Of a stretch of 64,000 bases of DNA, positions 1-64,000 are shown piece after piece. Source of the stretch: Clavelina lepadiformis (taxonomy: Eukaryota; Chordata; Ascidiacea; Aplousobranchia; Clavelinidae). Location of the stretch: positions 1,240,001-1,304,000 of the forward strand of contig NC_135244.1 of the NCBI RefSeq assembly GCF_947623445.1, given 5' to 3'. A program made the translations under genes and the position numbers. The notes under the pieces are model-generated. The model was not told the origin of the DNA. It saw nothing but the letters and a program-made list of their open reading frames with translations, and did not search any database. Position 1 is the first letter of the stretch. Each line of letters starts with the position of its first letter.

Positions 1-654
1 ACCACAATTACAACATTCTTCAGGTGGTTGGTCGGTTCCGTTTTCGTCATCAGGGACTTCATCACAATTACAACATTCTTCAGGTGGTTGGTCACTCCCG
101 ATTTCGTCATCAAGGACTTCACCACAATTACAACATTCTTCAGGTGGTTGGTCGGTCCCGATTTCGTTCTCAGGGACGTCACCACAATTACAACATTCTT
201 CAGGTGGTTGGTCGCTTCCGATTTCGTCATCAGAGACTTCACCACAATTACAACATTCTTCAGGTGGTTGGTCGGTTCCAATTTCGTCATCAGAGACGTC
301 ACCACAATTACAATATTCTTCAGGTGGTTGGTCGGTTCCGATTTCGTCATCAGAGACGTCACCACAATTACAACATTCTTCAGGTGGTTGGTCGGTTCCG
401 ATTTCGTCATCAGGGACTTCACCACAATTACAACATTCTTCAGGTGGTTGGTCGGTTCCAATTTCGTCATCATAGACTTCACCACAATTACAATATTCTT
501 CAGGTGGTTGGTCACTCCCGATTTCGTCCTCAGGGACGTCACCACAATTACAACATTCTTCCGGTGGTTGGTCGGTTCCGATTTCGTCATCAGGGACTTC
601 ACCACAATTACAACGTTCTTCAGGTGGTTTGTCGCTTCCGCCATATTCAGCCAT
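1..654 (+). repeat. 60-bp minisatellite of unit A (11 tandem copies)
   Basis: Eleven head-to-tail copies of a 60-bp unit with only a few differences each; the array runs off the left window edge. The unit is related to the coding minisatellite of unit D: in the frame starting at base 2 it reads HSSGGWSVPISSSETS followed by PQLQ, against D's HSSGSTSLPVSALATS followed by PRGQ. So this is probably the remains of unit A's large repeat exon. That frame contains one in-frame TAG, so unit A may no longer be translated in the ancestral frame. Because the unit is a multiple of three, other frames stay open on both strands. Right of the array the sequence passes straight into a segment like D's exon 8 (QATIINK against QATVSK), so the exons equivalent to D4-D7 are missing. 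Confidence 0.9.
1..654 (-). CDS. Antisense ORF across the unit A minisatellite, acidic Cys-rich repeats; real gene uncertain
   Basis: On the minus strand an ATG at 654-652, with an in-frame TGA shortly upstream, opens a frame that reads through all 11 repeats and off the window edge. The protein starts MAEYGGSDKPPEERCNCG. It then repeats a 20-residue acidic unit whose constant parts are EIG(T/S)DQPPEE and CNCG. Differences between copies are mostly conservative in this frame (Glu/Asp, Ser/Thr, Cys/Tyr) and there is no stop. I do not recognise a family. The same strand of the unit D array reads EPDECCPRGEVANADTGSD. Openness on this strand could simply follow from a stop-free 60-bp unit, so expression evidence is needed before calling it a gene. 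Confidence 0.25.
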   Translation of the reverse strand, partial: MAEYGGSDKPPEERCNCGEVPDDEIGTDQPPEECCNCGDVPEDEIGSDQPPEEYCNCGEVYDDEIGTDQPPEECCNCGEVPDDEIGTDQPPEECCNCGDVSDDEIGTDQPPEEYCNCGDVSDDEIGTDQPPEECCNCGEVSDDEIGSDQPPEECCNCGDVPENEIGTDQPPEECCNCGEVLDDEIGSDQPPEECCNCDEVPDDENGTDQPPEECCNCG

Positions 655-775
655 AGACCGCAACAATTTTGGTCAAGCAACAATCATTAACAAATTCCGA
701 ATATATTGGTTTCTCAAAAACTATTTTAATATTTTTATAATAAATCACCTCATATTAACACGTTCGTTTTTTTAG

Positions 776-1245
776 CACCAAAACGAAAAACAACCGGGGA
801 CGAAATGAGAACTGAACTCGATCGTGAACAATCAGAAATGCCCCAAAGTGGATTTAGTCCTAACCCGGCTCTTTCCAAACGAAGAAAACAGTAAATTGCA
901 ATCTTACCTTCGTGGTGTAATAATAATCGACATAAATTAAAAGTCAAGATGAACGAAAACGCCACAAACCCAGACGCGACGATTCAGAATAAGGTCAATA
1001 TGCTTGGTCCAGCTCTTCGGCGTTACCATGACCATGACCATGACCATGACCATGACCATGACCATGACCATGACCATGACCATGACCATGACCATGACCA
1101 TGACCATGACCATGACACTGAGATTCACTCGCAGACGGAGATCGTGATCAACCATACTGCGCCAACCACTGTGGGCTGTAGTAAAACTGATGACGTAAGC
1201 AATGTCGTTCGCCTTCCTCAAAAAGACCGCGATTCGCGAAATTAA
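776..1245 (+). pseudogene. Unit A homeobox exon and C-terminal tail, homeodomain truncated
   Basis: After a TTTTTTTAG acceptor, phase 1 reading gives APKRKTTGDEMRTELDREQS, then NPALSKRRKQ and TAA (892-894). It aligns with the intact homeodomains of units B and C up to helix 2. The TAA replaces the Glu codon of B and C at exactly the site where unit D also has TAA, and the 119-base coding part has the same length as D's. Beyond the stop, recognition-helix remnants persist (WCNNNRHKLK), as does the family tail (TEIVINHTAPTTVG, TDDVSNVVR). The tail contains a (His-Asp)15 run from a CATGAC hexamer. I see no upstream donor that keeps the homeodomain frame, so I call this a degenerate copy. A truncated functional protein is the alternative. 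Confidence 0.6.
1027..1116 (+). repeat. (CATGAC)15 hexanucleotide microsatellite
   Basis: Fifteen perfect copies of CATGAC occupy the place where units B and C encode a short HEHD segment. In the tail frame this gives (His-Asp)15. A hexamer keeps the frame, so length changes would be tolerated if the tail is translated. Confidence 0.95.
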
Positions 1246-2560
1246 CATAAGATGCCGTACTCTCAAGAAACGTCTAAAAATGGGTCCTTCTTAAACTGTG
1301 TTTCTATAACCGTTTGTGTTTGCCTGTATGTTATTTAAATTGAGAAAACTTTTCAGATTTTATGGCCATTTTAGTGCTCACGTGAAATATTTTCATGTGT
1401 TTTACCACAAAATACAAACAATATTTTTAAATTTATTGTTCTTTAAGAAAGGATTTACAAGCGGTGCACACTGAAACGCTGCCGTAAACGAAAATTATAT
1501 TTGCATATGAACTTTATTTCAGAAATAACTTCAACTCAGTAACATTAAACAGAAGTATGGTCAATTAGCTACTGATTTAAAACCTGTTACAAGGCTGCAG
1601 ATTGTTTCACAGGGAGTTTGTCTTTCATTATTTAGCAAATGGTTTTTGAAAGCACTAAAATCATGTTGGACCCTGATACAATTGTTTGGGAGCATGGCTA
1701 CACTGCAGGTGTTTCAGTATGAGGCTCATTGTTGTTAGTTTTGTGCTTGGACATGCGTTCAGAAATACAAACGTGAGAATGCGTTTCCATTGTTGTATTT
1801 CTTTGTGTGCAACATCATCTAAGTTAGATTTCAAAGCAGGAAGGTTTTTGGTTGGCTTAGGTGTCCACTGCAGGGAAGTATCCAGCTACGTGTTGTTAAT
1901 TTTGCTTAAATTAAGATTATCTTATTCCAAAATTATACCTTTGCGGTTAGAGTCCTACGCAATATAATATTTGTTTATCAGAAATTTTCACTGTTGTGTT
2001 CATCACATACACTCGGATTATACGGCGTTGCAAAATTGTTTTATGCTAATTTCCAAAACTTTTATCTCATGTCTATACATCAGTATTGAACGAGAAAAAC
2101 TGTGGTTGCCATTAAGCGCTGAATAGTTAGAGTAGTTCTGGAGATTACAATTACAAGTATTCTTTACAAATATGATTTACAAATTACAATGTCCAAATTA
2201 AGTGAATCATTTTGCCAAGATATTAATATCCTGAAGTTATAAACTTTCTTGGACATCTTAAAGTAACAATCGCCTTAGATTATATAAAATTTCATGCAAA
2301 TATGTCAAGCTTTTATTTATAAGTCTTGTATAGCAATCATGAATTAATCATGATTCATGTTCTGGTCAGTTGAATAAAACTTTACAATTGCATTAATATT
2401 TGAATAATACTTTTAAACTTTACACATTTCATATAACGATAAGTTACTAAATCAAAATATCAAGTTACTAATAATTCACATTTTAACCATCCAAGTTACA
2501 ATTGAAGATACGTTTCTGATCAAAACACAACAATGCAAAGAATCTTGTCAAATTTAACCT
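1246..2560. other. Intergenic, 3' flank of unit A
   Basis: AT-rich and without a supported gene. The first half resembles the 3' flanks of units B (6,740-7,290) and C (12,480-13,170): the shared blocks include the Phe-rich stretch after the tail and a segment around a GCATATGAACTT motif. It is therefore part of the duplicated unit. A 93-codon ORF at 1686-1967 has no family features and is probably chance. Confidence 0.6.
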
Positions 2561-2984
2561 TCAGCCAATTTTATGATTTATGAGCAGTTTACAACATTTT
2601 GATGTTCGCTGGGAATCAATTTCATAAAAGAGAAATTATTTCCATCAGTTAAACGCCTAGCTCTGAATCTCGTTTATGATTTCAAGGTTGTAGCTTTGTA
2701 GCCTGTATGCAAATAGCGTGTCCTCGTAGGCCTAACCTGTACCTGTACTTGATATCTATCATGTAAGATGGGATTTATACAAACAAACTACCTCACCTCG
2801 AATTGATCTGAACCTTACCCATGCTGATGCTAAGCATATATATTATATAAAACAGCTCCTTGCTTGTTGTACTACTAGTTGTATTATTTGAGATATTCCA
2901 CAAATTATTGCTCACGTAGCGTTGAAAAAGCAGTATGAAAGATTTGCTTGTGTACATCTTAACTCAGTAGTTATCACAATCAAA

Positions 2985-3130
2985 CTGATGACGTCATTTC
3001 TTCTGACGCGCTTTTGTGTACTTATCGGCGAAAGGTGATTGGTTATAAAACACCTATTGGAGATTTTGTGATTTATTTCCAATCGTTTTTCTTTAAAGTG
3101 TGATTGGTTGCAAACCTATATAAAACGTCT
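2985..3130 (+). promoter_or_regulatory. Promoter module 1 (CRE, inverted CCAAT, TATA) upstream of unit B
   Basis: A palindromic CRE (TGACGTCA, 2989-2996) is followed by a TCTGACGCG block and three inverted CCAAT boxes (ATTGG at 3038, 3056, 3103). A canonical TATATAAAA lies at 3117-3125, placing transcription start near 3150. The same order recurs at 8,151-8,287 and 14,445-14,582, each upstream of a homeobox unit. CRE suggests CREB/ATF input and CCAAT suggests NF-Y; both are inferred from motif identity only. Confidence 0.75.
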
Positions 3131-3547
3131 TTCTTGAAAATTTGTCCTTCAAATTGCTTCAATGCTTGGTTGTGTAAGCACTGCAACGCAAAGCTTTAGT
3201 ACAAACTGTTTCATTATTGTTGTAAGATGTGTGGCTTATTCCCCAACGGAACTTGAAATATGTTGTTGCTTTTGTTGAAGTACTTTTAGTAGTTTGAGTC
3301 ATCAATCCATCATAAATGGACTTAATTCGTCTTATTTATTGCTACATGTTGTTGGCAAGATGGTTTAACCTGTGCTTTGTTTACAGCGTGGCTTAACGTT
3401 CATTACCTACAGCGGCAATAGATTTTGTCTCTTGTTCTGCCTGAAAATTGGACGGTTTTTTGCATTATTTGTTTTTGAAAGGCTTATTGGAGATATGCAT
3501 GTTGCCGGGAATTCTGTTTTAAGCCACGGTCGCTTTGTGTATCAAGA

Positions 3548-3811
3548 ATGAGCAAACTACAACTTGCCAAAATTCCTCGGTCGAAGTTCTGCTTCCAACA
3601 TTCATGCATTGCTTGTAGCCAGCGCCCAGCCAATCAAAGTAGCCTACCTCAACAACAGTCAACTATATACAGTATTTATACTGTCTGTCAACGATTCTAC
3701 GGCAGCTATCAAAAAAACTCTCAAGTTGGTTACGAGCAGCTTTTGAATGTTTATCTTTGCAGCCTGGGACAGTTTGTCTGTAGCCCCCAACATGTCTTCC
3801 GTGCAATCTGA
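3548..3811 (+). other. Leader ORF downstream of promoter 1, MSKLQLAK-type
   Basis: About 420 bases after the TATA box a reading frame starts MSKLQLAKIPRSKFCFQ. The equivalent place behind promoters 2 and 3 has a 57-base ORF with the same start (MSKLQLAETLRSNFCFQ and MSKLQLAKILRTNFCFQ). Here the frame stays open for 87 codons instead of 18. The shared part may be an upstream ORF in the 5' leader or a first coding exon joined to downstream exons. No splice donor is obvious, so its role is open. Confidence 0.4.
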
Positions 3812-4609
3812 AAACTCCAACTTATGTATTTTAACTCGTGTTACTGTTGGTATAAAACCTATTGCTTTCTTGAGATCTTGAAAAGTGAAAAATATTCCAA
3901 GTGTATACACCTAACCTACCACTGTTTCTAAGTGTAGTGATAAGATCCAACGATATAGCGCTGCTAATTGTTCGGTGGCTTCAGCTTCTCAGCATCGGAG
4001 AATTGTTCGCTTCATTGTGATTGATACATTACTTAAGCATTTCCCTTTCCGTGACAAGGCAACAATCCATTCAGATTTGTCGGTACTCCTGATATTCGGC
4101 ATTTTCATGACGTATGTTTTGGTACTTTCGAACATTTTGTGTTCCTTATGTGAACTTTTGTCAACGATTTTTGCCTTTTCACTTCCACCGTTACATCGTA
4201 CCATGTAGAATAACTTTGGAATACCATTAGTTCTAACGGTTATTTCAGGTCAAACTATCAAACTCAGTTATTTAATATAGGCTCGAACTTTTGAACAACA
4301 AATATATTTTTACCCTCTTCCTACATTGCCCGGTAGAGAAGGAGACAACAAATGTAAAGCTTTCTGGGAAAATGTTGGTCAGCCATCATTTAACCATTAG
4401 CCTAATTCTTATTAATGTTCCAGATTTAATGTTTATTTTGAATAAATTGACTCAATGATTTCATATTTCATGCACGCATCACACTGAATATCAAGGGCTA
4501 CATTTATAACGTGTGTTATATGCTGACTTGTCTGTTTGACAACTGTTAAAATGGGTAAGTTTGGGATGGTATAAGCCTAATTTATTGCACACCATATTCG
4601 TTTTGTAAA
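3812..4609. other. 5' region of unit B without a supported exon
   Basis: Leader or intron sequence between promoter 1 and the first supported coding exon of unit B. Short ORFs on both strands at 3,975-4,208 overlap each other and show no family resemblance. The first half is shared with the corresponding part of units C and D; the second half differs. Confidence 0.5.
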
Positions 4610-6738
4610 ATGTATCAGCCTAGCCAAGTCTCATCTGAATATATTTACAGTGGAAAGATAAGCGGCAACGACGATATTTTATTGTTTTTATCAGAGGAAA
4701 CAAGAAACGAAGCAAGCGGAGAAAACAAATTGTTTGAAGACAAAGAAACTCCCACAATCGGTCCCAGCGACCATGCTTCGTCAAGTTCGTTATTTATATC
4801 ACCAGCTGCACCGGAACTTCTACAACAACCTCACTCTATACGAGCGTCACCAACAATCAACTGGTCCAGTAGCGAAACTGCAACTGTAAGTGAATGCAGC
4901 TCTAGCAGTGTAAGTGGAAGCTTAAATTAAATTTCTTACCAGCGACGGGATAGAAAACCAACAGCCACGATTTCTGCAGAAAGAAGCGGACATTCCAGTG
5001 AAGCTACGGCCAGAAGCTTCCCAATGGGTAAATGTAATGTAACAAATAATCCAACAGAAATATTGTTGAAATTTACTAATTTTTTGTATGGTAGACCGGA
5101 AAAAAACTCTAAAATAAATTGTGCTTTTAAGATCCCCAGGGAGTGGAGAGTACAATCGAACCAAGCGACCGAGCTTCAAGTTCTGCACCGGTTCCTTGGT
5201 CAGACTCTACATTGCCTCCATATTACGAATTGATGACGTCACCACTGCAAAATGTGGGTAGCGACGTAACATACTTTGAAGAAATCGACGGTGACGGCAG
5301 AGTTTCGAAACACAATCCTTACTTGCCTCCAAATCAATTCCCATATATAACACCAGCAACAGAGAACGCAAGTTTCAATCAATCTGTGGTTAGCGAATTT
5401 ATTCTGGATACCATTGTTTTAAGTTTTAACACACACATTATATAGTAAGCTAAACATTTCGCAAGAAAACACGAAGTTTAATTTTGGTAACATCATCTTA
5501 ATCAATGGTTCAACCCAAGCCCAAAACATTTTTTCAAACATGACGTCGACTATCAATATCTGTTTGACTGAAAGCAATGTCGTGAGTAGGCGTGTAACCT
5601 TATAGCTGCCCAAACAGAAGTTTCAGCTATATTTCTTATTTGAGCCAAACCCACAAATCAACGGCGACATTGGCCGCAAACAAAGGGAATTTTTTTGTAT
5701 CTGCAGTCAGTTTGTTAGCGCAGTTGAAATCCACAGTATAATTGTAATTTTTTTAGGAGGTCATTTCGCCCTTTAGTGAAGGTCAAACATCAACTCTGAC
5801 GGCAGCCACAAACAGCGCATGTTCGGGTCAAGCCACGGTCACCAACACCACGCCTGGTATTGTTGTTAGACAGAAATCATTTGGGACAAACTCAAAATTA
5901 GATTCAAGTGACAGAAAAACATCACAAATCCCAGCAGTGATGTTTTTGACGATTCCGAATAAAGTCAACAAGCTTCGACCGAATCCTCGGTCTTAGCGAT
6001 TTCACCACAACTAGAACATTCGACAGGTTTTCTATTGGTTCCAAATTCGGCATCAGCGACTTCACCTCAAATAAACATTTGTCCGGTTCTTGGTCGGTTC
6101 CAATTTCTCTGGAATGTTTTACTTGTGGTGAAGTTACTGAGGCCGTCACTTATTAGAACATCATTCCACCTCTTGGTGTAGGTCAAACATCAGCAAGGAA
6201 CAGCACAAGTTGTGGTCAAGCAACGATCACTAAAAATGCCGAGTATTTTTGGTTTCTCAAAATATTTTAACATTTTTATAACAAATCAACTCATAATAAC
6301 ACGTTCGTTTTTTCAGCAAAAAGGAGAAAACAAGTTTGGAGAAAATCGAGAGCTCAGTTAGAAATCCTTCGGAAAGAACTTAAGCTCAACCCGGCTCTTT
6401 CTAAACAAAGAAAAGCGGAAATTGCACTCAAGACCGAACTCCCCGAAAAAACAGTACAAACGTGGTTTAATACTAATCGACATAAAATGAAAGTCAAGAT
6501 GAATGAAAACACAAGAAATCCCAGCAACCAACAGGAAGTTTTTCACAAGTCGGGTCAACAGGCTTCGTCTAGCTCTTCGGTGTTACCATCGACATCTCAT
6601 GAACACGACACCGAGGTTTCTCCGCAGGCGGAGATCGTGATAAACTACAGTCCGCCAGCTAGTGGGAGTTGTAGTAACACTGATGACGTAAGCAATATCG
6701 TACGGTTTCAGCAAGAAAACAGCCATGCGTCAAATTAA
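4610..6738 (+). CDS. Unit B: orphan homeodomain protein with Ser/Pro-rich N-terminus
   Basis: Model exons: 4610-4885 (ATG start uncertain; family homology begins at 4695), 4943-5027, 5132-5388, 5450-5581, 5757-5856, 6317-6738. From 4695 the joined length is in frame to TAA at 6736-6738. The first part is low-complexity and rich in Ser, Thr and Pro (DRASSSAPVPW, LPPNQFPYITPATEN). The last exon starts AKRRKQVWRKSRAQLEILRK and carries a 60-residue homeodomain with NPALSKQRKAEIA in helices 1-2 and VQTWFNTNRHKMK in helix 3. Position 51, almost always Asn, is Thr (WFNTNR), so DNA binding may be altered. An 85-residue tail follows (PSTSHEHDTEVSPQAEIV, TDDVSNIVRFQ). It is probably a nuclear protein; target and partners are unknown. 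The family is not assignable to a standard homeobox class by eye. A decayed extra copy of exon 5 at 6,155-6,244 has no usable in-frame donor and appears to be skipped. Confidence 0.65.
5929..6160 (+). repeat. Decayed traces of the 60-bp minisatellite in unit B intron
   Basis: Two to three diverged copies of the 60-bp unit (GATTTCACCACAACTAGAAC, GCGACTTCACCTCAAATAAA) lie between exon 5 and the homeobox exon. The same block is at 11,630-11,855 in unit C. This shows that the minisatellite predates the unit duplications and expanded only in units A and D. Confidence 0.7.
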
Positions 6739-8150
6739 CATATATTGCCGTACCACCATAAAACGTTAAAGGCAACACCAATGCATGAATGGTTTTTGCT
6801 TAAACTGTTTTTATATACGTTTGATTTTAATAATTATAGCCTATATGTTACTTAAATTGAAACGTTTTCAGATTTTTTTATCAATGTTTGTGCTCATGCG
6901 AAATGTTTTAATGTGTTTCACCTCAAAATACAAACAACATTTTTATATGTATTGTTCTTTAAAAAAGTATTTACAAGCGCTACATATCGAATTGCTGCTG
7001 AAAACGAAAAACACATTTGCAAATGAACTTCATTGCGAAAATAATTTCAACTCCGTAAAAATTAAAGACCTGGCAAGTGGTTATACTATTTCAATATTAT
7101 GTATTTCAATCTGATGTTCATTGTTTTTGGTATTGTGCTTGGACTTGCGTTCGCAAATCTCAGAAAATGCAGAATCTCTAATTAATCTTTTAATCTTAAG
7201 TAATAATCTTGATCTTCATCTTTATGTGTTCGCATATTTCCCAGGATCTTAGTTTATCAGCAAAATTCACTGATGTTTTCGGATTAATTAATGTTTTGGT
7301 TTAAGATATGAATTTATATCTAACAAGTACAAAGCCACCTGATGATAATACATGCAACTTCCTAACATATCAGGACAAAAAATAAAGGCAATTTTTGACA
7401 TAGATATATATTGACATAATTCGTATAAACATAAAGATTGATTGCGTGCATATGCACTAGTTATCGTCATTCCCCAGTTGCATTTAACATAATAAAGATG
7501 TTATATCTGAAAAAAATTTAAAAACAAATTAATAGAAATGAGGAAAAGGTAAAAAGTATGCAAAAATTCGGGAAGGATCACAAAAATCGCAAAACATAAA
7601 ATTCTATTTAACAATGCACGCAGACAACAAGCTTGGTAACATGGGCTCGAGTAGTGAGGAATCATTTCCAAGTTTAAATCGTGAAAAAGTTTCCTCAGAC
7701 TAATGACAAATATTCCAGCATCATACCAACATTTGTAGTTACTTGTGATTGATATTCTTAGTTTCATCAACTTGTTTAAGAATGCAAACAAACTTGTCAA
7801 ATATATCTATCAGCCAATATTATGACTTATAAACATTTTACAACATTTAGATGTCTGCAGGGAATCAGTTTCATAAATAACAATTTTTTCCGAAAGTTAA
7901 AAGCTTAGCTCTGAATCTCGTTTATGGCTTTAAGGTTGTAGCTCTCCAGCACAGTAGGTCGATTTTTACACGAACGTCACGCATGCTGATTCTATACATA
8001 CAGTTCATACAAAACAGTTCCTTGCTTGTTGTACTTTTTGTTGTTTTATTTGAGATGTTCCAACATTTATTGCTCACGTAGCGTTGAAAAGGCATTAGGA
8101 AAGATTTGCTGCTGTACACCTTAACTCAGTAGTAATCACTATCATACTGA
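6739..8150. other. 3' flank of unit B and spacer
   Basis: No supported gene. 6,740-7,290 matches the 3' flank of unit C closely. 7,440-8,150 matches 13,735-14,444 almost base for base and includes an old SINE-like block. ORFs of 60-109 codons here are on both strands, low complexity, and lack family features. Confidence 0.6.
7501..7715 (+). repeat. Degenerate SINE-tail-like repeat, copy 1
   Basis: An A-rich lead is followed by a block (CATGGGCTCGAGTAGTGAGG ... TTTCCTCAGAC) that resembles the 3' module of the tRNA-derived SINE at 24,942-25,205. The tRNA-like head is missing. The copy at 13,795-14,012 is a by-product of the unit duplication. Confidence 0.5.
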
Positions 8151-8290
8151 TGACGTCAGTTTTTCTGACGCGGTTTTATCTACGTACCGGAGCAATGTGA
8201 TTGGTTATAAATCACCTATTGGAGATTTTGTGATTTATTTCTAACTGTGTTTCTTTATAATGTGATTGGTTGCAAAGCTATATAAAAGGA
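8148..8290 (+). promoter_or_regulatory. Promoter module 2 upstream of unit C
   Basis: CRE TGACGTCA at 8151-8158, a TCTGACGCG block, GATTGGTTATAAA, CTATTGGAG, TGATTGGTTGC, and TATATAAAA at 8279-8287. Order and spacing match modules 1 and 3; expected start of transcription is near 8,310. Confidence 0.75.
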
Positions 8291-8648
8291 CTTTCGTGAA
8301 AAGTCCTCGCTCATTTTGCTGCAATGCTTCGTGGTGTAAGCACTGCAACGCAATGCTTTAGTACAAACTGTTTCTTCATTGTTATAAGATGTGTGGCTTA
8401 CTCCCCAACGGAACTTGAAATATGTTGTTGCTCTTGGTAAATATGGTAAAGTACTTTTAGTATTTTGAGTGATCAATTCATCACAAAGGGACGTAATTTG
8501 TCTACTTTATTGCTACATGTTGCTTCAGTTAAGTAAGTTATGTGGCTTAATCCTCAACGGAACTTGCAATATGTTGTTATTGGCCTATTGAAGGTATGCA
8601 AGTTGCTGGGAATTCTGCTTCAAGCCACGAGAGTTTTGCGAGAGATGA

Positions 8649-8705
8649 ATGAGCAAATTACAACTTGCCGAAACTCTGAGGTCAAATTTCTGCTTTCAAC
8701 GTTGA
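8649..8705 (+). other. Conserved 18-codon leader ORF, copy 2
   Basis: ATG to TGA, MSKLQLAETLRSNFCFQR. It lies about 360 bases downstream of the TATA box, at the same relative place as copies 1 and 3. The amino acids shared by all three copies are MSKLQLA, R and FCFQ. Confidence 0.45.
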
Positions 8706-10032
8706 TAACTTGCTCGTAGCCAGCCCCCAGCGAAATCAAGTAGCCCACCTCAACTAAAGCAAACTATTTACTGTATTTATATTGTCTGTCAAGGATTCTA
8801 CGACAGTGTTCAAAGACACTCTCTTGTTGGCTTCGAGTAGTCTGAGTGTTAATCTTTGCAGCAGGTGATATTATGCCTGTCACTCTTCAACATGTCTTCT
8901 AAGCAGTCCAAGTGTAATTGAAATTTTCAATTCACTTTTTGAGACCTTGAAAGGTGTCAAATATTCTAAACGTGGCACGTTGCAGACGGTGGTGATTAGA
9001 TCCAACGATTTATTTCTACTGTGTGTTCGGTGACTTGGGCTGTCAAAATCGGGAGTTGTGCACTTTATTTTTTATTGCACGACAAGGCAATAATCCACGA
9101 AGAAGTTTCGGTGCTCTCAGAATTCGGCATGTTTTGGAGTTGCTCATCCCGCCTGTGAGGTTGAACAACTACTGCTGTAGACATTGGTTTCAAGCTTGAG
9201 GTTTAGAAGCGGTTTCATCGCAACTGTTTCGCTTTCCTAGCTGGCTTGGTTGGTCCCTCAGTTCAGCACCGCTATAATAACCCGTGAAAAGTATTTCCCG
9301 GGTGTAAACGAGAAGTAAAAATTTTGTGGCTCCACAAATGAAATTCCTGTGTTTTGGCCTGTGTTAGCCTATTCTTCACTTACCCTCCTACGTACCTTGC
9401 CATTGCAATGCCATTAAACCTTGTAGTATCTCCATACCATGACAGTTCTAGTTTTTCTAACGATTGTTTCAGCAGACCAGATTGTCGAGCTCGATATGTT
9501 TTGGCATAGACTTGAACTTTTGCGCATCTCGCGTTTTTTGTTGAGATGAAATTTTTATTTTTTATTCTTTTTGTAAGGTTAGCAAACTTAAGTCTTCCTA
9601 GTTAATTGTGGGTCCGTCACCGTCTTTTTTTTACTTTTGTTATTGTTACAGATTTTATGTTTGTTTGTTTTTACTTAACGCTTCCATTTTTACTGGACTC
9701 GTCACATTGAACACTAAAACAAAAATAAAATAAAACTTCTTCGCTGAAACTTTTTCAAGTGGTGCCTGTTTTACTTTTGAAATTACGTAAGTTTAATAAC
9801 TAAAGGTAATGGTATAGGCTTAAATTTGTTAGCTTCGATAAAACTGCTGCTTGCATTCATCAGTATTTATGGATATCATCAATACTATTTTAATCTAGAA
9901 TATCATCTGAATGCATGTACTGTAACAACATAAGCGTTAATCAAAATATATTTTTTTATTTACTTTTGCCGGGCCGAAAGAAAACACAAGTTCACCTGAA
10001 GAGAGAAATCCCCTCAATTGATCTCAGCGACC
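8706..10032. other. 5' region of unit C, duplicated in front of unit D
   Basis: No supported exon. From 9,160 to 10,030 it matches 15,290-16,130 closely, so C and D share a more recent duplication than B. It includes T-rich stretches before the first coding exon with good acceptor character. Confidence 0.55.
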
Positions 10033-12214
10033 ATGCTTCTCCAAGTTTTATTATTGGTGTCGTCAGCTGCAAAGATGATGCCGACCAGTAACGTGTCTTC
10101 CAATGAAATAATTTCTGTAAGTGCGTATAATTTTTTGCAGGTCAAGGAAAAATTTAACTATATTTCTTACCAGGGACGAGGTCAAAGACAAACAACGACG
10201 ATGTCTGCAGAAAGAAGTGGAACTACGGCAAACAATTACCAACCAGGTATTAGGCTTAACATGAAAAAAGTAATTTAACTGTATTATTACTATAAAAAAA
10301 TACGTGTTATATTATAATAAATATCCACTCAATTTTTGCTATTTTTATTATTATTTTATGTATATTATTTTTGCTACACTTTACTGTTTTCATCAGAGGA
10401 AACAAAAACCAAAGCAAGCGGAGAAAGCAAATTGTCTGAAGACAGAGAAATTCCCTCAATCTATCCCCGCGACCGTATGTGGTCAAGTACTCTATTGGCA
10501 TCACCATCTGCACAGGTAGTTCTACAACAATCTCACTCTATACGTCACCAAAAACCAACGTGTCCTGTAGCGAAACAACAGCTGTAAGTGTAGCAGGTTA
10601 AGTAGAAGCTTAAACTATATTTGTTATCAGGAAGAGGATGGAAATCCAAAAGCCACGATCTCTGCAGAAAGAACTGGACATCCCAGTGAAGCTACAGCTG
10701 GAAGTTTCCCGATGGGTAAATGTGATGTAACAAGTAATTTAACAGAAATATTGTTGAAATTTACTAATTTTTTGTATGGTAGACCGGAAAAAAACTCCAA
10801 AATAAATTGTGTTCTTAAGATCCTCAGACAGTTGAGAGTACAATCGAACCCAGCGACCGAACTTCAAGTTTTGTACCGGTACCGTGGCCAGACCCTTCAT
10901 TGGCTCCATTATACGAATTGATGACGTCACCACTGCAAAATGTGGGTTTCAATGTAACATACTTTGAAGAAATCGATGGTGACGGCAGAGTTTCGAATCA
11001 CAATCCTTACTTGCCTCCAAATCAATTCCCATATATAACACCAGCAACAGAGAGCGCAAGTTTCAATCAAGCTGTGGTTAGCGAATTTATCATATGGTTA
11101 TCTGGTTATCATAGTTTTAACACACATATGATAAAGTAAGCTAAACATTTCGCAAGAAAACACGAAGTTTATCTTTTGGTAACATCATCTTAATTAATGG
11201 TTCAACCCAAGCCCAAAACATTTTTTCAAACCTGACGTCGACTATCAATATCTGTTCCACTGAAAGAAATGTCGTGAGTAGGCGTGTAACCTCATAGCTG
11301 CCCGAGCAGAAGTTTCAGCTATATTTCTTATTTGAGCCTAAACCACAGATCAATGGCGACATTGGCCGCAAACAAGGAGAATTGTTTTGCACCTGCAGTC
11401 AGTTTGTTAGCGCAGTTGAAGTCCACAGTATAATTCTAATTTTTTTTTAGGAGGTAATTCCGCCCTTTAGTGAAGGTCAAACATCAACTCTGACGTCAGC
11501 CACAAACAGTGCATTTTCGGATGAAGCCACGGTCACCAACAACAACCCTGGTAAGCTGTTTGACAGAGATCCTTTAGGACAATCTCAAAATTAGATTCAA
11601 GTAACAGAAAAACGTCACAAATCCCAGAAGTGAAAAGGGATGTTTTTGACGATTCCGAACAAAGCCAACAGGCTTGACCGAATCGTCGATCTTAGCGATT
11701 TCACCGCAACTAGAACATTCGACAGGTTTTTTATTGGTTCCAAATTCGGCATCAGCGACTTCACCTCAAATAAACATTTATCCGGTTCTTGGTCGGTATT
11801 AACTTCTCTGAAATGTTTTACTTGTGGTGAAGTTACTGATGCCGTCACTTATTAGAGCGTCATTCCACCGCTTGGTGTAGCTCAAACATCAGCAAGGAAG
11901 AGCGCAAGCTGTGGTCACGCAACGATAACTAAAAATGCCGATTACTTTTGGTTTCTCAAAATATTTTAACATTTTTATAATAAATCAACTCATAATAACA
12001 CGTTCGTTTTTTAGCAAAAAAGAGAAAACAAGTTTGGAGAAAACCGAAAACTAAATTCACTCCTGAACAGTTAGCAACACTCCAAAAAGAATTTAATCTC
12101 AACCCGGCTCTTTCTAAACAAAGAAAAAAGGAAATTGCACTCAGGACCAAGCTCACCGAAGAAATAGTACAAACTTGGTTTGGTAATAATCGAAAGAAAA
12201 TGAAAAAGATGTGA
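10033..12214 (+). CDS. Unit C: orphan homeodomain protein, intact homeodomain, 237 aa
   Basis: Exons 10033-10116, 10174-10246, 10820-11076, 11451-11550, 12015-12214; total 714 bases, all junctions GT/AG and in phase. ATG at 10033 has A at -3 (GCGACCATG). The N-terminus MLLQVLLLVSSAAK is hydrophobic and shared with unit D, but in unit B the same bases are read in another frame. The middle is Ser/Thr/Pro-rich (TVESTIEPSDRTSSF, LPPNQFPYITPATES). The C-terminal homeodomain runs from KKRKQVWRKPKTKFTPEQ through NPALSKQRKKEIALRTK to IVQTWFGNNRKKMKKM and TGA, with Trp48, Phe49, Asn51 and Arg53 all present. Unit B's tail is lost through a one-base difference but survives out of frame (SVLPSTSHEHDTEVSPQ). 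Exons matching B1 and B2 (10397-10583, 10631-10715) lie in the second intron but carry a 4-base deletion and do not fit the frame. Probably a nuclear DNA-binding protein; class unassigned. Confidence 0.7.
11630..11855 (+). repeat. Decayed traces of the 60-bp minisatellite in unit C intron
   Basis: Closely matches the block at 5,929-6,160 of unit B, including the ACTAGAACATTCGACAGG stretch. It is intronic in the unit C model. Confidence 0.65.
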
Positions 12215-14444
12215 ATGAAAAGGCAAGAAATCCCTGCAACAAACCGGAAGTTTTTGAAGAGTGGGGTCAACAGGCTTCGTCTATCTCTTCGGTGTTACCA
12301 TCGACATCTCATGAACACGACACTGAGGTTTCTCCGCAGGCGGAGATCGTGACCAACTTCAGTCCGCCAGCTAGTGGTAGCAACACTTGTAGTAACTTGT
12401 GATTTGTTATAACACTGATGACGTAAGCAATATCGTACGGTTTCAGCAAGAAAACAGCCATGCGTCAAGTTACCTTCCGTACCACCATAAAACGTTGTCT
12501 AAAGGCAACACCAATGCATGAATGGGTTTTGCTTAAACTGTTTTTATATACGTTTGATTTTAATAATTATAGCCTATATGTTGCTTAAATTGAGACGTTT
12601 TCAGATTTTTTTATCAATGTTTGTGCTAATGCTAAATGTGTTAATGTGTTTTACCTGAAAATACAAACAACATTTTTATATGTATTGTTCTTTAAGAAAG
12701 TATTTACAAGCGCTACATATCGAATTGCTGCTGTAAACGAAAAATATATTTGCATATGAACTTTATTGCGAAAATAATTTCAACTCTGTAACAACTAAAC
12801 GGTAGGAAGCACAAGTAGCTTACGATCAGTTAGCTATTGACGTAAAGCTGTTATAGGCTGCGATTTGTTTCACTGAGTTTGCCTTTCGTTGCCTAAGCAA
12901 TGGTTTTGAAGAAACTAAAAACAAATTGGACCTTTATACAATTAGTTGAAGACCTGGCAATTGGTTACACTGCAGGTACTTCTATCTGATGTTCATTGTT
13001 GTTGATATTGTGTTGGACTTGCGTTCGAAAATCTTAGAAAATGCAGAATCTCTAATAATCTTGATCTTCATCTTTAAGTGTTCGCATATTTTCCAGGATC
13101 TTTGTTTATCAGCAAAATCGCTGATGTTTTCTGATTAATTAATATTTTGGTTTAATATAGGAAATTTTATCTAAGAAATACAAAGCCACCTGATGATAAT
13201 ACTTGCAACTTCCTAACATATCAAGGCAACAATTAAGGCAATGTTTCCAACCACATCAACATTTCTAACCCAACCAGTTATTTAATCTGTATTCAACCCA
13301 TTGCTTTGTCTGATCGTCTTGATGTTTGTTTAAGTTTTTGTGTATTGTTAACTGGAGCATTTTACAGTTTCTTGGTAAAGTTGATTTGTGTAGACTTGGC
13401 CGCTTGTCATTGAACGTTGAACATTTTACCATAAATCGCTTTTAAGGAAAATGAATCCCGAAAGAAATTGCCACTTCTGCTCATGTTGAAATGAAGTTTC
13501 CTATAATATAATTTCTATTTGATATTCTGGTGTATATCACAAGATGAACAAAGAAGTGTTGCAAGTGTAACAAAGAAATCAGATTACTGCTTAACCCGAA
13601 CTTACAATAAAGTTTGTTTATACAACCTGACAAAGACTTGATAAGTCGAAGACAATTTAAATTTGTTCTTTTGATCATCATGTAAGTTGGTGTAATATAT
13701 ATATTGACATAATTCGTATAAACATAAAGATTGATTGCGTGCATATGCACTAGTTATCATCATTCCCCAGTTGCATTTAACATAATAAAGATGTTATATC
13801 TGAAAAAAATTTAAAAACAAATTAATAGAAATGTGGTAAAGGTAAAAAGTATGCAAAAATTCGGGAAGGATCACAAAAGTCGCAAAACATAAAATTCTAT
13901 TTAACAATGCACGCAGACAACAAGCTTGGTAACATGGGCTCGAGTAGTGAGGAATCATTTTCAAGTTTAAATCGTGCAAAAGTTTCCTCAGATTGATGAC
14001 AAATATTCCAGCATCATACCAACATTTGAAGTTACTTGTGATTGATATTTTTAGTTTCATCAACTTGTTTAAGAATGCAAAAAAACTTGTCAAATCTAAC
14101 CATCAGCCAATATTATGACCTATAAACATTTTACAACATTTGGATGACCGCTGGGTATTACTTTCATAAATAACAATTTTGTTCCGGAAGTTAAAAGCCT
14201 AGCTCTGAATCTCGTTTATGGCTTTAAGGTTGTAGCTCTCCAGCACAATAGCTCGATTTTTACACGAACGTCACGCATGCTGATTCTATACATACAGTTC
14301 ATACAAAACAGTTCCTTGCTTGTTGTACTTTTTGTTGTTTTATTTGAGATGTTCCAACAATTATTGCTCACGTAGCGTTGAAAAGGCATTAGGAAAGATT
14401 TGCTGCTGTACATCTTAACTCAGTAGTAATCACTATCATACTGA
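12215..14444. other. 3' flank of unit C and spacer
   Basis: Starts with the out-of-frame remnant of the family tail (12,215-12,402), then the shared 3' flank to about 13,170. 13,260-13,690 is not seen in the other units and has no supported gene. From 13,735 it repeats the 7,440-8,150 block. Confidence 0.55.
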
Positions 14445-14585
14445 TGACGTCAGTTTTTCTGACGCGGTTTTATCTACGTATCGGCGTAATTTGATTGGCT
14501 ATAAGTCAGGTATTGGAGAATTTGTGATTTATTTCTAACTGTGTTTCTTTGCAATGTGATTGGTTGCCAAATTATATAAAAAGTC
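14441..14585 (+). promoter_or_regulatory. Promoter module 3 upstream of unit D
   Basis: CRE TGACGTCA at 14445-14452, a TCTGACGCG block, GATTGGCTATAAG, TATTGGAG, GATTGGTTGCC, and TATATAAAAA at 14573-14582. Same layout as modules 1 and 2. Confidence 0.75.
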
Positions 14586-14793
14586 TTTCGTGAAAAATGG
14601 TCGTTCATTTTGCTGCAATGCTTCTTTGTGTAAGCACTGCATAGTGATGCTTTGCTACAAAGTGTTTCATCATTGTTGTAAGTTTTGTGGCTTAATCCTC
14701 AACGGAACGTAGAATATGTTGTTGTTGGCCTATTGGAGGTATGCAAGTTGCTGGGAATTCTGCTTCAAGCCACGAGGGTTTTGCGTCTGAAGA

Positions 14794-14850
14794 ATGAGCA
14801 AACTACAGCTTGCAAAAATTCTGAGGACGAATTTTTGCTTTCAACATTGA
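14794..14850 (+). other. Conserved 18-codon leader ORF, copy 3
   Basis: ATG to TGA, MSKLQLAKILRTNFCFQH. Same length and position relative to the promoter as copy 2. Confidence 0.45.
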
Positions 14851-16132
14851 TAACTTGGGCGTAGCCAGCACCCAGCTGGTCCAAGTAGCTTACCTCAACT
14901 AAATCAAACTATATATTGTATTTATATTGTCCTCCAATGATTCTACGACAGTGTTCATAGACACTTTCTTGTTAGCTATGAGTATTCTGAGTGTTAATCT
15001 TTGCAGCAGGTGGTATTATGCCTGTCACTCTTCAACATGTCTTCTGTACAGTCCAAGTGTAATTGAAAACTACAATTTACTTTTTGAGACTTTGAAATGT
15101 GCGAAATATTCCAAATGTAGCACGTTGCAGACAGTGGTGATTAGATCCAACGATTTATTTCTACTGTGTGTTCTGTGACTGAGCTGTGAAATAGGGAGTT
15201 GTGCACTTAATTTTTCTTACCACGACGAGGCAACAATCCATAAAGACGTTTTGGTGCTTTAAGCACTCGGCATGTTTTTCAGTTGCTCAGCCCGCCTGTG
15301 AGGTTGAACAACCACTGCTGTAGACATCGGTTTCAAGCTTGAGGTTTAGAAGCGGTTCCATTGCAACTGTTTCGCTTTCCTAGCTAGCTTCGTTGGTTCT
15401 TCAGTTCAGCACCGCTATAATAACCCGTGAAAAGTATTTCCCGGATATAAACAAGATGTAGAAATATTGTGGCTCCACAAATGAAATTCCTGTTTTTTGT
15501 CCTGTGTATATCTATTCACTTACCCTCCTACGTACCATGTAGATTAAATTTGCAATACCATTAAAACTTGCAGTATCTCCATGCCATAACAGTTCCAGTT
15601 TTTCTAACGATTGTTTTAGCAGACCAGATTGTCGAGCTCGATATGTTTTGGCTTAGACTTGAACTTTTGCGGATCTCGCGCTGTGTGTTGAAGAAATTTT
15701 TATTTTATCCTTTTTGTGTAGTTAGCAAACTGAAGTATCATTTTGACTGTTATTGTTACAGATTTAATGCTTGTTTGTTTTTACTTAACGCTTTCATTTT
15801 TACTGGACTCGTCACGTTGAACACTAAAAGAAAATAGATAAAACTTCTTCGCTGAAACTTTTTCAATAGTGTCTGTTTTACTTTAAAATTACGTAAGTTT
15901 AATAGCTAATGGTAATGGTATAGGCTTAATTTGGATAGCTACGGTAAAACTGCTCGTTGCATTCATTAGTATATTTATGTATATCATCAATACCATTTTA
16001 ATCCAGAATATCATCTGAATGCATGAACTGTAACAACATAAGCGTTAATCAAGATATATTTTATTTTTGCCGGGCAGAAAGACAACATAAACCATCTGAA
16101 GACAGAAATCTCCTCCATCGATCCCATCGACC
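14851..16132. other. 5' region of unit D
   Basis: No supported coding exon. It matches the 5' region of unit C over most of its length. Short ORFs at 14,927-15,178 and 15,568-15,837 are not conserved between the two copies as proteins. Confidence 0.5.
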
Positions 16133-19100
16133 ATGCTTCTTCAAGTTTTATTATTGGTTTCATCAGCTGCACCGGTATTTCTACAACCATCTCACAACTC
16201 AAAGATTACGCCGACCAGCAACGCGTCCTCCAATGAAATAATTTCTGTGAGTGCGTATAATTTTTTGCATGTCGAGGTAAAATTTAACTATATTTCTTAC
16301 CAGGGACGAGGTCAAAGACAAACAACGACGATGTCTGCAGAAAGAAGTGGAACTACGGTCAACAATTACCAACCAGGTATTAGGCTTAACATAAATAAGT
16401 GATTTAGCTGCATTATTACTATAAAAAATATGTATTATATTATTATAAATATCCACTTAATTTTTCATGTTTTGATTTAACAAGTGAAAGACGAGCAACT
16501 CCAAAATAAATTGTGTTCTTCAGATACCCAGAGAGTTGAGGATACAACCACACCTGGCTACTACGCTTCAAGCGCGCCATCGCTTTCATCCCAGGCACAA
16601 CTTCCGTCAGACTCTCTATTGCCTCCAACTTACGCACGAGCCAACCAACTCCAAGTACAACATCCATTAGGTTTCTCTTCGGTGCCATTTTCGTCACCTG
16701 TGCTGGGGGCACCAGTGATTCTACAACAAGGACAGAATTTGTTGGGCTCTTTGTCTCTTCCATTTGGGGCACCAACGATTCTACCACAAGCTCAAATTTT
16801 GTGGGGTTCTCCGTTTGTTCCGTTTGGCCAAACAGCGAGTTTTCCACAACCTCAGATTTTCCCACGTCCTCCCTCGGTTCCATTTACGGAATCAGTGGGT
16901 CCACCACAAGCTCAACACTCGTCGGGTTCTTCGGTTCCATTTTCAGCATCAATGAATTTAACACAAGGACCATCGGTTCCGATTTCTGCGTCAGGGAATT
17001 CACCACAAGGACAGCAATCATCAGACTCTTCGTCGGTTCAATTTTCAGCATCTGCAAATTTACCTCATCAATATACGTCAGGTTCTTCGTCGGTACAATT
17101 TTCTGTATCAGCGACTTTACCTCAAGGACAAAGTTCGTCAGCCTTTTCGTCGGTTCAATTTTCGGCATCAGTGACTTTTCCACATGATCAACATCGGTCA
17201 GGTTCCATGTCGGGTCCAGTGTCGGCATCAGCGACTTCACCACGAGGACAACATTCGTCAGGTTCAATATCGCTCCCAGTGTCAACATTAGCGAGTTCGC
17301 CACGAGAACAACATTCGTCAGGTTCAACATCACTTCCAGTGCCGGCATTAGTGACTTCGTCACGAGGACAACAGTCGTCAGGTTCAATATCGCTTCCTGT
17401 GCCGGCATTAGCGACTTCGTCACGAGGACAACAGTCGTCAGGTTCAATATCGCTTCCAGTGCCGGCATTAGCGACTTCACCACGAGGACAACATTCGTCA
17501 GGTTCCACATCGCTCCCAGTGTCAACATTAGCGAGTTCACCACGAGGACAACATTCGTCAGGTTCAACATCACTTCCAGTGTCGGCATCAGCGACTTCGC
17601 CACGAGGACAACAGTCGTCAGGTTCAACATCGCTCCCAGTGTCGGCATTAGCGACTTCGCCACGAGGACAACAGTCGTCAGGTTCCACATCGGTTCCAGT
17701 GTCGGCATTGGTGACTTCGCCACGAGGACAACATTCGTCAAGTTCCACATCGCTTCCAGTTTCGGCATTGGTGTATTCGCCACGAGGACAACATTCGTCA
17801 AGTTCCACATCGGTTCCAGTTTCGGCATTGGTGTATTCGCCACGAGGACAACATTCGTCAGGTTCAACATCACTTCCAGTGCCGGCATTAGTGACTTCGT
17901 CACGAGGACAACAGTCGTCAGGTTCAATATCGCTTCCTGTGCCGGCATTAGCGACTTCGTCACGAGGACAACATTCGTCAGGTTCAATATCGCTTCCAGT
18001 GTCGGCATTAGCGACTTCGCCACGAGGACAACAGTCGTCAGGTTCAATATCGCTCCCAGTGTCGGCATTAGCGACTTCGCCACGAGGACAACATTCGTCA
18101 GGTTCAATATCGCTTCCAGTGTCGGCGTTAGCGACTTCGCCACGAGGACAACATTCGTCTGGTTCTTCTTCGGTACAGATTTCAACATCAGTATTGCCAC
18201 CACAACCACAAGGTTTGTTTAACAACGTCACTAACATTACTGTTACTGGCGGTGTGATCAGATATTTCCACCAAGATCTTTACTTGTTTCCAGATCAATC
18301 TCAAATTGGAATGCCGACTGAAATGTCAACAACAAAGAAGGCAAAGGTTGTTCGACCTTTGATTAACAAGTTCATTCTGGGTTCCATTGTTTTACCACAA
18401 ATACTATACAGCAAGCTGAGTTATTCTTATTGTAGAAGTCGAAAAAACACAAGCCACAAAAGCCATGCTCAATTGGTAACCAGAGAATCGAACACTCAGT
18501 CGAAACCAGCGCGCAATCTTCGTCAAGTTTATTGGTGGTACTTTCGTCTCCGCCTGTAATCTCACCAATACCTTATAATTTTTCTACTAACCTGACATCG
18601 ACTATCCGCTTACCCACTGAAAGAAACGTGAGTGATTGCGACCTTTATAGCGTCTTGTACAGAAGTTTCAGTATTTTTGTTATCAGAGTCGGCGCCAACT
18701 ATCAACGGCGACATTTACCACAGACAGCAGCGATATCGTCGAAACCACGTCAGGCATAATTCCACCTGGTAAAAACATTTTACGTTTATATTTTAATTAT
18801 TAAGCGATGTACTTAACAATATTGTTGTTAACAATGAAGTTACGTTATTTAGGTCGCCTGAGAGGGAGTAGCCCTATGGAACATAGGGACCGTGCTTCGT
18901 CACGTTTTCCGGAAATGCCTATGGTGGTAGAATGTCCAACGCTAGGTGTAGATGATGAGTCGCAAGATGCTCATGTTATTTATAGGTTGTTTGAAAACGA
19001 CGATGGTATGATGACGACAACGACAACGTCAGCAAATGACAGTGCAGGTATGGAAGGAGAAGTGGTCGCGATTGAAACACTCTTGGTGCTTGTATTATGT

Positions 19101-19683
19101 TAAAGCTTTAGAAACGGGTCTTTTTTCAGAAAGGAGTTCTCGATCTCGGCCAAGACGTTTATGTTTTTCCGAAAACCAGGGAGTTGGTTGTAGCGAGCAA
19201 CCTTCAAGTTTGTCGTTGGCGCCTTTGCAGACTACAGTCTATCTCAAACAATCTCGCAACTCTTTAGGGTTGTCATCTACTTGTGGTTTGCCCTCACCTG
19301 AAAGAAATGTCGTGAGTAATGCTGGAAACCAGGAAAAAAATTGGACTATAAATCCAATAAAATTATTTCTAACTACAATTCCTATTTGTTAGAACGTCTT
19401 TCCCATTCCGCATGTAGGTCAAACATCGACCGTGACGTTGGCCAGAAACAGCACAAGTTCAAGTCAAGCAACAGTCAGTAAACAAACGCCGGGTACTGTT
19501 GATTGATGGAAACATTTTTACATTTTTATGATTGTTCAACTCACAATCACACATTCATTTTTAGAAAAAAAGAAAAAACAGTCCAGGTGCAAGAGGAAAA
19601 CTCAAATTGCGTCTGACCAGTCAGAAATGTCCCAAAGAGAGTCTCAAAACGACCCGGTTCTTTCCAAACAAAGAAAAATATAA
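16133..19683 (+). CDS. Unit D: giant Ser/Pro-rich repeat protein with truncated homeodomain, about 959 aa
   Basis: Nine exons: 16133-16246, 16304-16376, 16524-18346, 18436-18627, 18687-18768, 18853-19047, 19130-19311, 19393-19492, 19565-19683. Total 2,880 bases, every junction GT/AG and in phase. The N-terminus (MLLQVLLLVSSAAP) and exon 2 match unit C. Exon 3 (1.8 kb) holds degenerate Gln/Pro/Ser repeats, then 16 regular 20-residue units of the type SSGSTSLPVSALATSPRGQH. Exons 6-7 look like a second copy of the exon 3 start plus exon 4: DRASS with Y..FE..DDG, and endings LPTERN against LPSPERNV. The last exon opens like the family homeodomain (EKKKKQSRCKRKTQ, then DPVLSKQRKI) but stops at TAA within helix 2, so helix 3 and DNA contact residues are lost. 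Beyond the stop the recognition helix is not recognisable, though tail traces (SSALPSTSY) persist. It could be a non-DNA-binding derivative or a decaying gene; the long in-phase model favours translation. Confidence 0.6.
17221..18180 (+). repeat. 60-bp coding minisatellite of unit D, 16 regular copies
   Basis: Sixteen consecutive 60-bp units, preceded by about five degenerate ones (16,921-17,220). Consensus product is a 20-residue Ser/Pro-rich unit. The 60-base units at 17,341 and 17,881 are identical and the following units differ by one base, showing a higher-order duplication 540 bp (nine units) apart. Variation between copies is mostly Leu/Val, Ser/Pro, Thr/Ile and His/Gln. The opposite strand is also open for 349 codons. 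Confidence 0.95.
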
Positions 19684-21630
19684 ATTGCGGAGAAAAACAA
19701 AGTTTGCGAAGACGAAGTAAATAAAATCAACAAAAGAAAAAAACGAACACAAAGTAAGAAGTCGGAATAAAGCCAACAGGCGTCGTCCACCTCTTCAGCG
19801 TTACCATCGACATCTTATGTCCAAGATTACCAGGTTCCTCAGCCGATGGAGATCGTGATAAATTGCACTGCGCCAACTACTGTGGGAGTTGTAGTAACAC
19901 TGATGACGTAAGCAATGTCGTACGCCTTCTGCAAGAAGACAGCGATGCACCAAATTAACATAAGATGCCGTACTTTCATGAACAGTTGTCCAAATGCAAC
20001 TACTATGCGTAAAAGGTTCTGTTTAAATTGTGTTTTTATGGCTGCTTCTTTCAAATTAATATATATGCGATTGAAATTGCAAAAAACTTTTGAGATTTTA
20101 TTGTATGGTGTTTTTAATCTTGTTCTTGTGAAATTTTTTGGTGTGTTTTACCGCAAAATACATGATATTTTAATATTTTTGTATCTTACTATAAGAACTT
20201 AAACATAAGCTACCCGCCGAATTGTCGCATCAAACGATAAAATATATCTCATTTCATGAAAGTTGCGTAAATGGAAACATGGCAATATAGACGAAGCGTG
20301 GCCGTTAGTTTATTTGTCTGTGACTGACTTGATAGTAATTTACGACCTAATCTGGATGAAACTTGTCTACAAATCTTGCAATTACACGCACCATGTGCCA
20401 GCTTTCAACAATGGTTGTTTATTTCATATTAAATAGTATTTCAGCTCATCTTGCCTTACAGCAAACCTTAAAATACTCCAGACCTAGCTTCTGGCTGATA
20501 TGTCACGGTAGTCGTGCTGTATTTTGCATGACTTAAGAACTTAAGAACTTGTAATTAGCGCAAAGATACTTTGGATTGTTTTGTCCTTGTAGAAACAATT
20601 TTAGTCTAGTTCAACATGTACTTTAACCAAGCTAACAGTGTTGTTGTTGATGCATTGGTTCATGCCACAATGAAACCTGCTTTTAGAGGCACTCAAAGAA
20701 ATACTCCTACCATCATTGATAATGTGCGTTGTCGTATCTAACGGGTTTATTTTATTTGGAAGTAAGCCTGATGCTTCAAATCGGACAAATATTAAGCAAG
20801 TGCTAAAAACATAGAACAGCGTTTTGGAAACATACAAAAGTAATACGTCACCAGACACCATTAATAAGTCCTTCAACATATTATCAGATCTGTACAAGAA
20901 TTCCGTAAAAGATGAGAATTTATTTGCAAATTAGCACAATGACACTCTTGCTGTTTCGACTCACTGAAATACAGTTTCTTATGTTGTAGCTACATCGAGA
21001 CATATACGGCTCTTTGCCTCCATAAATTTTCGAGAATTCTCATTGAAAACACGTTTAACTTCTGTTTTGTGTTAAGTCCATTATAGGAAAAAAATAACAT
21101 ATTTGCCTCGGTAAAATTTTACCTTGGCACGGCCTTTGTTCCGGTTATATTTGTTGTATGCTCTATTTTAAAAAGCAAGACCTATCATCTATTTTATTAA
21201 AAGCATCTCATCGGTCGCATCACAAGCATCGCGGTCGCCGATGAGCTGATTCAAGATTGTTTTTAGGCGTTGTACCACTTTCAGGATGATGTTGCGCTTT
21301 TGACAGTGACAAGAGTGGGATGTATTATTTCAGTGATTTTTCTAGCTCTTACCTTAGTCCTGCTGATTATACCTCGGTAAAATGACAAGATTTTGTTTAT
21401 CTTTGCCAGCAGTTAAGCGTTCAATTTACCTTAAATATGATCAAAATTAATTAAGTGATGAGATGGTGTTGGCATGTATTTAGTTAACATTTTGTATCCT
21501 TTAAGATTAGTTGCACTGTTTGCAATTCGTCGGTTATGATACCGATATACAGCAGTAACTTGTCATTCTCACTCCAGGCATAATCGCGCAAAACATCGTA
21601 TAAAGATTCTCATCATCGTTTGCTTTAACC
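19684..21630. other. 3' flank of unit D and gene-poor AT-rich DNA
   Basis: The family tail remnant (SSALPSTSY, QPMEIVINCTAPTT) extends to about 19,920 and the duplicated 3' flank to about 20,200. The rest has no supported gene. The ORF at 20,601-20,897 (-) has no recognisable features. Confidence 0.5.
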
Positions 21631-21937
21631 CAGGGGCGGGCAACTTCTTCGGTCGGCGGGCCTGATATGAGAAAATGAAGTACTTGGCGGGCCGGATTTC
21701 TGAATAGGCCTATATTGGAACCCAGCTTTGTCTTATTAATGTTCATGGTCGAAAATGTTTGCTCATAAATGTATGTAGACCCGAACAGAACAAGTAGATT
21801 CATGACCATCTTTCTCAGGTTGGCAAACTTGGACTTATTCAGTGACGCAATACAGGGATTGTGGCAGAATGTGGCAGCAGGCCAAATTATCATGTAAGAC
21901 CGGAAACTGTCTGCGGGCCGTATGTTGCCCACCCCTG
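21631..21937 (-). mobile_element. hAT-type DNA transposon remnant, internally deleted (307 bp)
   Basis: Ends are inverted repeats beginning CAGGGGCGGGCAAC and, on the other strand, CAGGGGTGGGCAAC (one mismatch in 14). They are flanked by a perfect 8-bp target duplication CTTTAACC at 21623-21630 and 21938-21945. An 8-bp duplication and CAGGGG termini are typical of hAT elements. Inside, the minus strand keeps the end of a transposase: VLFGSTYIYEQTFSTMNINK matches the C-terminal hAT dimerisation signature as found in GTF2IRD2-type domesticated transposases. It is non-autonomous because everything N-terminal is gone. The intact duplication suggests it is not very old. Confidence 0.9.
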
Positions 21938-21945
21938 CTTTAACC

Positions 21946-24402
21946 TAATGTTGAGATGCGTGATCTTCCTCAGTGGCATACAGTAGATAGAAGACGACAC
22001 TTGGATCTGTGCATGAAGGGCACCGTTCTTTTGCATTATTTCCTTCTTTGTGCTTTTTGCTGGATGGCTGTTTGTGCTCACAGCATTTACAAATCAATCG
22101 TTCAGGTTTGTGATGTTCCTTTAGGCAGGTTAAACATGTTGAACGTAGTATCTCCTTTTTAATCTTGTTATTGAAATGTAGGTTATGCGTTCGGACCAGA
22201 AATTGACCAAAATGTCAATATTGCTGCTTATGGCGTCCCCCTAATCATAATGCCGCGATTACTTTGTCAGTATCCGAGTACCCAGATTCACCAACTGTAT
22301 GTAACGCTGGTAAGAAGTAAATTGTTACGTGTAAGTAAACTTAGCTTTTCCGGAGGCGTTTCCTAAACTCATAGGTTTGCTTTCCCACTTCGAAGCAAAT
22401 TGGGAGACGGCAGTGTTGACCATGATGACATGCGTGGATGCTGGGCTATTTATTATATATTATATATTATATATTATTTTATAATTACTCTTCTGCTGTG
22501 CGTGGGTAAGGGTAATGTGAAAAATGCCTGGCGGCCAACTTTTCAAAAGCTTTTGCTTTGTTCGTTTTGACCGAGCACGTCTTTGGTGAAGAACGCTCAG
22601 TCAAGTTCACAATCGCGTCAAACAAACATCGTCAACATATTTACCATGAGTGGCAGCTGGTCGCCAGTGTTTATGAATGAATTAAGTCTTAAGTCTTTTC
22701 AATGCAGTTCCCGGCAAAATTTGCAGCACTTATAGTAAAAGCGGACATTTGAAGTTTGCAAGGGCAGTAAGTTTTTTGATCATTATTCAAAAGAGAATTC
22801 TCAATCGATAGTAGGCCGTTCATTTATAATTAAAAATTTTGCCGGCACGGCCAATATTTCACTGTGTGTCGTCGTCATAACTAAGATGATTTACCTGTCA
22901 ACCCGATCCCCGGGAGTTTTATGAGGAATATTTTTTGACTAACTTAATCCAAATCAAGTATTTTGACTTGCTGCCCAGAACGTTGCCTTTTCTGTAAGTT
23001 AAATCCGTTTGGAAACATCAGAGCCCTAACTTGGCCAACTAAATTTACTTGTTTTACAAGTATTGTTATACTTAATAAACTGATACAAAATTATCAACTG
23101 TAGATGGGAAAGATGTGTTGTTAGCTATCTGTATTATCAAACATCTATGACCTATGACACTATCGGATTGTTGAGATTTTTGAGAGATAGATTGTGCATG
23201 GACTAGTATTTAACTAATAGACGTGGAGACAATCGAGTTGCTAATCAACATAAACGGGACAAAAGTCCAAAAAACTCTTCATGAAATTTAAACCGAGCTG
23301 AAAGTCGAAGTAAACAGACGGTAAAAATAAAATTTGCTTCATATAAATGTTTTGATAAGTTTGTTTTGTACAGTTTTAGGGGGAAACACCTGGATGATTT
23401 GGCCCAAAATAATTTTTAAAAATTCGAGGCTGCAAAAAGCGCACATTTCAAAAAGCGATTTTTTCTTGCTTTAAAATAATGAAAGACCAAGTCAAGCCTA
23501 CAGTGTAACGGCACAAACATCGAATGATTTTTCAAGTTGACGTTGTTTGAAATCATTGTTTTGACGTCATAGTCTGAGCTCAGTCAAAAGAGGCAAACAG
23601 TTCTTGCTGTGAAAAACGAAAGACATTGTTCAGGATTGCTATGTCGTTCGTGTACACCGTTTCATGCGTCAACCACTCAGGCACAGACTTACCAAACTGA
23701 TTAGACTGATAAATATTTACTACATAATACTGTACAAGACAAATATTGTCAAAGCATCCACTTTTTACAACATAGCATTCATTTCCATTTTCAATTTTAC
23801 GGAACTTGAAAGACATTCAAAAACAATTAAAGAATTAAATCTATCAACCTAACAAAAGGGGAATTCCCAAAGTAGAAGCGTGAAATGATGTGACAAATTT
23901 TTAGCCTAAACTTTGTTTACAAAATGATTTGCAGTTTACAAAGTTTGTTTTTGCGCAAGCCGGTCAATGCCGGTCAATGACCCTGTGGCTGTGTCGACTT
24001 TAAAGCGAAGCTGTCGAGGCCCAATGGAAATTCGAGGAGAGCGTTTAAATTAGTTTTTTCGTAAAATGATTTTAGTGCAATCTAGTACCGGTAGTCTTTA
24101 GGCAATTGTGTCAAGAATTTTGTTATCCAACGGACACCAGCAATGGCAAAGTGCCCTATGATACACGCACTGCTGCTATACTGGCATCAGTGGCATGGTG
24201 AAAAGTACCAGTGTCCAATGTCCTGCAAAACGTTACCATGTCTATTACGGAAGACAGGAAGGCGTACTACGTTAGCTCAGGCTCTATGATGATGATATAG
24301 ACCTGTAGTGACAGAGTGAGATAGCTTAGTTTCTGCTCTTAGTTTCTAGTTTCAATAACCGGTCATATTTCTTTTTAGTGAGTGTGTTGGTTTAAGGTTA
24401 AG
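21946..24402. other. Gene-poor spacer
   Basis: No supported gene. It contains an AT-rich TATATTATA tandem run near 22,450-22,485. An ORF at 23,580-23,816 (-) shows no family features. The final bases include a CTTTTTAG acceptor at 24,370-24,378 that probably receives the 5' end of the next gene's mRNA. Confidence 0.5.
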
Positions 24403-27400
24403 ATGGCAGAAAAACTGAGGTTACTTGAGGACAAAGAAAGACGGAAAAATTGGAAGAGGTGGGGACCATATCTCTCGGAGAGGCAATGGGGGACTGTGAG
24501 GGAGGATTACTCACCCGATGGAAGCTGGTTGGTTCAATGGTTCTACTATTACGTCATAATGCATAAACAATTTAAAGCGTTTTAGCTAGAATTATTTGAG
24601 ATCGCATTAATTTTATTTGTGCATGTAACTGTCGGCATGTACGTTGCAGCATATTTGAGGTAAATTTTATTGCAGCTGGGATTACTTCAGTCACGACGAT
24701 TCCCGGTCTCGCGCATATCGATGGGGAGAGGATGGTTTGTTGGGAATCTGCGACCGACAATGCAGGCTCTGCTTCTCCGTTGCACTTTGGAATGAAAAGG
24801 ACCCGATCCTTAAAGAACGACTATTTGGCTTGACTGGTATCACTATTTGTTCTACTGTTAATTTAGTAGAAAAATATGTGCACAATACATGTATGGAATA
24901 TATCTAAGCTATTTTATGTCTTATACTAAAACTTATTAATGAGACGTGTCAGCTCGATGGCCAAATGGTTTGAGCGCTGACAGAGAAATGTGGCTTGTGT
25001 TTCATGTTCAATACCTACCATTGTAATGCCCTTGGCCAAGGTGTTAACGGCACTTGCTCCTGTTTAGTGGACAGAAGTAAAAAATTAAAAAGATAATAAA
25101 AAATGTATGAAAATAGGAACTTGCACAAAGGCTAGCTCGGCAACCTGGGGCTCGAACGATGAGGTATCGTTGCTGAGTTTTAGTTGTGCAAAGACCTTCC
25201 TCAGTCCAAAAATGAAGATGACTATGCCATTCCATAATGGATAAAAACAAATAAATAAACTAATTGCATGAACATCAAAGATAATAAAATAAATCGATCA
25301 AAAACGTTTAAAATGGAAGATTTATGTAGATGTTGATGATTTATGTTCAGGCCCAGAAGGGAACCACGGCGAAGATGTGAAAGAGAATTACTACTACTTG
25401 GATAGCACCCCCACTCATTCCTATATGAAGGCTTTGTACAAATATCCTCAGTCGGAATATCCGTACTCTTCGCTTCTTGATGAAAATAGACATCGCAGCC
25501 TGGATATGCCGGAGTTTGAACTGGAAGATGCAGGTAATAGTTTATATTCAACTTAGATATGTTGAAAGTGTTTAGGATGTAGTTTGTGAGATGGGTATCA
25601 CCTTATGCAGAGTAGTTTGACGATTGAAGCTTAAACTATCAATAATGCGGTCAAGCTTAGATAACTTGACATTATCTAGCACTTACCACTTTGTAGAAAG
25701 CTTCAATGAGAGCAAGTATTGGGATGTGAGAGCTGAGTATGCGAAGGGTGAACCGCAAGATATCCTTTGCAAAATAACTGGTGGGAGACATTTAGTTTAT
25801 TTGGTTCATTAGAATGAAGTTGTGTTTAATTGTTATTATACTGTATCACTTGTTTCTATGTTCTGCGTTCAGATTCATGTAAGGTATAGCGACGTATTTC
25901 AAATTTTTTTATCAAAGTAATTTCCTTGTTTGTTTCAACTCAGTGTCAAACCGTGGTCCCGATACCGCAACCGTCCATGTCCTCCCCACCCTCTGGTACA
26001 GGAACACGTGGATATGGGGCTGCACCCATGAAGGTTGCACACTCAAGCCGTCAATCGTAAAGACAAGTGACCACCAGGTCACCTGCAAACATGAGACGCT
26101 AGGTGAGGCCTGTGTAGTGATGGGTCTGCGAGGCGTTTCGGCTGTTAACTGTGTTCGTGTTTATATTATGTCGGTTGAAAATACACCTAAGTGTTAAGCA
26201 TTTATATGGAGTAACAAAGTGGTTTAGTATGAATTGTGGTAAGTCTGTTAACGACTTAATTTATACTTTCTGCGATTAATTGGTTACTAATTAACAAACA
26301 ACATTGTGTATGTTTGTGTGACTCTTCCTTACAGACACCATGATTTGGGAATACGACTCAGTACCAGGTCAGCCTGATCCAGTTATGCTGTTTACTGAGA
26401 ACGAAACCAACACTGAGAAGCTGTTCAATATCTTGAACTACACTCCATACTACAAGGATGCGTTCCACAGATATGTTGTCAGTGGTAAGTGGACAACGTA
26501 TGTGTTTGTGCTTATACGATGCTTATACTTCGTGCTTGGTTGCTCTGGCGGAATTAAGGGGCATAAATCATTGCTTTGCAAATCATATGACAATAGAGAC
26601 ATGTCATGTGCAGACTGTAATTTAGTCAGTGGTATGTCGTGCATGAGCGCCTTCCCAAGCACTTGTGCCTGCTCAGGTGCAACCTCTCACAAGTTCCCAC
26701 TCATGTCACATCAGGTGTCGTTATCTCATCTTCCCATTGTATTGCGTTGCTTCAAGCAAAAGCTTGCCAACATTTGTACGTCGAGTTTTTAATGTTTCTG
26801 TGATCGTCTGCTGATTTACGATTTAGCAAACCAACTCTAAAAGGATGCTTCATGTTTTGTTTGTGGAAATTTGCCATTTTAACATTTTAAACACTCATCT
26901 ATTTTTGAACAATGCAGGAGAAAAGGAAGCGGTTTCACCCAAACCGAAAGGAACAAAAGTTGCTGCCTATTATGTTCTTACAGTGCCACCTGGTGGTAAG
27001 ATTTATAGCAAATGTTTTATGCTAAGAAACTTAAAACTAATTTGACATATTTTAAAAAGTTTAATATTGATTTACTGTGCTGTAAAGAAAACGATTTAAG
27101 TAAAGAAATTATCAAATTTATAGAAATTTTTGCTTGATGAGATTCCTTTGTTTTGTCTTGGCATCTTTTGTAAAACTTTTAATTTACATTTCTTTGCAGA
27201 AAGCGTCATTTTAAAATCTCGTCTCTATAAATCTTCACCAACGATTGAGGCAGGATTTGGTGAAGATTTTGAAAAAATTTTCAAAGAACGCATCCACGAC
27301 ACTGAAATCTTTTATAAGGTTGTCTTCAAGCATTTCAATAAATTATTTTCTTCTTGGAAATGACTATAGTTGCCATGTTTTTATAGTTGTTTTATAAATT

Positions 27401-30400
27401 TTCTGTGTGTGCTGCTTCTTCCCTGGGTAAGATTTTTGAATTTTAAACAGTTTGAACTGAACAGACAGTTGTAAATACTCGTATTTAATTGCACAGCTTT
27501 AAGAGACAAAAACTAAACTAAGCTGCAACACAAAAAGGTAAAGTTAAACAAAAGCATAAAAGGAAAACTGGTAGTCTTAAAATGGTGAATCGTAATCACG
27601 CAACTGAAAAGAACTGAGGGACTGAACTGAGAACATAAATGGCGTGATTACGAGATGTGCGACGAAGCTACAAGGGGCGTTGATTGATGACTGCGCGGGG
27701 CGTTGCATTAATCATTACACAGTTTTAAGGGGATTTGAGAGTTGATAACTTTCATGTTAAATTTTCATGTTTTCCTGCTTTTTCATCTTTTCATGCTCAT
27801 GTTTTCACCTCAACAGAGTTTAAAATAAGTTTAAAAATTTAATTCTCCATCTTCAGAGCAAGTTTCCCGGTTTCGACAAGGAACATATGAACACGCTCCG
27901 ACAAGCTTGTGCTGGACTTCTGTGGTCGAAACAGTTCTACCACTACATTGTTGCTGATTGGTTGAACGGAGACGCTGACCAAATCCCTCCTCCACGATCA
28001 AGGTACACTTTACTCTATCACATATCGATGTCATTTTTCTCCGTGATGTCATAAGTTTTACTGAGCATCTCACAATCACTGTCAAATTCTATATCCTCGA
28101 TGCAATATCTGTTGTATGCCATGGCATGTGGGATACCTTTAACTAATTAACCAACTCATGGCAGTAATCCTGTACCGGTATCGGAAATCGTATCTGTACT
28201 GCAAAGCTGCAAGTAGAACGTTGGTTTAACCGAAGTGCGCCCAGGTTATGGGATAATCCATTGAATGGATTTCTTTAAATAGCTTACCAAATAGATTATC
28301 TTAACAGTAACCATTGTATTCAAACTGAAACTGTTGCATATTGTTTAAACTACTATACAATTTGTCTTATGTCTACAGTCTAACAATATATTGATATAAA
28401 AGACGCAACATTAACTTAGACCAGATCTAACTGCCACTTATTTATTATTACTTTTGCAAAACTTGGTCATTCCTATGCACGCAAGCCGGCTTCTTGTCAT
28501 ACACAGGGATTTTTTTGAGATCATAATATTTGCACGAAGTGTCACACTGACCGTCAAATTAGCCGCAAGTACTTTGCAGTGACTCTCTAACTACTGAAAA
28601 TAATGTCAAATTTCTTCTTCAGTTTAACGTGCTCGGTGATATAAAACAAACTTGTTGTCTGCTTTACCTTCTTTTAATGAAAAGCAATCGCACCATTTCA
28701 AAATAGTTTGCCATACTTCAGTAGTTTGGCATCCGACTTGAACAGTAGTGTTGAGATTATTGCCACATGCTCAGCAATATTGTATGATAAGTAGTTTTTA
28801 TGGACGTGATTACACTGTCAGTCTTAGAAAAGATTTCTTTATCGAATGCAAAGAAGACTTCATTGCCAAAGGTTTTGCTTGACATTGCACTGTTTTAAAT
28901 ACCACTCGAAAAAAATGCAAAATTCAACAAGGTTAGAGTTGATAAATAGTTTTGTGAAAAATATTTGATTATTATTCCTGATTTTCGTTTGTTGTGGGCG
29001 AATTGTTTTCGTACAAATCATCATAAGCTGGCAGCATTGATGAATTATTTGCGGCTGTTTAAAAAAAAGAAATAATTAATTTTTTCACATGTTTGTATTC
29101 CACCTGGGAAAATCTTGCCACTTACCTGGTGTTTGATCTGGAAAAGGTCTTTTTTCTTCGTCCATCTCAACCATCTCGACATGCACCGGGTTGCTTGATG
29201 CAGATGAACAAGCCAAAGTGATTCTACAAGAGTTTTGCAAAACTTTTTAAATTTTTTTATTTTTATGTTAACTCTGTAACTAATATTGTTACTGACTCAT
29301 GGAAATTACGATTACAAAAGTTACTTTTCTTGGCTTGCTCTGAAAACTTTGCTACTTGCTAAGCCAAATTTAAGAAGGTTTAAAAAAATTTTAATGAAAA
29401 GTTGAAGAACCTGGCGGGGGCTTTCACTTACGCAGCAGGGGCCATGTCGCTGTAATTAATTCCATCTTCAATTTGAGTGTGGTTGACTGTGTGGTGCACC
29501 ATCAAGTTGCTGGTGCGTTTGTTCCTCAAATATTTTTTCCTCCACCTCAAAGCGAACCACACAGCAACCAGCAAGAGTACGACAAGCAGGAAAGCCACTA
29601 AAAGTCCCCCCAGCAATCCAAAGTGACTCAATCTGCACATTTATGATGAAACAGTTTTCAAACCATCTACATAAGACTTGACAAAGTGCGCTTCAAACAA
29701 GATGTTGTATATCTTTGTGTTTTAGATCGCAGTTAGCTGGTAGTTAAGCACATAGACCGCCACCTGGTGACCAACCAACCTTGATATGTTTCCCAGAAAA
29801 TTATTCAATTTTTCCTCTTTTTCCGCTGTTGGGGAAGAGACAAATAATTATCAGCTATTATTGTAATAATTCTCAATTTATCGTTAAAAGTTGTGCCGCC
29901 AATCAAACGCCTGAAACTCATTGAAAACTTCCCAAAGTTGTGTATTAGATACACAAGCAGCGATATCTCAATAGAAACGCTGAGCTCCTGTTTAGACCAA
30001 ACATATTACCTTGGCTTGCTCCATAGATATCATCATCTGGAGCGTAGAACCTGTTATCATATAAGAGTTTTTCAGATCAGTTGCTATAGAATACAGATTC
30101 ATGCTGATGATGATGCATGGCAGTAATGCATTTGTTCACACGAGAATGTCGCAAAATAAAAGCTTCTTTCAGAAATTATGATTTATCAATAAATAAGCCA
30201 AAAAACAGAGGTAGATTGATCGAAATTACTATTGTTGTGAATTTCAACTAAAGCAACTGCTTTTGGATAATTATCTTCCTTTTCACATTTATCATTACAA
30301 CACATTCATGCACACACACATTCAAGCATTATGCTGTGTACATGATGCATCCTTACTGCAGATGACTTACGAAGTGTTGTTGTATGCACGCATTGAGTCT

Positions 30401-33400
30401 TCGTGTGCCTGCTCAAACTCGTAGTCTTCTTTACTGCAGCAGAAGTGATCAAGATGGATCTCGAATTCGTGCAGCGGCTTGCCTGTGCAGCAGTGATCGG
30501 GACACTTCAATTCATCGCATGTTGGGCTGCTGTTAATTTCCATCTTTCCCGCCTCCTCGTACGTTTTGAGAAAAGTGTTTTCCTCTCAAAAGTATTTTAA
30601 ATAGCAAAAGTAGTTTGTTGAAAACCATTAAACCTATATCTGGAATTGATACAGTAAAATATTTGATGACAAAGCTCACATACACAAACAACCCTATTTC
30701 TTTCTCGTCGGAACCTTACAAGCAACCTTAATAACATTTCAATGTGATTTACAGAAATCTTTACTAAACATTTATGAGCGTTTATGTTGCTGTGTTATTG
30801 CAGAATAGCTGTCAGATACTTTTTGCTTATGATAACGCGTTTCTTCCTTTGCTACGACGTTTTCCAACTGAAGTACGTCAAAGTACTCCTTGTAAAAACA
30901 CTGTCACAAGGAACATTGTCATTTGCTTATGCAACAAGTTTTGAAGTGTTACTGTGTTTTAAGTGGTCGAATAAATCTATACGAAACAAAACAAGCTGCA
31001 GACAGTGTTTTAACGTGGGGTTTATTTTTATAATTTTACCACAAATTACAAAGCAGCAGCTATATATTGTGCTTCAGGTTGCTGCAAAGAACCACAATAA
31101 ACTGTATTTATAGATGTAAGTTTGTTTATTAATTTTTGTTGACCTCAAATTCCTCCTTCAGGCTGACCGGTAGGAACCACGAGTGGAAACATCTGTTCAA
31201 CCGTGACGTAGTTTCAATGCCGGACAAATGGGAATACCCATGGGTAAGTGACCTATTCTATGAAAACAGTCAAGTTCGCATTCCCGAATATTGTGCTTAG
31301 CATTTTTGGTTTTTGATAACATGGAACTCCTGTATAGTTGCAATAGAGTAATTAGCAATACCTGTGTCGAATCATCGATGAAGTTAACAATTGTTAATTG
31401 TTTGTGCTGAACCATTTGTTTCACTCAGTATGCTTGCTGGGATCTTGCTTTCCACATGATCCCATTTTGCAAGATTGATCCAGAATTTGCAAAAAATCAG
31501 CTTCTGCTTTTTCTACGAGAATGGTACATGTCACCTAGTGGTCAGGTAAAATACAAAATTTTTGTTAGAAATTATTCATATTTGACCGCATATGTGGGGA
31601 CAAACGCTAAATAGCTTTTTCTAACCAGAATTTGACACAAGTTGAATGAAAACTATATCCAAGCTTCTCTGTTTCTGTTGACTCAGTCACTTTGTTTCGA
31701 AATAAATCAGTTTCCAACTTATCACCAGATCCCGGCGTATGAGTTCGCATTCGATGATGTCAACCCTCCTGTTCACGCATGGTCAGTTTATCGGGTTTAC
31801 AAATTGACCGCACCCAAGGGTCAGCGAGACCAGGTTTTCCTCGCTCGGTGCTTCCAGAAACTCATATTAAACTTCACATGGTACGTGGAGGGCATTGTAA
31901 TTGCTCAAATTTTATACAATTTTATATTGCGCCTATTCCGGTCGATTAAAATAGATCACGCTTTGCAGTTAGTCACTTTGAAGTTTACACTTTTACTTAA
32001 ATGTAACATTTTAAATGTTAATCTTTGGCTCTCTGTTTACGAATTGAGTTTATATTGTTTGATCATTTTCCAGGTGGGTGAACAGGAAAGACCCAAATGG
32101 GAAAAATGTTTTCTCCGGTGGTTTTCTTGGTCTTGACAATATCGGTAAATTTCCACCTAGTGATGCAAATTCTCAAACAACTGCTTTAAACCTAGAAATT
32201 AAATTTTTTTTTTGCTAATCCTGTTTTTTATTGTTTCAGGAGTTTTCGACCGATCTAAACCACTGCCCACTGGTGGTGAGCTGGAACAGGTGACTTTGTT
32301 ACTCTTTGTCTGTGTTACAATTTTCATGAACGCAGAATTATAAATAATAAATAATACTTTTTTATCTGTCAAGAATCATAGTGGATTGTTGTGTAACAGC
32401 GTTTTGTTCGTGACATCACAGGCAGACGGCACGGCTTGGATGGCTTTCTTCTGCGTGGTGATGCTTGACATCGCGTTGGAGCTCTCGTTGTACGACACCG
32501 CGTACCAAGACATGGCGAGCAAGTTCTTTGAGCACTTCATCATGATCGCAGACGCCATGAACGCAGCTGGAAATGGGGAAGGTACCAGCCCACCACATGT
32601 TTATAAGATATCTATTTGGTGGTCATGTGTAACCCGAACACTGCAGCCGTTTGATCGTGCATATTTGTTTGAATTGTCTGACGACATTTCTGTCTGATGA
32701 AATTAGACAACGGTAATTTTATAATCCTGATCCATCCCAGGTCTGTGGGATGAGAAGGATGGATTTTACTATGACGTTCTTCGATTCGAGGACAGCTCCC
32801 AGCCTCTCCGCATCCGATCCATGGTCGGACTCATCCCTCTCTACGCGTGCCTCGTGCTCGATCGGGAGAACACGGAGAAAATGCCGGAGTTCATGAAGAG
32901 AACTCACTGGTTCATCAAGAACAGAAAGGACTTAAATAACAGGGTAAATCTGCTTCTGTTTCTTTTAGGAGAAAGTTTTTTGAAGAAACGATTTTTGCAA
33001 CAAATTCTCTTCAATCAAATAAATAAATGGCCCTTTTGCACTGTTGGTGAGAACTCATTCTCTGACCAACATCCCACCATTAAATTAAACAAACTCTTTC
33101 CACGAAGATAACTTTCATGAGCGAAGATGGGTCTGAATCAACTGGAGATCGAATTTTGCTCGCAATTCCCACTAAAGAGCAACTTCTCTCAGTTATCAAG
33201 TACCTCCTGGATGAGGATGAATTCCTCTCTCCTTACGGGATACGATCCCTGTCAAAGGTGCCGCTTCTTTTATGATCGAGGATACCTTTTCAAGATGTGT
33301 ATTAGAGTATCTTGCATACAGCAGAGTGAAACTTTGCGCTTGTAAACCACTGCAAATTGTCTTACCTATGCTGCTGCTTGACGACTAGCCATGAGTTGTA

Positions 33401-34578
33401 TTGAACAGCATCTCATGCAAAGTCTAGTCTAAGTCCAGTGGTTAGTATTCGTTGTTGTCTTAGGTGCACAAGGACCATCCATTTGTGATGCATGTCAATG
33501 GCGAGGAGCACAGAGTGGACTACGTGCCAGGGGAGTCAAATACCTATTTATTTGGTGGAAATAGCAACTGGAGGGGTCCAGTATGGCTGTGTGGTGGGTA
33601 CAGTGATGTGTTGGATATGGGCTGATGTTTTATAATTTACAATTTTGAATGGTAAACGTCAATATATTCGGTAAAGAGTTTTGGGTTTTATCATTATTCT
33701 TGTTTTAAATTATAGAAGTTTAGTACGATGTTAATTTTTTCTTTTAGTAAATTATCTTATCATTGAATCCCTGGAGAGGTATGATTATTTCTATGGAGAA
33801 AAGCTTAAAGTGGAATGTCCAACTGGTTCAGGAAATATGCTTCGTCTAAAGGTTAAGACACTTATTTACAGCCAAGCAATCTGCTTTATAAATGCATGCT
33901 TTCAAGAAAAAAATGAGCATGAAAACCAGCAAGTTCACTATCTTACGCATCGGTTCATTTATTGCAAAATTTTAAAGCGTTGCAGTTCCGTACAATGTGC
34001 TATCTTGTTAAACGTCTGATTCCTTCTGACTTTCAGGATGTTGCAAAAGAGATTTCTCGTCGGATTGTGTCACTCTTCGAGCCGGATGCGAGCACAGGGA
34101 AGAGACCGTGCCATGGTGAGAACGAGGAGTATGCAAACGACAAGTTCTGGAAGGAGCTCATCCTCTTCTATGAATATTTTCACGCAGAGAGTGGACGTGG
34201 ATGTGGGGCAAGGTAGGTTTGTTTGCAGCTTTTTTACGCCTGTTTGGTTGAAACATGTTCAGGACATTCGATTTATTGCAGTTTTTTGTTGTGTTGCATT
34301 TTTACGTATTATACCTGACATCAATGTCGTAACTTCACAACAAAATAATCTCTATAATTTTAAGATATTTTATTAGATTAGATGTTATCTTATTAGATAC
34401 ATTAACGAAAAATATTTGAAATGAATTAGTTAAATTTTTGCGTTATGTGATTGCTTTGCTGTGAGATGACAAACTTGTTGCTTCTGTGTAAATGGTATTT
34501 TTGTGTTTCAGCCATCAAACTGGATGGACAGCTTTGGTCGTTAACTGCCTGGAACGGATTTGCAAATCGCCCCATTGA
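24403..34578 (+). CDS. GH63/MGH1-like glycoside hydrolase, 21 exons, 888 aa
   Basis: Exons: 24403-24527, 24676-24836, 25351-25533, 25697-25780, 25944-26102, 26335-26484, 26918-26995, 27200-27318, 27857-28002, 31162-31243, 31429-31545, 31729-31880, 32074-32144, 32240-32289, 32422-32581, 32741-32943, 33108-33257, 33464-33593, 33748-33852, 34038-34212, 34512-34578 (2,667 bases, in frame). It starts [20 protein letters not shown], followed by [53 protein letters not shown] and, near the C-terminus, NSNWRGPVW. These mark the large family of yeast YMR196W and many bacterial 'glucosidases', with a GH63-like (alpha/alpha)6 barrel. Length is close to the bacterial relatives. No signal peptide is visible, so a cytosolic enzyme acting on a glucoside or mannosylglycerate-like substrate is inferred; the substrate is unknown. 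A CTTTTTAG acceptor 24 bases before the ATG suggests spliced-leader trans-splicing. Intron 9 (3.2 kb) contains an antisense gene. Confidence 0.9.
24942..25205 (+). repeat. tRNA-derived SINE in intron 2 of the hydrolase gene
   Basis: Pol III box A-like TGGCCAAATGG (24958-24968) and box B-like GTTCAATACC (25006-25015) are spaced as in a tRNA gene. They are followed by CCTTGGCCAAGGTGTTAACG, an A-rich stretch and a second module (GGGGCTCGAACGATGAGG ... CTTCCTCAG). The second module resembles blocks at 7,501-7,715 and 13,795-14,012. It does not fold as a functional tRNA, so a SINE is the better call. Ends are approximate. Confidence 0.6.
28972..30543 (-). CDS. Small single-pass membrane protein, nested antisense gene, 184 aa
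   Basis: Four minus-strand exons: 30371-30543, 29432-29632, 29126-29223, 28972-29054 (555 bases, all GT/AG, in frame). The whole gene lies inside intron 9 of the hydrolase gene on the opposite strand. The N-terminal region has six Cys ([11 protein letters not shown], then HFCC) and a glycosylation sequon (NNTS). A transmembrane segment of about 24 residues follows ([20 protein letters not shown]), then basic [10 protein letters not shown] and a cytoplasmic tail with [12 protein letters not shown]. Layout recalls Shisa or WBP1/VOPP1-type adaptor proteins (Cys-rich ectodomain, one TM, Pro/Tyr tail), but the Cys spacing does not settle a family. The first ATG gives no signal peptide; an unseen 5' exon or a type III topology are both possible. 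Confidence 0.7.
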
Positions 34579-37345
34579 AGACTTATTTGCACCTTTATTA
34601 ACCACATATAACATACACTAGCATACTACTAGCTACATATTTGCATACATACACTACCTTATATTAAGCAGTTATTTCGTTAATACTTTGGATGAATTGC
34701 ACTTACACATTACATATGCAGTTAGATTTTACATTGTGAGAATCCGTTACAAAATACTTTCCTGATCGCCGCATAAATTCATTTGGAAAAATTTTTTTTT
34801 TCACTGCTCACCTTGTTTTTAGTGAATAATTTGGTCCTCCATTTTGCTTGATTTTTTATGTGTTGAAAGGCATCGACCTTGTCTTGAGTCATATATTAAT
34901 ATTAGTTCTATAAGTTCAGGCATTAAAAAACAACTTGTTTACATTTTAGGATTGATGCTGTTATCATAAGCCCAGATTAAAAGCATTTTGTAAACAGTTA
35001 TTGTATTTTGTCGTAAGTTTTATCAGAGTTTTTGCACTTTGTGGAGCATTTTACCATACTGTTATTTTCAACTAACTAAACCTTGAATTCATCGGTTTAA
35101 CTTGTAATCTAGATACAATTATATTTTTCACTCTTCACATTTGTGTTTGAATGTAGCTGGATTATGTAATGATTCATATCATCACTTAATGCCATTTTAC
35201 CATCAAGATCGGTACAGCAAGTATTCAGGCGTTTGAATTACCATCCAATTTGTAACACATCTCATGATAAATTTACTGTCGCTTTTCAGCAAGCAAAGAA
35301 AACAAAAACTTGTTTTCAGAAAAACAAGTAGATTTGTTCACAGCCAAATGCAATTACAAAGTTTTTATTTAAGATCTCTTGTAACCATGTGTAGATCTGA
35401 TGATCCGTGTACGGTATATCTCTGTTATTAAAAGAACTGCGGCAAGTAGCGTATGATTTTATGGGTTTCGTTCATAGCAAACTTTTTATACTTTCACATT
35501 AGGCCTATGTGCTAATGATATTATTTCAAATTATTGGAAGTTGTATGATTTCTCCACTTTTCTTTGAGTTGATTTTACTGCTTGCTTGTCGATTAAAGAA
35601 ACTGGTGACGCCCTTTAGGGCGAAATTCTGTTTTTCTAAAAAAAAAAAAAATTTCCAAAAATTGATTCCAGATCTTTGCTTAATTTTGATTGTTAACCGC
35701 TAATTCATAGCAATAAATATTAGCACTTTTTTCGGTTTTTGTAAAAAAATTACCTTTTGGAAGTTCAACTCATTTTAATTTATTACCAGACTCAAACAGA
35801 AATTTATCTAACAGAGATATTGTGTATATTCAACTGTGCAAGAAAATGGAATTCAGTACAAATCAAAGAACGTAATCGAAGCAGAGAGCATGTAATGCTA
35901 GAATTCATTCAAGTTTTATCAATTTAACACCAAAGACGTTTGGTTTTATTCTTACGGGCGCAAGTGTTCTTAGTTTATGCCTATTCAATTCACAATACAA
36001 AACTTTTCCCATGTAAAATGCATTTGAAATTTACTTGTTGCAAAATCATTTTAAAAACATACATTACAACTCAGAAGTGTTGTTGCTTAAAAGTTTATGA
36101 CTTATTTTGTTTTAGTGAAGACGCGCCAAATTGCGTTACTAGAAGATTTCTATGCTAATAGCACTACACACTACACAGATACAAAATTAATATTAGTGGT
36201 TCACATGCAAAATCTCCACAGTACATATAGATAAAACTGAGTGGAACGCTTTAGTTAGCGCGTGCTACAGTAATAATAATAATAACAGTAATTTAGCACC
36301 AAAAAATGCAATAAGTAGATTGCGTAAAAAGCGTTGGCAGATTGGTGTACAAAGAAAGTTGGCAGACTAGGCTACTGAAATATCCTGGTCTAGTACACAA
36401 CTGACAACTACAGGATGACTTTGTATACACAGTTTAGCCGTGTTCTTAAATGTCCTTGGAAGTGCGAAAAGATAAATTTTTACGAAAAAGTGGGCTTGTT
36501 GGCGACAGATGGGGTTAAAACTGTAGACTGACATGAGCGGCCACACTGCTGAGCAGTGGCGCACTTTCTGACTTTAGGCAGTTAAGTGCATAATTTTGAC
36601 GTAATGACATAGACAGAACTTCTGTGAACTCAATTTTTGACTTAGATATTAAATTATTACTGTGCACATCACTAGGCAACTTATTACGTTTTGCACACCA
36701 AGCAGCACTTGTCATTTTTGGTTGTTTGGCGTACGCAAAATTTTGTTAAAAACGGCCCCAGGCCTACAAAGCAGTCAGAGTGGCATATTTTTGCGTTCCA
36801 AGTTATTTTGGGAGAAATTGTGCATAATACAGAGATACAAAGTTTGACTTTTCGTTGATTCAATTTTCAGTTTGTTTTAAATCGGAGTTGAAACAACAAA
36901 CTTGCTTTTTTTGATTATTATATATGAATCAGCATAAATGAAAAAACTTTGCATATTGTTGTTGGTATGTCTGTAAACCATGGAAAGTGTGACACCTGCA
37001 CACACGAGATTCGTCATCGTGTACGTCGAATGGTTTACTTATCACGCCAATTTTTAATAAATAAACCAAGATTTAGATTTCAGTACTCGCCAAAATTTGC
37101 ATGTTTGCATGCACGATTTCTCGTTGAAAGCTGCCACACTTTCCAGTCGGGTCTGTAAGTCCTGCACTTTCCTCACTTTCATGTTAAGTCTAGTACCCCA
37201 CCAAATTTGATTTGCAAAATTTTTTTTGAATCTGCAAGTTATAGGTTACTAATCTGTAATTTACTGAAGCGTTAGAAGATTGCATTTGTTCTTCGATTGA
37301 TGCTGCTTCTTACAGATTATTTGGTTCGCTGACTTTGCACAAACA
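34579..37345. other. Intergenic region, hydrolase to BAP18
   Basis: AT-rich, no supported gene. It contains a poly-A run near 35,640, a small palindrome CGCCCTTTAGGGCG near 35,610-35,623 and an AAT microsatellite near 36,271-36,286. A strong acceptor (GCTTCTTACAG) ends near 37,316, 30 bases before the BAP18 ATG, and fits trans-splicing or a leader intron. ORFs of 60-72 codons look like chance. Confidence 0.5.
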
Positions 37346-39321
37346 ATGGATCAAAATGCAGCAAACAAGGTACTGCCGTATATTGGTCTATTTCTGGACA
37401 AACTTTGAATTTCTTACCATAAAACTTTGAAAAAATTTTGCGCTCTTTCAAAACACATAATGTTTTAGACTAAAATAATAAAATGTATGTAATCTAGAAT
37501 AAGTTTGCAGCAAGTTGATCAAAGATTTCTGCTTTTTCATCTAGCCGAACACTTTTTATAATCATTTTAATATGCAGGTGTTTAAAAACCACAAACAATT
37601 TGATAGACCTTGTTCCTGGATAGTAATATGGAAATTAAGCTTCAGCAAATTTACTTAAGTTATTTGAAAAAATGTTTTTGTTTAATTGTACTAAACTGAC
37701 TGACTAACGTTTTAGGTGAGCCAAATATTCACATCAGCCGGGCAAGCGTTCTCGAAACTTGCAGAATTGACAATGCAGATAAATCCGAATGTTGAAGCCC
37801 CACCCGGGTGAGATATTTGTCATTGTTCATTACTGGTCACAGGTTGAAAGAAAACTCCAGCATTGGCTAATCCCATACTTTCTTCCATAAAAGGCGCTCG
37901 GATTATTTTTTAAAAAGAATAGAAGGATTGATTGATTGCTCGGATTGATTTTAAAAAACAATAGAAGGTGCAGGAAACTTTGCAAAAAATCAATGCAATA
38001 CAAACCTGTGGCTTGCTACTTTGCAATGTGAAAACGTTCTTTTATCAACAAATCAGACTTAAAGAAGCAAGGGTAACAACAGGACAAATAGAACAGTAAT
38101 TTCATTGTTTACGGAACTAGTCAAGTTTGTAAATTCATTAAGGCGCCTTTAATCAGAAGCTGCAGAAAACGCTTTTAAAAATACGCCAAGCCTTCTATTT
38201 GAGTAAATATGGTATTGTCAGAAAATGTGTTGGTGTTGCATCCATTTTAACATGTCGTATATCTTAGAAGGTGAACCATTTGTGCATAAAACTTTTTCCA
38301 TGCTAAATTTCATAAAAAAATTTCCAGTGGAAAAAGTGTTATTGGTTATTTGTTTTTTGTTTTTGATAATATTTCTATGATATTGGATTATTTTTATTTA
38401 CAATATAATATGACTTTTACCGTTTGTTTATGTACATCTATCTCAACAAGTTTGTTTATTATAGAGCAAAGTGGACGGACGATGAAATAGAAATGTTACG
38501 AAGTGCTGTCCAGTCGTTTGGAACTGACTTAAATAAAATCAGCGAAGTTGTAAAAACGAGATCAATGTAAGAAATTCTCAAAATTTTTACTTTTCTGGGA
38601 CAGCTGCCGACTCTTTTTCTTTTTCATCAGAGGACAACTAAAAAATGCAATAAAGAGAAAAATTTATGAAGATGCCGGGATGCCAATATCGAAAAAACAA
38701 CAGCAGTCTCGGAAGCGTTCAAGCGCATCTGAAGCAATAATAACTGAAACTTTGCCCACTGTGGGTTTGTTATTAAATACGTGATATGTAAATATTAAAT
38801 ACAAGAATATTAAGTCATGAGATGAAGCAGAAATTAAAGTTCTGTTGGTTTTACGTTTATTTATGTTGTTTACGTCTGGACATTTATTTTTATCACAAAT
38901 TCTTCTCCCAAATTTTAAAACCTAGAAAAACTAGCAGAGTAATCTTAACCATTTAATCATATGTGGAAAAACTGTACATTTTTTTCTGCATAGCTGTTTT
39001 TATGAAGTCAGCCTGATTTCTAATTAGTGATGATTATTTTTATCGATTTCTCTAATTTCTTAGGAAACAGTTTCATTTGATGATTTCACGAGCAACTTAG
39101 ACCCGAAAAAGCCAAGGCTGGACATAAAATCCGAAAGTTTAACAAACGACTCAACAATTGACGTCGAGAATCTCGATGACTCGAGTACTTCACTCAAAAA
39201 GTTGGATCATTTCATCTCTGACCAACCAGTGGGTGGGCGGACGGTAGGTGGCGTCAGTGAGCTGGCCGTCAGTAACCCGCCACCTTTGCCCCCATTTGAC
39301 CTGGTCGCTGACCCCAGTTGA
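37346..39321 (+). CDS. BAP18: BAP18 homologue, chromatin complex subunit with SANT-like domain, 201 aa
   Basis: Exons 37346-37369, 37716-37807, 38465-38566, 38631-38760, 39064-39321 (606 bases, in frame). Residues 9-30 (VSQIFTSAGQAFSKLAELTM) match human BAP18/C17orf49 (VGEIFSAAGAAFTKLGELTM). The SANT/Myb-like domain follows: AKWTDDEIEMLRSAVQSFG, then QLKNAIKRKIYEDAGMPI. The C-terminus is acidic and low-complexity with DPKKPRLDIK and ends in a Pro-rich stretch. In vertebrates BAP18 is found in the MLL1 and NURF-type complexes and reads H3K4me3-rich chromatin; a nuclear chromatin role is inferred from that. Polyadenylation signal AATAAA at 39613-39618. Confidence 0.93.
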
Positions 39322-42300
39322 AAGGTCATGGATTTGTCTTATTTAGAATGGAGTCGGTATTCGTTGCATCCATCTTAATGTGAATTAGAGATGAGAAATA
39401 TCATCCAGAAATGTTTAAAGAAAGCAGTTTGTGTAAATAGGACAGTAGTAGCGCCGTGGCATGACCAGCTCACGATTTTCTGAGAGGCAGTTCACTTAGA
39501 AGATGTCTATGTGTTTTTCGCCTTTTGAAAATCTTTACTTTCATCGGGAATTTTTGAATTTCGTGAATTTTTTACTGTCATCGGGATTTTGTTTCGTTAT
39601 AGTTGTTTTTTTAATAAAACTTACAAAAGTCATCTCAGCTATCTCGTCACACTTACCAAGGAATTCGTTAAAACAACGACATCATATTAATCATACACTG
39701 TAACAAAGGTTGACCTCACAAGGCTTGTGAGTTAGCGCTGTCGGCGATAGTAGCAATGGAAATATTTCGTTCAAGTGTCAAACGAGCCTCGATAAGTGTG
39801 TGTGGTCTCCTCTTTGATCTGGCCCCATAATGGGCGCGTGGAAAGCGAAGACGCTTTCAAATGTTTCCGATGCGCGTCGTTTCAAACCGCCGACTACTAA
39901 TAACAACTCATTCAATGTTTTTGCGCGTTCGCACCTTGGTCCCTGTTGCTTTATTTCGCATTCCTCGACATGTTGGTAGTAGACGATTGCCGTCGTCACA
40001 AATACCTTTGTGACGTCACTTCCCACGCGAAAAGATCCTTTATTTACATTCTCATGATGACGTATTGTTAAAGGAGACAAGGGCGTATCGTCATGGCGAC
40101 GATACTTGTTTGAATTTACGTGTTTTTGGTCATTTACGTGAACATCGTCGCTATATTAGCAGCCGTCTCCACTCTACCGGGCCCAGGTGATTCGTTTCAA
40201 ATTCATCCTGGCAACAAAAACCCTTAGCATTGTTGTCGGATTATGACGTTACAAGAACAATTAAGCTTTCGCATTTTTTAATCTTTTGCTTCTTTGCTCA
40301 TTGGTGCGAATTAAACGAGTTAAACTTTAAAAAGTGGTAAATTATCCTCAAAAAACATGAAATGAAACAGCGCTTATGTTCGCTTTGAACTTTGTCAAGA
40401 ATTACATCATTGCTCGCGGCAGGTTCGGGGTCAATTGTTACGTTTGTCGAATCGCGACGGCGCGTCTGAACAACAGATGACGATTTGGAAGACGTTACAT
40501 TTAAACTGGTGACGAAATAATACTCGCAATGCTTAGATTTGAAAGTTTGCGGACAAAATTTGCTCAAGCTCTTGGGGAGCGCGGACAATCAGGCTACTTG
40601 CTGAGTAATTGTGATGGTTTCATCGATGATGCTGAGACCGGTTTTCGTATCAATGACAGCTTGTTATCGTCACCGGAATAAGTTCAAAATGACCTGAATG
40701 ATTTCATAAAAACAACATGTTGTCATTTTTGCACACATAACTAAATACATTCTTGGTCTTATTCCAATATTTAAAATTTTGTTCCTAAACTGATTTTATT
40801 CCTTTAAAGAAATTAACATGAGCGCTTGATAAAATACGTTCATAAATTCTAAGAAGCTTTTGGCTGGAACTTCTTGCAAATTTGGTTTTAGTTTCCAACA
40901 TTTTAGCGCAAATTTTCTATTTAGGTTTATATTTTATGATGAGTTCGTAATAGATTTATCAGGATGTCAACTTCTCTTCGAAAATGAATATCACCAAAAA
41001 ACCAACCTAAATTTGCCGATTTTCGTTGAGAAGGCAACAAAATCGAAGTTGGCTGCCAAGCTAAACATTGTTAGAAAATTTTATAGGCCACATGTTGTAT
41101 TTCAACATACAACCGTTTGTGCAAGCAACAAACGTTGAAACCAAGATACTTTCTTAACTTTGAGGCGGCCCAAAGCGTTGAATTCTTAGCTCTGTACAAA
41201 GAAACTTCTCTAGTTTCTTATAAAAGATGTTTTATACAATAAAACTGGTGAAATAGTTGACGGATGAATAAATCATAAGCTGGGAAATTTATATTGGAAT
41301 TACGCACAAAAAGAGAAAAAGATGTTCCCGAGCTATTCGTGCCTTTATAAAGCAAGGCCACTTCACTCCAATTATGTTACTTGACTGCTTATACCTCAGG
41401 GAATGAATGGAAAGCCAAGCAACACCGAGTTTAACTTCGCAAGTTTTCAAAAGTCAAGTCTGGTATAACTGCTTTTAATTTGATACATTTACCCTGCTGA
41501 CGAAAGGTTATCGTCGAATGACGTAGATAAACAAGGTACGCAGTGGTAATTACGCCGTCTATACGTGATATGACTGAAAGCGAAATAAACTTGTTTTAGA
41601 TTTTATTTTACCGGCATTTCGATTTACGTTACCAATCACGTATTAGAAACAGTTACGTGTACAAGTTTTAGCTCATTTATCGACTAACTACTAGGTAACT
41701 AGGTAATGGTGACGTAAAAATTTACCACTCGTGAGAATCCAATAAGTCGTCGCCATGGCAATTTATTGTTGTACGCAGCTACTATCATTTATACCTCTTA
41801 GTATAAACCAGAAGAAGCAACCTTCTGGTTGCAAAAGCTCGTGTCGGAAAATAAAAAGGAAAAACACAACGGTATGCAACAGTTGGGTTCTCTGAATATA
41901 ATTACAAAATATATTGCAAAGTCAAACGGTGATTTTAGGGCTAAGATAGTTACCAAATATAAATATACCCAAAGACGTAGACCTTACACGAAAAACCTGC
42001 GATTTTTCCTTATTCAACCTAAACTATTATTTTGGATTATAAATGGGTTATAGGTTAAAAGGTTTATAAAATGTTTCTAAAACAGGTGGTGTACTGGGTT
42101 TAAGACCGCAACTTTAAAACTAAACGCCCGTGAACGTTGAATTACATGTCATGCTAACTCATCTAATGATTTCAATGATTTCCGTTACGTAGGTTACCAT
42201 CTATCCTACTTTATTTGCTCTTTAGAGGGTATTGAATCTATATTAAGGGTGTATCATTGTATAGGGTGTGTCCAGCTCTAATAAACGTGTTGCTTTGGAG

Positions 42301-43683
42301 TTTCCACACCAGGTATATAGACAAGCTAAAAAATTCTCCCAGTTGCCCATATTTGGCAAAGTAATTTTCTCCTAAACGTACCAGGTCGCCTCAGCCACAA
42401 AGAGAACCGCTATTTAACAACGTCTTCGTCATGTAGACGGCTTAGACAGCACCAGTGCCCCCCGCGCCACTGTAGAAGCGCCGTGCTAACGTAAGTGAAC
42501 TACGTAACCGGAAAATGCCGGGTAAACAACCTATGTACTGCCTGAAGCATTTTGTCCTGGCAGAGGCTATCGTGTTACTTCCACCACCTCATAAAACTAA
42601 CGCTGGCTTCGATCGATGTGTACATAAACGCAAACAGTTGTGCAGAGTGGGCGTATAGATATAAGGTGTTATGAAAAGCCATACGCCAGGTATGTGGGCT
42701 GTAGTTACACAACTTTATTGTTAGGCGCTCGGTGCGTGAGTTCAATGAGATCAGTTGGGCTCTGGGTGTTTATCAGAATATTCACAAGTGAAAGTCGTTC
42801 ATCAGAATTGTGAAATACCGCTATTTATTGAAACAGTTTCAGTCTAGCATGTAAGAGCTTGTGGATTTATTTAGTATTTTCACTATGGGCGATAGGTTCT
42901 TTGGCTTGCACTGTACAGCACATACAATAAACTGCCAGGGTACGAATGTATTGTAATAACCTGATATAGGAATAAGGTTTTTAGTGAAACATAACTCAGT
43001 TAACGTAACGTAATGCCATTATGTGACGTCAGTAATTTCAAGTTCCTAACCTGCCCCATCTGCTATTAAATAGTTCATTCATCCGTCAGTTAATCTTAAT
43101 CTTAAGAAGCTAAATGCGCTTTAGCCTTTTACTTTTGGTGTTGTCGTGGAGTACATGATCTGCAAAATAAGTTACAAGTTTTGTATGTTCATAAAATTAA
43201 TTAGAACTTTTTTAGTTAAGTACTTTACATTTTAATCATTTATTCTCCTAATACGCATGTCTTGTTGGTTATAAATATTGTATGCTGCACTAATGTGGTC
43301 ACATATGTTACGTTTTTTGTTCTTATGGTTATGTCTTGATCCCAAAAGCTTTGGCTGCCCTATTTCACTAGAAAATCATACGTTCAAAGCTATTTTGCAC
43401 AGTTTCTAGTTGATCAAAGTTAACTGTTATAACATAGTTACCTAAATCTATACTAGGGACTTCAAGTAAACCTTAACCAGCTAAAATCAACTTGTTGCAT
43501 ACCAATTCTTTTAACCAAACCACCTGTCTTAAAAAACAGTGCGTAACCTTTGTATGTTAAAATCGTCAGTTTAGAAAGCTTGTTGATATAGTTTATACAA
43601 AGATTTGTATATAATGCATGACATAGTCGTAATTTATTTTTGTTTTTACATAGTTTCAGTTCAGAATTTTATTTTTATTTTTT
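39322..43683. other. Intergenic region rich in CRE-like and palindromic motifs
   Basis: No supported gene over 4.3 kb. 39,780-40,170 is GC-richer and promoter-like: TGTGACGTCACTTCC around 40,010 and a perfect 8-bp inverted repeat around ATGGC (GTATCGTC at 40,085-40,092, GACGATAC at 40,098-40,105). An RFX X-box-like GTCGCCATGGCAAT is at 41,749-41,762. ORFs at 39,778-40,080 (-), 40,298-40,588 (-) and 40,860-41,138 (+) lack family features. It may hold the distal promoter or enhancers of the neuregulin-like gene. Confidence 0.45.
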
Positions 43684-44778
43684 ATGGTTATGTTAACCAT
43701 GCATGCTGTCATATTTGGTTCGGTCATATTTATTTCTCATATCACTTCTCTGGCAAACGGCCAATTGTGTCTTCCTCACAATGAGATGTCTGTGGAGAAA
43801 GCTGCTGCATCGTCCGAGATATTAGTTGAAGCGATGACACTCGCGAAAGTTGATCGAGTCGGCAAAGGAAGTAATCAAGTTTACAATGTCACTGCAAAAG
43901 TTGTCACTGTGTTTCCGTACAGTCGTGGAAAAATAAAAAAGAATGTGAACATTACATTTGGACCAGGCGGCAAGGCGAAGCCGTGTGAAGATGTCAAATT
44001 AGGAAAAAAATACATTCTTTTTTTGCAAAATTCGGTTGATGGCCATTTTTATTGGAATCAGTTCAACCCAATAAAATCCACTGGCAAGATCAAGAAGAAA
44101 CTCCGTTGCAAAACCTGCCTGTTACCTCCCAAGTTTAAGAAAGAATCAGCAATGTTTAAAAAGCAAGTTGGTCAAAAGCTCAGAATAAAATGCAAGGCCT
44201 CTGGCAAAAAACCAAAGCCGTCCATAAGCTGGTATTATAACGATGTCTTGCTCAATAGCACAAATAAACCCCAGGAGTTTTCCATTAAAACGAAGAAAAG
44301 TGGTGGTTCCGGGTCACTCACTGTGAGAAATATTAAACCAAAACATAACGGCAGCCACTTCATTTGTCGTGCTATGAATGAAGTTATCCAACTTGATGCA
44401 AACTACTCTGTCACATTGGTTGTTGTTGCAAAGCAGGAACATCAAAAAACTTGTTCGAAGAAAGAATGTGACCCTGCCATCCATCCAAGCACGTTCTGCG
44501 GAAATCATGGCTACTGTTGTCTTGAAAGCGACGGAAATCCACTCTGCAAATGTCTTGACGGTTACACCGGACCAAGATGCTCTCAAAAACCAAAGCCAAC
44601 AGTGAAATTTGGTGGTGGACTCAATTTATCACCGAATGAATTAGAACGCCAACAACAGCTGATCGCAATTCTCGGGATGGCTCTTGCCTTGGTCGTTATC
44701 ATTCTAGTTTGCATTTGTGTTTATTATCTTTTTAAAAGAAGGAAACATGGAAGCACTTCCTCCCCCCGCAGTGGTTAA
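43684..44778 (+). CDS. NRG: Neuregulin-like growth factor precursor, intronless, 364 aa
   Basis: Single exon. Residues 1-26 form a signal peptide (MVMLTMHAVIFGSVIFISHI...). A neuregulin-type N-terminal region runs to about 150 and ends CKTCLLPPKFKKES, matching NRG1/NRG2 CALPPQLKEMKSQE. An Ig C2 domain spans about 150-247 (Cys170, Trp183, Cys228; NSTNKPQEFSIKTKK like RKNKPQNIKIQKK). An EGF domain spans 262-299 (Cys262, 272, 278/279, 288, 290, 299; CKCLDGYTGPRC), with one extra Cys next to the third. A transmembrane helix spans about 327-350, followed by KRRK. Order and motifs are those of type I/II neuregulins, membrane-bound ligands of ErbB receptors. The cytoplasmic tail is only about 14 residues against hundreds in vertebrates. 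An acceptor-like TAGTTTCAG lies about 25-30 bases before the ATG; AATAAA at 44958-44963. Confidence 0.9.
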   Translation: MVMLTMHAVIFGSVIFISHITSLANGQLCLPHNEMSVEKAAASSEILVEAMTLAKVDRVGKGSNQVYNVTAKVVTVFPYSRGKIKKNVNITFGPGGKAKPCEDVKLGKKYILFLQNSVDGHFYWNQFNPIKSTGKIKKKLRCKTCLLPPKFKKESAMFKKQVGQKLRIKCKASGKKPKPSISWYYNDVLLNSTNKPQEFSIKTKKSGGSGSLTVRNIKPKHNGSHFICRAMNEVIQLDANYSVTLVVVAKQEHQKTCSKKECDPAIHPSTFCGNHGYCCLESDGNPLCKCLDGYTGPRCSQKPKPTVKFGGGLNLSPNELERQQQLIAILGMALALVVIILVCICVYYLFKRRKHGSTSSPRSG

Positions 44779-46573
44779 TCAACGGTAGTTGAAGTGGATC
44801 GTGGCTCTGCCCAACCTCTACCTCAATCTTTAGCAACATGATTTTCATCCAACCAGAGATGGATCGAGCAGCGGACGATGCAACTGGCATAACCACTGTC
44901 GCTTTTGTCGGGATGCTATATACAGTGTTCTTTACTTAATAGGTATTTGTAACAGACAATAAATGATTCCAACATGCATTCATGTTCCGAAAACATGTTG
45001 TTCTTTGCATGCATTTTTATTAGAAACTTCAAAAACATGATTTTATGCTTTTTAATAGTTTGCTTTTGGTATTGTTTATTTGTGTTGGTATGATTCAGTG
45101 TCTTAAAGCAAAGCTATTTCAATGTGTTCCCAGCGTATATTTGTCTGTTTTCTTACCTCACAAGTATTTCTATTTTTCACTGTAGTTAGTTAAGTAGATG
45201 ACCGTAGCAAACAGCGTGTTTGTTAAGATTGCGAGTATGACAGCACGAGGCTATCACGAGTTCATTCTGTAAAGTTCTTCACTGTGTGAAGGTCTCTTGT
45301 CATGCTCAATAAAGGATTAATCCTCTGGTTGTGTGATCTAATTTATTACGTCATCGTGCTCTTTATAATTGCTTCATATTGTTCTTTTTTTGCTAATTAA
45401 GTTTCAAAATGCTTTTTTAGTAATATAGTTACACCATACGCACTGTGTACCACAGGCTTGTTATCTGCTCTGCTTAACCAAGTATTGTTAACTTGAAGGC
45501 AGTGGTGTAATTATAGTTTTTGCATATTTTGGAGGAATTTTTAACTTTTTTATTTATTGTTGGTTTGTCAATGAGAATTTCTTTACGATTTTGAAAATAT
45601 TTGTAATATACCTTATCAATTTTGTTGGTGTACTTACAGAATAATTATCAACAGTTAGAGCAAACTTTTAATATAAGCTTTAGTTTGTTAGAGCTTGTCT
45701 ATTTGGAAACATTTTATATACATATTTATATATATAGCCAGCATGAAGGCGTAATTAATTATGTTTTGTTGCATGTCGTGCATCTTGCCCTGCATTACTT
45801 CAATGTCTATCTGTATGTCGTTGTTATATATACATGTATTTTTATTTAATATGAAAACTTGCAAAAAAATTGTTTGCTGTCTGTATGTGTTGAACAAATT
45901 TAGCTGTATCAAACTTAGCAAGTCAGTGTTAACCAGAGCAGTAAGTTTAACTGAACACAAGACCAGTAATTATCTTATTCTGATACGAAGGCATAACAAT
46001 GGCAAGCTACAGCAGAGCAGTATATTATCCAGGTTCCAGTTAACGTTGAAGCAATAAAAATATCATGGAAGCAATCGTGAGCGTAAACCCAGATGACTTA
46101 CATAATCCGTGACATATGTTATGGTCATTAAGTTGTCCAATAACCCCAATGTTATCTCTATCTATTATCCCATATGCTGCCGATCACTAAATATTATGTT
46201 TCCAGATATTTTTATTTATATTGTTTTAAATTTTATCAGATCTTTTAGAGTCAGATACCTTAGCTTTTGAGTAGGCTGTACAGAGACATACCTTGTGTGG
46301 AAGAATAGTTGATAAAGTTTGCTATTGTCACCTACAGTATCAGATCCCTTACCTGCCAGCACAACTACTTTTATCTGTAATTATTTATTTCCATTTTTTA
46401 TGGTCAACTTTAATCAATTGTTTCTGTTAGCATGATAAAGGTTTTAAATATATTATACGATGTATATGTGACATTTTTCGTAACACCTTGTTCTTTGCAT
46501 TTAGACGAATAAGGCACTTAGGGTTGTCACTGTTTATTTAAAGTGTGTTGAAGAGCATTTCTCACCAGGAGGT
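44779..46573. other. Intergenic region, neuregulin to ASB
   Basis: Contains the neuregulin 3' UTR with two possible polyadenylation signals (44,958 and about 45,305). The rest is AT-rich with several short ORFs on both strands and no supported gene. A TTTGCATTTAG acceptor near 46,503 may mark the 5' end of the ASB mRNA. Confidence 0.5.
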
Positions 46574-47380
46574 ATGGCGATGATTGGTTTCTCCAGTCTT
46601 CACGATGCAGCACTTAACAATCGGAAACTACTGCTTTGTAGATTGATAAGTGAAGGCCATGATGTGAATGCGGTTGATTATCGCGGAGAAACTCCTTTGC
46701 ATTTCGCCTGTTTAAAAGGTTACGCTTCCTCTGCTGCTGCTTTGATTAAAGCAGGTTCAAGAGTGAACCAGGAAACCATTTCCTTTGAAACTCCTCTCTA
46801 CTTTGCTTGTGATTTCGGACACTTGAACTGCTGCGAGATTCTTTTGAAAAATGGGGCCACTGATTATGGCCTGCGATCTTGTCTGTCTGTCGCTGTCAAA
46901 TCTCAAAACTTAGATTGTGCCGAAGCACTGCTCAATTATGGTGTCACAAACGTTAATCATGATGGAGTATCTGAACAGCCTCTTTATCATGCATGGGAGA
47001 AAAATGATCTCCAAGCAGCGAAATTGCTGCTTTTGGCCGGTGCTAGAATGACTTACACTCAAAAGAATTTTACATCAACCTACTTGCACATGTGCAGTAA
47101 GCTCAACCGTTCAAATTTTTTAAGACTTCTTCTCAAATTTGGGGCGAATCCTTTGTTGGAAGACAGCGAAAATCAAACAGCAAGAGACGTGACATCTGTT
47201 GGCACGGAGAGCCACAATTTGCTTTTATTTGTTGAAAAGAATCCTCGAAGTTTATTGGAGCTTTGTCGGCATCAAATATTTTGCCGCATTTTGGCATCAC
47301 GGAAACGATTAAGTACAGCAGTGAAAGAACTAAACTTACCTCGATACATTCACAGCTACCTCGTGTTTGAAATGGACTAG
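46574..47380 (+). CDS. Ankyrin repeat and SOCS box (ASB) family protein, 268 aa
   Basis: Intronless ORF. About six ankyrin repeats fill residues 5-215: typical cores are SSLHDAALNNRKLLLCRLIS, GETPLHFACLKGYASSAAAL and ETPLYFACDFGHLNCCEILL. A C-terminal SOCS box starts NPRSLLELCRHQIFCRIL and ends LNLPRYIHSYLVFE, with the BC-box Leu-Cys pair. ASB proteins are substrate receptors of Cullin-5 ubiquitin ligases: the SOCS box binds Elongin B/C and the ankyrin repeats bind substrate. The substrate cannot be read from sequence and I cannot choose among ASB subfamilies. Start: first ATG after GGAGGT, with Met4 as an alternative. AATAAA at 47508-47513. Confidence 0.9.
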   Translation: MAMIGFSSLHDAALNNRKLLLCRLISEGHDVNAVDYRGETPLHFACLKGYASSAAALIKAGSRVNQETISFETPLYFACDFGHLNCCEILLKNGATDYGLRSCLSVAVKSQNLDCAEALLNYGVTNVNHDGVSEQPLYHAWEKNDLQAAKLLLLAGARMTYTQKNFTSTYLHMCSKLNRSNFLRLLLKFGANPLLEDSENQTARDVTSVGTESHNLLLFVEKNPRSLLELCRHQIFCRILASRKRLSTAVKELNLPRYIHSYLVFEMD

Positions 47381-48013
47381 TTTCTAAAAAGTGTCTGAGT
47401 GAGTTATTGACTATGTTTGTGCTGATTAACAAGTAGCCTCTTAGTCATGGTAATGTCAAATATTACTGACACTGAGTGTATCAAATGTGATGCTGTGGTC
47501 GTTTAATAATAAACTGCCGATAAACATAACAAATTTGCAACTGTGCAATATGTACACAAAACTCACGTTATAACCCGAATGCAGTTTTTTGTAGATTGTA
47601 CAACTAAGATGTGTGTATGTTACTTTTGATATACTTGAAGATGCCGTGCTTTTGGTTGATTAATGTGTGTGCAGATTGTGAGTTTTTAATCGTAAAGGGG
47701 TTTTATGCTAAATTGGTTAGTTGGATTAGTTAACCAAAGGCGTGTGCTCTTGTTGCTGAATTGTGTATTTAAACCATGTTGCAATTACTTGTTTGTTCTC
47801 CATTACCTCAATATTTTTCCTTTCTTTTTGTGCAATGAGAACAATTTCCGTCTCATCAATTTTACACATTTTGAATCATTGAAGTTTTTGCTACGGGGTA
47901 TTTTACAAAATGCAAAATAACAGTTTTTTAAAGATTAGAAAGTAGGAAATATTCTTTATGTAGTTGCCAATATAATATTCATTAAAGTTTTTGCCGATCA
48001 ATAAACTAAAGTG
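47381..48013. other. Spacer, ASB to MFF
   Basis: ASB 3' UTR followed by AT-rich spacer. A 71-codon ORF at 47,705-47,920 has no family features. Confidence 0.5.
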
Positions 48014-50748
48014 ATGGACATTCCTTCATCTACCCCTGAACTTGATAATGACCCTGCCGTGCTGCAGCAACTGGCTTACAACAGCGACTTCACCGAAAAC
48101 ATAAGCAACCAAATGAGGGTTCCTGACACTTTGACAGTCGGCAGCACAGAAACTGTTGGTGATGGGCAGATAAATTACAATAATTCATGGGGAAACCCTG
48201 CTTTGAAAATGGAAGTCCCTGACAGAATTGTTGTGTCAGGTCGGACAGAAATCAATAATTCTTTAAATTTTAACAACTGTTTTACATATTTAGCTATAAA
48301 ATATGATACATTTCATTTTGTGTACATAGATTACTGTAACTTCTGTTTAGTACATTTGTCAAACAGCTATCCACATTACAGTGATACTAATTAATTTATG
48401 AAAATGAAAACATGTTTTTAGTTGGTGAGCAGGGCGTTGAATACAGTGAAGGAAAAGATCTTCCGTCCCCTACATATCCACGGCGTGACTTTGATCAAAT
48501 CCCAGTGTCTTTGAGAACTCCACCAAGAACGCTGACACTCCACGACAGAAATCTCGAAGTTATGGATGTAAGTTATTCATACAACTCCATTACTGAAGCA
48601 TAAAGATAGTTTTTTTCATGATTACTTTGATAATAAAGTTCATGTATAACGCATAATTTTTATTATATATCATATTGGTTCTATTTTGTGTGTCATTCTC
48701 ATCATAGTTAGCATTGGAAGTGTCTTCTTCTGTTTCAAAGGTTGGCAACAAAACTCCAGATAAAAATGACGATGATGAAAACAGAACTGCGACGTTGATT
48801 AGGTGAGATTTACTTTTTAAGCCTTGGAACAACAGTCTAACGCTTGCAAATCTGCATTCTTATGACATTTAACAATTAACCTTGGCATCTGGGAGTTTGT
48901 TTTGAAATAGCGTCTAGCTGTTTGTCGCTCGAAGAGTAAACATTAAATTTTCCCACAAAGGAAATGATTTAATCACGTGGTTTGATATCATGATATTGAA
49001 ATTTTAATCGACTTGGTTATATTTATGCTGACGATGTCACTGTATCGGATTAGTTTTAATGTTATTTGATTGGCCTGAGAGGACATCCAAATGAGCGCGT
49101 AGCACGAGGTTTACACGTTAAGGTTTTGATCATCGAAAACTTGCACCGTAGAAAAAGCTCGCTTGAATATGACGCGGGAACTTATGTCATTGGTCAAGCA
49201 GCATCAGCGGGTGAAAGTGCGCTTAACTCAAGGTCAATGCTGGAGAACTTGCAAAACGAAAGTAAAAAGTTTTACAGAGATGTCATCACTAAACTGAAGC
49301 GCTTAAGCCATAGCGATGGAATGGATGAGAGTGAATGCGATGAACGGTTAGAACCTTCCACTCATCCAAGTTATTGTCCTCTTAAAGAGAATGATGATCA
49401 CTGCATGAATTGCGTGTCGTGGTGTAGTGAGTTTTCAAGGTGAACGACTCATGAATCGTCTGCTGGTCACTAAGACCACCGCTTCCCCTGCTTTCCAGCT
49501 ATTTTTTTGTTTTCTGTTGTTCTGCTAACACTATTAGAATAGAAATTTATTGAAATGTCAGATTAAGATTTCTTGGTGTATCCACAACAAGTCCTAGACC
49601 CTGGTAGCAACCCATTCATTCCAAACTGATCTCTTGTCTTACGTATATCTCGAAATAGAACATGTGGAATGTGTATAGACAATAGACATACTTAAAGCCT
49701 TGTGCCAACCCATATCTTGTTGTTTTTTACTGAAGCCAAAATGTGAATCAATAAAACACCAAGCCCCTAATTTAGAAAATATGACCAGTATTCCCTTGAC
49801 ACGTGACAGTATTACATCACTGGATATCCTGTTTCCATTATTACTCATCCTAGGTACGGATTTGATAAAATGTTTCGAATTCCACAGGGTTGTTCACATC
49901 ACGGTTAATATCACAGTCCACTGTACAAATATTTGTTGAGCACACAAAGCCATTGAATAAGTGTCAGAAGAGATTAAAGTGGCCCACCCAGTGATTATAG
50001 CCCTTACTATACTGACATATCTCCAATGGAAACAAAACGAATACAACAAGATTCCCAGAATGAGAGTTGAAAATAACTTTGGTTGTAAATCTTCCGTGTG
50101 TCTGCATGTGCATGAAGTTGCTTTGTGTGGTGCTGCTTGCTTGTTGGTTTTACATTTTCTGTTGAATTCCAGCAGTCTTAAATATAGTTTCAGTGTTGCA
50201 GCACCGTGTTTTGGCATTTGGAGTTGTGTTCAGTGAAGCACATCATTGTTATTTTGCTGTTGTGTTGATTGTGGTCAGTCATGCGTGACTGAGGTTGAAC
50301 AATGCTTCTTTCTTTTTTGTTAGGGCAGGTATGCAGAATAAGCTACTGCAACGATTATTCCTTAATTGTACTAAACTAAATACATTTCTTGCAGTAACGC
50401 TGCTTCTGAACAACTGGGCCTCGTAGAACATTCATCAAGTGAAGAACTTGATGATGTTGCAGTGATGCGGAAACAGGTTTGCACTGTGCTATATTATGGC
50501 GTAGCTAATTATCAACAATATATGCACGATTACCTTTATTAAATACAGCACAACATAAGTGCAAAAATTCTGCTTATAACACAAACATTCTTATAATTTT
50601 CAAGATATTCAAGATGCACCGAAGAATTGCAGTTCTAGAGAAAGACCACGAAGCTCGTGTAAGGCGTGACTATTGCATCTATGGCATCACAATCGCTTTC
50701 TGGCTCGTAAATGGATGGTTTTTGTACAACCATCGGCGATTATATTGA
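48014..50748 (+). CDS. MFF: Mitochondrial fission factor (MFF/Tango11), 230 aa (350 aa with cassette exon)
   Basis: Exons 48014-48239, 48422-48567, 48708-48802, 50395-50476, 50605-50748 (693 bases, in frame). A further 360-base segment, 49080-49439, has AG/GT borders and phase 2 on both sides and could be an optional cassette exon. Family motifs: FTENISNQMRVPDTLTV (human YTEGISQRMRVPEKLKV), MEVPDRIVVS, LRTPPRTLTLHDRNLEVMDL, a coiled coil from MRKQIFKMHRRIAVLEKDHE, and a C-terminal membrane anchor YGITIAFWLVNGWF. MFF sits in the outer mitochondrial and peroxisomal membrane by its tail and recruits the dynamin-related GTPase DRP1 for fission. Its stop is 233 bases from the stop of the convergent YIPF gene. 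Confidence 0.93.
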
Positions 50749-50981
50749 CAATTTTTCATCCTCTGCATTCACCACTCCACACGCAGATTATGGAGATGTC
50801 AGATATTCCAACACTGTGCAATTATTACAGAATAATCATAACACAATATTATGTCGTAATCTGCCTATGTTTCTGCTTATTTTGGCTTATTGTGTGTATT
50901 TGTATTGCACGTTGCTGTATTAAGTCAAACTTCAAGAGTAAAATAACAATTCTGAATAATTTAATTCGTGCTGTTCTCATT

Positions 50982-52111
50982 TTATTCACCCGGCTGACGT
51001 GAAATAGGAGGATTTGGAATGACAGATTTCGTTGAAACATGTTTGACAATTTCCGTGGTCACATTTGCCGCTCTATCTGCTGGCACTTGGTCCATTGAGC
51101 TGAAGAAGTAAAGTCTCAGGGAGATTGCCATCCCAGCGTGGAGCAAGAAGATAATTATAAGGACAATAATGCCAAAATTTTTGTTGTCATCTCTCAACGC
51201 TGGCCACAAGGTTATCAGGATGACGGTACCAGAAAGGCAAATTGCGGCCGCAACAATTATCCAATCAAAAATGTCGTAAGGTACGATGAATAGAATGGAT
51301 GCCGGGATGAATACGAACAATGAGTATCCATATGTGCATATCATTTGCGACACTGACAACATGGTCGATGAATTCCTCCACCAAAAGAAAGCTTTCACAA
51401 GAAGTGGTACCAGAAATGTGTAGCTGTATATTATGATCGCTGCGATCGGCAGCAATTCAAACTCTGGCTTATAGCTGTAACCATTGTCAGCCCAATGGCT
51501 AAATAGTGTTGTGAGATTTCCACACACACTTATCGAAAGAACCAGCGTTGCACAAATCCAGAACGGGCCGTATATGTCCGGTTTTCCACCAATGTAAGTA
51601 TGACTGAAACTTTTTCCAGGTAAAGGAATCATTGAACCCTTGATCCTGTACAATACGGTCGAAGTGTCCACATCAAAGAACTCCTGGTAGTAGGCGAAGC
51701 TCCAAACAGGATTTTTCTTTTGTTTGATGAGCTCAGAAGTGTCAGTGGCATCCTCTTCTTCTATATCGACTGCTGAGTCTGGAAACTTGGAGAAGGTGTG
51801 CGTCTCCTCATTTTTCTCAACATCCAACGTTGCAGCTCCTTTAAAGGAAAATGAGTAATTGTACCCACTATTCATATCGTTTATTTTTCACCATTGACAG
51901 TGGGGAGCGAAAAAAATGGAGCTAATCATGTTTTAGCAAAACAACAACAAATATGCTCTCAAGCAATCAATAATAATACTTGACTTATTCTAACTGGGAC
52001 AAGATCTTTGAGGTGAAACTTGCCTGTGGTTTGCCCAATCTGTCCCTCCATGTCCCACATTTTGTCTCCCGTCGTCTCGTGAAAATCTAATCCAGGTGTA
52101 GAGTCCGACAT
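50982..52111 (-). CDS. YIPF1/2: YIPF1/YIPF2 homologue, Golgi multi-pass membrane protein, 314 aa
   Basis: Two minus-strand exons, 52024-52111 and 50982-51838 (945 bases, in frame). The intron donor is GC, in the strong context CAG|GCAAGT, and the acceptor is TTTAAAG. The N-terminus is acidic and hydrophilic (VDIEEEDATDTSELIK). The Yip1-family core follows: [40 protein letters not shown] (human [21 protein letters not shown]), then five hydrophobic segments in all, ending ISLRLYFF before a luminal or cytosolic tail. YIPF proteins span Golgi/ER-Golgi membranes and bind Rab GTPases. A TTTTTGTAG acceptor about 40 bases before the ATG fits trans-splicing. Confidence 0.93.
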
Positions 52112-52327
52112 AATGACAATCTCGTTGTACCGATGCCTATAATTATAGTTGCTACAAAAATAAAATACACAAATAAAAGATAAACATAGTCCAATATCAA
52201 GACTTGAAAACAACCCAAACAAATGGGTAACGATGGTACTGCACTTTGGCATAATTCCTTGTTCTCTACCATTAACTCTTTGTAACCGGTTTAGTTGTAA
52301 ATTATTACACACCAGGTACCTCATAAG

Positions 52328-52561
52328 CAATGTTCCCTCTAATTTTTCTCGAGTCTGAGCAAACACACTAACTCCCTGAGCGGTCCCTTGGACCACTGTG
52401 AGCAACATCAGACGTGTCACGTGCGCACTGTGGCCATTATTATGGGTTTATTTTTCAATTCAAGTTGGATTTTTTTCTTGCGTGCAACACAGATTTTCTG
52501 TGCGCAGAGACCGTGTCAGCAGTGCGCATTTGGGTACGCGTGCAGTTTAGAGGGAACAGTG
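52328..52561. mobile_element. hAT-like MITE (234 bp)
   Basis: Inverted termini CAATGTTCCCTCTAA and, on the other strand, CACTGTTCCCTCTAA (one mismatch in 15). A perfect 8-bp target duplication CTCATAAG flanks it at 52320-52327 and 52562-52569. No coding capacity. Eight-base duplications point to the hAT superfamily. The termini differ from those of the element at 21,631, so it is a separate family. It sits about 215 bases upstream of the YIPF start codon. Confidence 0.9.
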
Positions 52562-52911
52562 CTCATAAGATTGGTTTTAATTAGATATATTTGGTTTTTC
52601 AATTGAGTGTGCATGCACATTTCACATGGATGCAATTCCAAATCAAAAGTTTTATAAAAACCACCACAGAATATGACGTATACAGAAACAGTAAAGTTAT
52701 TCAAATATGCATATTTAGCAAAGTGTAATGAAAATAAATCAAATATACCAGAAATATTTTTGACAACAAACATATATCTAACTCAAAGGATTCACACGAT
52801 TAACCATTTTAGATAAGAAATAAGAAGTTTAACAGTGTGACAAACTCCAGTATTAGGCTACTGTAATATGAATACCAATATTGAGGAATGCATCCATATT
52901 TTTGTCCCATT

Positions 52912-53451
52912 TTATGCGATCTGTTCTTTAATTTGCAAATAATTTCTTCTACTTTCAATTGCTTGTTGCACCCAAACAAGCTCCATAGTTAGATCGCGTT
53001 TTGTTTCAATTAAGTTTTGTTTAAATTGCTCAGGATCCTTGTCAGGTTTCTCAGGAGATGATAATTCTACCGCTGAGTGCACGCTTTCATCGTCACTATT
53101 TGCAGAGTTATTTTCAGTATCTGTGGCCATCATTTCGTCTGTGAATGTGTCTTCATATTCATCTATCACATCTTCTTTGACTCTTGATAATGAAGATGTG
53201 TCATGGAAGCAACAGTTTTGGTTCTGTTTAGTCATCCTGGGTCTTCTTAAGATGCATTTTCCAGCTGTCACGCACTCGTGGCATACTTGGATTGCAGGAT
53301 AATCCAGTTGTCCGTCGATTGCACCAACTACTGCGTTGTATTCCGAGCAAATTTCCTGAAGTAACCTTCTGATGGAATAACCTCTCCAGAAAGCCTGAAT
53401 TTTTCTTGCGGCTTTTTGCTGTTCTGTGTCGTACAACGAGCTTTGATCCAT
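52912..53451 (-). CDS. IQCC: IQ motif-containing protein C (IQCC) homologue, 179 aa
   Basis: Single exon. An N-terminal IQ motif (AARKIQAFWRGYSIRRLLQE) would bind calmodulin. Next comes EYNAVVGAIDGQLDYPAIQV, matching human IQCC (EYEAIVREVEGDLGTLQW). The middle is acidic and Ser-rich. The C-terminus KRDLTMELVWVQQAIESRRN matches human SHLAMELLWLQQAINSRKE. Vertebrate IQCC is longer, with an extra poorly conserved tail. Function is not established; calmodulin binding is inferred from the IQ motif. Confidence 0.9.
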   Translation of the reverse strand: MDQSSLYDTEQQKAARKIQAFWRGYSIRRLLQEICSEYNAVVGAIDGQLDYPAIQVCHECVTAGKCILRRPRMTKQNQNCCFHDTSSLSRVKEDVIDEYEDTFTDEMMATDTENNSANSDDESVHSAVELSSPEKPDKDPEQFKQNLIETKRDLTMELVWVQQAIESRRNYLQIKEQIA

Positions 53452-55929
53452 GAATGTTGCAGTTTCCAGATTAAGTTCTAGGTCAAGGGTACCAGATCAA
53501 CAGGCGACTGAGACGTGCAGGCTAACTAGCGTCCTGTTTTTGTGAATATAAACAGAATTGATCAAAAAAACAAAAAGTAACAGCTGGATCCTACATTGTC
53601 ATTAAGTTATCAGAGTCACTATTTCAGCACAAATAGGTCACGCAGCCAGTTATTTAAAAAATGAAAACAGTTACAGACTTAAGTTATAAGTGAGGGTACT
53701 GTACTAGATTACGAAGTGATTGAGTTGCTGTTTGCTGATCCAAAACTAGCAGCAGGCATCAGCTGCACAGATCGAAACGTGAAATTAATCGAATGTGAAT
53801 CATATTTTTAGTTCTCTCACACCCAAAACTGCTCCAACTGTAACTTGTTTTGTAAGTTTGCTGCATAACCAGCAAATCATCTGCTTAACGAAATTAATTA
53901 TGACGTAACAGATTAAAAACTTGCGTTTTCAATCCAATGAAGGAGTTGGCAACTGTTACATCATCGACATCTTATTTCTCGGAAGAAATCTACCACTCGA
54001 AGTGTATCGTAAGTTGCGAAATGAATCTTAGGCTATTGTGGAATCAAAAGGGTTCGTTTGCTCGTTGTATGAAAAATGAAATAACATCATTACAGAAATA
54101 AGTTCAACATGGCCTCGTCACAATAAAATGATATAGAACTATAGCCTGTTTTGTTAAATACGTTCTTGGTCTTATTGTAATATTTTTGATCTTTTTTCTT
54201 TGATGAGACTAATACAGTCGCCTACCACACTGCAAGGCTACGCATAGCTAAATAATAAATATGCATTTGTTCAGTAACGTGTCAATGTTTTAGATTAAAC
54301 CATAATGAATTGTCAGCTTGCCACATAACAGCAAGAACGAAATAAATCTTGTTCAGAACAATTCTCTTATGAATGAGAAGCCTAATTTTCCTGTTTCTAC
54401 AATTCTGAAGGAAAACTTGATGTGGTAAAGGTTTACTGCAGGTTAGTAATCATTAAAGTTTTATTTATTCAATTTATTATATATTATTTATTTTATCATT
54501 GAAGTTTTAGAAAGTTTTTAAACCTGTTTTTTCGTGTGATCTTAAACAAATGTAGTTCTATTATAGTTTTTGCTAAATTGTTGATCTCATTTTCACAACG
54601 TTGATTACCTAGACTGGTATATATGGTAGCTTTCGAAAGTTTTACAAGTGGTTTAAGTGCAGACGACAGTTGACGAATTCAAGTTTTTGAAATCACTTCA
54701 CGAGCCAACACACTGTTTGGTCGTCCGCTAATTGGCGAAGTGATACCTTTGAACTTAGAAAAAATTCACGATATGAAAATACACGTTTGTATAGTTTAAG
54801 AAGGTGATGTTTCCCTGATAAACTTTTGTAATTTGTAGATCCAGTGAAAGCTTGGTGTTTTATCTTTTTTTAAATAAATTTCTGTTCAACACTTTTTCAT
54901 CTCATCATTGACATCGGAAATAAGCGAATACGTATTCCTAAATATTAAACAACAACAATACTCCTAACAATTAAACAGGCTCTTAATTTTCAAGTTAAAT
55001 AAAACTATTGACCAATGCAAAGCAGTACAATATCAAAAATTCAATCTTTGCCATCTGTCAACTCTTTTATAATATAATTCCGGTGCAGTCATGATCACTC
55101 ATTCCCAAACGAAGTAAGTTAGACTCTGACACAGCGTTGGCTTTCGCTAAGTAACAAGAACGACTTCCACTGAATAGTCTTATATGTTGTATAAGCGATA
55201 TGCAGACGAAATACAAACAATCGCTTTATTTAGGAAAACATAATATTGTAATCTCTGAGTAGCAAGAAGCTAGAGAAATTAAAGTAACAAAAACATTAAA
55301 ACGAGCATTTACTTAAAATCTACCAGCACCGAAATGTAGGTATGACGTTCGTCATATCAAGAGCCTTGACCGCTTTGGCTTGCTCAGCAGCGCCATATAG
55401 CGGTGACAAAAATATCGATGTGAAATTGCGGTAGAGCAAGTTCCCGATATTACCAGGAATAATACTACAAAACGTTGCGGTAACCGGACCGTGACGTTAT
55501 TGCACGAAACGTAATCGCCAGGAAGAAACGCACAGTGTAAATGACGGAATTAGAAACCCAACGACGCCTGGCGCGGTTGCCAATGGCAACAATCTCCGTA
55601 GAAGCGGAATGTGAAACGCGTTGAAGTGTATCGGTGTATGACGTCATAGACTGGGTAGGGTTAGTCCGGGTTTAGGTCAAAAGACTTTGCACAACTCTGC
55701 AGTATTCCGGAGCCGTGGACACATAAATAACGACGCGGGAAATGAAAAGAAAAAACACGGCGAGAAATCGAAAGAAAACCCGATCGACGAGTTCAGTTGT
55801 CGGCCACAATACAACGCTGGGATATTAACAATTGAGATAGAGGGGCCTTGATAATAGAAATATAAAAACAATTGACGTAATAATCGAGAAAAAGCAATAT
55901 GTAACGTCATAAAGGGTGGAGGAAACGCT
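53452..55929. other. Intergenic region, IQCC to DGK 3' end
   Basis: No supported gene. 55,330-55,680 is GC-richer and promoter-like, with an RFX-type X-box and CRE-like sites. The remainder is AT-rich. ORFs at 55,465-55,647 (-) and 55,677-56,039 (-) are shadows: the second overlaps the last DGK exon in the wrong frame. Confidence 0.5.
55576..55590. promoter_or_regulatory. RFX-type X-box palindrome
   Basis: GTTGCCAATGGCAAC: perfect 6-bp inverted arms around AAT, matching the X-box consensus GTHRCC-N(0-3)-RGYAAC bound by RFX factors at ciliary genes. The nearest 5' end is that of IQCC, about 2.1 kb away on the minus strand; the link is inference. Confidence 0.5.
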
Positions 55930-58900
55930 TCAGTGGTTAGATGGGTCGTGTAGTTCTTTGACGGCGGAGAGAACCCGTTTGATTTGTTCTGGTTTGGTGA
56001 CCCCGAGATCCTTTGAGAAAAAATTTTCAGTTTAAGCAATCAACCGTGATAAGAATCATGAAGATAATCCAAAGATACGAAAAAAGAATTCGAAATGGGG
56101 CGATATCTTGCGTGAACAATGCATTGTTTCAACAGCAACAAACATTTACAACACTTTGCATGGTTTTAAATTTACTTCATAAATTTTGTACGACCAATTT
56201 CTATCTGACGGCAATCCACTTATGGCGTTATAAAATCTTTTTTATGACGTAACAATTAACGACGGTACCTTTAGTTTTGAAGCCTCCAATTTAACAAGCT
56301 GTCTTCCTTGTACGTCATTTCTGATGAACGCTTCCTTGCAATCCTGCAGATGGTGAAGATCCAACCACGACACGACTTCGTCTGAGCTCCAGCTACTCGC
56401 TGCAACGTCACAATCAACAGTTTGTTACGTCACACGCGAATAAACAAAACGCAAATAAACGAAAAATCCCGAAAGTCTAAAGTATCCCAAAGTAAATAGC
56501 TCCCGCCCTTAACCGGCGCCGCTGATTATGACGTCAAAATAGGAGGGGAGGGGACTTACCATCGGAGTCGAGCGACGTTTTCTCCTTTTTGGACGAAGAT
56601 TTCTTGAATATCTTGAACATACCGCTCGAGTTCCGGTTCATCTGCTTCGACGAGTGCGGGATGCTCTCCGCGAACTGCTGGAACAAGACGATGAAGTCAT
56701 CTTCACTACGCTTCGAGTTATTCACACCACGGTTCGCGCACTCACCTCTGCGTTGTTCTGTTCGACCTGACTCAGCCACTTAATCTGCTTAATCTTCTTT
56801 ATCTCACGACGGAGCCACCCGATCCAGTTGTCGAACTTCTCGGCCAGGTCGTGACCTAGATCCTGAAAGGTCAAAGTTAACTTATGACGACATTCATGAC
56901 ATAATAATTAAAAGTAATCAATTACAAAAATAGTTGACAATCCCGTCCAACCTGCGCCCTTCTGCTTAAAATCGCATCCAGCTGCGCCTCGAGGTCAAGC
57001 ACTACCACCACAAATTCTGCCACCAAGTGGTGACCTGCCATCTTGGTCACTCTCCCTTGAGGGCGCAATTTCACGTTGAGACGAAGCAGGGTGGAGACGG
57101 AAGGGAGAAGCTCTTCTTTCAATGACACGTCATCGCCAATCGATTCATTTACGCTGCGTCACAAACAACAGTATGACGTTAACAATGAAAAATGCCAATC
57201 GAGTGAGAAACCGGGGTTTATTCCAAGTTTTTGGGGGTTACAGGGGTCAATTATACCTCGCGGCAATGGCGGTGGCTGTTTCAGCGATTTGTCCGACCAT
57301 GAAAACTTCATTGTCCGTGAGAAGTTCAAAGTTTGACTGCTGGCTCCGGTCCCATTGCTTCTCTTCCCACGACTTCAATGCAACCTCAAGCCTCTGTGAA
57401 ATAACAAACGACATTATTGGACAGTTATGACGCAACAATACATCGTGTTATGACTTAACAAAGCACCCACCCTGTCCCTGGCCAGCATTTGGACTCTGTT
57501 CTTATGCTTGATCTTCACTATGCCCGGTGGTTGGAGCCAGGCTTCCCCGTCTGTCTGCATCGGAACCGGTTCATCTCCTATTATGACGTAATATTACAAC
57601 AATGGCGCTTGTGACGTAATTATGCGGCAGCTTTGTGATCTTTCTTACCTAATATGGTGATCTTCACAGACCTGCATTGAGCAATGCGGTGTTGCTGCAG
57701 CACACCGTCAGGCACCACTATGGCCATGCCCAGCTGTACAGTGCTGAACACCGCCACCACCTCCAGCACCTTGTCGTTGTAGGACGGCGCCAGGAATATC
57801 TGCGGGTGCGAGATGAAATGTTGAAATTACAATTCCAGCTCAAAGAATGCTCAAAGAATTTTGGAAAAAAACTTTCTTTATTGATAATTTTTAGAGATTT
57901 CCCGCTAAATGGCGCACTCACCTCATTTGCTGACTTGGAGCCCCAGAAGTTGGCGCCCCCTGCGTAGGAGGGGATGTTTAGCACGACGATGCCCTGTAAG
58001 GCCGGGAGAGGAATATGGTGCCCGTCGCATTCGAGCTTAATGCGCTGCTCCAGGTTCTTGTAGGTCTTCACCGCGAACTCTTTGGTGGCGAGCATGCCAT
58101 ACCACACCCTGTTCTTCGTGCGGCTGCGCACATAGACATCATAATACATTACCGCAACATAGGCATCTAAGCAAATCTCGACAGCCACTGTATCATTTCT
58201 GACGTCATAGACGGACGACCCACCTGCATTTTTTAGGGTTTTCTTCGCGTTTTCGGTGAAAGTCCAAAGTGATTTTTGCGTCGAGTCCAATCCCGATGTA
58301 ATTATTCATGACGCATTTCTCACTGAACAAACTGTTAAAGCTGCGGTAAAAAACAAAAAACTTCTTGACAATCGCTGCTTCTATCGGCTGCTACTACAGC
58401 ATTGTGCTATGATATGGTCGAAGAAATCCTTACACAGAGTCGTCGGTCTGTAGTAGCGGTGTGGCAGGCGCGCATAGAGCATCAGCGTTCGCAAGCAGGA
58501 CCCGACTCAAAAAACTGTTCCGGCTGTGGGCGCTATAGAGCGGGTTGATGGCTGAACAACAAACACGGCAAGGTCATGACACGGAACGGATATGACGTTG
58601 ATCGTAGAAGTTAATGAAAAAACTTATTTCAAGAAAAGATCATTATGACGTAATAGATGAAAGCACTTACGCGTCGAAAAAGATTTTTTCTGAGAAAAGC
58701 TGGAAATTTCCCGGATGCTGTGAGACGAGAGACCTGCAATTAAAACGATTCTTTCACAATTATACCGATTGTTTGGTAACAAAGGCTAAAACCAAAACCA
58801 CTTAGAAATAGCATCATAAGCAGAATATTCAGGATACGAAAGAACGTGACAGACTTCCAAGAGGTTGCCATAGCTACAACAATGACCGACCTTCTCTGCG

Positions 58901-61900
58901 CGTGGCGGCCGATGCGCGCGTCGGGTTCGGGCTCACTGACGATTGTCTGGTGTATTTCTCGAACATGGGGGCTTCGTGGATCGTTGTGGGGGTGGAGGGA
59001 GCCGATTTCGACATGGGGCGGGCGGTAGGGGGAAGAAGAAGGCTGGGGGACCTGAAAAAAGTAAAATGATGACGTAAAACACGATCGAGAGTCGCGAATT
59101 CAAGATAAAACCGCTTCATCCCGCTTCAAACCAGGAACATTTTGTTTCATATCAATCTGATGTTACATAACAGTAAAGATGAACATAACAAACAGGAACA
59201 ACTAAAACACAAAGGCGCACTAACGTGTCTATTTTAAGAGCTTCTTTCGCCGCTGACGTCACATCCTCCTGCTGGGAGTCGACAAATGAGGTTTTTACCA
59301 GAGGAACGCTTTCTTCTTCTTCATAGGGAACAGAGAGCTTCTTCTGAAGACCTGGATGATTCTGGTCATCCAACGCTGTTTATGAAGTCATAGATGAGCA
59401 TTTTAAAGCGACCACGTCATAATACATTAAACGTAATAGATCTGACGACAAATGATATCAAATTGATTTCATAAATATTTTCACATATTCATACACTTCA
59501 GGGATGGGTCGTAGTGAAGGATAAGTTAGAAGTAACAGAGCGTACAACTGTACAGGTGCGTGTATATTCGTGTTTCAGGGGTTCTATTGTTTCGATCAAC
59601 TTTTTACCGTTCTCGGCATATTCTATGATCTGTCGCACCGCTTTCTTCAGACTGTTCGCTCTCAGCATCAGCTGGGATCGTTGCTCGAACACTTTTGTTC
59701 TCTGTTGAAACATAAAGTGTTCAAAATATTTTAAGACGCAGTGGCTTGTAAAACCTGGGTGATAAGTTTTAACAGGTAAACACGTCACTCAGCAAACAAG
59801 CATGACGTCATCATGACAACATCAATAGCTTGATGTCACAAATAATCAGTTCACGATAAACAAAACGAGATGATGACAACGCTCGCGGAAGGTTCAAGTT
59901 AAATCAGTGGCTTCTTCACCTTCATCAGTTTATCCTTCCTGACTATATCCTCTGCTTCTTTGGTGGCTCCGGACTTGGATAAAGTGATCTCGTTTGATGA
60001 AGAGTCATCGGTAGTGAGGACGACACCAGGGATCTGATCCCTTGCAGCATCCAGAGGCAGAGAGAGCGGTAGATCCTCCAAGATCTTGCTCACGTTCTCC
60101 ACTTCCATCCGATCTGCAACCGACTTATCACGCATCGATGACTCCGCATCGCAGGATGGGACGGAACACGGGAGCACTATGCCCTCCTCTTCTCTCTAAA
60201 AATGTTTCACGATTATGACGAAACAATCACAACGTGCGTCACTGTTGCCATATGGCTAACAAAATAAATGACCAACAGCACATTACTCAAGTTGATGAAG
60301 TGATTATGACGTCATAGTTCTCACCTGTTGTTCGAGCTCAGCGAGTCTCCTCTCGGTGGAGAGAGTGTTGATGAGGGATGCCAACTTCTCCTCCAGCTTC
60401 TGGCACTTGAGAGGGAGCTCATCATCTCCGCTCTTCTCCTGACCCACCTTCGCCACGAAGTCCTTCACCGTCTCGCATAACACACTGCGTTTGTGACGTA
60501 ACAATCGTACCATTGTGAATCACCGAATGAGAGCAAATTTTATCGATTTTTAGTTAAGGGCAGACGGAAGTAGCAAAATATTGGATAAATATTTCAAAAA
60601 AATCGCACAACAACAACGTACGAAGCGGAATTGACGACTTTGGAGGTTTTGTCCGAGTTCAGAATGGTGCTGAGGTGGTCAGCCACCGTGTGCTCGTACT
60701 GCGTCATAGGAAGCTGAAGCACCTTGTGATCGAGTGCTTCGTCCACGACCGTTGGTATCGTCAGAGGGAGTTTCCCTTCGTAAGTCAACACGCTCCACCT
60801 GAAACGTTGTGAGCATAACAAATTTAATTGTGTCGTGGTCGCGAGCCAGGCGTCAGTAGTAGAACCCACCTGTCCAGTAACTTGGCGCTGGCTCGTTCGT
60901 ATCTCTCTATGATGGATGGAACTTGGGTGTCGTCGTCACACATATTGCCCCAACCCATCACTTGGGCCAAGTCGTTGCCCGTACCAAGGGGTAATACCCC
61001 AACCTGAGCCTGATGATGTCAATGTTGGCAGTTAGTAATAATCATTAAGTTAGCAGGGAAAAAATTGATTACAAGCGCATTGCTGTTACTTAGTTATTGA
61101 TGGATCAGTAACTTTTAACAACGATCGCAATCGTCGTTAAAAATATAATGAAAATTTTACGTCACAAACTAAACCGCCATAGACGTCACAAGCGGGCAAA
61201 TTTACCTTTGAGGATAATTTGAGTTTGTCCATCTCCGACAAAACCCAACCCACGGAACCGTCTCCGCCACAAATGAGAATACGAAACATGTCGAATTTGC
61301 GGAACATCTGGAGCCTAAACTAGCAGGTGGCATGGTTAAAAGGATGAAGACAAATTGACGGCAGGAGCCACGCCACACTCACCCGATCTGTGGCCCCGAG
61401 CACATGAGATCAAAAACCTGCGCCGGGTTGAGGAACTGACGGAACCTGCGGAGAAATTTGACGCCCTGGTTGTCCCCGCTCTTTGAGTTGACGAAGACGA
61501 GCAAGGGGCTGGTGCAGTTCGAAGAGGGCACAGCCTGCCAGTAATCTAACCAGAAGTAAATTATTCATCATTTAAAAGTTTCCTCGGCGGATACAGTATT
61601 TCCGCAATTAATGTTTGGGGAACGACACGAAAGCGGAACAATAATACGGAAAACAGCGCCACAAAGTGTTAGGAGACGTACCGTCGGAGTCGGAGTTGAT
61701 AGCGGTGGGCGGAACTATGGAAAGCTTACACGACCCGATAGGACACTTCACACCAAGCTGGGACTTGCAAGATGTATGCACCTGTGTGTGTGATGTGTTA
61801 AGATGAGATACTACGCTATAATATGTACAGAGTAAGTAGGGCACGCAGTCTGTTGCTAAAGATAGGCGGTCAGGTGAAGGGAATGAGTATGTAAGAAGTT

Positions 61901-63034
61901 GCAAGTTAGAGTTAAATTAAAGTTAGATTTACACTAAGTTTAGGTTACTTTGTTATAACATTTAAGTTAGATTAACAAGGAACCATGGACAATAACGTCA
62001 AATGCTCGATCGCAAACACATGCAGCACGTCATGGAGGACGCATGACGTCACTTACGACTGATCTGCACCAGAGACACCTCCAGTCCTGCATCCGGAGCA
62101 CGCTTCCGCACGTTTTATCGCAGACGACGCACTTGGCGCTGACGGGGAGGTTGCCCTCCAACCACTGATGTGGAATCCAGAGCTGAGAAAAAAACAGAGA
62201 ATAGTCCCAAAAATTAACTCATTTTCCCAAGAAGAATCAATTCGTTGCATAAAAAACTAAAATCTCAAACAGTTCGCTTTAAAATATAAAAGTCTGAGGT
62301 GTAATACAGTAGTTACGTAGCATATAACAATCGTTTAATTGTGACGTCACTCTGAGTAAGGGGACTTACCCCGTCTTCGTCTTCAATGACGTGTTTGCCG
62401 ACGGTGGCCAGCGTGGTCCACTTACATCCGTTGGTCGCCTTCGCCGCGCACCTCTTATGGGCCTTGAACTTGCAAACTGCGTAGTCATAGTTTCGTTAAA
62501 ATAACAATAGCGACCCCCCATCGATTCATAACGACAATAAAACTATTGTGACGTGGATTATGAAAATATTTTAAGAAAACAATTCCGAGCAGAAAATAGC
62601 ATCAGTTACGTCACACAATAGCGTTTGTTGAACAATATTCGGAAGGAAAGTTCAATGGAACTTTAGGAGTTTTATTTCCCAAGTCAAAATTGCGTCTGAA
62701 GCTTTGTTGAAAGAACCTCCCCAAATATAATCACGATTCACTTCACAATATTCTGGCGTAAGATGCGAACAACGATATTCGTTTGTTAATCTTCGTTAAA
62801 ATTACGACGCTAACTACAGGGATCAATAAAAATTAAATTTCCCGCAATAAAACCAAGGCTAGTATATTACAACAATGCATGCTCGTGATATGAATGCTTA
62901 CCGTCACATGATAAACCGTGATTCATGACCCCGGACAGCACCTCACGGCAGACATTGCAGTAGGTCGGGCGGTTGTGAGTGTAGGCGTACCAGTTGTGGC
63001 CGTCTGAGAAGTTGTCCATGTACACTTGATGAGG
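55930..63034 (-). CDS. DGKD/DGKH: Type II diacylglycerol kinase (delta/eta), 24 coding exons, 5' end outside window
   Basis: Minus-strand exons: 62902-63034, 62370-62476, 62057-62182, 61682-61781, 61383-61545, 61206-61314, 60870-61009, 60622-60798, 60325-60484, 59920-60195, 59608-59701, 59225-59375, 58891-59051, 58434-58551, 58224-58322, 57922-58123, 57649-57799, 57471-57577, 57257-57393, 56952-57153, 56746-56862, 56560-56677, 56269-56399, 55930-56010 (1,120 codons in phase). In order: two C1 domains ([40 protein letters not shown]), the DAG kinase catalytic half with [12 protein letters not shown] and [16 protein letters not shown], a long linker, the accessory half ([34 protein letters not shown]), a coiled region and a C-terminal SAM domain ([34 protein letters not shown]). 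A split catalytic domain plus SAM defines DGK delta/eta, which convert diacylglycerol to phosphatidic acid. The N-terminal PH domain is not in the window. The penultimate-region intron 56678-56745 could alternatively end at 56711, giving 11 more residues. Confidence 0.93.
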
Positions 63035-64000
63035 CTGCGATAGAGAACAGACAGCTGTATGACCAGTGCAAGGACACTTGATATCTATCAACAGTGTTGG
63101 ACTCACCATTTCGAGACTGACACTTTTACGCACGGATTACAGGATAAATATAGAAGACTAAAACCGCACAGAATGCTTTTTATCGTTTGTTTTGGAGATA
63201 ATCTTGCGATGAAAACTAAACTCGTATTTCAAAGATGGAACTCTACAACAGAAATTCATGCGCATGTGACCGAAATACCCTGATGCGTTGGGCAACTAAC
63301 CTTTCAAAATCCCAAAATAAAAAAGTGACTTTATGGCTGAAGCGCTGCAAAAAATGTCTAACATATTCTTAAAATGACGTCATTTCCTGTTATTCTTAAC
63401 GCTTAAAATGGCAACAAAAAATAACTTCAGCACTTAATCTACTACTCCACGCAAAGCACAAAACAATTATACGACAGCTTCTATTCTTCAGTAATAATGA
63501 TCTCTGCCCCGTAACAATCCCTTCTTACAAGTGCACGGCCGTTTAATAGCTGAGCAATGGCATTATGACGACACAAAGTAAGGCAAATAACTTGGATTGT
63601 TCAATTGTTTACCGAACAAAGGTTGATTTGCTGAGCAAACCTGTTAATTTAGCTTTAAAAGATCATATCGTTCTATTGTAATACTCGTAATCAGGCAATC
63701 ACTAGGGTCTAGCTTCGATGTGGAGGAGCACACAATATTAATATTTTGTGATTTGTAGAAATTTTTCCACGAAGACAAAATGAAAAAGTTTCCCCAACTG
63801 TGTCATAAATACCCGCTTTGCAAAGTTTACGATGTTGGAAGGTTTTACGATGGATCCGATTGTTTATATTCCATCGCGCGGTTGTTTTCAAACCAAACAT
63901 ACGCGAGAGACTCGGTCACACAGATACGGCAGAATGCAAACACAAACACTACAGCGAGCATTTCACACAAAGTTACGCACGTGTTGGGCTGTGACGTCAT
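63035..64000. other. DGK intron, upstream of the first C1 exon
   Basis: No exon of the expected PH domain is visible on the minus strand. It contains CRE-like TGACGTCA at 63,375 and again at the window end. Confidence 0.5.

Follow-up and report, generated by a model that had tools for sequence, protein, structure and literature searches.

Proteins with more than one homeodomain include DUX, ZHX, HOMEZ and Mux, all of classes different from that of the Clavelina family reported here, and HOPX is a single small gene that, unlike the Clavelina genes, is not known to form a tandem family. Passages of two articles on HOPX-type homeodomain proteins (PMC6997107, PMC3876040) served for comparison with our family. 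The ETCHbox genes of eutherian mammals are described, in passages of PMC8208926 that do not mention loss of N51, as derived from CRX: a single conserved homeobox gene was duplicated in tandem in a lineage-specific manner, and the copies are highly divergent, frequently gained and lost, and arranged in large tandem arrays. In the one Clavelina genome analyzed, the copies are likewise tandem and divergent; ETCHbox genes belong to the PRD class, whereas the Clavelina family belongs to ANTP/ParaHox. It would give lineage-specific homeobox arrays an ANTP/ParaHox example beside the CRX-derived one.

We analyzed a window of 64,000 nucleotides from Clavelina lepadiformis, an ascidian. The window is part of chromosome 5 and contains four homeobox units (A to D). 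The reading that we favor, with a probability of about 0.75, is that these units belong to a tandem family derived from Cdx, and that most homeodomains of this family are not sequence-specific readers of DNA. The ParaHox gene Cdx, which acts in patterning, is widely conserved; the loci that appear to derive from it here number about 45, mostly without Asn51. Literature searches found no published report of this Clavelina Cdx-derived family.

A preliminary description of the window had recognized four units on the + strand, and its homeobox exon starts (776, 6317, 12015 and 19565) proved exact. Its account of a tandem family that evolves fast, with copies of unequal integrity, is supported; Ser/Thr/Pro-rich N-terminal exons and a tail are indeed common to the units, in the case of unit D only in part. 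The family is not limited to these four units. Chromosome 5 carries about 45 homeobox loci in two clusters (847-924 kb and 1200-1260 kb), of which the window's units form the right edge, and whole-genome searches covering C5:935-1190 kb returned no match from that interval. The homeodomain is uninterrupted at 40 of the 45 loci and broken at the other five. Of the 40, 22 were compared with PF00046, and all of them match it (E up to 0.1). Against a cut-off of 22.9, unit B scores 39.1 bits (36.2 for its 352-aa protein) and unit C 62.8 bits. The homeodomains of units A and D are interrupted by stops or missing segments. Neither was detected until the unit C protein served as query, and both contain an in-frame stop. 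Only unit B, among the window units, has a full open spliced frame (Table 1). An assembly artefact or contamination as the source of the copies is hardly credible, as they lie in a PacBio HiFi chromosome assembly with a reported QV of 67.4 (PMC10884593), most differ among themselves far beyond sequencing error, and genes of animal type occur in the same window.

Table 1. Coordinates of the features of units A to D (positions in the window; a slash marks an exon end)
Unit	Feature	Position	Strand	Remarks
	End of minisatellite, 60-nt repeat	1-640	+	10.7 copies here, 73.1 more leftward; main reading TSPQLQHSSGGWSVPISSSG
A	Broken homeobox exon and tail	776-1245	+	TAA within homeodomain, recognition helix damaged
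B	Promoter-like block	2989-3125	+	TGACGTCA 2989-2996; ATTGG boxes 3035, 3100; TATATAAAA 3117-3125
B	Coding exon 1	4551-4554	+	ATGG/gtaagt, phase 1 end
B	Exon 2, Ser/Thr/Pro-rich	4695-4885	+	
B	Exon 3	4943-5027	+	
B	Exon 4	5132-5388	+	
B	Exon 5, homologous to Cdx C-terminal tail	5757-5856	+	Ends ATNSACSGQATVTNTTPG/gt
B	Homeobox exon, Ser-rich tail and stop	6317-6738	+	T51, L20
C	Promoter-like block	8151-8287	+	CRE, two ATTGG boxes, TATA 8279-8287
C	Exon 2, frame break	10396-10589	+	
C	Exon 3	10637-10714	+	
C	Exon 4	10819-11079	+	
C	Exon 5, Cdx-tail homologue	11451-11550	+	
C	Homeobox exon, then stop	12015-12214	+	Whole homeodomain, Asn51 kept (WFGNNRKK)
D	Promoter-like block	14445-14581	+	CRE, two ATTGG boxes, TATA 14573-14581
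D	692-aa open frame	16481-18559	+	By eye, start like exon 4; 20-aa repeats follow
D	Exon 5, Cdx-tail homologue	19417-19491	+	
D	Broken homeobox exon and tail relic	19565-19958	+	

The four units differ in what is left of them. The 60-nt repeat at 1-640 is not just the N-terminus of unit A: a minisatellite of about 84 copies (C5:1235612-1240640) ends there, having begun behind a homeodomain that lies 5 kb to the left of the window (C5:1235344). The frame of that homeodomain, 1589 aa long, is open through most of the minisatellite, then slips from the repeat reading and stops 37 bases short of the window. Within the window, the first stop in the repeat reading is a TAG at 473-475. The tail of unit A carries ACCATG 15.3 times, read as a DHDHDH run. 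As for unit B, its predicted frame of 352 aa comprises six exons and five GT-AG introns, and ATGG/gtaag starts resembling its first exon are found in three relatives (C5:1233854, 1221232 and 1224765). Pfam (E up to 1) matched only the homeodomain in this protein, plus a marginal ApoC-I, and found no Caudal N-terminal activation domain. A genome search with the N-terminal exons 2-4 (E up to 0.1) gave cluster B only. The unit B homeodomain is without five residues before helix 1 that unit C has. In unit C the frame is broken in exon 2, directly behind the homeodomain and once more in the tail, and the shared tail (12214-12470) does not continue the frame; the best PDB matches are to Engrailed, and a weak single-sequence structure model of its homeodomain (pLDDT 81, pTM 0.38) contains two helices, the second and third being merged, and so does not display the three-helix fold. 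The long frame of unit D, within which a 60-nt array occupies about 17107-18165, matches nothing in Pfam (E up to 1). Animal-type genes lie beyond the homeobox units in the window.

The units had been presented as orphans that fit no standard class. Judged by their sequences, the window copies on their own are indeed too diverged for class assignment, but their relatives, the intron position and exon 5 trace the family to Caudal/Cdx, from which it very probably descends as derived extra copies. The least diverged members are the most informative. Outside itself, member 918000 has Cdx as its best match in the whole genome (1.3e-12, 57%, 55.2 bits), which extends beyond the homeodomain, followed by a family neighbor (43.7 bits) and a Hox-like match (36.1); Cdx is also the best match of member 906379 outside the family, and among single-homeodomain PDB entries, members 918057 and 924147 match human CDX1/2 best. 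A profile of the 40 members ranks Cdx first among 76 control windows (73.1 versus 57.0 bits), the profile of cluster B alone having scant preference for Cdx (56.0 versus 54.1 bits).

The gene structure agrees. Among the 31 family acceptors that were detectable (no call could be made for nine of the 40), 30 are in phase 1, and 17 match both the Cdx offset (17 nt) and the phase exactly, a match that only three distinct loci, Cdx included, make among 59 control windows. Intron phase alone was rejected as decisive evidence and is weak, because 24 of 36 control acceptors also are in phase 1. Exon 5 resembles the C-terminal tail of Cdx in eight of the 12 exons tried, with none of 2000 shuffles equaling the match either way; in DNA the agreement is 48/66 nt for unit B and 25/30 for unit C. 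When the Cdx tail was searched against the whole genome, the sole other place returned was one family exon 5 (E 1.35 taken alone). In the family this homologue is placed before the homeodomain, not after it.

Caudal/Cdx and the family have in common the homeodomain signature (in the least diverged members), the C-tail block, a phase-1 intron directly before the homeodomain, and the stretch behind it (LKSTSE in both 918000 and Cdx). The family differs from Caudal/Cdx in its many tandem copies, the loss of N51 from most of them, its N-terminal exons 2-4, predicted double-homeodomain genes and minisatellite-coded stretches. That it represents a true orphan homeobox class without Cdx ancestry, as first proposed, is largely refuted and now very improbable: the window copies alone show no clear class and a 58-column tree leaves the family unresolved, but homeodomain, tail and intron offset all match Cdx. 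In that tree only member 924320 joins Cdx (90/84), and a single clade of the family and Cdx is neither rejected (p-AU 0.29) nor supported. The preliminary description had set against its orphan class a known class with orthologues across chordates; the known class was found, and in place of orthologues there are what appear to be derived extra copies.

L16, F20, W48 and F49 are given as homeodomain core residues in section 5 of PMC4901127. In the family, L16 and W48 are each kept in 39 of 40 members, F49 in all 40, and F or Y at position 20 in 39, the exception being unit B. The residues that contact DNA fare differently: N51 is present in 8/40 members versus 31/35 control windows (one locus counted twice; Fisher 1.7e-9), R5 in 15/40 versus 53/56, and R53 in 23/40 versus 29/30. 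Position 51 is T in unit B and N in unit C, and its replacements across the family include D, E, I, F, P and Y. Moreover, the median net charge of the homeodomains is 4.5, against 9 in Cdx. With the core kept and N51 mostly gone, it would seem that the core signature was maintained while DNA readout was largely abandoned or rewired.

It is conceivable that most copies are dying, and that the clusters are functionless relics whose frames are still open since the duplications are recent. Of the 45 loci, five are broken; in the window, units A, C and D are damaged and unit B is short of five homeodomain residues; pN/pS values of 0.75-0.99 would also fit relaxed constraint. We consider this explanation improbable. 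L16, W48 and F49 are jointly retained in 38 of 40 members, at 19-52% identity to Cdx, whereas in a neutral simulation joint retention fell to 0.07-0.1% at 22-30% identity, 0.9% at 43% and 5.6% at 64%; since the copies share ancestry, the 38 of 40 do not amount to 40 independent draws. Splice sites and a start exon are also recurrent, which argues against mere decay.

Another possibility, somewhat doubtful though likelier than decay, is that the copies are diversifying transcription factors which still bind DNA and gain new specificities through changes at positions such as 50, 51 and 54, with a role in an arms race or in the early embryo, like ETCHbox or DUX. Among HD-I paralogues (p 0.021) and HD-II paralogues (p 0.039), contact positions carry more states per column than the rest of the surface, and N51 persists in the minority mentioned above; HD-III has no such excess (p 0.83), and ordinary DNA readout is unlikely given the replacements at position 51 listed above and the drop in net charge. 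A further argument for diversifying readers comes from seven units of cluster A, where HD-II homeoboxes differ at 21.2% of sites and the adjacent introns of the same units at about 10%. Unit u4 carries much of this contrast, which without it is 15.9% versus 10.6%. Synonymous divergence in HD-II also exceeds intron divergence in most pairs, so that conversion or homogenized introns can account for the contrast; with this and the weight of u4, we rejected it as proof of positive selection.

As regards gene structure in cluster A, phase-1 splice signals border both the HD-III and the HD-II exon in the aligned units, and a pattern search found an ATG exon in six of seven. Each unit is predicted to contain an HD-I gene plus a double-homeodomain (III-II) gene. 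A triple-homeodomain gene was rejected, since the exon between HD-I and HD-III opens with ATG and its acceptor would give an in-frame stop behind the HD-I donor. The predicted III-II genes recall DUX, ZHX, HOMEZ and Mux; in Clavelina each homeodomain has its own exon.

Under the favored reading of a Cdx-derived family that mostly does not read DNA sequence, the source unit would be the terminal exon of Cdx, that is, the homeodomain plus C-tail behind a phase-1 intron, presumably spread by duplication, both tandem and segmental. The copies have a phase-1 splice donor that is absent from Cdx (NTTPG/gt versus NTTFG). Through this donor, sequence of the Cdx tail may have become an exon suited to splicing ahead of another homeodomain exon, and the outcome would be single- and double-homeodomain genes with long Ser/Pro-rich regions, partly coded by minisatellites. 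The products would most likely be nuclear regulators in which most homeodomains act as protein-binding or competitor modules rather than as TAAT-type readers, and the few with N51 would still bind DNA. We give this mechanism of non-canonical readers, drawn from sequence comparison, slightly less than even odds. More tentatively, the family may be a hypervariable one in which the homeodomain is kept as a folded scaffold whose DNA-reading face is free to diversify, so that the products would recognize proteins or each other instead of DNA, in a conflict, self-recognition or germline role, having spread by exons made from a homeobox and its own tail. Extra Cdx copies that kept the core signature and mostly lost Asn51 would form a natural mutational series for exploring the capacities of a homeodomain freed from selection for DNA readout, and they suggest a route by which a homeobox exon may become a shuffling module.

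The Clavelina genome also contains homeodomain-like matches without N51 that read WFRRRRN or WFRKRRN, which we take to be of CERS type. These matches lie in frames of about 360-380 aa and belong to an unrelated family.

The four plus-strand homeobox units A to D lie in the 209 Mb assembly (kaClaLepa1.1) of an aplousobranch ascidian, Clavelina lepadiformis (PMC10884593), which does not belong to Ciona. The window covers C5:1240001-1304000. The preliminary description had put their homeobox exon starts at 776, 6317, 12015 and 19565, and all four are exact to the base. Its further claim, that the units share their exons, holds for C, in which exons 2 to 5 or the tail of B are matched, and for D in part only. 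Five genes to the left of the window also carry counterparts of these parts of B; at the C5:1224 kb gene, none was found for exons 3 and 4. Unit B closes a 352-aa frame of six exons and five GT-AG introns, the first coding exon being four bases (ATGG, followed by gtaagt), with similar sequence at three relatives. Its homeodomain is five residues short before helix 1 compared to that of unit C, and carries L20 and T51. Unit C has a whole homeodomain, and its frame is broken in exon 2, directly after the homeodomain and within the tail. The homeodomains of A and D have stops and lost segments.

Positions of features in window numbering, or by chromosome (C)
Feature	Position	Remark
Genes sharing exons of unit B	C5:1203-1204, 1219-1221, 1224, 1227-1229, 1234-1235 kb	
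Promoter-like block common to B, C and D	2989-3125, 8151-8287, 14445-14581	TGACGTCA, ATTGG boxes, TATATAAAA
Perfect ACCATG hexamer x15.3	1025-1116	in relic of unit A; gives a His-Asp run
Neuregulin-like frame	43654-44778	374 aa, one exon
Ankyrin/SOCS-box protein	46505-47380	ordinary neighbour
Mff	48005-48394	ordinary neighbour
Yip1	50982-51887	ordinary neighbour
Diacylglycerol kinase accessory domain	57718-58305	ordinary neighbour
CERS-like matches without N51	C4:8682963-8702428, C3:3839539-3839682	WFRRRRN, WFRKRRN in those read
Homeodomain-like control L092	C4:21530134-21530459	outside clusters; WFRV, without N51

These units stand at the right edge of one of two clusters on chromosome 5 (A, C5:847-924 kb; B, C5:1200-1260 kb). 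A genome-wide PF00046 search, in which 150 of 192 candidates were scored, gave at least 116 matches, 32 of them in C5:847-924 and 1200-1252 kb. Our own profile, run on C5:845-935 and 1190-1304 kb, found 45 matches that score 10 bits or more; with 1268189 (15 residues) removed, 859007 and 859103 (halves of one homeodomain) merged, and A and D added, the family counts 45 loci. Their homeodomain is uninterrupted in 40, the broken ones being 858296, 859007, 1222813, A and D. Seven tandem units spaced by 4-7 kb occupy C5:847-885 kb, each with its homeodomains in the order I, III, II, and a tail match without homeodomain lies at C5:886589. Outside both clusters, genome-wide searches with members of six types returned only homeobox genes already among our controls.

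This family very probably traces to Cdx. With member 918000 as genome query, the best other match was Cdx on C1 (E 1.3e-12, 57% identity, residues 10-80 of 81), followed by a family neighbour (43.7 bits) and a Hox-like gene (36.1); for 906379, Cdx was the top non-family match (37.8 bits, the next non-family gene reaching 27.3). In PDB searches with the homeodomains of 918057 and 924147, human CDX2/CDX1 came top among the single homeodomains listed; the row above them, 6m3d, is one chain with two Engrailed-type homeodomains, their two scores being summed. A profile of the 40 members placed Cdx first among 76 control homeodomain windows (73.1 versus 57.0 bits), as did a cluster A profile deprived of its two closest members (66.3 versus 56.5); with the cluster B profile, Cdx led only narrowly (56.0 versus 54.1). 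Two results count against a Cdx origin: the best PDB match of unit C alone is Engrailed, and in a 58-column tree only 924320 groups with Cdx (90/84), family plus Cdx as one clade being neither rejected nor supported (p-AU 0.29).

Gene structure also links the family to Cdx. A splice acceptor could be called within 48 nt upstream in 31 of the 40 homeodomains, in phase 1 for 30 of these, and 17 of the 31 lie 17 nt upstream, exactly the Cdx offset; among 59 control windows, this offset and phase are found at three distinct loci, Cdx included. Exon 5, which precedes the homeobox exon, resembles the Cdx C-terminal tail: Cdx ends in ...TSATNSVTSERAAVTNTTFGNEHVQ, and one family exon 5 in TSATNSTCSGQATVTNTTPG, followed by gt. 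Tested against the Cdx tail, 8 of 12 such exons outscored every one of 2000 shuffles both ways; the other 4 did not. At the DNA level, 48/66 nt are identical in unit B and 25/30 in unit C, and none of 1000 shuffles was equally good for the four exons tried. A genome search with the Cdx tail returned solely Cdx and one family exon 5 (E 1.35); that with exon 5 of unit B returned eight family places, Cdx not among them. In cluster B, Cdx-tail sequence lies in the exon preceding the homeobox exon. The end of exon 5 has a phase-1 donor absent in Cdx, where GGAAATG stands against G/GTATTG (slash, splice site) in unit B. We propose that the Cdx terminal exon was tandemly duplicated and then gained this donor, which would have made it spliceable to the next homeobox exon. 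In aligned cluster A units, phase-1 splice signals flank the HD-III and HD-II exons, a small Ser-rich exon lies between the two in five of seven units, and in six of seven an ATG exon, recognized by a pattern of our own, opens the gene. From the flanking signals and the ATG exon, double-homeodomain proteins are predicted for these HD-III and HD-II genes.

Members keep the core residues of the homeodomain, and many have lost DNA-contact residues. N51, a near-invariant DNA contact of homeodomains, survives in 8/40 members versus 31 of 35 control windows reaching position 51 (one control locus being counted twice); the controls without it are three CERS-like rows and L092. Several CERS-like matches of this kind occur, in frames some 360-380 aa long; part of them form a small cluster with members on either strand. 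R5 is kept in 15/40 members versus 53/56 controls and R53 in 23/40 versus 29/30, both control columns excluding two CERS-like rows, L090 and L093. By our lists of positions, Cdx-identical residues make up 23% at contact and 55% at core positions in the family, the corresponding values for eight further ANTP-like homeodomains being 61% and 74%. For comparison, 99 of 106 Drosophila homeodomains have R5, and the core signature is L16, F20, W48 and F49 (PMC4901127). In the family, L16 is found in 39/40, W48 in 39/40 and F49 in 40/40, and all three in 38/40, at 19-52% identity to Cdx. When neutral evolution of the Cdx homeobox was simulated, the share of copies still open and with these three residues was 0.07-0.1% at mean identities of 22-30%, 0.9% at 43% and 5.6% at 64%; given the common ancestry of the copies, and since the 40 had been preselected as uninterrupted from 45, the contrast with 38/40 is to be read as an order of magnitude, not as 40 draws. 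A single-sequence structure prediction for the unit C homeodomain (pLDDT 81) has a pTM of 0.38 and helices 2 and 3 merged, and therefore does not confirm a three-helix fold. Median net charge is 4.5 in family homeodomains versus 9 in Cdx. With N51 mostly gone and charge lowered, the reading we favour is that the majority of members act via protein contacts or as competitors and that a minority still bind DNA.

Pooled pN/pS is 0.86 for HD-I exons, 0.82 for HD-III, 0.75 for HD-II and 0.99 for three beta copies, C included. Across the seven units, the share of differing sites is 21.2% in HD-II homeoboxes versus about 10% in adjoining introns (15.9% versus 10.6% without unit u4, summed from the same table). 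HD-II synonymous divergence exceeds intron divergence in most pairs, so conversion or homogenised introns may account for this contrast. The number of states per column is higher at contact than at other surface positions for HD-I (p 0.021) and for HD-II (p 0.039), and not for HD-III (p 0.83).

Lineage-specific homeobox arrays are already known; what is new here, as far as our searches go, is a Cdx-derived array mostly without N51. No such family appears in the titles and abstract openings of the matches listed for Clavelina homeobox or Cdx genes, ascidian ParaHox and tunicate caudal duplication, or lineage-specific tandem homeobox genes, a literature mostly outside subscription journals. For Didemnum vexillum, the passages of the genome paper that we covered count 48 homeobox coding sequences and mention no comparable expansion. 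By analogy, ETCHbox genes, which are embryonically expressed (PMC8208926), suggest the early embryo as the first place to look for family activity.

Window positions 1-640 hold the last part of a minisatellite with a 60-nt unit and about 84 copies (C5:1235612-1240640, 91-92% matching), which starts behind the homeodomain at C5:1235344. The open frame of this homeodomain runs for 1589 aa, in which most of the array is read as TSPQLQHSSGGWSVPISSSG; it then slips, and it stops 37 bases short of the window. At the other side of the units, the neuregulin-like frame has NRG2_N and I-set domains, an EGF-like match under the cut-off and, by eye, a membrane span.
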